Assembly: GCA_903813345.2 (NCBI GenBank) | Contig: CAIIXF020000005.1 | Location: 24,431,375 to 24,495,374 of the forward strand | Source: Owenia fusiformis | Taxonomy: Eukaryota; Annelida; Polychaeta; Sabellida; Oweniidae | DNA length: 64,000 bases | Reading direction: 5' to 3' | Shown here: positions 1 to 64,000 of the stretch, in pieces | Layout: every line of letters starts with the position of its first letter | Numbering within the stretch: position 1 is the stretch's first letter | The notes under the pieces: generated by a model | The model's database searches: none | Told to the model about the DNA's origin: nothing | Seen by the model: only the letters and a program-made list of their open reading frames with translations | Program-made: the position numbers and the translations under genes

Positions 1-1675
1 TTTTGCCGTTCTACTGACGAACTGAAGCAGTGAAATGGACTTAAGTACTTTTTCACCCATTGAAATACATGTAAAATTGACAAAGTTGAAATCATAATTT
101 CTCAAATCCCAGCCCATCGATTCCTCACATCCATTCAGATCATATGTAGTCCTATTCAAAAACTTCCTGTTCGGTTATATGATCATGGGCGTAGGGCTAT
201 ATTTTGAGTTGGTACGGACACTCTGGGATGCCTGATTGCATGGCCGAAGGTCGCACATCGCGGGGGGTCTGGGGGTATGCTCCTTTTCTCTGGTTTTTTC
301 TCAAGGACGTTATTTGATGGAATCTTTAGTGTTTTTATCAACTTTAAATGTTGACAATGGTAAACATACAGATACGGTAAGAAGTATCAATAAATTCGCA
401 AATAAATGCATTTTAACACATTTTAATTTTTTTCACATTTATTTGGTACGCGTGTGCGTATTTTGCGTAATAGGCGCTATGCCCATGATGATGAGAAAAA
501 TATCCCACGAACAAAAAAAATATTTTGCTACATTTATAAGCGAGCATTGATTTTTGGGTCTGTAAAAATCATGTACATGTAAGACCCGATTATCCAATTG
601 ATTAACTGAGACCGTCAAAAATATAATTCAATTTTTTGGTTCAAAATTATAATCTGACACTCCTACTAGCTATTACCAAACATTAATTGTCAATACATGT
701 ACAGATATACGTGCCAGGCCCGTAGCCAGAATTTTCCAAGGGGGGGTTCGTTTTTCTAAAAAATTCTAGGGGGGGGGTTCACTTTGGCAAATATGGCCAA
801 AAATCACTCAAAAATTAGTCAGAATGGTGAAAAACTGCATGATTTTGAAAGAAATTTTGGCCAGGGGGGGGTTCGCCCGAACCCCCCGAACCCCCCCTGG
901 CTACGGGCCTGCGTGCCATACATCTACAAAGTAGCAAACTAGTGTTTTAAGTACTACTTTTCCTATACCATGAACAAAACAAATGTCAAGTAGGTTGTAT
1001 TGACCCACAGGAACCTGGAATAATATTCACATCCGGAAGTTACTCTATAACTTTTGAAGGATGCCCTTGTCAATACGGAAAATCCACCAACCCATTTTTA
1101 AATGTTACAAAAGTGTTATTTATCTTTGGCATCTTTGCCTTTGAGCTTTCATATTCTCCCTGTTTGTTGAAAACATAACAGACTACAATTTAGCGTATAT
1201 CCTATCATGGGCTTTCGACAGACCCCATGATCCTATTCACTTTAATATATTATGATATTTTGATGACAGAAGTGGGTTGTCTTTTCGTCCGACAAAAGTA
1301 CGGTTGTGGCTCCAAAATTTTAAGATTTCATTGCTCATCTTTTGTTCATTTTGATATTGATGAGGGATTCCTTCTACTTCAGGCTGTGTTTTCTTCCAGG
1401 TTGGGTTACCTATCGATGTCAGGTGTTGATACAGGTTCCCATGATTTGTGATTGTGTCTTGTGATGAATATATTTTCTTCAGGTTTTTAAAATAAAATTT
1501 TGAGCCATTTTCTTGTTTTTTGTTTATTATCATTGTTTTATTGGCTACTGCGTGAGTTACCCAGGGTGTGTTACCTTCTCCCAAGGCCGTATTTAGAATA
1601 TTTGTATACTTTCAGTGCACACAATGCAGTGCACCCCCGTAATCAATGTGATGACTTGGTAATTCTTTTCTTCAG
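1..1675. other. Upstream DNA of the zinc-finger gene, no coding exon seen
   Basis: No coding exon is supported here. The stretch holds one MITE (715-911). It ends in a splice acceptor (pyrimidine tract then TTCTTCAG at 1668-1675), so an untranslated first exon probably lies here or left of the window. Short open frames here lack splice context and recognisable motifs. Confidence 0.6.
715..911. mobile_element. 197-bp MITE, TIR CAGGCCCGTAGCCAG, 5-bp TSD
   Basis: The element starts CAGGCCCGTAGCCAG and ends CTGGCTACGGGCCTG, a perfect 15-bp terminal inverted repeat. It is flanked by the direct repeat CGTGC (710-714 and 912-916). The interior has G-runs and C-runs and no coding capacity. The 5-bp target duplication would suit a hAT5-like or Transib-like transposase; the superfamily is inferred only. 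Confidence 0.85.
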
Positions 1676-1724
1676 ATAGTGTACAGCAAAGGTCACTAAA
1701 AAGAAGAAAAGGGGAGGCGCTCAC

Positions 1725-4700
1725 ATGACAATGAATGGCTCAGCTGGAGATAAGATCTTGGTGAATGTTTCATCAAATATGATGACTGGATGTCAAGGTA
1801 GGTCAACATTAAGATTAAGTCCATTACATAAGTCTTATGTGGTATCTTCTATTGATCTTCAATAAATATGCATATATGGAGTATTCTCTGAAGTACAAAA
1901 GCACTTTAGAAATTGAGAGTTATGTTGCACCTGAATAGAAGTCCCATTTATACATTGTAATAATATCAATAGTCTTAGTCTGCCTTTTCATTCTTGGAAT
2001 GGTTATTCAATATTCATGTAACATTTCTGTCTTTTCTTTCATTGTTCATGACAAACTAGCTTTATTTTTGTTTCAGGGATTCAATATGCAAACAACTTCC
2101 AAATACAACAGAATAATGAACTTCACCAACAGCATCAACAGCTGCATCAACAACAAGTTTCAAACCCTAACGTGACTCCAGTACAGATGTACCGGGGTGT
2201 AGGTGTACCTACACAGCTAAAATACAATTCTATTGTACAGGGAGTGCCACAGGGTGGACAAATACTGATTCCAAATGGAATACATAGTTCAAATTCTAAT
2301 TTTCAAATTGGTCAAATTATGAATGGATCTGTTGTTGCATTTAATAACCAAATACAAAATTATCCAGCTGTGTCTTCACAAAATATCCCCACTGTGACTT
2401 CACAGAATATTCCCACTGCATCACAGAATGTTCCTGTTGTGTCATCACAGAATATGCCTATTGTGACATCACATAATATGCCCATTGCGTCATCACACAA
2501 TGTACCCATAGTGTCATCACAGAATATACCCATAGTGACATCACATAGTATGCCCATTGTGTCAACACAGAATATTCCTATTGCGACTTCACAGAATATC
2601 CCATTAGTGACATCCAATTATGTGCCTAATCAAGCGAACATACTGAATACAACTACTCCTGGAGTTAATACTCCCCAAGAAGCATCTATTTGGACCCAGC
2701 CAGTAAAATCAAATTCAAATGAAAGTGTGAATGAAGACTTAGGCCTTGATGATGCCACCCGTGAAAAAATAATCAAAAATGCTCTAACAAAGGGCAAGGA
2801 CTCTATAGAACTTATTAAACACAACACTGATCTAGTCATAAATGTTACACCTGTAAAACCTGAACCAGGATCTCCAAAGAAAACAACTGAGAAGGATGAA
2901 GATCTGAAAAAAAAGAAATTAGCTGAAGGAACCCCAGATAGTAGAGGTCCAGTTCACTGTGAATGCTGCAAGAAAAAGTTCACTAGAAAGAGTAATTTGG
3001 TATGTCCACTTTTTAGGTCCAATCTCTTAGCTTACTAGTTATAATGTAACTCTGTGCTCTTTTTACCTTGATGTATCTAATGTCCTAATATAGTATTTCT
3101 TTTCAGTATTGATGCCTGTATTCCTTCTGGCAATTCAGTTCAAAAATAATGTTACACTGGCTGTAAGTTTTGAAAATTAGTTCAGAGCACAATCGAACAT
3201 ACTCTAAACTTGCAGTATTTACTTGTTAATTCTGATGCATCTTTCTTTCATGATTTTGTTTTAATATAGAACCTTGAGTCAACCATGGCTAAGCAAATAA
3301 TACAGCCTTTTCATTAATATTCCATTCTAAATGACAAAAATATGTTTCAAGTAAATATTGGATTTACAGTAGTTAGAAAAGCATTCATGTATTAATCCTA
3401 CTTTATAATATGTTTATGCTATGTCTCTGATTTGTCATTTCTTATTTTCTATAGGTACGCCACATGAAGCAGTATCATGATTATAAACCAAAGTCTTACA
3501 AGCAGCATTCAAAGTGCATTGTGGAAAGTTGCAATAAAGTCTTTCCAATGATTAAAAAATTAGTTGATCACATGGAAGCAGATCATAAACTTGAAGTAGG
3601 TAAGTATTAACCCCTATAAACCATTCACAAGGTGTCCAAAAAGTAAAATTAAAACTGGGCAACTTACCGACAATGTTTACCCTGTAACTTGTTATGTTCC
3701 AAAATTGTAATTACTGCTAATCTCATTTTTGATTCATAAGAAGTAATTTGAAAATATACAACAATTAGGCAATTATTGAAAATGTCTAAAATTCAGAACA
3801 GTTAATGCCTCTGGTCAGTCACAATATGATTTGATTCTCATATTTTAATTTGATCCTCATATTTTAATTTGATTTTAATCCACCAAATATGTCATCTAGG
3901 TGTGACCTTGTGTGTCATTTTAGCTTATATCATGTGTCCTCTTGTAATAAACTTTCAAAACCAAAAATATTATATTTTTAAATAGGTCTGAAATCTCTGA
4001 CATTTGAATCTGTATCAGACTTTGAGAAGTGGAAGATGGAAGAGGAGAAAACGACATGTGCTTTCTTTCGTAAAGAAACACACACCAGAATTAACAAACA
4101 AGGAGGTGAGTTCTTAAGGGGTGTAGCCAGGATCCAAAATTTGGCGAAAAAAACATCAAAACAATATAGTCTGTAAAATGATGATGCCTTTTGGTTGGCT
4201 ATGCCCATGGATTTAAACAAACAAGGTTGTGTGTTATACAAACAAGGAAACAAGAAATTAAATAATATTTGACCACAGCTCTAGCTAGGAGAGCTAATCT
4301 GAGTCAGACAGTTTTTGCAAAAAAATATAAATAAAGGAAAATGGATAATGCATAGTGCCTGGCTATACTTACTGCTATTCCCCTCAGTGATAATAAAGTC
4401 ATTAACTAAAATGATGAATTAATAAGTATAGTCTCATTAATTAGTATTAGAAGCAGGAGCTATACCAGACTTCATGATACTATGAGTTTCCTTCTGGTTT
4501 CAGCACACAGTACGATGAGTTACGGTTGGTACCTGTGGATTCAATTTCAATGTACGAGATTAGTGTAATTTTCAATATGACAATTTTTAGGTAAAAGGAC
4601 TTACTTTGTGTGCAATAGGAGTGGAACCAGTGGCCCTCACACCAAAAATTACAAACCACCTAAGACTAACCGCAGAAGACATGCAGGCTCTTGTAGGTAC

Positions 4701-6639
4701 GTGACAGACCCGTGAGATCTTCCCTTTTTTAAATGAGTCAGATATTTTGAAAAATGTGTTGGGTAGGGTCCATGTGTTTTCAGAGTCAAATTGATAATTC
4801 TGTTATCCTGGGATCTTCAGTTAGTAGAAAACATATTCTTTTGATGAGACCTCTTGAATTTATGGCGAGAAAATACTTATGGAGAAAGATATGACTGTCT
4901 AAAATCATTTGCAATTAAAACTGTACATGCTCCTTTTATTTCAACTACATTAAGTAAAATAAAATAGCTTTTCCATCGAAAATTCCAGCAGAAAAGTGTT
5001 ATGTAGCAGGAAGCAATTCAGCTTGAATACGCTTTGAATAACCTAATTTTCAAATCCTGGCATGTTTCCTTCTTTTATAGGATCGATGGCCTATGTCTGT
5101 CACGTATGACTGTCCATGAGTCTCCAGAAGGTGTGGTAGGAGTGAAATATCTCAGTAAACACAGCAATCACAACCCAGCTTATGATGGTGCAAAGTTTCT
5201 TCCTAAACGAGTGGCAGGGAAAGAGAAAAAGAAAAAGAAGTTTGGTAATAGCTCAATGTACAATTTTCTCTTCAAGCAAAAAATTACTTTAATTTCAGTC
5301 AAAAGAAAATCTATAAATCTATAATTTTTTTCATTGAACTGATTGATGAACATTCATAGAAGCTTTATTTGTATCTGTCCAATTTAATACCTTGCTCAAA
5401 AAATGAGTTTATTGCAAAGGCTACCACTACCATAGTTGCATGCAAACCTCTAGGTTATAGGGTACCCAACTCAGGTTTGAAAATCTGCAAAAGTACAATT
5501 TTATGGTTTCACATTTATTTTTTCAAAATTATATTTATGTAATTTTTTGGGAGTTTTCTTATGAAATAAGTGCTATAATCACAAAACTCTTATTTCTGTT
5601 CTGTTGTCTTAGTACTACATGCATTTGATACTGTATTTATTACTGATTATTATTTCAGGTGGCAAATCTAAAGCAAAGCAGGAGGAAACAGAAGGACTTA
5701 TAAACAATAAAATCACAATCATAAAACAGTATATGGAGGACCCTATCATTCGAGCCAATGCCTTAGACAATATAGAACAAGTTCTTGATCAGGTTATACT
5801 TCACTGTGAAGATACTATAGCTAATCCAGAGTTTTTACCACCTTTGCCCAAAAAGAAGAAATATCCGATGGATAAGAGTAAGAAAATTCGAAGAAGTCAC
5901 CATCCTGTCCAAAACAACACCAATCATGTTCCTCAAAGGTATGTATTAGTATTTAATCCAGTAAAAATGTCACTAGAAAAATTGGAAGGTCATATGATAT
6001 GTTGACAAAACTGATCCACTTTTTATGAACATATCACTGAGAAAGACAATGAACAAAACTAAATGCTTAGGTAACATGCTAATGACGTCACAAATTAATG
6101 TTGAATCAACAGTGATATAGGGGTTTATTTCTTTTTTGACATTTTGTAACATATCAAAATGCTAGTACTGATTTTACTTTTTTCACGCATAAGTTTGTGA
6201 GAGTATCTGGATTTCTTGCATATCTATAGTAATTTGGAATTTTCACATCATCTATAGATAATATCTTTTATTGTTGACTTTTTGATGTCATCGCAATGAC
6301 ATATTAGTCCATCTACACTACAATGTGACTACAGTATTTCCCACTTTATTTTGTATTTAAAACATGATCTTGCATCATTTTCATTTTTCCAGTGCCTCAG
6401 TCGAGGCTCAAAACCAGCAACAGCATAAAGGTCTCCAGGATCTACTGGATGTTTGTAATCTCACCACTCAGCCGAATGAAGCCATCTCCCAGGGGTTCAC
6501 CCCTAATATATACCCAGTAAGGACAATTCCCCACCCCCAGAATATGGTAGCTCCTAATACCTCATATGTATACGAGGTTATAACTCCAGCACAACCAACC
6601 ACATGGACCGGACCCACTCATCAGGCAACATTAGGATAG
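1725..6639 (+). CDS. C2H2 zinc-finger plus FAR1/WRKY-GCM1-like DNA-binding protein (8 coding exons, 685 aa)
   Basis: Joined exons are 1725-1797, 2077-2999, 3455-3599, 3986-4105, 4591-4696, 5081-5244, 5659-5938 and 6393-6639. All have GT-AG borders and phases agree at every junction. The ATG at 1725 follows an in-frame TAG at 1677, which sets the start. The protein has a Gln/Asn-rich N-terminus, an SQN-type octapeptide repeat (about 124-208), a first C2H2 finger (C319, C322, H335, H340), a second finger (C353, C358, H371, H376), and then a zinc domain with the signature C405, YFVCNRSG (C428) and H483-x2-H486. That pattern is typical of the WRKY-GCM1/FAR1 family related to MULE transposase DNA-binding domains. 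A lysine-rich tract after about 500 and KKKK near 580 could be nuclear localisation signals. No transposase catalytic domain is present, so it looks like a host transcription regulator. The targets are unknown. Confidence 0.88.
2077..2999 (+). CDS. Exon 2: low-complexity N-terminal region and first half of finger 1
   Basis: The acceptor TTTCAG ends at 2076 and the donor GTATGT starts at 3000. This exon encodes residues 25-332: a Gln/Asn/His-rich start, the octapeptide repeat, an acidic segment and a Lys-rich linker. It ends inside the first C2H2 finger, after the two cysteines and before the two histidines. An intron splits the finger. Confidence 0.88.
2373..2627 (+). repeat. Coding tandem repeat, about 11 octapeptides of the SQNIPxxT type
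   Basis: A 24-bp unit repeated about 11 times with drift gives peptides such as SQNIPTVT, SQNMPIVT and SHNMPIAS. Substitutions are mostly conservative and the frame is kept. The repeat follows the Gln-rich start and may be an activation or spacer segment; that role is inferred. Confidence 0.85.
3455..3599 (+). CDS. Exon 3: second half of C2H2 finger 1 and all of finger 2
   Basis: Flanked by ATAG (acceptor) and GTAAGT (donor), starting in phase 0. It supplies RHMKQYH of finger 1 (C-x2-C-x12-H-x4-H overall) and the complete finger 2 (C-x4-C-x12-H-x4-H). Both spacings fit the C2H2 consensus. Confidence 0.87.
3986..5244 (+). CDS. Exons 4-6: FAR1/WRKY-GCM1-like zinc domain
   Basis: Three exons (3986-4105, 4591-4696, 5081-5244) build residues about 381-511. 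Key parts are TTCAFF, the YFVCNRSG motif, a basic stretch, GSCRIDGLC, then GVVGVKYLSKHSNHNP, where the two histidines close a C-C-H-H zinc site. The order and spacing match the family in which the CNRSG motif is followed by a short beta-rich segment and a final H-x-x-H or H-x-H. The assignment rests on the motif pattern without an alignment. Confidence 0.75.
5659..6639 (+). CDS. Exons 7-8: helical C-terminal region and stop
   Basis: Exon 5659-5938 encodes a predicted helical segment (NNKITIIKQYMEDP, then ALDNIEQVLDQVI) followed by a Lys-rich and His-rich stretch. Exon 6393-6639 encodes a Gln/Pro/Thr-rich tail ending QATLG. The last codons lie inside the first unit of the short repeat that continues into the 3' UTR. 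No known domain is recognised. Confidence 0.82.
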
Positions 6640-6760
6640 CAGATCTGTAGCCATAGCAACATTAGATGATATTGTAGCCATGGCAACATTAGGATAGGAG
6701 GTTTTGGAGCTGAAGCAACATTAGGATAACAGATTATGTAGCCATAGCAATTTAAGGACA
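6622..6760 (+). repeat. Imperfect GCAACATTAGGATA repeat with three RFX X-box-like 14-mers
   Basis: GCAACATTAGGATA-like units recur from the end of the coding region into the 3' UTR. Between them lie GTAGCCATAGCAAC (6647-6660), GTAGCCATGGCAAC (6674-6687) and GTAGCCATAGCAAT (6738-6751). The first two match the RFX X-box consensus GTNRCC-N2-RGYAAC exactly; the third differs at the last base. Function is not shown. Confidence 0.6.
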
Positions 6761-7253
6761 ACACATTTTAGCCAATAAGCAAAATAAGAATAACAGTTTC
6801 TGTAGCTCTAGTTTAAATTTGACATTCATTTTGATTTTAAAATTCATGAAAAACTTTGCCAAATATATTGAAGTTGAAATTCTCAGGTACCTTTAATATT
6901 ATTTCTCACAATTTAGATATCAGTAAATTAACCAAGTAAATGAATTTATCCTCATATAATCTAAGTGGAGAAGTTGTGGAATTTCATAGATTATTTGAAC
7001 AATAACATAATCTACTGATATGAATTTGTATATGTGAGGTTATTTATGTTATTTTATTTATCATCTTGCATCTTTACAAACGTGCCTTATATAACATATT
7101 GATGGATTGTGCAATATTATATTTATTATATGTGTATTATGAACAGAAAGAGAAAATATACTAGTTACTCTTAAACATTTCGAGTTGCAGTCAATTTACT
7201 CAAGTGCCCTGGATGAAAGTCATAGATCTCGCGCATGCAAGATCAAAGTAAAA

Positions 7254-7324
7254 GCAATTGTGGTTTAGTGGTAGTATGTTTGCCTGCCAGCGCGCCAGCC
7301 CAGATTAAATTCCCGGGTAATGCA
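7254..7324 (+). pseudogene. tRNA-Gly(GCC)-like pseudogene or tRNA-derived SINE head
   Basis: The 71-nt stretch has the exact length and layout of tRNA-Gly: GCAATTG start, box A-like TGGTTTAGTGGTAG, TGCC at the anticodon loop, a degenerate box B and an end in AATGCA. The acceptor stem has about three mismatches and the anticodon stem does not pair well, so it is not expected to make a working tRNA. Confidence 0.6.
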
Positions 7325-7399
7325 TTATTTTTTTATTCAAAATCTGACATTAGATGAATAACAATTTTCATGAATTATACTTTTTGTATTAACATGGAA

Positions 7400-7432
7400 G
7401 CACTTGTGGTTCAGTGGTAGAATGTTCACTTT
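7400..7432 (+). pseudogene. 5' half of a second tRNA-Gly-like sequence
   Basis: It reads GCACTTGTGGTTCAGTGG then TAGAATGTTC, close to the 5' half of tRNA-Gly with a good box A. The 3' half is absent. It lies 75 bases after the first copy in the same orientation, so the two may come from one tandem tRNA or SINE insertion. Confidence 0.5.
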
Positions 7433-7892
7433 TCTACTATGCTTTAATGCGAAAGTCTTCATTCTTATCAATACACAAAAACAAACTTACATTTTATATC
7501 ACAAATATTTATTTATATGAAATATGATAGCTTGTCTACATAACAAAGCGGGTCCAACATTTGTACAGTGGAAGATCTCTGAAAATTAATACAAATATCC
7601 AACGATGCTAATTCAAAATGGCAAAGTCTATAGTACCTCTAACCCTAGAAGAGTCAAATATTTGGTTTAACTATTATGTAAATGCAATTTTCACGTTCAA
7701 TGTAGATATAAATCTTTTCTCTAATTACTAAAAAAAATTGCTCACCCTGTAAGTGCCATGACAAGTGTAATAAGAGGTGCATGCTTACTAATTAAGCAAT
7801 TAATAAATTATAATATAGATATAGAAAAGATTTGTACCAATGTATATTGTTTGTTTTAGATTGTTCTGAATTCTTTTAATTTTGGTGTCATG

Positions 7893-8078
7893 GCCAGGAG
7901 GTTCAGGTTGTTTGAGCGAACAAAGATTCTTTCAAAATCATGCAGTTTTTCACCACTCTGACCACTTTTTAGGTGATTTTGGCCATTTTTGGGCTGCCTA
8001 AACTGTCAAAAGTGAACCACCCCTGGAATTTTTTAAAAAGTGACCCCCTTGACAAATCCTGGCTACTGGCCTAGGTGT
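7893..8078. mobile_element. Diverged relative of the 715-911 MITE, reversed
   Basis: It shares with 715-911 the pieces TTTCAAAATCATGCAGTTTT, GTGATTTTGGCCA and a right end CTGGCTACTGGCCT. Orientation is opposite and it is clearly decayed. No clean target duplication is visible. Confidence 0.6.
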
Positions 8079-9107
8079 ATTTAACTTTCAGGATCAGAGA
8101 GAATGAGCCACTTTCATGTAAAGTACTAAGTAATTGACTCCAATAGTAATACTATCTTTATACAAAACTTGCTGCAATTTCAACTGTTGTGATTGTCATT
8201 GGAGAGTCATGAAATCTTTTTCTACCAAGTTTTACTTCATATGAATGTCACTTCCAGACTAAGGTTGCAACTTACAATCAGTTATCAACTCATTTTTTAA
8301 CATTGACCATGATCACTATGATCTCTTGGCTGTTTCCCCCATGATGGTCACTTCTGATGTACAAGTCATATATACACAGCAATTATTTAAAGCAGCAAAG
8401 AAACTGTCTATGATATCTATAAGCAACTAAAAGGCATTTGTCACAATTCAACAATTTAATGTTTTGTTGCATTAACAGAACAAACTACTATGTTGCATTT
8501 TACTCTATAAGAATTTGTTGCAAAACTGATGAAATTTGAAATTTAAGACTTGATTTAAGGCCCTGTGCAAAGTTTGGATAAAATAAAAGAAGCTTCCAAA
8601 AACAGTAAAAATTATTGCTTAATGCATGGTTTAACAAATACAAGATCAATATAGTAATTACTAGAGTATCACTGGATATTTGTTAAACTTTACACACAAA
8701 GATAAATATTAAAAATGCAATTGAAACAGAAAACTTGAAAATATTTTCATTTTAACGCATCCAGTCTTTAATTTCAATTAATAAAGTGAAACTGCAACAA
8801 AACAAGAACATCCTACAAGCCAAACTAAACAACTAAACAAAACAACTACTAGGTCTAGTAACTATGACTTCAAAAGCTACTGAGTCACTAGTACCACACC
8901 AGCTTGTGATTTGGTACCAATAATTGGTACCATACATAAAAACTGACTCAAGTTGGTACTAATTAGATATGCATTCTTTGGTGAAGAGAAATCTGCTTAT
9001 ATACACGACATATATAACATACAATACAAAGATTATAAGTAAGTCTACATAGTTAACTTCAAAATGAAAATACATATACCAAGTTTTTTACACAAAATTT
9101 AAATATA

Positions 9108-9510
9108 CAGTAAAACCTGTGTATGTGAGCAGTACAAGAGGGGGAGAAACCCCAGGGTTCAAAGATGACATACGCTTATAATGTAAATCTGTATTGAGAT
9201 GAAATCGTCGCTGATTTTTAGCGAGTCGATCGTTGATTGGTTTAAAACTAGGTCAATTTGTAAACATTTGCCATTTTGTAAGCAAATATACGTACTTCCA
9301 GGAAAGGAGGTGCGCGAAGGAGGAAATCGTATGTCATCAATTGAATCATGGGGTTTTCCCTCCTCTTGAGCAGTACTAAACTGTGGCAAGGGTTTACTTT
9401 AACAAAATCTATTTCCTCTTACTCATTTCCATGGCTTTTGAAATCTGAACACTTTTAAATGTGAACACCGAGTTGGTCCTAAAGGTCTTCATGCGAGACA
9501 GGTTTTACTG
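9108..9510. mobile_element. pogo/Tigger-type MITE, TIR CAGTAAAACCTGT, carrying an insertion
   Basis: Left end CAGTAAAACCTGTGTATG follows TA; right end GACAGGTTTTACTG. The same terminus occurs in five or more places in the window, often with TA flanks, as expected for Tc1/mariner-pogo elements. The interior is interrupted by a second element at 9136-9367. Confidence 0.75.
9136..9367. mobile_element. 232-bp foldback MITE nested in the pogo-type element, 9-bp TSD
   Basis: Ends are AAGAGGGGGAGAAACCCC and GGGGTTTTCCCTCCTCTT, an imperfect inverted repeat that continues inward (GATGACATACG against CGTATGTCATC). It is flanked by the perfect 9-bp duplication GAGCAGTAC (9127-9135 and 9368-9376). A 9-bp duplication is typical of Mutator-like elements. 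Confidence 0.8.
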
Positions 9511-12127
9511 ATACATACTTTTATTTATACACAGACATTACTTAAACTGTTCAGATTTCTGTTTTCTATTAATGGTGATTGTCTCAATTAATTGAAAAAT
9601 AGAAGACTTGGAAGGAAAAAACAGAGAACATTGTGATTTAACTTGTATAATCCAATACGTAGGTACCTTTGGAAAGATTATTTCCCATTACACCCTCCAG
9701 ATTTCTTCTTAATTTTGACATAAATACACCTTTTATAAGTAATGTCATGTGACAATAAAAGTTGACAATTTGTGATTTTTGACGATAATTATATACTGTC
9801 CTAGAAACTGCATCTATATACACAGGCAGGATGTATGAGGGTCACATTTAACCTTATATACATTTATGTACATTATACAATACACATCTACCTAATATAT
9901 AGGGTAGCCTCTCTGTTAGACATTTGCCTTCAATAGTGGAAGAGATCTTTTTGTTATTTTGCAATTCTTCATATAATTCACTGCCATGTGTTTTTGAGAT
10001 TCATCACTTACCACGAATATGTGTCTTAGAAAAAAGAATGTGCATCTGATCCAGATTAAGGCTACCCTAACTTTAGCTCCACACTTTACATAATGTCAGT
10101 TCCATAAAAAACTTAATACAATTCCATGGTCAGTGTTCAAAGTTGTATGTAGTATTCCCAGAATAAATAGCTTGTACATAGATCTAATATAACTGAACTT
10201 ATCTTGAATGACTAATATAAAGTCACCTACATACTATTAAATTATAATTTTAGTCAGATAAGTGTAATAAATACAAATAAACATGAATTTTGTTTTTTTC
10301 TTTATATCATATAACAGATAAAATTTCCATGAGACATTTTGTAAATTATCATACTCATTTATAGTTAACCATCTTTACATTCAGTCTACTGCACAGCTTC
10401 AGGTACTACATGTTTCCAAGACTAAATGTAAGACTACACATAAGGGATTCAACTTAAGTACGAAAATACTAGCCTCAACTCAATTGCACATTTTACATAC
10501 ATGTTACAATTCAATTACAATTCAATTACAATTCAATTCAATTATGTTACTGCAAATAAATAATCTCGCTTGAGTAAGGTGATCTGTTTTGTTTACCATT
10601 CATTGGATTTTTAAACTAATTTTGTATATAAGCAGCTTTACTTTAAACGTTTTTCTTTTTTTTGGTTGACACTTAAAACTACAGTATTTTGGCACAAGTT
10701 CGGTAAATAATTGCATATAAAGTGTTATACAAATTATCAATACAAATTTAGCACCAATCTGACTTTAATGTATATATTTGGCACAAATTGGGCAAATAGT
10801 CAAACAGCGTCATAAAAATATTGGTAAAATCTAGCACATATGTAGGATACTTTTTAAATGTCTAATTTTTAGAAACATCACTTCAATATGTGTGCATCTC
10901 TTAAACCCTGACAACAACTGAATGAATCTACAAAAACAGGGACATTTCTAACCTTTTTAATACATTCTACTGGAATAACAACCATAACACTTTAACTCCA
11001 ACTCCTAATAATACTTACTATGAGAATAATAATTCCTATATAAAGTCTATTTACATATTTGGCACATTCGCTGATAGCTGTCTGGCAATGACCTTATAAG
11101 GTCAAAATGCCATATTTGGAGATTTCCGCCATATTTGGCATGTATATTATACAAGTAATTTCATTACAATATTTAACATGCTAATTATATCTACATTCAT
11201 GCAAATAGTATGACAGTATATACAATGTTATATGCATTGATTTGCATAAATTGATAAAAACTTCACATATATACCAGATTAAAAATCCAGTATTTGGATA
11301 ATATAATGTAAAAAGTGTCAACTAGTTAAAACCAATGTTTTTATACATAATTTCATACACTGAGTATTATAAGTAATACATTATGTTCTCTCTTAATTTG
11401 GCACAACCGAAATAATTCACTAGATATTGTAACATCATTTTTTTCACATATCATCATTAGCTATTTGAACGCCTTCCTTGGAATATTTCCTTTTGGAAAC
11501 AAATTGGTTTGATTTTCTATGAGTTATGGAATCAAGTGTTAAGTGATTTGACACATGTTATCAAGCATATGTTTGACACTTACATGTTTGTTTGACACTT
11601 GCATATGACACTTGCATCATTATGGTAAGAATGTTAAAAGTGAAATAACTGTTGATGGACTTTGTATTATCCACTAACTCAACTGAAGTTGAGGCAAAAT
11701 CCATGTTTATATTATGCAAAAGTTCATTCAATTTTAATGTCTCAATAACAAGATGTTATTGTTTCTCTAAATACAGAAATACCATCCTTGGAATCATAAT
11801 CACATGTCTCTCAGGCTTAATTTAACTTAACTTATTCAATTCTTTGTTGGTTTGTTAGACTGGATCCTCATTTTCTGTAATCTCCTGATTGGTCAAGGGG
11901 AACCTCAATCATTTAGTTGTTTTGCTGTTTAACCAATCAAGTTCCTGATTAGTCTTTGATTAATAATCCAGTCACCTGATTCGTTTAGCCGAACTGAGAC
12001 TTAATGTACCTGATTAGCTCATCAACATTTTCCGAAATTTCATTAAAAATCTGTAATTAACATTTATAAAATCAACCAAGTCCAGGAAATCCAGACTAGG
12101 TACCTGATTGGCTAATCTCTATTTTGT

Positions 12128-12340
12128 TTACAATTTAGTATCTTCCACCTCAGCTTGCGCTCGCTCCTGTTCAGTAAATTGTTCTATGGGTACAACCCAT
12201 CCATTGTCCTCATCCTGCGGCTTGTGATGCCCATTCACTGGAGGTGATTTCTCCATCATACCTGCCTCATCTCTCATGATCTCCTCATCTGAGATAGGGT
12301 TCTCTACATCACCATGGCCTTGCTCAAGCTTCATATGCTC
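12128..12340 (-). CDS. Cytoplasmic tail and stop
   Basis: 70 codons and a stop. The tail is acidic and hydrophilic (EHMKLEQGHGDVENP to AQAEVEDTKL) and has no tyrosine. No signalling motif is recognised. Acceptor ATTTGCAG ends at 12341. Confidence 0.85.
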   Translation of the reverse strand, partial: EHMKLEQGHGDVENPISDEEIMRDEAGMMEKSPPVNGHHKPQDEDNGWVVPIEQFTEQERAQAEVEDTKL

Positions 12341-15300
12341 CTGCAAATCATAAGTAACCCAAATTAGGGAAATCTGCTTTATGTTTTATTCAAAACCAAA
12401 TGTGAATCCAGGATTCCAAGTAAGGCAGCAGTACACAGGTTTACATCAATATGACACAGGGGTTCATTTTTTGGACGATTATAACTTACAATTCCAAGAA
12501 AACCATCGTCTACTTTTTGACAAACAATGACTTGAGACCAAATCATAAGTCCAATGGTTCCAAAAATAGGCCCTAGAATGGCAAGTAGGAGATCAGAAAT
12601 TTAAGTTTTTTTAACTGATTTGAATATTTTCTTAAAACTAGAACAGCTCCCGTTTTCTGTGCTATTTGCAGTTTTTTAATCAATCGTGTCAGCCTGGGAA
12701 GAGATGTACTGAAGAGGCAACTGGTTTATACTGATCACTCTTTAAACTTCCAAAAAATTAAACTAATATTATAATAAAATAGTCAGCCACATCAGTACAT
12801 GAATGGCATGTTTACTTTTTTTGATATAGGAAATATAGATTGGCATGTTGTTGCTCACTTGATTGGACAAATGGACTTCAGCTGATAGGTACCTTATAAG
12901 AATTTTATCCATATTTTGTACCATCCCTTATACATATATTTATATACTTTTTTTCTGCTTCCAGGACAATGACTATGAGAGTATTATATCTACATGCATG
13001 AAAATCTCAGATAAATATAATTCAAAATAGTTACAAACCTTATCATCTGGGGTCCATTTGCCTCTCTTGCCTTTGCATAGGATACAAATAAGTGCTATGA
13101 TGATCACAATCACACATATACCAGCGAGAACAAACAGAGTGATCCAAAGTCCATAATGAGCATCAAACACATTCTGGCGCTGCTCTGCTATTACGATGGC
13201 TCCACCTGGTGGCCCTTGTTTCCACGAGATTACATTGCGTTTCAACTGAAAAGATTGTTGTTCACATTAAAAATAATAAGCAGAACTTTTTTTATTACTC
13301 AATCAATGTTGTCTTGAAATACTCATTTGTTCTTCTAAAATTCAATTTATCTTCTGCTACCAAGACAATTCAACTTTAATTTATTATTTGATCACCATTT
13401 TTCTGACATTTTCTGATCATGAATATGGATAATATACCAAATCAAAAATTGGACAATTTCCCCAATCTTATTTCCCACAAAGACATAATATTAAATTCCT
13501 ACTGCATCATCCAGTTGTTTCCTGAAGTTGCCATTTGCTAATGCTGTGTTTATGTGATCCTTATCTACCACATCACTCTCTGAAAAATAATGCCCTGAAT
13601 ATAATATGCAAACCACTCTCTCAGTTGTGCCTCTTGTAGATTATTTTGTAAGTTCTATTTTACTTTAAGGTTGCCATTCATGACATTTAAGTTCTGACAA
13701 AAGATTGTTCGTGAATACAGATAAAAATCCAAAGATAGTTATTCTTATGTAAAGATGATTGCGGAAAACCATATGCAAATATCCAAAAATTTCTTCTTAA
13801 AGTGATTTAGATATGATCAGGAGAAAGGGACTGTAGATAAGTTCTATAACCACAATCTCTTTTTATTAAGGAAATAAAGAAATCATACGCTGTACCTTCA
13901 GATGATCTCTTGTATTTTCCTCCATCTTCTCTTTCTTCATCAGTTGAGTTTAAGATGAAAAAGGCCACTTCAATATCCCCTGTTTCAGTTTCCCTAGGTG
14001 TGGGAGCAACATAGATTAGGGCCTCTTCAGTGAGGTTGGTATATGTATTTGGAATTAATGTTACTACTGGTGCTTCATTCAATGTTGTTGCCTCTTCGAC
14101 AGTGGTTTGAACAGTTTGCACTTTTTCAACTGTTGTTTGAGTTGCTTCAACTGTTGTTTCAGTTGGTTCAACAGTTTCAACTACCTCAGCAGTGGTTTCA
14201 CCTACTGCAACAGTGGTCCCAACCTCTGTGACGGTGGTTTGAACAGTTTCAGCAGTTGTTTGAGCTGCTTCAATTGTTGTTTGAACTGTTTCAACTGTTG
14301 TTTCAGCTACTTCAGTGGTTGTTTCAACTGCTTCAACAGTGGTTTCACCTGCTGCAACAGTGGTGTCATCCTCAGCAACAGTGGTCTGAACTGTTTCAGC
14401 AGTTGTTTGAACTATTTCAGCAGTGGTTTGAACTGCTTCAACTGTTGTTTGAACTGCTTCATCAGTTGTTTGAATTGCTTCAACAGTCGCTTCAATTGCT
14501 GCAACAGTGGTTACAACTTCTTCAACAGTAGTGGCAGCTTCTGCAGCAGTTGTTTGAGCATTTTCGGCAGTGGTTTCAACAGTTGTTGCAACTGCTTCAA
14601 TGGTGGTTTCAAGGTCTGTTTGTCTCTTGCGGCGTCGGCGGTTATCAACAAAGTCTTCAGTTGGGAACTGTGAAGGGTCTTCTAAGAACATGTTGAACAG
14701 TCGCATAAAGTGATACCTGAAGTTCTCATCAAAATCTTTGATGTCCTGTAATAGAATACATATGCCATAAACTTTAACTTATTAACAAGGCAATAACATG
14801 AGAAAGTTTAGCACCTGCAAATAGGTTTCAAAAAGTGTAACAATATATTATAAATGCAAACTGCTGATTCTGATCTTCATTTTTGCAAATATGTTGTTGC
14901 TTGTATTAAGACTGTTAAATAAGTGAACCATGCGTTTGTCTTAGCTTTACATTATACTTAAGGTAAGTCAAGTAATTTGTAATCTGGCCAATGTAAAGAA
15001 ATTGAATGTGTTACATGAGGTGAATAGAAAAGTACATAGTGAACAAATAAAGTACATAAAATCAAATATTGGCCACCAAGCTAATGACAATAAAAAAGAG
15101 AAAACATGTGCATCATAAAGAGCATCATGAGAGGAGCTATTCTCTTCATGAGAAAAAGAGTAGATATTCTGTATTCACAAGTAGATATTCTGTATTTACA
15201 AGTAGATATTCTGTATTTACAAGTAGATATTCTGTATTTACAAGTAGATATTCTGTATTTACAAGTAGATATTCTGTATTTACAAGTAGATATTCTGTAT

Positions 15301-18300
15301 TTACAAGTAGATATTCTGTATTTACAAGTAGATATTCTGTATTTACAAGTAGATATTCTGTATTTACAATTACTCACAAAGTCTTGTTGTGAGTTATTGA
15401 AGTAGACTGTTATTGTATTTTCCACCTCTTCTTCTCTCATATCTTCTCGTAGTCTGTATGGAATACCAAGATACTGAAAGAATAACACATAAATCAGAAA
15501 CACTGCCAAATATAACATGCACTTCATCTCCAAAGTATTTTGTACAGGGTCCATTTTAACATCAATTTTCATACTGTCTTGATTTATTATTTTTGTTGAA
15601 AAGACTACATTGAGGGTTGTCCAAGAAGTTCTGCACTTACTGCAATAACAATTAGTTTACTTACTTAAATCATTCCTGAAACAACCTTCGTAAATTGTAC
15701 AGAAATTGTACAATGTCACAATGAGTCTTTTCATATATGAAATATGAATATTGATGAATTTTAACCAACCTGTCGACAAGAAATAGAGAAATTAGTAAGA
15801 AGATCACACACTTGAAATTCTTTACACACTATTAGTGTAAGAAAATGAATACTCATTCACTTTGTAAGAAAATATTTTAAGCGAAAGAAGGAAATTGAAG
15901 TTTAAAAGGCTTGTTTTGTAATTACAGATTACACAGAAGAAAGTTATTAGGTAAATTAAGACTTAAAAAAAGTTAAGAAATCACTGCAGAGAGGAAAATT
16001 ATTTTGGATGGTCTATACAGTAAAACCTGTCCAAAGTAGACACTAGATGATCACATTCAAAGCATCCAACATTGAGGATTTTCACACTATTTGTACAAAC
16101 AATAGAAAAGGTTGAAAGAAAAGTGTTGATTTTTTAGGTATTCACTTAATGATGTGTTTATTTATGCAGGGTTTACTGTATACGTTATTTATCAGAGAAA
16201 GCATACAATAAAATGATAATAATCATTCATGCATGTTCAGCACTTGCATATGTATATACAATAAATATTAATAACATAAATAGTAAATACTGACAATCAT
16301 GCAGTGTCATGCTGTGGCCTTCATACAGTATAATAAGTTTGTTTGAAAAATCATCTGGGACATTCTTTGGACAAAACAAGACAAAATAATTGTGAACTTC
16401 AATTGTATTTCTAAGTATGCTAAACATCACTTAAAAGAAAAACAAAGTCACGAATCATAAAATCATTTTTTTCATAATATCATCTTATATCAAATATTCA
16501 GTCATTACATTCAGCGAATCACAGCTATTGACAACATTAATGAAATAATTCAAGTAACTATCCTTTACAGGATAATAACAATAGCATATAGAATTGTGGG
16601 TGTTTTATTTCAGTTATAAAAAATAAAGACTTGTGCATTCATGCTATATCATATGTTATGTAATAATACATTATGTAATATATAATAAGGTGTTTAATTA
16701 CAGGTGTTTATTATTTCCAGGTGTTCTTACATTCCAACAGGCAGGTGTTTCCATTAAGTACTTGATGCTGGATGGGTGTTTCTTTATTTCTATGATATAC
16801 CTTATTTTGAACATCATCAACTTCTGGTGTAGTAGCTGATGTTGTACCTGGGGGGCTTTTAGTATGAACAGTAACTCCTGGGGTTTTGGCAGTTTGGGTA
16901 ATTTTGTGTTGTTTTCCATCAATGGTGGTGAGATCAAAGTCATCTTTGGCAGTAGAAGTAAAAGACTGCGTAAGATCCGATATTGGACTAACTGATGTAA
17001 AAGTATCATTTTCTTGTGCCCTCATGGCATCATAAGCCTCTACAGATAAACATCTCAGCTCACTGCTGAGTTCATACAGGCCAATCCCTTTACAGTCTAA
17101 GGAAGCCCTTTTCCAAGTCCCTCTAATGTTACAGTAGACTAGCATAGGCCCAACACTTGTACAGTTTACAACTGAAATGTCTTCCTCTGTAGCATTCTCC
17201 TTGTTGACAGTGGTCCCTCTCTAAGCAATAAGACGAGGTATAACATAATTTATATTATCCTAGACACCACTTTAAGGCACAAAGGAGAATAAATGATACA
17301 GACTAAGTTATGCATATGTACCCCTGGTTAAGTTGTAGGTCACAATAAATAAATAACATCATTCCATATATAATAGTTTCAATAAACAGAATGGTCAACA
17401 GATCTACACCCCTTTAACAAAGGAGATGTACTTGTGCATAAAAACAACAACCCTCAAACCTATATTAAAGTGTTAAGAAGACCCTTAAATCCTCAAATTG
17501 TTGCAAATCCTTGAGATCAAACAATTATTATATAACTGTGCCCTCCAATCAGCTGTTATAAGCCAGTAATTAAAATAAAAAAATAAACAATGTGATGACG
17601 TCAGTCCAAGAATCATTCCCCATGATGGCTTTTCGATGAAAAAAGTACCGATTTTGTCTTGCCGCTGTGTAGTCAGACGATGTTCAATTTTGATGATTTG
17701 AGGTTGATTCTAACACTTTAAATAGAGCACCTAGAATGTAACCCTGATATACACCTCTTAAAGACTTTCCTAAAATAACGCTTAAGTACTTACTCATGTA
17801 AATTCCAACAACATGCAGCATGGAAATAGAAATGACAGATGAAGTAAATAAATAAAAAAAATGGATGTACTAGTCTATACCAAATGAGATAGGTTTGAGA
17901 AAAAAAATCTAAAAAAGTATTCACATAGCATTCTATTAATTATTGAATATCACCTCTGAACAAAGTGTCATGTTGGTGATGAAAGATGCAAAAAGAGCAT
18001 TAGAACAGGAAAACCAGCAAAGAATAAAGCAAACATGTACCAATTATGCAATGGTAATGGTACACAATTGAAGGAACATTTAGTTAATGCAATCACATCT
18101 TAGTAGGGGTCTGTAGATTATTCCTTCATGGCCCAACCCTTTACAGCCTATGGAAGATTGAAATTGCTGGGACCAATTGACAGTCATGTTTAACTACTGA
18201 AGACTCAATTCTACTAAATATCAAAGGTGGTATCAGATCCAGTAAGCAAAAATTGTTTGTACTTTAGAATATATTGGGCTCATATCATTCCTTATCATGT

Positions 18301-21300
18301 CTATTTTATAAAAATCCCAAAGTGTATACATAATGCAATCATTTTTCTTTAAATATGGTTACCACATTTATTTTTTGGGAGAATTTAAACATTTTCCCAA
18401 ATTTTTGCACTTTGAATCAGAAATAACTACACCATGCAATGCAATTGATAGGGTATTGTGAATCTTTTGGGAGATATTCATTTGAGATCATGAAGAAAAT
18501 ATTGGTAGATCAATTGTACATGTCACTTGCAATTTTGTCACTCACTATAGATCTGATTCCACCACAAAACAGCATAATCAAGATAATTCAAACTTCTGGT
18601 CAAATAAGTTCATGCCACAATCACTAATATATTATGCAAAAATGTTCTGCTTTAAAAACAACAAAATCAATTTAAGGCTTTCTCAAGTGTTCATGATAAA
18701 AAGAAATAAAGCATTTCTGGTATAAAGAAATATTGCAGATCAACAGAATTAAATCAATACATACTTTTTCATATTATTTGGTGTTATATACTTGATTTAT
18801 AATTCATATGGTTTATGGAGATTTGGCTTGTGTTTCCAATACTACCGTTAGTGCTTCACATCATACCCGAGCCTTAATTTAGTTACCTACCGAGAATTCT
18901 GTAGTTGAAGCTTCCGTTGTAGTTAAAGCTTCAGTTGTAGTCGTAGTGATAGCTGCTGTAGTCTATGAAAAGGGGTAGGGAGACTAATATTAAGTGACAA
19001 AGGGATTTCAAACCATTCACCTTACACTTCCCCTCAAAGATTTGGCAACCCTACCCCCAATTAGGAAGAGTGTTAAAGCCAATTAACAGGGCATTAACAT
19101 ACAAAATGTCACCACCTAACCATGTGTTGCCAAACACCAACCATTGAACATAATCCACAAAAAGTAGGAGACTATAACAATATGTCAACACTTTTGGCGA
19201 TGACATATAAATTTCCAAACACTAAAATTCTGTAACATTAAATGCAGTCTAATAGGGAAGTTAGCATCCTCCGATCACAGGGCTTCAAAATCCAGAATAT
19301 CTTCTTTCTTTTTACCCCCTGCTTTAACCAAGTTGGACGCGCCCGATTAAACTGAATCACGTGATCTTATTATGCGCCGATGACGTATACATGATTTCTG
19401 TCGCAGTGTTGCGACAGCCAATCAAATTGCGAGTTCTTAATCGGGGAAATGCTAACTGCTTATAGCAGGGGGAAGAAGGAGGTACGGATTCTGGACACCT
19501 GCTTAGGAGGATGGGAAGTTAGGAGTTGCCAAACTTTTGAAGGGGAGTTTCAATTGTACCTTAAGTTCCTGTGTGTACCCCCACCCTTTCCTATTACCTC
19601 TTTGAGAATACAAGCTAGAGAAACTAAGGGTATGTGAGAGGAAACTTCATATCATTCAGGTCCTTTAACTCTCTTCTCCTAACAAGGTTATTAGTATTGA
19701 GGGAAGCAAGGGGGGGGGTTGTTACACAAGGACCTGATGATACAATACAGTACTAAATTGAAGAGTGCCACACACAAGTGATCATCTCAATTAAATATAC
19801 ATGGTAGGACAACTTCCATCTTTTTTATCTTTTTTATTTCCAGCTGTCGTTCCCCTGATATGTGGCACTGGAATATTGTGTGAAACATAAAACATTGTGC
19901 AGTCAAATTCATGGGAAATTTCTCACCATTTGATTAACATATTGAGTAATTTGAATTTCATCTAATTGGCATCATCAATAAAAATTTTGGAAAAAATGAA
20001 AAAGGTCGAAGTTCTTTAGCCCACCCTGTACAAACCTGGTAGAGTAAAACCTGTCTAAAGTGAACAGAAATGTTACTTTCACTGGTTATAGATTCTGGTG
20101 GAACTTTATACATGTACATGCATGTTGAAGCGTTCAGATTTGTTGCGTTCATTTTTACTCTTCAATATCAGGAAAAGTAACACCCGTTACCTTTCTTTTC
20201 AAAATAGTTGGTGGTAAACATTGATTTTGGATAGCTTTAGTTACCTTCTGATATTGACCAGTGACTATAGAGAGGTGTTCACTTGTATATAGCACTCTTT
20301 GTCCTATAGTGTATGCAAAGACTGTGTTTTGGACATTTATACTTAATGGAAACAAGAATCATACTTTAAAATGGGGAGTAGTGTGGATTTGGAAAGAATA
20401 AAGTAAAAGCATTTAAAGAAAAACATAATTTCTTATGTTTCCCTTTCTGCTCACTTACATGACTAAATATTCTTAATTAATGTACTTTCAACATTGTCAA
20501 GTGGTGATGGCATATCTGTCAAGTTTGATTCTTATTTATTCCACTTTTTCCATTCTATTTCAAAATATGACTAATAAAGCATTTTCTCTTCGGTAGGACT
20601 ATTACTATCTATAGATAAGGTTCTATACAGGAAGCATATATACTGACATAAAAACTACTTATTTATTTAGTAGGAAAACTATACTATTATCGACATGTGT
20701 TGAGGTAGAACAAACTGCACATATTTTAAACTAAAAGCCACAAAGAATTTAATATAGCAGATCTATACGTAAAGAATTGACAGGGGCAAATTAGAGGGGA
20801 AATGACAGGGGCAATTATATGGTGTTTAGTTTTCAGGTACGGTGTAAATTTTTATGTAAGCCAGAAGAAGTTTTTTCATTTGTAGTGTGACTTGGTTTTG
20901 GATGAGGAACCTCCTTGTCCAGTGATGTGATTGGGCAGTACATTTCTGATTCTTAAAATTGAAACATGGTTGGCCCTGTCATGCCCCCTTTAACTTTATC
21001 TATTTGGCAACTTTTCGATGTCTTACCATAGATTGTGTTGTTGTAGGTTCTGTTGTAGTTGCTTCTGAAAATACACAAAATACATTTGTACAAAGGGTGG
21101 GCTAAAGTGTCAGATCCGATTTAAAGGAAAATGTTGTTTTAAGTTTGTTTAATTGTTTTGAGATTGAACCGCATTGATTCATTTGAGATTGTGAATTACA
21201 GATCTAATTGAAAAGGGATATATTATATTTATGATATACATATCATAAATTATATTTATTTTTGCTACCACTCTTGCAATTGTGAGATGCACTATTGACT

Positions 21301-24300
21301 GAAATGCTAATACATATACCACAACTGTCCCCTAATCTCAAAGCTTCACCTATCTCACAAATAAAATATTGATTGTTGTACAGAGGCAGATCTTCAGACT
21401 GTGTTTAGATTGAGAATTTTGGAACTATGAATTTCTCCATAGCAACACAAGTTTCATCTTGCTTGCTGTTTGCTGTAACACGTCAACCGATATTGTAAAC
21501 CATGTAATACGTATGTAGAATGCCAGATTAATAGGACAGTATGCAATTTTGTTTTTCAGATATAATATTTTTTTTGTTGTTGCTAGATTCCTAAGACAGT
21601 ACGCAGTTTTTTTAAATGTAATATTTGTGTTTTTGCACGTAATACTTTTATTACCTCATTCTTTTATGTCAAGAAAGTAAATATAACTGAACTATTTGAT
21701 AGTTTGAACAACCATAATAAGATATTGGGGTATTTAAACCATCAATATATTGGATCTATTTCAAAATATTTCAAATAGTGAAGTGGGTGTAAATGTGTCC
21801 AATTTATAAACACTTTAAAAAGTCAATAAAAAAACTAAGTTAAATGTTTCTTATCTTATTTTGATAGTTTATGACCGTATAAGCAGACATTTACAGTCTA
21901 TCAAACGCTCTATCAAACAACACTAGCTATTGCAAACTTGACTGTGATAAGTCTTCACTAAGTACATTTCTATACAGGACATTCCAACTAGTAAACAAGA
22001 CATTAACATGCAAAATGTCACCACCTGACGCCAACTGCCTAACACTAAGAGCCAAAAGTGGTGATGACATAATCACAGTGTGGGATATGAACTAATATAT
22101 TTGCTTATTTCATGAGTCATACAAATCATTCACTATCAAACAGGAATCAATTTGTTTTTGCGATAAAATATGACTTTATTTTTATCTCAGATTAAGTCAG
22201 AATATATACCATTCGTGAGAAAGGGTGGCTCCTGAATGATGCATCCAAAATCAAGTTTAAGATTTTTATCAAATAGGAATGACAATAGTCATTTAACTTA
22301 TGATTGTTTGTCATTTGTTGAGCATCAGCAATTTATACTTTTTATAAATACGACTGTATCATCTGAAATGTTTAATGCATGCCTCGTTCATTTCAGTTGC
22401 CATTTTCAGGGCTTCTTTTGGGAATTCTTTCATTTCAATTTTAGACTTTGGGAGCCCCAATGAGGAACTATTTAATAACAGACCTGTTGTCTTTTTTTCA
22501 TTTTTATAAGAATGAGAAGACAGAATGCCGAAGAATATGAGTTCAAGGATTACATATGTTGCATTGTTTTTTTCTTTGTATATTCACAATTTTCCAGCAT
22601 GGAAAGATACAGGTAAATAGATGAAAAGTTTTATGTCAAATTTACTTATAATCAATCAAAAAAATCAAACTGAATTAATATTTATAATATTAACAGCCTT
22701 CTTTCCTTAAAAATTAATTCCTGGAGGAAATTAAATTAGCATTCTTTTACAAATTGTACAATCATTATTCATTTTTGTTACACTGCATAATATGGCCTCT
22801 AGGTGTCACTGTATATTGTATAAAAATATGAAAAAAATGAATTGAGGAAATTAACAGAGTGAAGCAATCTCTCTTTGATTTCAGAGGAATGTCACCATGA
22901 CAACTTCTTTTTAGTGAGACAAGGCTGGCGGCCCGGTTCCAATTGCACAAAAATGCAATACATACGAAGGAATTCAAACTTAACAGACTGCTTTAAGTCA
23001 GCATGTAAAAACAATAGCAATTTAGTGATACATAAACAATATAAACTAAAACAGGCCTGCACCCTCTATAGATGTGAATCAAATCACGACATTACTGATT
23101 GGGAATATGGATGGAGCAACAAATGGGAAAGCACAAAAGCTTATGCGTTGTTGCACCCATCAACACCAAGGTGTCGAAACTCATTCTTCATAAGAAGAAC
23201 CTGGGACACTGGTAAAAGAGTCTGTGCAAATTGCGACAATATAAAATACATGAATGTGGAGGATCTATATTCATGCATGTCACATGCATGTGATGAGGAA
23301 GCTAATGCTTTGAACTTCTGGGACAAAAGAAAGTGTCAAATAATGCGGTGTAGATGGAATTCTACAAGACTGAGTTATAATTTCAACTTCTCGAGAACTG
23401 CTGCCAAAGTAACTACATACAGCTTGGCATCCCAGATCACAACAGTAAATACAATGACGACAATTTTATCTCCAAAACCAACAACGCAAACAAAACCACA
23501 ATTCTTCAGAGTGCTTGCTCTCATTATGACTGGAGTAGCAGGAATGGTCTTGGGGTTAATTACTGTTGCAGTGTTCTATTACATACTAATACATAGGAGG
23601 AGACAGGAGCAAATCCCTGGGCAGACATCTAGAGACAGTTTGGATTATTACTCCTATACATACACCACTATAGATGAGTCTACTATGATGCCCTGCGGCC
23701 CACCCTCATTAAAATGATCGAAATGCATTCCAATGTATGTAGAATAATCCAGAGGGAAGTCTCTCAAAACAATGAAATCGTAATTCTTAGGGCAGATAAT
23801 ATGGCAGGATGAATAGTAATTTAAAGATTGCATTAAAGACACATCTGACATTATATGATAGCATACATGATTCTTATATCTGCATATATTAATTTTAAAA
23901 AATCATTTTTAAGATAACCACAAAAATATTTTTCTATATTTACTTGCCTAAAATGTACATAAATATCTGTATGTCTAACTTATGATGTAAATGCTTTAAT
24001 TTTAAATGAGATCATTTCTTTAATATTGTGTATTATGTTTTGTTGAGAATAAAAATTGTAAAATTATATCTTCAATATAATTTGTACAATAAGAAATAGG
24101 GCATTATAGCAATTCACATACATATACAATGTAATGTGCTTTGCAATACCAGGTGATGTGTTACAACCAGGTGAAACTTGTGTTGCTATGTAGAAATTCA
24201 AAGTTACTATAGCTACCTACCTGTGGTTGGTGGTTGAGTTGTGGGTGCTTCTGTAGTGGTTGGTGGAGGGTTGCCAAGTGCTTCCCATGGTAAAGTTTCA

Positions 24301-27300
24301 TTCTCCACTAAAAGAAAAATTTACATTTCTTATTCAATCCATAAAGTAAATACCTGCCCACCCCCCTAAACTTTTTTTAAAAAACATGTGTTATCGTGTA
24401 AATAAAAAATTGTCTCAAAAAGAAGCCTTTCTTCATGAAGTCATTCATATTTTAATTGTGGAAAAAAACTCCGATTGCCCCAAATTGCACTCTATTTTCA
24501 AAAATTTTCGGGTGCACCCTCTATAGTACAAGCTTCACATTCATTCTCAAACATTTTTTGGGATATATCAGTGTCCCCTCTTGCACAAATTCCTGGATCT
24601 GCGTGTGACTATTATAACCCAAGCATTCTGTATGTAGTCATTTCAGTGCATATTCAAAGTTGTAGAGGCACACATAATATTGGACATTGAATTCAAAGGT
24701 TGCCCTGGGCATTTTGGATCATACAATCTGCTGTTATTCCGATTGTAACATATCTTGCATATAAAAACAGACTGTTACCACAAAGTACTGTGATATGGTA
24801 AAAAAATAACACTGAATGAATTATTAGTTAGTATAGTCTGAATTCAATTTTCAAGCATATCCTTCTCCAGTATGTACATACATTGAAGACAGAATGCAGT
24901 GGGGCATGTAAAATCCTCTGTATTCTTCAATTCATATGCATAAAAATCTCCACAATTCTTGATCCTAATAGGGGTCTTTGACACCCCACAGCATCTCACT
25001 ACTCCAACGAATACATCAATTGTACAAGTATGAGCTTCAATTGTGACTCCCGCTTCAGGCATATCGACTCCTCCAAGATCAACAACCATAGGACGTCCTG
25101 TGCCACAGTATCCTTGCTGAAAATATAAATAATTCAGACAACTTGTTCATTTTTTCATAGAACTCTCTAGAATAAATTTCTTTACCCAGTATATAGTCAT
25201 TACAGGGTCCAAACTGGGATTAACATTCTAAATTCATCCCACGTCTGAAGAAGCTTCCAACAATGATGATCCTATAGATGGATGTCATATGGACTTTAAG
25301 ACTTGACTTTGTTCCACATCATTTGAGACTGACAAATACTTGAATGAGTAATACAATATTCACATAATACCCTGTCAAGAGTATTGGAAATCTTTTTTTT
25401 TCAACATATATTGATGCAATGACTTATGAGTGAAATGCCAAAAAGAGTGCTGACTTCTTGTTGGCTTTCTCTCTTTTTACTTCAAAACATAACATTATGA
25501 TCGATATTTGACTGAATCGTTTGTCATCTTGCACTTGCAATGTAGGCTAATACTTATGCACAACCTGGGATGCACAATTCAAAGTTTTGTATGAGACCCC
25601 CCTCATACAGGAAGGGGATTTTTAAATAAATATTTAAAAACAATAATACAGATGCCAGTAGGTAGTTGCATGTTTCACCACCAAGTGGCTACATGTAATT
25701 CGGGTCAAATAGGATGGCAGATATGGTAGAAAGTTCCATTACTTTGAATATTCATCAGTTTAAGTGGATCAATTTTCATATAACCCTTAAAGTATACAGG
25801 GTGAACCAAAAAATGATACCCACAGATCTATGCCAGTCATACAGTTTGGGTTTTAAGTCATATTTGAGACAATTGAACCTTGTTCGAAGTTTTATTAAGT
25901 TTCATGAGTCTAGGCCTCTAGGCCAAATCGTCATAATTTTATGGCCATTTTACAAAACATGCCCCAAAAGCCAAAACATACCAAAATCACCTCATATGAA
26001 CTGCCAGAATTTTATCATTGGGGCTACTTCCTGAAATATTAACATACCTAGAATCACCAGGGGGTTGAAACAAGAGATTATAAGGAAAATAAATAGTACC
26101 GTGGGTACTGGGCTCACATGGTGTTGCTCAAAAGTGAATGATGGCTAAAATGGCAGAAAACGGATATAATTTTTTGCCGATCTTTTGTTACAAAATTATT
26201 TCATACAACTACTCTTTACATGACTTTTTACAATGCAGAACACCTGAAATTATTTGTAAAGCTAGGAAATGGGCCAAAAGTGAATTTTGCAAGACAAAAA
26301 TGGTGACCATTTTGAAAATGGGCGAGCTTTTGAACCAGGAGTCATAGAGGAGTTTTCTGTATTGATGTTGAACAAAAATAACTTAAAACGGAAATCCTAT
26401 CGACACAGGTTTTAAAGCAAATGGTCCAAAATTAAATTTCGTGAGACAAAAATGGTGGCCATTTTGAAAATAGGCGAGCTTTTGAACCAGGAGTCATAGG
26501 GGTTTTTTCTATGACAGAGTTTTAAAACAGGCCAATTGTTGACAGACAGACGGACAGACAGACAGACAGATAGACAGACGGACAGACAGATGGACAAGTG
26601 AGTGATTGCAATAGCTCACCATGTGAGCTAATGAGAGCCATTTCACAAGATATCTGTCAGTTTGTAGTCAGAAAACATCACGCTGTATGTTCAAGTTTGC
26701 CTCTAAAGACAAGACCAGGATTTTGAGCATGTTTTGTGAAATGGTCATATAATCTTGAATTTTTGAACAAGGTTCAACTGTGCCAAATATGACTTAAAAC
26801 TCATGCCGGATGACTGAGTTATTAAGATTTGCTTGGGTTACCTTTTTTTGGCTCACCCTATATGTCTGATAATTAAACAAATGAAAATATGTCCAGTAAA
26901 AGAAAATATTATCTGTCCAATACAAGAAAAGATATTTCACTATATGTGATCCGATAAGATATATAGGGTCTATTAGGGGAATCTACCCGACCTATAAGTC
27001 ACCTTTTCAAAAAAGTCAAAATTCTCATTATTGGATATAAGTATTTCAAAAGTCCTTATTCCTAGGATGAAATACTCTGTCAAAATCCCATGACCTGGGA
27101 CAATACTATGTATCAAACCCATCCAATTGATGCATTAAAAATACAATGTACTGTACACATACCTTTATACAAGAGGTTGGAATAATTGCATCTTCTTCAT
27201 TATGTCTGAACCTCCACCAGCCTGACGGTATATATTGGTCACAATTTCCAGGAGGTTTGAAATCCCACCTATTGCTATAGTGACCCTCAGAATCATAGAT

Positions 27301-30300
27301 GGAAGTATTCGCACACGGATCTGTCAATTAAGGTAAAAAAAAGTCATTAATATTGAAAAATAATGATGACAAATATGGCATGCCTATGTTCCTTGTGACA
27401 TGGTTTGATGCTATCTAGAGGTGATTTGTCCACTTATCATTCACAGTACCTCTAAATATAGCATCTGAATGCAACATTTACTTTACTGTTTCTAACTTTG
27501 GAATCAAATTGCATTTTCATGTTTACATAGTTACCATAATCATATTAAAGTCATACTGTGAAAATCACAAAGGGCAACATATTACAAAATCTAAAAAATC
27601 ATTGAACCTCATCCACAAGAGGATTAAGGTCAAATGACAATAGTCCATTTAAATTTGATAATGACATGTGGTTGCAGCATGGATGTTCATTTACCCCTGG
27701 GTTACTAGTATATCATACAATATGCATAATACAATTGAAGAGTTCTCTGCAATTATATAATGTCATCATAGAATAAAGGGAATGAAACAAATATGTATAT
27801 CAAAATGAAACAGAAATGAAGGGAGATTTCATGAGGAAGATAAAGAATACTGAGATCAAACAAGAAGGGAATATCAATTATTTGGGCAATAACAACAATT
27901 TAGGACTAGAAGGATCATTCACTTGAAAGTTTTTTATATTAAAACATCACATTCTGCCATCAAACTTTATCTTAAAGAAGACACAACAGGATATTTATAT
28001 TCCATATTTTCAAAAATGTAAGGTCCCATGCACCATTAGTTTTTATCCTATATATCTCAAACTACAAGCATGCCGAAAGGAAAATATACCAGGGTGCTCA
28101 CTAGCCCTTTAGCCCATTAATATTTGCTACCATCTCTTTAGCCTCACTCTTGATCATCAAAAAATACTAATAAAAATGTTTATTTAGGCAAACAATTTCA
28201 AGAGATGTCCTTGCAAATCATAAATGCAGAAAGCTGTATGCAATATTCAAACCTTTCCTTCCAAATGTCTAACCTTTGTCTACCAAAAACATATTGAGCA
28301 CCCTGAATATTGAGGAAGGGATCGTACCAAAACAACAATGCATACCACAATGCATATGACCCCTCTTGATCTGATGTCACTGATAGAAAGCCAATGCTAT
28401 CAATCAGATATTAAATGATATTAACTTCATTCACTGCTCTTTGAATTTACATCGTATTACCATTTGTTTAAGAGACTTGACATGCATTTGTGGATGTTGG
28501 CTTTTTTCACGCAAGCCCATTTTGTCAAATATTAGCCATTCAATGTTTTGAATTGACATGTATGAAGCATAGCACACATATAATGCATTTGGCTTTTGTG
28601 CATTCTCTATGGTGACAATATAAAATTTTCAAAATTATTTTCTGGTAATTAAAAGTCAGAGAATTTCATGTAGAGCCTAAAACAATGAGGACTTACAAAG
28701 GGCAAGATTTGAAAATCAAATCACAACCCTATATAAATTCTAGGAACCACAGTCAACCGATATTAAAGTGATATATGTATATACTGGGGTATACCAAGGG
28801 GTATAATGGAGTATTGAAGCTTCAATTTTTGAGATGATATGATAAGTATGATTCAACTCTAAATGTTTATCATTTTTCTAAAATGAGTAGAATTATTTGG
28901 AGATAGTGAGACCAAAATTCATGAAGACCCAAATAGAGAATTTCTTTCATGTTATGTTTAATTAAAAGCATGAGATAGTTATGCCTGAGTTGAATAAAGC
29001 CACATAGTTTTTTTCCAGACAGTCAATCACATTGCTTATAATTCAGCCTTATGAACAGACATCATCATCGCATAGCCCAAGCGTTAACATGATGTACCGT
29101 AACAGAGTCAGCTGCATGCATTGGGTAGTTCCAGAGGTAGCAAAGCTGTAGCATGCAACATACCCACTTCTGTTGGGATACCACCAGCACTTCCTCCAAC
29201 TTCTGTGGTTATTGTTTCTGCAGTACTTGTTTCTATGAGAGTTGTTTCTGCAGGAGTTGTTTCTTTGAGAGTTGTTTCAGCAGGAGTCGTTTCCAAGAGA
29301 GTTGTTTCTGCAGGAGTTGTTTCTTTGAGAGTTGTTTCTGCGGGAGTTGTTTCTGCAGGAGTTGTTTCCAAGAGAGTTGTTTCTGCAGGAGTTGTTTCCA
29401 AGAGAGTTGTTTCTGCAGGAGTCGTTTCCAAGAGAGTTGTTTCTGCGGGAGTTGTTTCCAAGAGAGTTGTTTCTGCAGGAGTTGTTTCAGCAGTAGTTTC
29501 TGCAGGAACGAGAATGCCAGGATCACCTGTTGTTTCTGCGTGAGTCGTTTCTGCGGGTGTTGTTTCTATGACAGTCGTTTCTGCAGGAGTTGTTTCCATG
29601 AGAGTTGTTTCTGCAGGAGTTGTTTCCAAGAGAGTTGTTTCTGCAGGAGTTGTTTCAGCAGTAGTTTCTGCAGGAATAATAATGCCAGCATCACCTGTTG
29701 TTTCTGCCTGAGTCGTTTCTGCAGGTGTTGTCTCTATGAGAGTTGTTTCTGCAGGAGTTGTTTCCAAGAGAGTTGTTTCTGCAGGAGTTGTTTTAGCAGT
29801 AGTTTCTGCAGGAATGATAATGCCAGCATCACCTGTTGTTTCTGCCTGAGTCGTTTCTGCAGGTGTTGTCTCTATGAGAGTTGTTTCTGCAGCTGTAGTT
29901 TCTGCAGCTGTAGTTTCTGCAGTGGCTGCTGTTCTTTCATTAATTATTCCTAGGCCTCCTTCCTCTGTTGTTGCTAAGGTGGTGGCCCCAGTTACTAATG
30001 TAGTGACAGCTGTTAAATTAATGTACTACTAAAGTTATACAAATACCCACACCCTATTAACCTAGGTAGCAACCCAATTCAATACTTTTAAATCAGCAGT
30101 TAAGATGTGTTACTATATACTCAACATTTAGTTTCATGGACCATATAGTGATTTCAAGAAACCCATGTGTCTAATGCCTCAGTCACATTTGTTCTAAGGT
30201 GACTGAACAGCAACCACAGTACCTTGAAATTGAGCAATACCTTTGACAATCATTCATCAATGGTCAGTTACTATAGCAAATGTGACTGAAAGGTTTTATC

Positions 30301-33300
30301 CAAATATGGTTCCTTAATTGAGATACATGTAAAAGGAGATTGTATTGGGTTACTACTCACATTAATAAAATAAATGTGATAATGCAGGGCCTATCTTAAA
30401 AGCTCAAGTTGCGGTAGAGTTTTCTCAATTCATTTCTAATACATTGCCAATACAAGGAATTCATTGAAAAATTCCATCAAAATCAAGAAAAAGAAGTTTA
30501 GAATCAAGAATTTATAAGCTGTTATGAGAACTTTTTATAAGCCCCTCATACATGCAAAAACATTCACACACATTATAAAGTGAAGAGATCAGTAGAAAAA
30601 TGTGAAGGGGAACCAATCGTGTTTTCATTATCAGAAATAAGAAAAGTCAAAATAGTGTCATGGATAAACATATCTATTGAAAAATACATGCAATTATAAA
30701 CTAATAAGATGGCATTATATTAATGTTAACATGGTAGTCAAAAGATAAAAATAACATAATACATTTTAGTTGGTAAAACTAGAGTTCCTTAGTCGCTGAC
30801 ACCATTAATAAACAGTATGGGTATGGATGAAGCTTTGTTTAATTAAACAGATTCCAAAATAACTATTTCCACTTTTATCTTACCAACATTATCAGAAGCT
30901 GTTGTAAGTTCCTCAGTGACTCCAGTATTGGGGGCTTCTGTCATTGCTGCTTCTGTTTTTGCTCCCTCTGTTGTTCCTGCCTCTGTTGTAGCTGCCTCCG
31001 TTATAGCTGCCTCTGTCGAGTCTGCCTCCGTTGTAGCTGCCTCTGTCGAGTCTGCCTCTGTTGTAGCTGCCTCTGTCGAGTCTGCCTCCGTTGTAGCTGC
31101 CTCTGTCGAGTCGGCCTCCGTTGTAGCTGCCTCTGTCGAGTCGGCCTCTGTTGTAGCTGCCTCTGTCTCTAGTATTGCTGCTTCTGTTGTCTGGGTGTTT
31201 GTTGTTGCTGCCTCTGTGGTGTCTGCCTCTGTAACAACCACATCTGTTATGACCTCTGGATGAGTTTCAGTAGCTAATGTTGATGTGGCAGCTCCTTTAA
31301 GGGAAAATAAAAGGAAACATTATAATATGTAATACATTTGGGGTTAACCTAAATCATAACATAATACAATATAAGCTCTTTGGGAGAAAGTAATTTTCCT
31401 TTCACTTTCATGTATCAAAAAATAAAGGAAAATAAAGGTAGTGTTTCCCTACCAGTCTCACTTGCACTTTCAGCGACAATAGTCTCTTCATCAACAGGAA
31501 CAGGTTCAGCTGTTGTTCCTTCACCAGTACCAATTGCACTTTCAGGAACAATAATTTCTTCATCAACAGGAACAGGTTCAGTTGTTGTTCCTTCACCGGT
31601 TCCAGTTGCACTTTCAGGAACGATAACTTCTTCATCAACAGGAACAGGATCGGCTGTTGTTCCTTCACCAGTACCAGTTGCACTTTCAGGAACAATAACT
31701 TCTTCATCAACAGGAACAGGTTCAGATGTTGTTCCTTCACCAGTGCCAGTTGCACTTTCAGGAACAATAATTTCTTCATCAACAGGAACAGGTTCAGCTG
31801 TTGTTCCTTCACCAGTACCAGTTGCACTTTCAGGAACAATAATTTCTTCATCAACAGGAACAGGTTCAGCTGTTGTTCCTTCACCAGTACCAGTTGCACT
31901 TTCAGGAACAATAGCTTCTTCATCAACAGGAACACGTTCGGTTGTTATTTCTTCAACAGCACTATCTGGTCCACCCCCGACTGGATCTGCAGTTGTGCCA
32001 GCTGCAAATGAATCACTCTCCACTTATTCAGCATGTATGTATTAACCCCTCAGGTTTAATTTTTCAAAGGGATAGGCTCCAGTCTAAATTTCACAAAAAT
32101 TATAAGATTTTGAGTGGGATTGTATTAATGTTGTCAAATATTTAAATATACTAAATGTTTTGGTGTCTTTAACTGGTTTTAGACAGAAACATCTTTGACT
32201 ATTAGCATTTTTGTTTTACTGACTATAGTTATTAATTCCTATAGTCAGAAAAAAATTGATTACTAATAGAACACACATTTTTCATTAAAACAATGTGCTT
32301 TCTCCAGGTAGTTCGAAGGATAATAGAATGCCTATTTAGCTCTATAAAAACATAGATTTTATTAGAATCCCATCTATATCTTTTTCAGTACATTGTCAAA
32401 GATCTTTGAAAATTGGAAAAGGGAATGTGATAAAGTTGACAACATTGTTTACCAATCATATCAATTAGCCAGAGGAAAACTCATACAATAAATACATTGT
32501 TTTCATGATTCATCCCACTTTTTTCCACCAAAAGTCTTCAAAAGTACACCCAATTCCCTTCTATTCTTCTAAATGTTTTCCTCTCAATGAACTTCAGGTC
32601 CTTTGCATAGTTATGAAGTATATAGAGGCATCCTCTACATCCCTCTGAACATTGTTCAGGGATAATTATGTGAGACATTAAAATATATTATATACATACA
32701 AAATGTTCGAAAAGTAATTTTTAAAAAAGATTTCTTGCCAAACTGCATGCATAACACACCTTGCACATGCCCTCCAACTACATTCTAATGCATGATTCCA
32801 ATACATAATTATGTTCTCCAGTAATTGGTTTCAATTTCTTAAATTGTAACAATGCTCATGCTAAACCATGTGTAAAATGTGCTTTCATAACTAAAATATT
32901 ATAGCCTGCTGAATGAAGTAGTTGTTTTTATGTTAAACTAACGAATTGATTTAGGTTTGCAATATTTCGATTTATTCTTTAAACCTTTTTTAAGCAACTG
33001 AAAATTGTTCGTATAATTATAAGAACAATATTCAGTGGCTTGAAAAGGATTTAAAGAATAAATTGAAATATTGCAAAACTAAATCAATCTGCTTAATGAA
33101 GTTGACTGAAATGTTAATAGCATGCTTGTATTGTTTAACATAATATATTGAGGCCTCAGTATAATAAAACTACAAAAAGTAAAGGTATATTATTACAAGT
33201 CAATAAAGGTTACATAAATACATGGTTTTACACCAGTATTTTTCTCTATAAGAAAATACTGCACTGTCTATGCTAATAAGCAGTGATCTCCCCAGCATTA

Positions 33301-36300
33301 AAGCAAGTAGGCACAACCAACTGAGATTTTAAAAACAGGCTCAACCCACCTGAAAATTTATTTCCACCCACTTGAAAATGTGAAAAATCATGAAAAATGG
33401 GCATATTTTGACCAGTTTCAGTATGAATTGCGAAAATGAGAATTTTGCACCCATTTGAGAAAAAATCCTGTGGAGAACACTGATACGGATTGTCTACATT
33501 ATTTCTACAAAGGAAGGACTCATACATACAAATTAAAGGTCTATAATTTCTAAAAAGGAAGGGAAGCCTATATAAACATGTAAATATCAAAGGTACTATT
33601 ATTCCATTTAAAGAGTTAGTATTAAAAGGAGTAAATTAATTCTGCAAAACTGGGGAAGGGTATTTACGGACATGAAACAGGAACATGCATTTTAAAGGAT
33701 TCAATCATAACTAGATCAGAAAACTCTCAAAGTTGTAATATCATTAATACAAGGTGACACAAAAATACAGCTTTTTAGTTTCTCAATGAGGATGGAATCT
33801 TCTTGAATTTTCATGAATCTTCTTGAACTTTTATGTGTATGTAGGTAGATCAATAGATTGAGCAATGGTATACATTATTACATATCCAGTCTTGATTGTT
33901 ATTTAGAGAAAAAAAATTCTGTATTTCTGTTTTGTTATTATTTGACTCATTTTGATTGCTTTCATCCATATTACAGATGATATCTACAGTCTAAGCACTT
34001 TTTGAATTTTGTCAATATTGATAAAATAACTCTCTTAGATTTCTGAATTGGCATATTTTGAATAATTTGGCAAGAGCATACCAAGAAGTGAGTAAAGAAT
34101 TTTCTAAACCCCCAAAGTAATTGATGATTAAGAATACCATAGGTTCATTCACTGAACACTTTAAACAAATTCATGAGGAATTCCTGACATTTTTTGACAA
34201 AATCTGAAGGTTGCATTTATGTGTTACCCTGTATCTGAGTAAGTATTTGATTTCATTTGGTGAGAGGTTTGGTGAAGGATAGATTGTAGGTAAGGGATGG
34301 TCAGAGCTTGGAATTCTTGTTGGCTCTCAAAATGTCAATGTAGTCACACTTATTTAAAACAATTTCATTCTAAAATTTGAATGAAGTCTTTAATTTTCTA
34401 GCATTTCTATATAACATGGAGTGTGTACTTCATGTCTAGTTACTTTATTCCTTGCTAATTCCTCTAACTGACACTCTATTTTCAATTTCTAAACATGACT
34501 ATTATAACATTTTGTTCACTCTTTACTTACTCATAAGTGTTTCCCACAAATTTATTTTCCCTTGTACTCCTACAATGTGGCACAAAGATAATAAATCATC
34601 TTGTTCATTACTAAGGTAACTTGTCTTAAATACACAACATGACACACCTCCACCAAAATATTAATTCCATTTTTTTATTCTATGCAAGAAGGGGTGGGGA
34701 TTTTGACATTTGAGTCAATTTCCCCATCCTGGTAACAATAAAAATAACTGGTTGAAATTCCTATTGCAGCAATATGCATTTAAAAAATCTCTAGGACATT
34801 ACGGAATATCAAATTCCAAACCCTCCGCACCCGGAGGGATCTCACAAAGTCACCTTCGATTGGTGCATAAGTGTGTGATGTTTGTAGATGTGTATTTTAT
34901 GTGTAATTTAAGGCAAGAGTACCTAGCACCTAATAATTATTTTACCTACATTACTCAACAATGGAAAAATAACATAAGGCGATCATGAAGAAAGAAAATA
35001 TGAGAAAACTATTTTATAATATTCTGGGCATTTGGTTTAATTAATGTTCTATGTTTAACTATGAAGAGCATTATACAAATCAATGCCCCATGAATAAGGT
35101 AAAATAATATTCTATTTTTTCTATTGTAAATCTGAATGCAATATGGGAAAAGTGCACCAATTTGATTGTGACATTTATTTTAATCATGTGATAATAATTT
35201 CACAATCAAACTTAGATCATACTGCATTCTGATTTGCAATGAAATTCCCAGCAAAATAAATTATTAGAGGCCCTTTTCACAAAGCATCATAATTTCACTA
35301 TAGGCAAGTGTATATAGCGTTTCCTTACGTATGGTTTTCACGCTCAGTCGAACATAGTAATGCAGGTAAATAACCCCAGAGGGACCAAACGACTGTATTT
35401 AGACTTTGAAGCAAGGAAAAACAGGGGTTTTCCACTTATTTAAGAAAAGACGAATCATCAAAATTGTATAACGGAATTGTGACATATTTGCTACATGTAT
35501 GTGTTTGGATAGCGATTGTTTTGTTATAGCTTTAGCTCGCCTTTGTGAATACCACAAAATGTCATTTGCTTTTGCTTTATATACCACCTAGCTACCTCTA
35601 AAAATTACGATGCTTGGTCAATATGGCCTCTCTTCTACAATAGATATTAGTATTATCAATTCAATGCCATACTGTTTGGCTTTAACAAACACTTATATTA
35701 AACATGTATATATATATAAACTTTGAGTGGGGTGTTCAGTAAATAAGGTGACTTTTCACTTATTACAATTCAAAAATATATCACATCTCAGGTGTTTTTA
35801 TATGATATTTCAATGCAAATTCAAGCGACTTCATCAGTTGAAAGAATAAAAGCAGTCACATTATTTCTGAAATATTGCTCAATCTCATTATCATTGGGAG
35901 TATCATTTACGTTTTGAGCTTGAGCAGTTTATGGTTTGCCCTGGGCACAGATACATGTACTACCCATGAATCTTAAGAACAAAATCAACTCAGCTACTCT
36001 TAAATCTAAATATTAAAGTGAATTAACTAGTTTGAGACATGTAAATTCATAACAAAGAAGCAGTAATGGTTTGCCCTGGGCACAGACACTACCCACGAAT
36101 CTAAAGAACAGGCACATGGATATCAACTCAGCTAATCTAAAATCTAAATATTAAAATGAATAAACAGGGTTTAAGACATGTAAATTCATAACAAAGAAGC
36201 AGTAAAAGTAACTATAAAAATATTAATATATAATAAACTGGGTGCTTTAAAAATTCTTAGAGTATCATGCATAAAACAATGATGTCAGTGAATGTGTAAT

Positions 36301-39300
36301 AACAACAATTAAGTCATATTAAAAATGACTTTTGTGTAGGTGCTTAAAATCATATTTATAACATATGATCTCATATATGTATGTAGTGATAAAAGAGACA
36401 GAGATGTGTGTATGGCTGTAATGGTATTATTTACAGTGTTTGTGTTTGTGTGTAAATTATATTAAAAGATAAAGCATTAAAGGTGTGAAGCTTTTTAAAA
36501 TTAAAACAAACTAAACCTTTTTGGGTTATAGGTGATTGCCTTGGAGTTGCAACATCAATTTTAGTAAGGGATTTCTCTAAATGGTAGAATGTGGATTGAT
36601 AGGGAGTTGTAGTTGAGGGTTCAGCTGGATTGATAGATGTGGAGATTGGTTCAGAAGTCAGGTCAATTGGTTTAAAAGTTTGTTCATCTATTTCAGAAGT
36701 TAGTTCTGTAGGTTCAGCTGGGTCAGTTAGTTCAATTGGTTCAGCAGCTGGGTCAGTTGGACCAGCAGTTTGGTCAGTTGAATCAATTGGTTTAGCAGTT
36801 TGGCCAGTCTCTTCAGTAGTTGGGTCAGCTGGATCAGCAGTTGGATCACTTAGTTTTGAAGTTGGATCAGTTGGTTCAGAAGTTTGGTCAGTTGGATCAC
36901 CAGTTGATACAGTTGATTTTGAAGTTAGGTCACTTGGTTCAGAAGTTAAGTCAGCTGGACCAGCAGTTGGGTCAATTAGACCAGCAGTTGGATCAATTGG
37001 TTTAGCACTTGTGTAAGTTGGTTCAACAGTTAGACCAGCAGTTGGATCAGTGAGATCAACTGGCTCAGCAGTTTGGTCAGTTAGACCAGCAATTGGATCA
37101 TTTGGTTCAGCAGTTGGGTCAGCAGTAGGGTCCATCAGTTCACCAGTTTGGTCAGTTGGATCAACTGGTTCAGTAGTTGGGTCAGTTAGACCAGCAGTTG
37201 GGCTGGTTGAATCAGCAGTTGAATCAATTGGTTTAGCAGTTTGGTCGGTTGATTTAGCAGTTTTTTCAGCTGGTTCAGAAGTTTGGTCAGTTGATTTAAC
37301 AGTTTTTTCAGTTGGTTCAACAGTTGGGTCAGTTGATTCAGAAGTTGTGTCAGTCGGATCAGTAGTTCGATCAGTTGGTTCAGCACTTATGTCACTTGAT
37401 TTAGCAGTTGGGTCAGTTGGTTCAACAGTTTTGTCGGTTGGTTTAGTAGTTTGTCCAGTTTGTTCAGCAGCTTGGTCGGTGAGTTTAGCAGTTGGGTCAG
37501 TTGGTTCAACAGTTTTGTCAGTTGGTTTAGTAGTTTGTCCAGTTTGTTCAGCAGCTTGGTCGGTGAGTTTAGCAGTTGGGTCAGTTGGTTCAACAGTTTT
37601 GTCAGTTGGTTTAGTAGTTGTTTGTCCAGTTTGTTCAGCAGCTTGGTCAATGAGTTCAACAGTTTGGTCAAGTGCCTCAGCAGTTGGGTCAACTGGTTCA
37701 AGAGTTAGATCAGCAGTTGGATCAATTGGTTTAGCAGTTTGGTCGGTTGATTTAGCAGTTTTGTCAGTTGGTTCAACAGTTGGGTCAGTTGATTCAGAAG
37801 TTGTGTCAGTCGGATCAGTAGTTCGATCACCTGGTTCAGCAGTTAGGTCAGTAGATTTAGCAGTTGGGTCAGTAGGTTCAGCAAATTTGTCAGTTGGTTT
37901 AACAGTTTGGTCAGTTAGTTCAGCAGCTTGGTCAGTGGGTTTAACCGTTGGGTCAATTGGTTCACCAGTTGGGTCAGTTAGATCAACTGGGTCAGCAGTT
38001 GGGTCAGTTGGATCAGCAGTTGGGTCGGTGGGAACAGCAGTTGGATGAATTAGTTCAGGAGTTGGGTCAATTGATTTAATAGTTGAGTCAGTTGGTTCAG
38101 CAGTTTGGTCAATTGGTTCAACAGTTGGGTCAGTTGATTTAGCCATTGGGCCACTTGGTTCAGCACTTATGTCACTTGATTTAGCAGTTGGGTCAATTGG
38201 TTCAACAGTTTTGTCGGTTGGTTTAGTAATTTGTCCAGTTTGTTCAGCAGCTTGGTCAGTGAGTTTAGCAGTTGGGTCAGTTGATTTAACAGTTTTTTCA
38301 GTTGGTTCAACAGTTGGGTCAGTTGATTCAGAAGTTGTGTCAGTCGGATCAGTAGTTCGATCAGTTGGTTCAGCACTTATGTCACTTGATTTAGCAGTTG
38401 GGCCAGTTGGTTCAACAGTTTTGTCAGTTGGTTTAGTAGTTTGTCCAGTTTGTTCAGCAGCTTGGTCAGTGAGTTCAACAGTTTGTTCAAGTGCCTCAGC
38501 AGTTGGGTCAACTGGTTCAAGAGTTAGATCAGATGGATCAGCAGTTGGATCGATTGGTTCAACGCTTGTATCAGCAGTTAGGTCAGTTGGTTCAGCAGTT
38601 GAGTCGACTGGTTTAACAGTTGGGTCAGTAGGATCAACAGTTGGATGAGTTGACTTACTAATTGGATCACCTGGTTCAGCATTTTGGTCAGAAGGTTCAG
38701 CAGTTGGTTCAGAAATTTTGAGAGTTTGTTCAACAGTTGGATCAATCAGTTCTACAATTGGGTCAGTTGGTTCAGCAGTTGGATCAATTGGATTTGAAGT
38801 TGCATCAATTGGTTCAAGAGTTGGATCAGCAGTTGGATCGATTGGTTCAGCATTTGGATCACCAGTTGGGTCAGTTGGATCATTTGGGTCAGTAGTTAGG
38901 TCAGTTGGTTCGACTGGATCAGCAGTTAGGTCAGTCAGATCAGTAGTTGGATCAATCGACTCAGCAGTTAGATCAGTTGAGTCAGCAGTTGGATCAGCTG
39001 AATCAATTGGTTCAGCAGTTGGGTCAACTGGATCAGCAGTTGATTTAACTCGATCAGGAGTTAGGTCAGTTGGATCAGGAGTTGATTTAACTCGATCAGG
39101 AGTTAGGTCAGTTGGATCAGGAGTTGATTTAACTCGATCAGGAGTTAGGTCAGTTGGATCAGGAGTTGATTTAACTCGATCAGGAGTTAGGTCAGTTGGA
39201 TCAGGAGTTGATTTAACTTGATCAGGAGTTGGTACAGTTGGTTTTGAAGTTGGGTCTGTTGGTTTAGAAGTTATATCGGTCGTTTCTAAAGTTGGTGCAA

Positions 39301-39655
39301 TAGTTTGGTCAATAAGTTTAGAAGCTAGGTCACTTGGTTCAGAAGTTGGGTCAATGTTTGTTAGAGTTGGGTGAATAGATTCAGTAGTCAAATCAATTAC
39401 TTCAGCATGGGGGTCAGGTTTAACACTTGTAATGCTAAGATCATGTTTGGTTGGAGCAAAACAGGGGTTGGTATTGATTTCAATTGTGTCTGCACCGATG
39501 GGGGCTGGTTCAGCTATGCCTGTATCAGGCTCATCTTTAGAGTCAATGGCTTCAGCATCACTAGGGGTAGGCTCGGGGATTCCTCCACATGCATTGCCAG
39601 CTACAACAAGAACTACTACTATAACACTACAACAGCAAAACAAAGTAAACAACAT
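12128..39655 (-). CDS. Giant membrane mucin with D8C domain and possible SEA-like region (about 15 coding exons, about 2,465 aa)
   Basis: Exons in transcript order: 39655-36517, 32001-31453, 31294-30884, 30009-29164, 27320-27163, 25116-24882, 24307-24221, 21064-21027, 18962-18891, 17220-16801, 15473-15378, 14745-13896, 13579-13503, 13245-13039, 12340-12128. Every junction keeps phase and the total is 7,398 nt. The protein reads as signal-like start, acidic Thr/Pro heptads (to about 1046), three further Thr/Glu repeat exons (to about 1648), D8C domain (about 1649-1779), Thr-rich linkers, a small Cys-containing segment, a possible SEA-like region split by a furin-like RRRRKR and another Thr repeat, a transmembrane helix (about 2359-2383) and a 70-residue acidic tail. 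It should sit in the plasma membrane with a long O-glycosylated ectodomain. The repeats make the exact length unsure, and the 5' end may be further upstream. Known D8C proteins (uromodulin, GP2, OIT3) differ in the rest of their architecture. Confidence 0.82.
13039..13245 (-). CDS. Juxtamembrane segment and transmembrane helix
   Basis: 69 codons, phase 0-0, acceptor TTTTCAG and donor GTTTGT. A short stem is followed by a hydrophobic helix of about 25 residues (LWITLFVLAGICV, then IVIIIALICILC) and the stop-transfer sequence KGKRGK. This sets type I topology with the mucin part outside the cell. Confidence 0.9.
13503..13579 (-). CDS. End of the possible SEA-like region
   Basis: 77 nt between TTTTTCAG and GTAGGA. 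It encodes SDVVDKDHINTALANGN and FRKQLDDA, which resembles the last helix and strand of SEA-type juxtamembrane domains. The family call is tentative. Confidence 0.72.
13896..14745 (-). CDS. Furin-like site and heptad Thr repeat inside the possible SEA-like region
   Basis: 850 nt, phase 0 start and phase 1 end (donor GTACAG). It starts DIKDFDENFRYHFMRLF, continues to RRRRKR|Q (14623-14640), a strong furin-type site, then about 190 residues of seven-residue Thr units (EAVQTTV, ETVQTTA), then APVVTLIPNTYTN and GDIEVAFFILNSTDEE. On the plus strand the repeats make false Leu/Phe- or Cys-rich frames. Confidence 0.8.
14746..15377. other. Mucin-gene intron filled by a minisatellite
   Basis: A 632-bp intron. 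About one third is the 21-bp array at 15161-15370, right behind the 5' splice site. Nothing else is recognised. Confidence 0.8.
15161..15370. repeat. 21-bp minisatellite, ten copies
   Basis: The unit TAGATATTCTGTATTTACAA plus G is repeated ten times with almost no divergence; the first copy has one C. On the transcribed minus strand every unit reads TTGTAAATACAG, which resembles a weak splice donor. The array begins 7 bases downstream of the GTGAGT donor at 15377-15372. Confidence 0.95.
15378..15473 (-). CDS. Possible SEA-like region, first part
   Basis: 32 codons, phase 0-0, with acceptor ATTCTTTCAG and strong donor GTGAGT. It encodes YLGIPYRLRED and VENTITVYFNNSQQDF. A minisatellite starts seven bases beyond the donor. 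Confidence 0.78.
16018..16178. mobile_element. 161-bp pogo-type MITE with TA target duplication
   Basis: It starts CAGTAAAACCTGTCC after TA and ends GGGTTTACTG before TA. Termini match those at 9108, 48748, 52288 and 54205. It lies in an intron of the mucin gene. Confidence 0.78.
16801..17220 (-). CDS. 140-codon exon with a small Cys-containing segment
   Basis: Phase 0-0, acceptor GCTTAG and donor GTATAT. It begins RGTTVNKENATEED, then VNCTSVGPMLVYCNI and RGTWKRASLDC. The C-x-C-x-GxW-x-C spacing recalls the end of CCP or hormone-receptor modules but is too short to assign. It ends in a Thr/Pro-rich tail. Not recognised. Confidence 0.75.
18891..18962 (-). CDS. Thr-rich linker exon, phase 0-0
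   Basis: 72 nt between TTTCATAG and GTAGGT. It encodes TTAAITTTTEAL followed by TTTEASTTEFS. The exon is symmetric and could be skipped without a frameshift. Confidence 0.78.
18963..21026. other. Mucin-gene intron with a CpG-rich patch and MITE fragments
   Basis: It holds a dispersed hairpin-like repeat near 19080-19210 (ATGTCACCACC type, also at about 22000 and 43530), a CpG-richer patch at 19335-19445 and a pogo-type terminus at about 20043 (GTAAAACCTGTCTAAAG) without a clear partner end. Confidence 0.5.
19335..19445. promoter_or_regulatory. Intronic CpG-rich patch with E-box, CCAAT and a perfect hairpin
   Basis: In otherwise AT-rich DNA this patch has CACGTG, TGACGTA and CCAAT, and a perfect 8-bp stem CTGTCGCA/TGCGACAG (19398-19417). 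It is bounded by CCCGATTAA and TTAATCGGGG in inverted orientation. It could be an internal promoter or enhancer, or a short MITE; the inverted ends slightly favour a MITE. Confidence 0.35.
21027..21064 (-). CDS. 38-nt microexon, Thr-rich
   Basis: Acceptor TTTTCAG and donor GTAAGA bracket 38 nt encoding EATTTEPTTTQSM. It changes the intron phase from 1 to 0, so exons downstream are no longer in the phase 1-1 class. Confidence 0.75.
22525..23717 (+). CDS. Nested antisense gene: single-pass receptor-like protein with duplicated Cys module (306 aa)
   Basis: Exon 1 is 22525-22612 (donor GTAAAT), exon 2 is 22885-23717 (acceptor TGATTTCAG). The split codon G|AG keeps phase. Exon 1 encodes a signal peptide (hydrophobic YVALFFSLYIHNF). 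The ectodomain has two homologous blocks, each with a leading C and FF, a middle C, then CxxxAC and a final C-x3-RC: about residues 32-94 and 124-190. The CxxxAC...CxxxxC spacing recalls MANSC domains, but this is a weak match. A Thr-rich stem, a transmembrane helix (VLALIMTGVAGMVLGLI onward), a basic stop-transfer (HRRRQEQ) and a tail with a tyrosine cluster (DYYSYTYTTI) follow. NxS/T sites are frequent. The gene lies in mucin intron 24220-21065, on the opposite strand. Confidence 0.82.
24048..24053 (+). terminator. Poly(A) signal AATAAA of the nested gene
   Basis: AATAAA lies 331 bases after the stop codon in AT-rich DNA and before the next mucin exon at 24221. It is the first canonical signal downstream. 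Confidence 0.6.
24221..24307 (-). CDS. Thr/Pro linker exon
   Basis: 29 codons, phase 1-1, with clear acceptor (TTTTTAG) and donor (GTAGGT). It encodes ENETLPWEALGN followed by PPPTTTEAPTTQPPTT, a typical O-glycosylation linker. Confidence 0.82.
24882..25116 (-). CDS. D8C domain, second exon
   Basis: Phase 0 start, phase 1 end. It begins QGYCGTGRPMVV and contains VVRCCGVSKTPIRIKNCG, then DFYAYELKN and CPTAFC. The CGT, CC and KNCG-FY-YxL motifs are diagnostic of D8C (uromodulin, GP2, OIT3). Together the two exons hold ten cysteines. No ZP domain follows, unlike in uromodulin. Confidence 0.9.
25795..26863. mobile_element. About 1.07-kb non-autonomous transposon with long inverted repeats
   Basis: Ends are ATACAGGGTGAACCAAAAAA and TTTTTTTGGCTCACCCTATAT. 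Homology between the arms continues for about 200 bp (TTTTAAGTCATATTTG with GAACCTTGTTC against its complement). The core holds a tandem duplication of about 152 bp (GACAAAAATGGTG at 26293 and 26445) and a GACA microsatellite. No transposase is present. Confidence 0.75.
26535..26597. repeat. (GACA)n microsatellite
   Basis: About 60 bases of GACA/GACG/GATA tetramers inside the long-TIR element. Confidence 0.9.
27163..27320 (-). CDS. D8C domain, first exon
   Basis: Phase 1 start, phase 0 end. It begins DPCANTSIYDSEG and contains NCDQYIPSGWWRFR and IIPTSC. This matches the first half of the uromodulin-type D8C domain, where DPC is followed by GWYRF and MPxxC motifs. Confidence 0.88.
27321..29163. 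other. Intron with no recognised features
   Basis: AT-rich DNA between the last repeat exon and the D8C domain. I see no exon, MITE ends or tandem repeat that I can support. Confidence 0.5.
29164..30009 (-). CDS. Mucin repeat exon 4: AETTLLETTP units
   Basis: Phase 1-1 exon of 846 nt (282 codons), acceptor TTTAACAG and donor GTATGT. It is made of 10-residue units such as AETTLLETTP, grouped in a higher-order repeat ended by QAETTGDAGIIIP that recurs about three times. It ends SAGGIPTEV before the D8C domain. On the other strand the repeat gives long false Cys/Ser- or Val-rich frames. Confidence 0.85.
30010..30883. other. Intron between repeat exons 3 and 4
   Basis: AT-rich sequence without recognised features. 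Both flanking exons are phase 1. Confidence 0.5.
30884..31294 (-). CDS. Mucin repeat exon 3: TEADSTEAAT units
   Basis: Phase 1-1 exon of 411 nt, acceptor TTAAAG and donor GTAAGA. After a short lead (GAATSTLATETHPEV) it is a run of 10-residue TEADSTEAAT units (30 bp) with shorter TEAAT variants. Very high Thr, Glu and Ala suggest an extended O-glycosylated stretch. Confidence 0.85.
31453..32001 (-). CDS. Mucin repeat exon 2: seven 24-aa units
   Basis: Phase 1-1 exon of 549 nt with acceptor TTTGCAG and donor GTAGGG. It starts AGTTADPVGGG, then seven units of 24 residues (72 bp) of the type VPVDEEIIVPESATGTGEG plus TTAEP. The units are rich in Glu, Val, Gly and Thr and unlike the heptads of the previous exon. 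Confidence 0.85.
32945..33088. mobile_element. 144-bp near-perfect foldback
   Basis: The left arm ATTGATTTAGGTTTGCAATA pairs with the right arm ending TATTGCAAAACTAAATCAAT. The arms of about 58 bases enclose AATTGTTCGTATAATT. It is a snapback MITE type, family unknown. Confidence 0.75.
35123..35240. mobile_element. 118-bp foldback
   Basis: Left end ATTGTAAATCTGAATGCA pairs with right end TGCATTCTGATTTGCAAT. An inner pair (TTTGATTGTGA and TCACAATCAAA) extends the stem. No coding. Confidence 0.7.
35931..36205. repeat. 135-bp tandem duplication
   Basis: Two copies start ATGGTTTGCCCTGGGCACAG at 35931 and 36066 and run to AACAAAGAAGCAGTAA. Small indels separate them. Confidence 0.85.
36517..39600 (-). 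CDS. Mucin repeat exon 1: about 1,028 aa of acidic Thr/Pro heptads
   Basis: Translation is a long run of seven-residue units of the type TDPTAEP, TDQTAKP and IDPTADL, so the DNA period is about 21 bp. Higher-order repeats are visible: an about 28-aa block (QTTKPTDKTVEPTDP type) tripled near 37430-37640, and a 14-aa block (LTPDRVKSTPDPTD) repeated about five times near 39030-39230. The exon can start at 39600 (acceptor CTTGTTGTAG, phase 1) or be read from the ATG at 39655. It ends at 36517 before the weak donor GTTTAG, phase 1. Confidence 0.83.
39601..39655 (-). CDS. Alternative N-terminus: signal-peptide-like extension of the mucin
   Basis: ATG at 39655 follows an in-frame TAG. It reads MLFTLFCCCSVIVVVLVVAG and could be a signal peptide. 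The same bases could instead be the pyrimidine tract of a splice acceptor at 39600, which would be in phase 1 like the other repeat exons. Several AG dinucleotides just upstream of 39600 argue against that acceptor. Both readings stay open. Confidence 0.5.
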
Positions 39656-42089
39656 CTAAAATCCTATGGTAAAGAAGCAGGCAACAGAATTTAGTAACTT
39701 TTAATTGATGTTGCATTTAAAATGCATTAGAATACAAAAACACGCCAAAGGTCTGCATGTCATGATTGTTCATTTCTGTTGGCCTCATCAAAATAGATTG
39801 CTACATGATGCATAAAACTGAAGTGATATAAATAAAAACCTATTAACTAGAAACAATATATAAAAAGCAAATAAAGTACAATAATAGAAAAAACAATTAG
39901 TATTTTGATTAGGAAATTAATGGATTAAGTATCAAAATTAAAATAATGATAAAATAAAATATTTATAAAATTGATATAGTAAAATTAAAAATTAAAATAT
40001 AAGCAAATTAGGAATGTAAAGCAATTCAAATTGAGCCTATTAATGTTAACACATTTGAAAACTGGGTTTGAAGCAAACTTTGGGTGGAAACAACATGATT
40101 AAATATGTGGGATCAAATTCAGGATATACCCTTTTTCAGAGCAAGTAAGATGTGCCTGGAATCACACCAACTTATGACATATCTTACTTGAAAAATCACC
40201 CTTAGAACGGGTCTTACTTCTGACTTCTGAATTTTTGAGGGTTGGGAATGATGAAAAATGCAAGTGAAACAAAAAATCATTACATGACTTAGAAACAGAT
40301 GTACATCATGAAAGAGGGTATAACAAGGTTATCAATTAAACAATAACAAGAAATAACAAGAAATATGTGATCAATTAACAAAAAAGACATCCAAGCACAA
40401 AATACTTAACATCCGAACTAAACAATCAATTTCATGATTCATGATTAAAATATTTAGTTAAAAGGTTTTAAAACAGTAAAACATTCAGGTATTAAATTAT
40501 TTTGTTATATCCTTCATTGCTAAGTAGATAAACAAAAACTGAGCAATGATGGTGTTAAACAAGGGGGCCTTTTGCATGACAATTTATTGACAACATTTAT
40601 GTATGTAGCATATAGCAATCTGGGACAGCACACTTTAACAATATTACATACTTTCTCCCTTGTACAATTTCACTAGAAAATAACATTTTAAGTTAATAAT
40701 TTAGATAAGGAAATCTAGGATTTGAAAAATAATAGAGAGATTTCGTAACTCACTTATAGAGTGTCTATAAACCCTATTGTTTATAACTTATAATGTTTGA
40801 GTACTATGTCACAATTTGTTGCATAGCTCTATACAACCAGAAGTAGCCATTGATTGTAAAACATTTTCTACACATGAGTAAATCCTTATCTTGTTTAGAC
40901 ATTGGTCAGGAATCAAAGTAATTGTAATACTCTGCATGAAGTCGTATAAATATTACTATCTAATCGACACTATGAATGAGGCATTTTAGCTTAGAAAACT
41001 ACTAGTAATTTTCAATGCAAAATTTCAATTCCCTTATCTTATAACATAAACATTAAGTTATAGTTATAGCGAAATCTCTCTACTATTGCACAGCAATCTA
41101 AAAAAGTTAATTGGGTTTAACACTGACATCTATCATATGTATATATATATATATAATTTGTTGGTGAGAAGATACAGGGCATCAGGTCTTGTAAATCCCT
41201 TGTTTTTAATAATTTTGTTGTTATTACATTTTAGTAGAGGTACGGGCAACATATTTATCCATGTTTTTAATATATAACGTATGTTAATTTTACCGAATCC
41301 ATCAAGGTACTAGTAAGTGTCATAATAAAAATCATTATTTGAATTGTTAATGATTAGATAAATCAAAATATTAATTTAAAAATCAATTCGTGCATTGATC
41401 AATTTTTGGCATGTGTAACTACAAGCTTACAAAGAAAATGTTGCAAATTAACTCAAAGTTGAAAACTAAAAAAATATCAGTTTGGAAAAATGTTACATAG
41501 CATAAAGTGATGTGTTGTCCCAAACAAAACAAAACATTTTTGTGATAGAAGCATGAATTTTGGTACAGTATATTACTTCTTAAACCAATTTAGAAAAAAA
41601 AAGATCCATGGCTGCAAGCAAAATTGATGTATTGCAAATTACCAGATCCTAAATAAGAGTGGTCCAAAATGACCCCTTTTGGGTTAAACAGTCATGTGGT
41701 TTTTTCAGATTCTTTAGCTCATTTAACCCTGTGTTAGACAATGTGGTGTAAAATGACAAAAAAAACATTCCTTTTCTAGGTTTAGTTCAAAAATTTATTG
41801 GAATAAGTATTCAAAACACATCTTTTGACTGAGCCTGATATTATAACATAAACATTTAAATTATTTGACATTCAAAACTATTTGAAAAAACTATTCCTTA
41901 AAAATGTTAAGAGGTTGACATGGTCAATTTTATCATTTTCTAGGTCAAGTTGAAAACAATCTATAGAAAAGAAAACAATACATTAAAGCATCATTGAAGG
42001 TTACTGGACATTGTAATATAATCATTACAAGGATATTGGACAAATCTTTTATATGTAAGCTTTATATTTAGTGTTAGTTAACGATTTAA

Positions 42090-42220
42090 GCCCTGGACTC
42101 AGTGCAATGCGGAATGACCATTCCTTGAAGGTGTTGCTTTCCAAAATGTGCACAATAACACAGCATCGAGTGTTAATTCTAGGAAAGAATGGTCATTCCA
42201 CAATGCATTGAGTCTTGGGC
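42090..42220. mobile_element. Foldback MITE between TTAA sites (copy 1)
   Basis: TTAA|GCCCTGGACTCAGTGCAATG on the left and CATTGAGTCTTGGGC|TTAA on the right. The arms (AATGACCATTCCTTG and AGAATGGTCATTCC) pair. TTAA flanks suggest a piggyBac-type element. The homology with copy 2 extends about 50 bp beyond the right TTAA. Confidence 0.7.
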
Positions 42221-42534
42221 TTAAATTCTTTTCACACATTGCAAAATATTCTCTACCATGTCACTTAAATAAAAGATACAAAATCATTAAAAGAACATAT
42301 TTTCAATAAAACATTTTGCAAGGATCAAGTTGGCAAAGCATCAATTTCAATCTGTAAGTCAAGTGATCATGTTGACAACCACATAAGGAGTAACCTTGGA
42401 TCGGTGATTGGTGATATAGTGCACTGTAGTTATATGAAATACTGTGTTCGGAGTGGCTGGAATCGGACACACCTTAGTCTAGCTATGTGTGAATATTATT
42501 AAGTACATGTACAGATCATATAGCATTGGTTCAC

Positions 42535-42573
42535 CTGGGGAGCTGGAGTCTCCAAAGAAATATTGTAACCACC
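42535..42573 (-). CDS. Candidate 39-nt microexon upstream of the mucin, phase 1-1
   Basis: Acceptor CATTTTTAG and donor CAG|GTGAAC bracket 39 nt. In phase 1 it reads GWLQYFFGDSSSP. Phase matches the acceptor at 39600. Unproven; it may be chance. Confidence 0.3.
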
Positions 42574-43396
42574 CTAAAAATGAAATGTAGTTTTGTATAC
42601 AGTTAGTAACATTTAATATTAGTTGAATAATAAGTGTTCAATCTTTTAAACTTTTCTAATGTATCTAACAGTATTCAAGATCCATCAAGAGAAGAAAAAC
42701 AGGGATCTGCAATATCACCCTGATTGTGTAGGCACAATCAGACATGATTGTCATATTGGTTGAGCAAGCACAATCAAATATATTTCTCAATACCATACAT
42801 AATCATTTATCCTTTACATGGAACTAGTATCAATGATTGTTAGATTTTAGACTTATACAGATGTATGTTCTCTTTCTCTTTTTGGCTTATTTGAATCTAT
42901 TCTAAGGCAAACAGTGAAAGAGTTACTGTCACAGAATCTAAACAATAACATAAATTTAATATATACAGATAGCTAGAACAAATATATACCAATGATAAAA
43001 GAAAAAAATTGTTAGTTTGATAATAGGTACCTTGTTTGATCCCATTTTCTCAAGTTTATTTCACTGTATCCTAGGATACTGTGAAATGATTATCTAATGT
43101 TTTATAGCTACAAAACTTATCATCAATTTTTCTAAATTGTCAAAAGAAACTATATCCCAAAGTTCACACTTCTATCACGATTTGAAACGTTCTGGTGGTA
43201 TGTTCCCTGAATCTGCCTCACTAATTTACATGTTCAACTTTTATTGAACGAAGTGGGAATATTTGTTACCATAATATATACTATTATATAGCTTGTTAAA
43301 ATACATATAATCAAATATAAGTCTCATGGAAAGCCTTTCCAAAATTGGTTACAATGTTTTAAAGCTTTTGAATGATTCAATAATTGTTTAACTCAC

Positions 43397-43423
43397 CCCC
43401 ATCTTGAGCTGTCACCAGAGTCC
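43397..43423 (-). CDS. Candidate 27-nt microexon upstream of the mucin, phase 1-1
   Basis: Acceptor TTGTATTTGCAG and strong donor GTGAGT bracket 27 nt, read in phase 1 as TLVTAQDG plus one base. It joins in phase to 42573-42535. Good splice signals but a very short exon. Confidence 0.3.
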
Positions 43424-45653
43424 CTGCAAATACAATAATAAAACAATTATAAATGGTGAAATCAAATATTCAATTTTTTCAATATTACCACTGGATTATT
43501 TTAATGCCGAATGCCACGTGCCGAACACTGTCCACAAAAAACAATATGTCACCACTTCTGGTGGTGGTGACATAATTACAAAAAGAAAAACAATATGTTA
43601 CAAACACAAGAGCGTAGCTTTTACAATATGTCACCACTTCATGGTGGTGAATAAAAGCTAAAGACTTAAAATAAATGGACATTATCAATCTCAAGGAGTA
43701 GGAACACGGTCAATATTATTATATAAACCAAACCATTAAATAAGAGGTTCTTTGGAGAATGGAACTTTTTGGAAAAAATAATCCTTTCAACATTTTTCCT
43801 CCCTTCTCTTGTTAATTTCCAGATCCACCCCTGCATATAGCACAAATGAGGTAATAATTGAGTATTTTAGCACCAACCCCCATGTATAGATCTGAAGCAG
43901 TCTAGAAAGGGTTAAGTCATTTATCATATGAATTCACATTACACAGCCAGTGCATGGAGAGATGTTCTCTACTAAAAATCACAGACAGTTATACAGGGAT
44001 TTAAAATGAAACTCCATAACCTTCTTATATATTTCATTGAAATCCTTCTTTATTCTGTATACATGTATTGGATTTATTCACAAGTAGTATAATTGTACTT
44101 TTCAATAATGGCCATCATAAAATGAATGAATTCACAAAGAATATAATGAAAAAGCATAAAAAGCAACATTGAGAAAAACTAAATATGATTCATATTAAAA
44201 CAACAATCATATTAAAACAAATTAAAAACAACTATCAATTGAAAGTTTATAAATTCATATACAAAAATCTCTGTAAATCTGAGACAGATAAAATTGATTC
44301 GCAGATTTGTAATTTAACGATGTTTAAAGAAATTGAACTGAGATATATCTATGGTGGGGAAATCAAGTAACCAGATTGAAATTGTTTTGGAAGGTTATAG
44401 AAGTAGAATAGAAACAGTAGTAAGTGCCAGTAGACACACCCTACATAAAGCTCCCACTAATGAAATTCCATGGTTGTTTCTTAAAATAATAGAGAGGAAA
44501 AAGTGGAACCAGCAAAGAATAAAATTGATGAGCATGTAGTCAACCCATTCAATTGTAAAATACATAAGAAAACCAGAAAACCAGGTGGCTCATTCAATTT
44601 TAAGAAAAAAATGCCATGGATACATAGAGTCATTTTGAGAAGCAGACCACATAAAACTGATCACTTACACAGCATAGTGCTGGAGCAGTTAAAGAATAAA
44701 CACTTCAACACTTTGTCTTAGCATGAAACAAATCAGACATTATAATACATATTATGCTGGTTCACTAATTTACTAGAAATACAGAAAAATATATGCAATT
44801 AACGTCAAGTTGCATAATATGCAACTTAGTGTATAGATAAGTCAAGTGACTATACCTAAAACCTTTTTGAAATAATGTGGCTTACTCTGTTAAAGAATAT
44901 GATTTGGTACATCGTATTTCATAAGATATTTTCATCAGTTGATATTATGTATTTATGTTTGTATTTGGTTCCATGTGCTTTCTAATGAGTCTTTACTCTA
45001 ACAGTACTTTTGCCAATGGCCATGAAAGGGTTAATCCATTAGAATGTAACAACATCTGGCCTGGTAAGGTTCTAGCATTGAAAAATGCAATGTTTTGACA
45101 AGATTGTACTCAGCTATGTAACCTCCCATAGTTATCACTATGCTTCCTTGTATTTCATTGTTAAACAGGGAATATTATGATCTATGTGTTTTAACAGTTG
45201 TAGAAAATGTAAGTGGCATAAACCCTTCCTTATTAACCCATATAATCCTATGCCTATACCCCTTGTATACCCCTCCCCCTATCAAAGTATCTATATGCTA
45301 CCAAACAATACTGTATAATTGTAGAAAAACAATTGTTTTTGAGCAAACATATATTTATACAAAGTGTTTAATAAAGACCACTTCCCTTTATACCCACAAT
45401 CCAATACATAGACCCGAACAACCTCTTAGTAAAGCAAATTCCATGGGTAGTATCCAATGGGATAAAGGTGCAATGGTATGTATTATTTCTTTTATTCTCA
45501 AATTTTAGTATCATGGTAGCATAGTACATGGTTCTTTATATAGCGATAACCTTCTTTTTGTTATTTCCAAAGTGCAAAAAACATCAGATAAGAGGGGTAA
45601 ACCAGAATGGGTTCTAAGCTTAACAAGGATTTGGATGTTTTTGGAATGTAACT

Positions 45654-45894
45654 CAGTGGTGTAACCAGGATTTTGATAGCAGATACGCGAGGCTGAAAGC
45701 CGATCAAAACTAGGGGGTCCGGGGACATGCCCCCAGATTTTTTTGATTTTAAACCTTAAGTGGTGCAGAAGGGGGAGCAAAACTAGGGGAACCGGGCCTG
45801 CCCCCCCCCCAGAAAACTTTTGATTTTAAACCTTAAATTGGTGCGTCATGAGCAACTTATTTTTTACCCTTGCATATGCCTGGTTACGTGCCTG
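45654..45894. mobile_element. 241-bp MITE, CAGTGGTGTAACCAGG ends, 5-bp TSD TAACT
   Basis: Left end CAGTGGTGTAACCAGGAT, right end CTGGTTACGTGCCTG. The duplication TAACT lies at 45649-45653 and 45895-45899. The termini resemble those of 715-911 and the duplication length is the same, so both belong to one superfamily. Confidence 0.8.
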
Positions 45895-48747
45895 TAACTA
45901 TCCTCAAATTCTGGCGATATTCAAACAAAATTAACTAATAAAGAACCAAATTTGCAACAATATTTATTTGTTGAAATTCACTTTTGACCTCAGCACATAT
46001 TCTGTGCCCCTCTGTTATATTACATACAATAAGCTGTACACGTTTTCCAAATCTCTCAGCTAGGTCCATCAATTATAGTGTAAAAGATCTGTAGTGTTAG
46101 CAGTACCTGTTTCATGTAAGCCAGGGAGCATTTTGTTTTATGTTTATTTTTATCAGGTATAAGAGCATGTATCCTCTTCAGGCTGATGATCAAAACATCT
46201 TGGACCAGAGCTTTGATGCTAGGCAAAGGTTATTTGCGTAAATCCCAGGAGCTCAAATGAATCATTTTTTATCCTAACAAGCTGAACACTATACATGTAC
46301 TTTAGAAAACTTTGACTCCTGTATGTATCTAAGAATAGAGCTATACTTGTCTATAATCCTAACTGACCAGTCTTCGAAATCAACTTGGACAAATATCGAA
46401 TAATTATTCCATAATAACATGTTTTCCCTGGGAAATGAATTGGGAATAAAAGAGATATTCAAAAAATCCAGTATCAGATCCCGTATCAGCCAAAATTCAA
46501 TATCAGATCCCGTATCAAAACTATCAGAAAATTTAATGAGACTAAATATTGTGTTGTTATAGAATATCATGATCCATTTTAGTATCATAAATTATTTCTA
46601 TTCTAAAACTTAATTGTTAATAAAAGTTGAAAATGGCATTCGATAAGTAAATTGTATCATTTTATGTCACCATCATTAGGTGAGGACATCCAAAACAAGT
46701 TTCAGAAAAATATTATAGAATAAATAGGTTATGTTCGTAATAGAATATGAATTTTTCATCAAGAAGATAAGATATTGGCCTTGAAAAATATCATATTGGG
46801 CTGTTGCCCTCGGTCAATACGATATTTTCCTTATTCAATATCATATTTTCCCTCAAGATAAAATTTGTATTCCATCCCTCCCATTAAATAACCTCTATGT
46901 ATTCATTAAGTGTGTAAATGGTATTGCTCCCTGAAGATTTGTTCTAAAATCAAAATGATACCAAAACATGTTACATCTCAGGTTAAAGCTGTGATTACTT
47001 CTAGCAGGTTATTCATAACATTTTCTGAAACATATACCTTAGTAGCTTCATTGCTACAGTATGAGTGGCAAGATGGCAAATTCAAAATTTCCTGAAAATG
47101 GGCTCAAGTTTCTAAACTGAGCACCCCTGAACTAAACATTTTTCCTAATGACTTAATCAAAATTCTACTTCACCAGCTTTTGAGATGACTTAATGTTTTT
47201 CCTGACCACATTTGTCAAGTACATGTATAATGACTGCTTCAAGTGATATATATGTTGCTATTTCAAGTAACACATATATCTCAGTTGGCATGGTGTTAGT
47301 AGTTAAGAAATGAAGGGTTCCAGACCAGATGACCCTATAGTAATCATTATACACCTACACCCAGGTTGGTGTTGAGTTGTTTTCTCACATTTGTGTATCA
47401 AATAGGATGATTTTACTGTATATACATGTATCTACCCTTTGCTACCAAAATTTGATTTTCAATTTCAAAAATAGCTTCATAGGAAGATTTACTTTTTTCC
47501 CACATTTATTACCACCCTTTATATAAGAGGTTTAGAATTAATTTCAATTGTTAACTCAAGTAAGGTGCTTAGGAGTAGGTCACATAGGTTTGAAGCACAA
47601 GGGCTTGATTTTGTAACATTGAAATGTTGCTCATTCAAGGAAAGGCATTATAATATTTTATTCTCAAGAGAGCAAAGTGTCTATTACTACCATCTGGGTG
47701 GAGGGCACAGTGTGTTTATTCCTGCAACTAAAATTCTAAGATGGTCACGTTATAAAATGTAAAATAAACTGTTAAAGAGGGAAATCAGCCAGAAATAAAA
47801 TAAACAAACATATACTTATCAATCTAAATTGTATAGAAATGCAAGAAATTCATATTCTTTATTCAAATTTTAGAGAGAAAAATCATGTAAAGTTTCAGCA
47901 GACGGATAATATAACAAGGTAAAGATCCAGGAATTGAAGAGAAAGGATGCAGCTGTTGTAGTGTGTAAAGATACAAGATCTATCTAACATAAGCTATTAG
48001 TATAAAGTAGATGATAACTATGATATATGCCAATCACCTTTCTAGTAAACCATCTTGATACCTTTGAAATCTCCAAGATTACAAAACTGATAGTCCACAG
48101 ACATTGATGAAGCAGATAGTGTTATCCAAAATGATGGGAGTTATGATGAGTCAAGAGAAGATCTGGTAGAACACAAACAGTCTGTTCAGAGAGCAATCAA
48201 TAAAACTACTTACTAATGAAGACTGCAACTGGGAATTCCTTTACAAAAGGCACTTAATCTGTATCCTCAATGAAAAATTTCACTCAAAGATTTCTTCTTA
48301 TTAATGATAAGTGATCGATTTTTCTTATATACTCTAAACTGTATCAAAATGCAGCAAAATGAAACACTTTATTCAAACTACAGAAATAAATGCAGAAATA
48401 ACATGAAATAAGCATGGATAGTGATATTTCCTATGTATTCGAAAAAGAGTAACCCAACTTCTGCCAGAGAAGATTGTGTTGATGTTGTACTGGTGGTCAA
48501 CCGAAACCAATCCAGTATATCTAATGGTCCCAAATATGTTACAAAGATTAGGGATATCAGAATCCAAAATATTTATATCTGTGATCATCCTAGTAACTAG
48601 GATGCACAGATTAGGGTAATTAGGATACACAAACTAGGGTAACAACATGTTCTGGCAATTTGTCTGTGACTCAATCTTGTGTTCACTAATTCATATGATT
48701 ATTTGAGTTAAACTGCCATATAATAGAACAATTTTTGTATCAATGTA

Positions 48748-49245
48748 CAGTAAAACCTGTCTAATCCGAATACTGTTTGTACCACCTAAAAGCATTCAGA
48801 TTAGGAGGTGTTCAGATTTTTGCATTCGCAATATTCTGGATTTTGGAGAAATGTGAACACATTCTCATTAAATATTTATAGTTCTAGCTTTATAGCATTC
48901 CAGTAATTTGAAAATCTGATTCAAACAAATTTTGCCGTGCTCAAAAGACCTATTATGATTGAGACCAATCAATGTTTATGTTTCAAAAGTTTTGATATCA
49001 TAACAATTCATTGTTAAATCGAAAATATTTGAACAATTTTGGAAGAAACTTGTGATATTTTGTGAAAAGTCTGGATTAGACAGGCTATTATTTCAAATAA
49101 GGCTGTCCAGAGTTCAAATTGGGAGGTGTTCACATTTCAAGGATTTTAACATAAGAGTCAATGGGAGGAAAAAATGGGACCGAAAAAAAGTGTTCGGATT
49201 GGGAGGTACTCAAATTAGTCAGGTGTTCAGATATACAGGTTTCAC
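48748..49245. mobile_element. About 0.5-kb pogo-type MITE
   Basis: Starts CAGTAAAACCTGTCTAATCC after TA; the right end ACAGGTTTCACTTA is degenerate. Interior matches the element at 54205-55045 in reverse orientation, for example TTTTGATATCATAACA and TTGTGATATTTTGTG. It lacks the insertion found there. Confidence 0.75.
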
Positions 49246-49374
49246 TTATCAATTTGTGTTTTAGTTAACTCTGATCTTTGAGTCCAGTACTCAAACATCA
49301 TATTGCTTACGATTTTCATGTCTACTGGTTTGACAGATGCTAGTATTGAGTAAAATTGTATAAGGACTGAAACT

Positions 49375-49615
49375 TCAAATATAAGTCAAACTTCATGTTT
49401 AAGTCAAACTTTTTGTATAAGTGAAACTTCATGTTTAAAAGTCAAACTAATGCATATATAAAACTTCTTGCATATTTGACTTCATATACGAGTATAAGTC
49501 AAACTTTGTAGACAAGTCAAAAGTGTATCGGTCAAACTTTGTGAATAAGTTGAACATTGTGTATAAGTCAAAATTTATGTATAAGTCATACTTCATGTAT
49601 ATTTGCTGGGTATGT
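49375..49615. repeat. Degenerate ATAAGTCAAACTTCATGT array
   Basis: About a dozen imperfect units of 17-20 bp with the core AAGTCAAACTT. A trace recurs at about 51455-51500 (TGAAGTTTCACTTACACATG). Confidence 0.75.
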
Positions 49616-50148
49616 TTCAAGTACAAGTGCAGGAAATAGTCATTTGATGATCATACTGTGAATGTTTTTTTCTACAAGTTGTTTGAACCCAGTGCCCCTA
49701 GACAATTGTTCCAGGTTCTTTGTACATGTATGAGAATTCTCACTGATGTAAAAAATATTACCAGAACATGGAGCCGGTATTTTTACGATTTATGCATTAA
49801 ATCACCTGTCATATTTTATGTGCACTTATACATAGTACTAAGTATACAAGTACATACTACAGCCTCACAATAGATCATAGTTAAAAATAAATTGACACAT
49901 ACCGAGGCAAAATGTGTCCAATTCCAATAATAAAAAATATTTCATATAACTGCAGTGCATTATACAACCAACTACCACACCCAAAGTCATTTCTATTGTG
50001 GTTGTCAAGTAGGCAACATGACTCTACAGATTGAAATTGATGCTTTGTTAACTTGACACTTGCAAAAAATTCATAGAAAATATGTTCCTTTTCATATCTT
50101 TTAAGTGACATGGTAGAGAATATTTTGCAATGGGTGAAAAGAATTTAA

Positions 50149-50293
50149 GCCCAAGACTCAATGCATTGTGGAATGACCATTCATTTCAGGTGTGGTTTCC
50201 TCAAATTAACACTTGATGCTGCGCATCTCTCGCAAATTTTGGCAAGCGACACCTTCAAGGAATGGTCATTCCGCATTGTACCGAGTCCAGGGT
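50149..50293. mobile_element. Foldback MITE between TTAA sites (copy 2, inverted)
   Basis: TTAA|GCCCAAGACTCAATGCATTG on the left, GAGTCCAGGG then TTTAA on the right. It is the reverse complement of copy 1 at 42090, including a shared 50-bp flank (GACATGGTAGAGAATATTTT). Confidence 0.7.
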
Positions 50294-52287
50294 TTAAAAC
50301 CTTTAAATGACCAGTAAAGGCAGCATAATTGGATTTGACCCCATTTAAGAGAAATAATAAAATTAATGAACGATAAATGCTTCCAGGTCCAGCACAACTA
50401 AAAAACAGTGCTAGCAATTGACATCATTCTTTTAGCGGATTTATAAGCTGAATTCAAACAAATCCAGTGTTTATCAATGAAGAATTAATTCTCAACGATA
50501 AGTTACATTATCTGCTCAACAATCTTTCCCCAGGATATTTCTTTAATAAACAGTCAAATAGGAACACACAGGCGTGTTTTGCTTATAAATACAAACACTT
50601 AAATTCAGGAAAAAGTGCTTTAACTAATGTACTTATGAACAATAACTAATGTAGACACCCCTTAGCAGGAAATGTACTTCTGCATTATCTCGACTGAAAA
50701 ATCTCCTGCATGAAGAGAGAGGTGTTCCTTTCCTTCTAGTATGACTGATGTTATTTAAGTGTTTCTAATTAATCTGTTCAATTTAGGAATTAGAATAAAT
50801 ATTTCCTTGCATTTCAAAACATCTGTGTCATGAAATTGCATCTATATGTCCATTGGTTTCTATATAGAGATTATTCTATATGAGGTTCAAGATATTGGGA
50901 TTATCTCGAGGCTAATACATGTAATATATCTGCCCAAGGACTGTAGGTTCCAAGGGCAGATATACTGTACATGTCCAAATATGGGATATATCATATCATC
51001 CCTTAGGATGAACTAATATACATACATTTCAGAAAGATGACACAAACGGCTATACTACCCTCTGATATATGGGGTGAGGTACTGAAAAGACATTTTTTCA
51101 AATAATACCAAAGATTTTCATATTATCCCAGTCAAATAATAAAAGAGTGAAATATGTGAATAAGCTTTATCATATGGCATTTGGCAATTAAGGTGAACAA
51201 AGTTGAGTGAGTTTATTGTTAATTAAATTAGACTTTCACCTAAATTCATCCTACTTGGGCTACCTAAGGTACCTAAAAGAGTATCCATTGCATAGTTTGT
51301 TTTGCTATCATGTCACCTCACCCTGAGTCTGGACAGGTCATTTATCTTAGAACTAATAACCTCCCAACCTATAACTAATAAGTGAACATTCTGAGGTCAA
51401 GATGCAAAGTGGATTAGGGAGGTACAAATTCGAGAGGAAAAAAACATTCCAAAAGTTTGACTTATACATGAAGTTTCACTTACACATGAAGTATCACTTA
51501 TTATATAATTTGACGCAAAATTATGGAAAATGATCATGTAATCTTTCCTATGAACAAGTAAATAATTGGATTATTGAGGACAAAATAGGGAGAAAACGCT
51601 ATAATATAAAGTCATTGATTTTTTCATTGTTATTTTTCAGACATGGCAATCAAATTTTCTTACAAATTCAAATTTCATCACATTTCTGTACATTCAAAAT
51701 AAGATATAATATACAATATCACATAATAAAGTCTGTTTTTGACTCATATGAGTTATTTTTTAAACCTCACCCAAATAACATTTTGAGCTTCCAAGTCTGA
51801 CTGACATAGATTTACAAAAAGGTATATTGATTAAATATAATCAGTAATGAAGTAAGGTGTTCCTTCTGCATTCTTCTGCATTTTATAGACACCTTGTTGG
51901 GTTGCTTTAACCCAGCTGTCTTGCTAGTGTGCGTAAATAAAAAGTCTACAGGGAATATTTCTAAACAGAAAATTTGTAGGAATAGAGTGAAATTAACGAG
52001 AAGTGGGAGAGACACGCATAAATGTGACACTTTAAATTGTATAAAAATGCAAGAAAAGCATACATTTTATTCAAATTTCAGGGTCAAAGCATGAATTCAA
52101 ACATGATCAGATTGAAACTTTACTGGAGGTGCTTGCTAGTATTTGCCAAAGACATGTTTCTGAATGTTTATGAAAAATGAGAACATGTATGAAATTTGAG
52201 AGCTACGAGTAGTCTAGGTTTTTTCCACATTACTTAAATACAACCAGCAAAAATTTTTTAAGCTACCTCTTAAAAACTATTTCTTTA

Positions 52288-52441
52288 CAGTAAAACCTGT
52301 CTTAGTGAACACCTCTCTCTAGTGAACACCTGTTTCTAGTAGACTTCCTCTACACATACTCTACTGACTTCTGTATAAATTACTCTCTTTGTAGTGAACA
52401 CTTACCAACACTGAATGTTCAATATACACATGGTTTTACTG
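52288..52441. mobile_element. 154-bp pogo-type MITE
   Basis: Left CAGTAAAACCTGTCTTAGTG after TA; right end CATGGTTTTACTG. The right TA is mutated to TG. Confidence 0.72.
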
Positions 52442-54204
52442 TGTTTCTGTTTATTGTACCATATGCAACTTAATAGAATCTCAAATAATTTATGCAATAC
52501 AAAGTATAACGTGAGCCATATCATTCCTCATTCACTGTAAATTATAAGCATAATCATAGGTTTTGGTTTTAATCACCATGGGCAGTCACTTGTATATATA
52601 TTGTATTAATCATTAGTTATCACATTATATTTCTCTATTATCAGCAAAGCATTAAAGCAACTGATTGTGCATGATTATAATAATCTTACTATTTTCATAC
52701 CTCTTTAAATAAGAACCAAAATCATCTTCAGTCTTATCATAACATTCAAGTGTTATCTAATTGCAAGATGACATACGAAAATTGAATGAAAATGACTCTC
52801 AAATTTTAAAGCATGATAGGCAGTTAATCCACAGACCCAAGAAATGTCTCAACCATTTACAATGAGTCAATCAACAATGGTTTAATTAGCTATATTTTCT
52901 TGAGGCTGGTCATGAATTATAGAAAAACTAAACTGATACATTGAACAAACCGCATTTCTCATGATGTTTAGTCACTTCACAGTCTTATACACAACCCCAC
53001 AAAATAATTCGACTTGATGTTTCAATATAAAAATTCTACATTTATCTTCCATTCGCTAATATATATATTAGCAATGTTAGCCATGTGAACTTGGCACTGT
53101 GTTTTAAGAACTTACCATACATTTTAATCATTGTGCCGCTAGAATCATGACCCTATTCATTACATGGGCCAATTAAACCTATCATAGGTTTTCCTGAGGT
53201 TAAGCACCAAACTGTAAATTTAGGCTACAGCAGGAACATGTTCCATAAAACTACCATTTTACAACACACTACAGGATGACTATCCTTTTAATCTTCACAC
53301 GCTCGATCTATACTGCGTTCAGATCAACAACGAGAACCAAATGAATGAACATATATCCTTTTCACGATTGATTGATTTTTCTTCATTAAAAGAGACCTTC
53401 ATCCACATCCAATTACTACTTGCCTTTGGGCCTAGGGAGGGGTTCATGAAGACATGAGTCAAGTGACTCAAATCAACCATATCCATAAAATAATCCAATA
53501 TCAATACCTACATGGTGAGTACATGCCCTCAAGACAATACTTCAAATATTTTGTATACTCAATAGGATTATAAGTTTAATGTGTTAACATAATGGCTGAT
53601 AATAACTGACATATCATTTGTAAGGCTAAATCTTTTCATCAAATCCGCTGAATTGTAGATTAATTGTATAACTCTATGTATAACTCCCCCTCCCCCATTA
53701 GTATTCTCCTGTCACCACAACATGTGGAAAAAAGATGATGATCTAATCGAAGGGGGTATGTTGGGATGAGTTCTCTTGTACATTGTTCTTTAGATCCTCT
53801 AAAATCATATATGGATTATATGGGTCTTCTACCTTATATTGATACAACAACGTGTTTGGAGGAAATATGAAAAATCGGATACAAAAGTATAACCTTTTCT
53901 GAAACCTCTTATGCACCTTGTGATTTGGAAGCTAAGACCTTATCTTGAAAGCCTCCCCTCATAAAAGTACCTTCGTATTATTTAAACTCTAAAGACCAAA
54001 TGCAACATTTAACAGACAGGCTACAAGGTATGATTCCTTACTAAAATAATAACATTGAACCATAGATACTTGAAATCTATCCAGATTAAATAATTCTAAT
54101 TAAATGATGTAAATAAACATTCATGATATATAATATTTGATACTCCACTAATTGTGCTCATGTGCTGATACTAAAACAAGTAACATTAAAATATTTCAGA
54201 AGTA

Positions 54205-55045
54205 CAGTAAAACCTGTGTAACTGAACACCTGGCTCATCTGAATACCTTCCAATCTGAACACCTGTTTGCGATCCCATTTTTTCCTCCCATGTAAAAAAA
54301 AACTTGAAATCTGAACACCTCCAAATGCGTGAACAGTGAACACTCATATTTGACAAATTAACCTGTCTAATCTGAACACTTCTCACAAAATATCACTTAC
54401 TTCTTACAAAAAGTGCTCAAATATTTTAAAGGACGATTCTCGGTTTGGAGAACGAAGTTCATCAATCTAAATGAGCATTATCCCTGCTTCGGACAAATTT
54501 TTTTTCATAATATAGATTTGAATGTCTTTTTTTGAATAGTCATAATTTAATTTGGGTAATATTTCTAGATTTTTCGCAAAAAAATATTAGCGCAGTACAC
54601 TGATGAACTTCTTTCCACAAATCGAGACTTGTATTTTATTGAATCGGTCTAATTGAGAGTTATCCCCGGCCTGCTTCAGATCAATTTGTTATTTTTACAT
54701 CTTGTAGATTTAAATGTCCTCCTTTGAATATTCATAATTTAATCTGGGTAATATTTCTATATTTTTCATGTAAAAATTATTAGACCAGAAGACTGTTCTC
54801 CAAACCGAGAATCGTCCTTTATCAATTTAACACTGATCTGTTATGATATCAAAACATCAGCATGACTAAATTAATTTGAATCAGATTTTGCAATGCCATA
54901 AAGCTATATGGTCAATAAAAATATTAATATTCATTGAAAATGCATTTATATTTCTTCAAAATCCAGAATCTTGAGGATGCAAAAACCTTGATGAATCCGA
55001 ACACCTCCCCCAAAACTTGTCCTAATAGCATTGTCGAACTAGACA
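54205..55045. mobile_element. pogo-type MITE with TA duplication, interrupted by another MITE
   Basis: Left CAGTAAAACCTGTGTAACTG after TA (54203-54204); right end CTAGACAGGTTTTACTG before TA (55046-55047). Without the insert it aligns with the reverse of 48748-49245. Confidence 0.82.
54429..54829. mobile_element. 401-bp mariner-type MITE inserted in the pogo-type element
   Basis: Ends AAGGACGATTCTCGGTTTGG and CCAAACCGAGAATCGTCCTT, a near-perfect inverted repeat of about 26 bp, flanked by TA on both sides. Inside, two direct copies of about 205 bp share TCATAATTTAAT and GGGTAATATTTCTA. Confidence 0.82.
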
Positions 55046-56949
55046 GGTTTTACTGTAATATCAACATATCTAATTTCAATTTACTTCATCTATTGTATAT
55101 TATTTCTTGACAATTTTCTGTAACATGGATTTGAACTGACATCCCAAATTAAAAAATTATAAAAAGGGAAGCATGATAAGTACAACAAAATGACTAATTC
55201 GAATAATCACTTTTCATCACTTTCAAATTGTTTGATATGTTTTGCCTTTTTAATATTTAAATCAAAGTGTCATGCTATATTGCAACACTAATTACAATTG
55301 ACATTTGACCAATTTCAGCCCTTAATGTATTTATTATCAATTTATATTGTGACGTAATTATATTTACAATATCATTAGGCCACTATTTACCCCAATTATT
55401 CTCCATTTCTAAATGGTATGCTTTTAACATAATCTGAAAAGGCTGCAAATGTTGTGGATAAATCTTATATAATTCAGCAACAGTTAGTTCAATCTTGTGT
55501 TCTTGACTTATTTACTAAGTTCACTATTATTTCTGATTTATCTTTTGCCCTTTGTATCTTTGACTTTGTTTGTTGTTTTGTTCTTTCTATTTTATTAATG
55601 AGTTGTGTTATGTTGACTTCTGACTTGCATTTTCATGGAACTGTTATTTTCACTTTCTATTTGGAAATAAAATGAAGATATCTTGTAATTGAACCTGTCT
55701 AAGTCTATCAATATATGCCCCTTATTCATAAATCAAAATCATTGGGTCTTTTTTGAAAACATAATTCTTTGTAAACAGCCTATATTAACTTAAAGTAATC
55801 TTCAGCTGTAACGCTTTAACACAGACCTACCTCTCCCTTGATTTTAAGGAGGGTCAAGTAAAATGATTTGAACCTCATGGTAACAGGTAAAAGGTTCAAT
55901 TATTCGGCCAGAATACCTAATCCTACCTTATATCCTGTCTTATTCCTACCTTATATTTCTGTCTTAATACTTATAAGGATTGAAATTACAAGAGATCAAC
56001 TCTGATACCAACCTTGATTCCCCGATGCATCCCAAACTCTTTAAAAATAACTTCCTGGGAAATTAATTTGCTGAGAAATTCAAAAATTTCCAGAGGGATA
56101 CCATTTATGCCCCTAAAATGATGATGCATCATCTATATCTAGACATTTTGAGAAACCCATATTCAAGATATGGTGTAACAGGCCTGCCATTCAAAAGGTA
56201 CAAATACATGTAATCCTTGACAAATGAGAATTACCAGTATCCCATCATATGTAAAATTCAAACTTGATAAAAACAAATTGAGCACAAAGTACATCAATAT
56301 TTCACTAATCTAATCTAATCTAAAATTAATTATAACAAGTTTACTATTTTCAGTCTGATAAGCACACCTGCTATATAACAAGATGGATAGAACTTATACA
56401 TCCCCCTAATAAAAAATGCAACATACCATATGGCCTTTTGGCATATTCCAATGTATCATACAAACACCAATTTTCAAAAAGTTAGATTTTTACTGAAATA
56501 AAATAATGATGCATAGTACCAATTACGAGAGCTGAAAAGTAAAATATAAATTCAGGTATGACACTTCTACGATATTCTTGAAAGGAGAAGGTATATTTTC
56601 AAAGTTCTAATCTCTTGTGATATTCAGAAACATTCAGGTTTCAGTTATTTCTATAATTAGACAGCTTTGCAAATGTTTTCCATATTTCCCTGGCTCATAA
56701 ATCACAGCTATTTATTAACATATGATATCATGATATCATAATCATGTGCATAGATACAGATATTACAGGCTCCACCACATCATTATGCAGATCAGTTACC
56801 AAGTAAAGAGAAGATCAGTCGTGATGTACCTGGCCAAGTTACTATATGACCCTGTCAAATGTACAAATATCAGTTATTAATATGATTTTATTTATTAGAT
56901 GAATATTTTTACTGAGAATATATCAGTAAATAAGAGGGACCTTCAGGAT

Positions 56950-57097
56950 AGATAGAGGATATCCTATGATTTATGAGTGATATGATTTTTATCCACGAAT
57001 GGATAAGATATCTGCACGAGCGAGCGTAGCGATAGAGTGCAGATATCAATATCCATGAGTGGATTAAAATCATATCACGAGTAAATCATAGGATGTT
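56950..57097. repeat. Foldback with loop CGAGCGTAGCG
   Basis: Arms such as TCCTATGATTTA and TAAATCATAGGA, and GATATCTGCAC and GTGCAGATATC, pair around the centre GAGCGAGCGTAGCGATAG. The right part lies next to a second inverted pair TTCCATAGTTA/TAACTATGGAA (about 57104-57380). Confidence 0.75.
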
Positions 57098-57670
57098 CTT
57101 TTTATTCCATAGTTAAAGTCATCATCAGAATTGTCGGAAATTAAGTCATTTAATTCGAATTTTCCAAACGATCCGGCGATGTTGACACTTAGCCTCGTTT
57201 TGAGTTTGAAGTAGCAAAAATCCATTAACCATCGCATACGACGTTGTATGTCATGGCTAAAAAACCGTATGCTATGGTTAAGTGAAAATTTGTCAAAAAT
57301 ATCATATTTTACCACTGATTACAAAAATACCGTTTTTATTTTCACATGTTATCCAATGAATATCATGCTAACTATGGAATAATGTAACATATGGTATATA
57401 TTTTTCAAAGGATCAGTCATTTTCAAAGATTTGTTTTGAGACACCCTTACCTCCTTGTCTTTAGGAAGGAATTTGCAAATTGTTACTATGGTTCCCAACT
57501 ACCAAGAAACATTTTAGTTTCATTTTGAGAGAGAAAGAAAAACAAACTTTAGATTTTGAAAAAAGGATTCAACTCATTTGCACCAAGTAGAAAAAGTTAG
57601 TTTCTAGTTGAAAAATATTAATATTTCTCCTATAGGAGAAAGTGGGAGATCATTCTAAAAATAGAAACTA

Positions 57671-57976
57671 TAGTAAAATTATAAATCTTTGTGAGTACTT
57701 TGAATTTAAAAAATAAGATAGTAATGTATAATGTGCAGCAAAGCTGTGTCCTTTTGTAATTTAGGAAGTTTCAGCCATGTTAATTTTTCCAAAAATAACA
57801 TGGCAGAGAAGTATCATAATATAAGAGGACACAGATATGATAGCTAAACTACAAAACAGACTAAAATATACAAATGTTACAATGTTTCTATTTTTACATA
57901 AACTGTTTCAATTTGGTCATTTGATTGCTTATTTTTTAAATTCAAAGTACTCACAAACATTTATAATTTTACTGTA
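57671..57976. mobile_element. 306-bp MITE with 48-bp inverted repeats
   Basis: Left arm from TAGTAAAATTATAAATCTTT to TTTAAAAAATAAG; right arm is its complement with two changes, ending ATTTTACTGTA. TA flanks. Confidence 0.75.
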
Positions 57977-59604
57977 TGTAATAAAATTCATTCATTACTG
58001 AATTTTCCCCTGTTTTGGAGTGAAAATAGGCTAAGCCTGGTGCTTGTTTTTCACAATAGTAACAAGAGTCCTTCGCCTCGATAATAAACAAATATATAAA
58101 CAAACATATAAATAGAAAAAAGGTGAATAACTGAAATGAACAGCAATGAAAATTTGTGATAAATCTGTGTTCATTAAAGCCATAGCAACCAAGGGTTAAA
58201 ATGTGGGTTATTTAGTTACAGTAACCATAGAAACATGATACTGTCTCTGTTGCAGTTGAGATGTTCCCAACATGTTGAACCCTGTCCAGAAAATAATTAT
58301 CTAAAAAATTTCCAATATTTCTTTCTGAAAAGCATACATGTTACATACAGTCTTAAAACTATTTCTCAGTCTTTGAATATACATGTAACAGTTGAATGCT
58401 TTATATCTTGCTTTTCCTCATCTAAGAAGGATACTCTGTATCCCCTTGTGATTTTTTATTCCCAGGTTCATATAGCATAACTTTAGATGAGGGACTCTCC
58501 AAGTTCAAATCACTTTCTCTATCTCTACTGGTTTTCCAAATTGCACTGTGAGGAAGCACTCACTGTGCAACCAATGTAATTGAAAATTATGACATTAACA
58601 GGGACAAAATGTTGTTCTGTTCACTTTTTACAGTACCCAGGTTGTGGTAAATGTATATCTAAAGAATGATAAGATTCGTCTGATTTTTTTTATATTTCTG
58701 TACTCTATTATTTTACATTTCTGTACTACTATTCTGTAGAATATGCAGTTCACGCCTATTCATATCATTCCTATATATTTCAACTTGTTTTCTACTTGAT
58801 TTTCTATCTAAAAGCAATGCCATGAACCCAGCTGGGACTTCTATACAAATGCATGAACAGAGCTCTGTTCTTCAAGTTGAGGAAAAGGACTGGTTGAGAT
58901 CAAAGATCTGCTTGGCCTGGCCAGTAATTGCTTGGACAAAAAACAGTCACTCATTAAGGTATCAAATCACCATGTTATCATTAGTGACATGAGTCCAACT
59001 AAACAAAGACACACTCTGCACAGAATCATTTATGAACCAACAGGACCTGAGACACAAGACAGCAACATTACATTGAAACCTCAGTCTGATAGATATCATA
59101 ATTTCCCTCAATCCACATTTTTCTCTAAAATGTTCATAAAATACACAGATTTCTAGAATGTGTACTCCATGCTTCAGAATTGCATTTCCTGGTAATTTAC
59201 TAATTTTAGGTTTATTTTGACTTTCAAAGCATGACCGCTGCCACATTTTTCTCATAGAAGGTTCAAAGACACCAGTAGACAGAAACTTGATCTGTAACAA
59301 GGTAAATTGACTGGTTATGAAGTACACTGTACAGTGTATGGCTTTCAATGTCATTTGATTCCTTGCTCCATCACAATTACTAAGGTTTTCAGAATAATCT
59401 GTTTGGCTGTATCACTACCAGCTGAACCCAGTTTTATGTCTATTTCATTGTGCAATCTCTACTTAAGTTTCAGAATTAATCAATGTCACAGTTTTACCAC
59501 CCTCCCCCTCCAAACACATCTACAAGGATATGAAGTAAAAAGGGGAAGGGGACTTAAGAGACTTGGTAAAAGACTATCAATAATGATGTTTTATTGAAAC
59601 TGTT

Positions 59605-59735
59605 TAACTTATTGGGTGTTCAACTTATTGGGTGTTTTCAAACTTATTGAGTGTTCAATTTATTGGGTGTTTTCAAACTTATTGAGTGTTCAACTTATTG
59701 GGTGTTTTCAAACTTATTGGGTGTTCAACTTATGT
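59605..59735. repeat. TTATTGGGTGTTCAAC tandem array
   Basis: Units of about 17 bp (ACTTATTGGGTGTTCA) alternate with a longer form containing TTTTCAA, six to seven copies in all. Confidence 0.85.
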
Positions 59736-60639
59736 TCTTCTTAGCGAGGTGATCCAACTTATTGCAACCTAGGGTTTAATTTGCAGAGGTGTTCAGTAGT
59801 ACTGTTCAACTTCGTAATCATTTTCAGATTTTGTTTTATCGGCAGATATATCTTCAGGTCGGGAGGAGGTTGAAACAATTAATCTGGTGGTAACAATTTC
59901 ATTGTTTATGTGTTCCTAGTTTGGCTTGGCTTAGAGTATGAAACTCACAAGTAAAATATCATATTGAAATGCAGAATAGAGTGAAATGAGTAAAATTTAC
60001 AAGAAATTAAGTAAGCAGGCATAAAGTACTCACTCAAATATACAGAAATGCAAGAAAATAATGCACTTCAATCAAATTTTGGAGGGAAATTGTATGAAAA
60101 AAAACATGAGTGGAGCAAAATATTTACCAAAACAAGAAACAAGTTAACACATTTTTGTGGTGTTTTTACAGGTTGTTTCTCTTAATGGCACAATACAAAG
60201 TGTCGTTATGACCTAATATAACAGATTGTTAAAACAGGAATGTACAAATCTGTCATATGAATCAGCATTGAGACACTAAAATCTAAGATTTCCCCTGCAA
60301 TCTTCTACATCTTTAGAAAGCCCATTATGAGTATTATGAATTAATTAACTTATTAATAATGTAAAAGGTTGTTCTCTACACCCATTGTTGAAACCACTCC
60401 TTGTTTATATCTGATACGCCCTATGTACCCATGGAGTACAGACTGTTGCTATACAACATGTAGTCAAATACTATGAACCCCTGCTATACCTCATGTACCC
60501 CTGTTATTCCCCATACATCCCTTGTTATTACCTTATATTCCATTCATTATTCCTTTGTTATACCATTAGATTACTATTGATATTCCTTAGTGTCTTACTT
60601 CTATCTACTTGTTAAACGTCCTGCCTATAACTCTTGTTA

Positions 60640-60945
60640 TACCCCATATAGTACTTATTATACCCCACATAGAACTTGTTATACCCCACATATCACTCAT
60701 TATACCCCATATATCAATTGTTATATCCAAGATATCACTCTTTTAACCCCACATATCACTCATTTACCAAACACATCACTTGATATACCCTACATATCAC
60801 TTGTTATAATCTACATATCACTCGTTATACCCCACATATCACTTATTATACTCCACATATCACTTGTTATACCTCATATATCACTAATTATACCCCACAT
60901 ATCACTTGTTATACTTCATATATCACTTGTTATACCACTCTAAGT
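60640..60945. repeat. Array of about 20-bp TTATACCCCACATATCACT units (part 1)
   Basis: About 14 imperfect units. Plus-strand frames read as HTPYI/ISLVI repeats, an artefact of the array. Confidence 0.9.
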
Positions 60946-61409
60946 CCAATTACAGTTGTATAACATGCGTCTATAACAACGATATACAGTGGAGAGTGGT
61001 ATATCGTCATCGTATACAACTCCTCCGTATACACTCCAGCGCATACCACTGTAGAAGTGCATTCTGGGAACTAATGAATAAAATATCATGAAAATTATGG
61101 TCCCCTGGGGATTATGGTCCCCTTTCTTTACGGCCCTTACTGGCCCTGACTGTGTATAAATAATAAGGGAAATAATTGTAATCAGGTCACCATATAAATC
61201 AATAGAGAGTAGGACCAAAATTTGATAGGACCACCTACCCTTTTACACCGGCATGATTTGCCAGAATCAAGCCACGTCATAAATGGTTCGAGATCAACAT
61301 CAGCATTATTGAGTTGGCCATGGGATATATTTATGGTTTTTAATTGTTATGATTGTGTTCGAATCAACTGTAATTGAACTTAGAGTGGCATAATAAGATT
61401 ATATAATGG

Positions 61410-61540
61410 TTCATTCTGTATATCGTGCATTTTATACTCTCGTGAGAATATAATATATTCACTGTTCGCTACGCTCACTTGTGAATATATCATATACTCA
61501 CTCGAGTATAAACACAATATACAGAAAGAACCATTATATA
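61410..61540. repeat. Foldback with loop TTCGCTACGCTCA, inserted within the 20-bp array region
   Basis: Arms TATAATGGTTCATTCTGTAT and ATACAGAAAGAACCATTATA pair over about 60 bases around TTCGCTACGCTCA (61465-61477). Confidence 0.8.
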
Positions 61541-61549
61541 ACCTCATAT

Positions 61550-61810
61550 TATAGCCCATATATCTGCTAATTATATTCTACATATCACTTGTTACCCCAC
61601 ATATCACTTGCTATAACCCATATATCACTAATTATATTCTACATATCACTTGTTATCCCCAACATATTACTTCATATATCACTTGTTATACCTTACATCT
61701 TGTTATACATCATGTATCACTTGTTATATTCTGCATATCAATCGTTATACCCAGCATATCAGTTGTTATATCCCACATATATCTTGTTATACCTCACACA
61801 TTCCTTAGTT
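61550..61810. repeat. Array of about 20-bp ATATCACTTGTTATACC units (part 2)
   Basis: Continuation of the array at 60640-60945 after an interruption of about 600 bp. Units are more diverged. Confidence 0.85.
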
Positions 61811-63179
61811 ATATATCCTATAACCCTAAGGCTTATTAACCCTATATTCCCATTTAGTATACCTATTGCCCTGTCTGTAGCCCTTGCTATACCCCTTACA
61901 TGCCTTGTTACCCGATAGATACATTCCTGTAACTCATATCATTCTCTAAATACCTCTGTAACAACTTCTGCCTTTTACAATACCCCTTTTTATGCATAAA
62001 CCTCTCATTTTACCACACCCTTTGTTATACCAATATACACCTTTAAGTAAGCACTTCAATTGTTTGGGTACATGCATCTTCAAAAAAACAGGAACTACTT
62101 GGTACCTTAAGATAAGCTTTACATTGTTTAGCTACCTGTATTACGTATCGTCATAGTTACTCAAGCATGTAATGTGGAAGAGTTCTAGGGCAAGTCAATA
62201 ACCTTAGTTTTTTAAAGCAGATCAAGTAAATGGACTTAGAATGAAAGCCAGACTGGATACAATCATAACTTGATTGTTAATGATTAATTCAGCTGATCTA
62301 GTCTTGATCGAATCAGCAATACAACGTAATACGATTTCAAAAGAACATTCAGGACTTTATTTCAGTTTTATTATTAAGGTAAAGAGAAGGTGTTATGCAA
62401 GGGACAGTTTTACAACCATGATTATTAATCCTGATTTTATGTTACTCTTACTTTAAGATTAGACATGTATTATTAATAATAACGCCATTTACATTATTTT
62501 ACTGTATTAGAGTTTGTAGAAAAAACTGGGTACCAGGTAGTAAATCCTCCATGCTAGGTTCAAACTTGGTACCCGGTTCCCGGTACCCAGTCGAAAAAAA
62601 CGGGTACCCAAAAAACGAAAAATACGAATATATAACATAATTAGGTCATTAGAAAACGTAAAAGATTTGTTTTGATATTTACAAAAATGTATGTAACTTC
62701 CTTCAAAATTGAGCTAGAAGCTTCAAATAAAAGCATTTTAAGGCTCTTTTCTTCCTCTATCATAATGGTCATATTTTCATTGGTTATGGTGCGGTCGCAC
62801 CCCCTCCTGGATACGCCTATGACCCGGTTTTTTCTACAAACCCTACTGTATTACCATAAGTAACCATACATTTATATCAAAATTCTACCTCCAACTTGGA
62901 GAAAATGCAATAATAACACTGCTATCAGCCTTACATAAACAAAATGACAGGCTGAACTGAAATCTTTACTTGATTTATTTATTTATCTCCAGGAACATTA
63001 TGGCACAATTGAAAATAAGCAACACTCATGCAGAAAATATCCATCTGTTCATGCTCATTTCTTGTGCTTCCTCTCCAGAATCTGTCTGAAGTGCATGTTT
63101 TTTGGTTTAACTATATAATTTAGAGTAATTATGTCATGCCTGTTTACTTTAGATATTGTTGTCTACTTACATCATGGGC

Positions 63180-63330
63180 TCTATCAGATGGGTATGCAAC
63201 GAGCCATTGGCGCCGTGTTAAATGGTGGCCTCGGCTTGGCGAAGAACCGGAAGTTGACGCAACGGGGAAAAAATAATGTCCCAAGTTGAAGCCTCGTAGA
63301 TTCTACTCTTATTTCCGCAATGAAACCCAA
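63180..63330. promoter_or_regulatory. CpG-richer patch with ETS-like ACCGGAAGT, candidate promoter or first exon
   Basis: GGCGCC, several CpGs, ACCGGAAGT (ETS-type, about 63247-63255) and strong donors on both strands: GTAAGTAG on minus at about 63173 and GTAAGA on plus at about 63350. It could be the 5' exon of the mucin gene or of a plus-strand gene to the right. Direction is undecided. Confidence 0.35.
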
Positions 63331-63670
63331 CTAACCTTCACAAATATTGGTAAGACATTTGACATTTACTTCATTTTAGTATAGAACTTGTTTAATAGGC
63401 ATCAAATTACCTAAATTGGTCACGATATTGATTTACATCGTGAAAATCCAAATCCGCCATTATTTTTTTTTGCTCGTCAATTTTCTTCATTTCAACACTG
63501 AATTTCAGGACTTTGAACCTATTCATGACACCTTTGAGTACACATTTATTCACTAAGTTAGGCTTAATATGTTGAGTCATCGTTGTTTTTGAAAAAAACG
63601 TGACAAAAGTACACCCCTTTTTGTATCCAATTTTCAATCCACTGTGGCTATATTTACCAAATTTTCTCAT

Positions 63671-64000
63671 TTTGTCAAGTTGTTCAGTTTTGATATGAAA
63701 CATGACTGGTATAAAGTTTATACACCATTTGAAAGCCCAGTTTGTCTCCTATCTAATGATGTGACTGTTTCTTGGGGAAAAGTAGTATATTTTCTGTAAT
63801 GGCTTGTTAAAAATGAGACAAAATGACATTTCGGTCCATGTGAAACCTGTAGCGACGACTGAATTTTCTGACTTTTGTCAAGTTGTTCAGTTTTGATATG
63901 AAACATGCCTGGTATAAAGTGTATACACCATTGTAAAGCCCAATTTGTCTCCTATCTGATGATGTGACTGTTACTTGGGGAAAAGTAGTATGTAATCTGT
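63671..64000. repeat. 203-bp tandem repeat, running off the window
   Basis: TTTGTCAAGTTGTTCAGTTT occurs at 63671 and 63874 and is followed in both by TATGAAACATG, GCCCA and GATGTGACTGTT. Two units are visible, about 93% identical. Minus-strand frames starting MFHIKTEQLDK come from this repeat. Confidence 0.85.

Follow-up and report, generated by a model that had tools for sequence, protein, structure and literature searches.

The D8C/D10C domain is carried by four mammalian proteins, UMOD, GP2, OIT3/LZP and VWDE, according to a figure legend of PMC8930769, and these four, as that legend presents them, agree with the statement of the initial annotation that ZP or EGF parts terminate the known D8C proteins. 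In GP2, residue N65 is the FimH-binding glycan site (text extract of PMC8930769), and UMOD, which polymerises, contains EGF domains, a ZP module and a GPI anchor (extract of PMC7737619). Judged by title, nothing on the architecture described below was present among the matches listed for the D8C domain, including the bivalve literature, and the mucin-related matches concerned kidney disease or uromodulin trafficking. Among the papers searched, none had both a D8C and a SEA domain.

The locus studied here occupies positions 39655-12128 on the minus strand of the window (the whole 64,000-nucleotide stretch of Owenia fusiformis contig CAIIXF020000005.1 that was analysed). A chain of 14 exons was modelled, comprising 7,350 nt and a frame of 2,449 residues in which the sole stop codon is terminal and the phases are consistent at 13 of 13 junctions. 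The spliced, phase-compatible minus-strand frame proposed earlier was therefore recovered with all its joins in phase, although with 14 exons instead of the 15 claimed. Splice sites were scored with consensus tables; on this scale, 15 of the 26 exon boundaries had no rival site within 90 bases scoring within 1 of the chosen site, and at the remaining 11 an alternative of similar strength was present, some of these in another phase. Neither Rfam (gathering threshold) nor tRNA searches detected RNA genes in the window. The stretch probably encodes a single long protein of the cell surface with a D8C domain among acidic Thr-rich repeats and a membrane anchor, and our best verdict on the predicted transcript is that a known domain is set in a new arrangement.

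Exon 1 (36517..39655) begins with an ATG and a signal-like hydrophobic start (approximately 39655-39584, recognised by eye and hydropathy only), followed by about 1,000 residues of acidic 7/14-residue repeats of the TDPTAEP type and a phase-1 donor. The next three exons, all of phase 1-1, consist of a 24-residue repeat TTAEPVPVDEEIIVPESATGTGEG (exon 2, 31453..32001), a 10-residue repeat TTEADSTEAA (exon 3, 30884..31294) and a 5/10-residue repeat ETTPA / ETTLL (exon 4, 29164..30009). The four repeat exons amount to some 1,600 residues of acidic Thr/Pro/Glu/Asp sequence, and the ectodomain is strongly acidic. As announced in the initial annotation, TRF found repeats in four exons and near the membrane: 21/42-bp units in several rows within 36775-39241, a 72-bp unit at 31451-31959, a 30-bp unit at 30961-31167, a 15-bp unit with a 138-bp higher order at 29212-29922, and 21/147-bp units within 14114-14580.

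The join between exons 1 and 2 is uncertain, because the exon 1 donor (AAAG/gtttag, score -3.3) is the weakest of the 13 donors. Exon 1 might then be a gene of its own whose product is a secreted protein of acidic repeats, with the D8C gene starting elsewhere; the exon 1 frame is open to a stop at 36433-36431, and between exons 3 and 4 a candidate leader at 30628 is paired with a phase-1 GT at 30567. We consider this unlikely, since the exon 1 donor shares phase 1 with the three exons that follow, the screen listed no further signal-like start with a phase-1 donor at 36.5-32.0 kb, and no AATAAA occurs from the exon 1 stop to 35179. At the hydropathy threshold of the screen, an ATG with a hydrophobic start and a phase-1 GTA/GTG donor was found neither between exons 1 and 2 nor between exons 7 and 8. 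The mark of separate genes that had been put forward, a stop with a poly(A) site in the 29164 to 27320 interval, received no support: the phase-1 donor of exon 4 leads in phase into D8C, and the sole AATAAA of that intron, at 28184, lies some 925 bases beyond the stop reached by read-through. This test is weak, because only AATAAA was sought and the final stop at 12128 is also without AATAAA down to 11000 (25 AATAAA were counted on the minus strand at 11-40 kb).

The D8C domain is encoded by exon 5 (27163..27320; first part, DPCANTS...GWWRF...TSCIK) and exon 6 (24882..25116; second part, QGYCGTG...RCCG...CPTAFC), and the G left over by the phase-1 donor of exon 4 completes the Asp of the DPC motif with which the domain starts. 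Its identity can be regarded as secure on the predicted translation, where the Pfam profile, the cysteines and the shuffles agree with the initial annotation. The spliced, isolated domain scored 26.9 bits (E 5.5e-6) with Pfam D8C_UMOD, 0.1 bit short of the curated cut-off of 27; the score was 22 bits on a rough join and 22.7 bits within a 985-aa piece. Ten cysteines are present, the number that the five disulfides of the family would need, of which pairwise global alignment paired 10/10 with UMOD and 9/10 with GP2; in the MAFFT alignment eight of the ten shared a column and the other two were displaced by one residue. Shuffle Z values were 7.9 against UMOD and 12.4 against GP2 (0/1,000 shuffles each). 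It is hardly credible that the block is read there by chance or has decayed: the Pfam score lies slightly below the cut-off and the PDB search with the spliced domain missed UMOD, returning four weak chains (spectrin, SLIT-ROBO GAP; best E 0.053), but these points are opposed by the ten cysteines, the GW[WY]RF and CC landmarks in their order, the intact splice sites and the shuffles. A PDB search with a UMOD sequence found both UMOD and GP2.

A sequon in the domain, DPCAN-TS, lies at the position of GP2 N65 (DPCQN-YT in GP2), and the UMOD N275 sequon is absent from the domain. No Pfam match to a ZP module was obtained after the D8C domain in piecewise scans of nearly all residues, no EGF match was found in the predicted protein, and the NCBIfam search of the domain gave no match. 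Scans for relatives with the second D8C exon yielded 52 pattern matches in genome contigs and 10 in viral contigs, none of which was confirmed.

The D8C block is followed by a Pro/Thr linker PPPTTTEAPTTQPPTT (exon 7, 24221..24307, phase 1-1, donor score 7.1), a Thr-rich linker ITTTTTEALTTTEASTTEFS (exon 8, 18891..18955, phase 1-0) and exon 9 (16801..17220, phase 0-0), which contains a four-cysteine segment without a Pfam match and a Ser/Thr linker. Exon 8 is small (18955/18952-18891); it matches the phases of its neighbours on either side and so bridges the D8C block and the membrane block. It has alternative acceptors at 18955 and 18952 and an alternative donor at 18887, which would leave 1. 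Four rows of phase-1 exon candidates were obtained at 24.2-17.0 kb, divided equally between 18955 and 20303 (QRVLYTSEHL...). The splice-site score of the latter was slightly higher, and 18955 was chosen because of its Thr-rich content. A chance origin is opposed by resampling of the minus strand at 24200-16600 with a first-order Markov model (n=100): a spliceable exon of any phase with at least 50% Thr/Ser appeared in 1/100 resamples, and a frame open for 169 codons or more also in 1/100.

Exon 10 (15378..15473, VENTITVYFNNSQQDF) opens the membrane-proximal region, and its joint with exon 9 is uncertain. With an alternative end in exon 9 and an alternative start ahead of exon 10, two tandem genes would be present, the first for a secreted protein with the repeats and D8C that terminates at 16711, the second for a membrane protein whose own signal peptide would begin at ATG 15554 or 15527. 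The frame of exon 9 runs on to a stop at 16711, and AATAAA occurs at 16712 and 16609, although this hexamer is common here. Upstream of exon 10, in frame and continuous with it, lies a signal-like leader with an ATG, MKCMLYLAVFLIYVLFF; a leader this hydrophobic was found at 14/497 acceptor-like sites of the whole window, this site included, at a threshold of 2.8 (3/497 at 3.1 and 24/497 at 2.3). However, a T-rich tract before an acceptor translates as hydrophobic anyway, and no clear A-x-A cleavage site was seen by eye after the leader. The 16801 donor and the 15473 acceptor also agree in phase (0-0), though alternatives exist at both exon ends. We hold the tandem arrangement to be possible rather than probable, and the single gene is retained below.

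Exon 11 (13896..14745) comprises a predicted helix, the basic motif RRRRKR (14640-14623), a heptad repeat of 175 residues and two predicted strands (ALIYV and FFILN, both of low confidence), so that the membrane-proximal region is interrupted by RRRRKR and the heptad repeat. Exon 12 (13503..13579) encodes ESDVVDKDHINTALANGNFRKQLDDA, and exon 13 (13039..13245) the juxtamembrane part and the TM span (13149-13075, located by reading), the only long hydrophobic stretch beyond the signal-like start, followed by the basic residues KGKRGK. The acidic cytoplasmic tail is encoded by exon 14 (12128..12340), one exon after the TM exon, with the stop codon ending at 12128. The single span, the basic residues and the acidic tail bear out the type I membrane anchor proposed initially. 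Modelling of exon 11 alone with AlphaFold2 (no alignment) gave a mean pLDDT of 62.0 and a pTM of 0.36, too low for a fold search, and the membrane-proximal composite brought up just two chains in the PDB search (E 2.3 and 2.9).

A SEA-like region with a fifth repeat had been suggested for this part of the protein. The fifth repeat was found (the 21/147-bp units), but a SEA domain was not accepted, because neither profile nor pairwise tests support it: piecewise scans of the predicted protein gave no Pfam match to SEA, and local alignment gave Z values of 1.8 with MUC1 and -1.2 with a MUC16 segment. By eye, the predicted order of elements (strand, helix, then strand, strand, helix) resembles that of SEA. 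The membrane-proximal part could also be of the KIAA1549 family, with the heptad repeat inserted after the furin-type site, which we regard as doubtful. In this reading the site follows the first helix and a PD motif follows the TM; PF12877 matched the TM part with 17.4 bits (E 0.0016; 16.1 and 15.9 bits in other runs), and a KIAA1549 segment including the TM gave a local alignment Z of 8.9 (0/500 shuffles) and an hhalign E of 7.8e-6. The PF12877 match, however, covered the TM only and did not reach the cut-off of 24 bits, and without the TM the Z fell to 0.16 and the hhalign E was 0.2; since the similarity is lost without the TM, it may be mere TM composition. No paper linking KIAA1549 with a SEA domain was found.

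The term mucin suits the predicted protein only in a loose sense. With the PTS criterion (S+T>40%, P>5% per 100 aa), 7 of 2,350 windows passed, and the term used in the initial annotation was not sustained in the strict PTS sense.

As read from the predicted translation, a single gene for a type I surface protein that spans the membrane once and has about 2,450 residues, with a D10C head on an acidic stalk and a decoy role, has in our view an even chance. The stalk built by the repeats would be extended, negatively charged and in all likelihood O-glycosylated, and the D10C head would sit in the membrane-proximal third. RRRRKR might be cut in the secretory pathway as a furin-type site, after which the two chains would stay together or the ectodomain would be shed. 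The head would present an N-glycan at the position of the FimH-binding glycan of GP2, and for this reason a membrane-tethered barrier or microbe-binding decoy is proposed, rather than a ZP filament. It is a good deal more speculative, and improbable as it stands, that D10C serves here as a glycan-presenting decoy head, with its glycan where GP2 has N65, on a furin-processed, membrane-tethered acidic stalk at the cell surface; glycan display would then be the older job of D10C, and the ZP filament only one among its carriers. Confirmation of one transcript would place the D10C decoy domain on a repeat protein anchored in the membrane and so beyond ZP polymers, and one could then test directly whether glycan decoying is older than filament formation or independent of it. 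Should two genes be present instead, they would be unremarkable, one coding for a repeat-rich secreted protein and the other for a repeat-rich surface protein.

Compared with known systems, the predicted protein shows a weak match to KIAA1549 / KIAA1549L in the TM region, below the cut-off, and no similarity outside it; KIAA1549 has a basic cleavage-like site before the TM, and we know of no D8C domain in it. With transmembrane mucins of the MUC1/MUC16 type it shares the signal-like start, the long Thr-rich repeats, a membrane-proximal module and the single TM, but it differs in that SEA was undetected, PTS density is reached nearly nowhere and the repeats are strongly acidic. To our knowledge, no transmembrane mucin contains a D8C domain, and OIT3/LZP and VWDE have neither an acidic repeat stalk nor a TM. 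These two proteins likewise contain D10C in the legend of PMC8930769, but with ZP, or with VWD and EGF, by name. UMOD carries EGF, ZP and a GPI anchor (extract of PMC7737619), whereas the predicted protein has no ZP/EGF match and a TM span. The ten-cysteine D10C is common to UMOD, GP2 and the predicted protein, and GP2 also has, as in the predicted protein, the DPCxN-x-T sequon (extract of PMC8930769).

The minus strand between 39655 and 12128 was read as a chain of 14 exons, from exon 1 (36517–39655) to exon 14 (12128–12340), giving a spliced frame of 2,449 residues whose sole stop codon is the terminal one. Phases agreed at all 13 junctions (exons 2, 3, 4 and 7 are each phase 1-1), in keeping with the single spliced frame proposed in the initial annotation. 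The exon frames were picked mostly by content, namely repeats, the uromodulin-type ten-cysteine domain (D8C or D10C), long open frames and the transmembrane span. No rival site scoring within 1 of the chosen one was found at 15 of the 26 exon boundaries over a searched range of 90 bases. Since the other 11 have alternative sites, some in other phases (acceptors of exons 7, 8, 10, 12 and 13; donors of exons 1, 4, 8, 9, 10 and 12), the phase agreement weighs less than a clean 3^-13. One of two weak joins is that of exon 1 to exon 2, whose donor scores lowest of the 13 (-3.3). Exon 1 nevertheless remains the preferred start, because the candidates listed for 36.5–32.0 kb include no further signal-like ATG with a phase-1 donor.

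The separate repeat families that had been claimed were recovered on the minus strand: exon 1 carries acidic repeats of 7/14-residue units, exons 2 and 3 have repeats of 24 and 10 residues respectively, exon 4 has ETTPA-type repeats of 5/10-residue units and exon 11 a 7-residue repeat. The name "mucin" did not hold as well. Exons 1–4 have S+T fractions of 0.22 to 0.36 and D+E fractions of 0.18 to 0.25, just 7 of 2,350 windows of 100 residues pass the usual PTS rule, and the net charge of the ectodomain is -344; "mucin-like, acidic" is a fairer label. The exon 11 repeat, with consensus [VA]E[TA]V[EQ]TT, differs in kind from those of exons 1–4. Its heptad positions 0 and 3 are mainly hydrophobic and it was helical in a single-sequence AlphaFold2 model of low overall confidence (mean pLDDT 62.0). 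It may form a helical stalk.

On the minus strand, the D8C exons are linked to the membrane block (exons 10–14) by exon 7 (PPPTTTEAPTTQPPTT), with a strong phase-1 donor (score 7.1), exon 8 (ITTTTTEALTTTEASTTEFS), which enters in phase 1 and leaves in phase 0, and exon 9, which enters and leaves in phase 0; exon 10 enters in phase 0. Among 100 first-order Markov resamples of 24200–16600, a spliceable Thr/Ser-rich exon in any phase arose in one, against six overlapping candidates in the real interval, and an open frame of at least 169 codons also arose in one. A competing phase-1 alternative to exon 8, at 20303, has slightly higher splice scores but lacks the Thr-rich content. The plus strand of this interval yielded no Thr/Ser-rich spliceable exon candidate; its 284-codon frame is part of a likely two-exon gene at 22525–23717 (exons 22525 or 22537–22612 and 22885–23717), which lies inside intron 7 and runs opposite to the exon chain. 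Its predicted product is a type I membrane protein rich in cysteine, the tail of which is rich in tyrosine (DYYSYTYTT); it matched none of the family profiles at cut-off. By eye, the four-cysteine segment of exon 9 (17168–17040, minus strand; NCTSVGPMLVYCNIRGTWKRASLDCKG...LRC) looks like a portion of a hormone-receptor or sushi module; a Pfam scan of it gave no match.

The other weak join is where the one-gene model meets its strongest competitor, which places exons 9 and 10 in different genes. Past the exon 9 donor, read-through terminates at 16711, AATAAA motifs lie at 16712 and 16609, and the upstream extension of exon 10 reads into a hydrophobic leader, MKCMLYLAVFLIYVLFFQYLGIPY. Such leaders occur at 24, 14 and 3 of 497 acceptor-like sites, exon 10's own included, at hydropathy thresholds of 2.3, 2.8 and 3.1; therefore one case among 13 acceptors is unremarkable at the lower thresholds, and unusual only at the highest. 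Intron 10 holds, from its ninth base, ten near-perfect 21-bp copies (15159–15369). The exon 10 frame stays open through them as (KYRISTC)n, down to 15084, and retention of the intron would therefore add a cysteine repeat.

The membrane-proximal sequence runs VENTITVYFNN, DENFRYHFMRLFNMF, RRRRKR, the heptad repeat, ALIYV, FFILN, DKDHINTALANGNFRKQL and the transmembrane span (13149–13075). This order of likely elements looks SEA-like, as had been suggested, yet none of the tests backed a SEA domain. PF12877 (KIAA1549) reached 17.4 bits on the transmembrane part only (cut-off 24). A KIAA1549 segment aligned well with the span included (Z 8.9, hhalign E 7.8e-6), and the alignment was lost when it was left out (Z 0.16, E 0.2). 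We call this a region without assigned fold, carrying a putative furin-type site.

The window is AT-rich, and this composition, taken with the style of the repeats, would suggest an invertebrate, perhaps a mollusc. Elsewhere in it, an open frame at 2052–3035 (plus strand; HCECCKKKFTRKSN), named by eye as a possible zinc-finger protein and without a Pfam match, contains an in-frame 24/72-bp repeat (2369–2614). Several tandem arrays of 16/35-bp and 21-bp units (e.g. CTTGTTATACCCCACATATCA) lie in apparently non-coding DNA at 59601–61813.

In the literature searched, no article joining D8C and "SEA domain" was found, and articles on "D8C domain" and mucin concerned, by title, kidney disease or uromodulin trafficking. 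Because the literature and sequence collections searched leave out invertebrate proteomes, similar proteins may sit there unremarked.

Exons 5 (27163–27320) and 6 (24882–25116) read DPCANTS...GWWRF...TSCIKQGYCGTG...HTC...RCC...IKNC...FTC...AFC. The D8C assignment was supported by shuffle Z scores of 7.9 against UMOD and 12.4 against GP2 (0 of 1,000 shuffles each). With PF23283 the spliced domain scored 26.9 bits (E 5.5e-6), just under the cut-off of 27; an earlier rough join gave 22 bits and a longer piece 22.7. Global alignment paired all ten cysteines with those of UMOD (33 of 118 aligned residue pairs identical) and nine of ten with GP2 (38/119), and in MAFFT eight of ten shared columns, the remainder being off by one residue. 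UMOD was not reached at E 1 by a phmmer PDB search with the domain as query.

The protein would have a stalk that is extended and negatively charged, and its disulfide-rich D10C head would lie in the protein's membrane-nearest third; it would be processed at RRRRKR and anchored by a single helix. A surface decoy or barrier role would be the most economical reading, because the head could present a glycan where GP2 has N65. PMC8930769 describes a D10C fold with ten cysteines and reports that GP2 N65A (DPCQN65YT) weakens FimH binding. Like GP2 as described there, the present domain has a sequon at the N65 position (DPCAN-TS, against DPCQN65YT); unlike UMOD, it lacks the N275 sequon, reading AYELK where UMOD has VYNLT.
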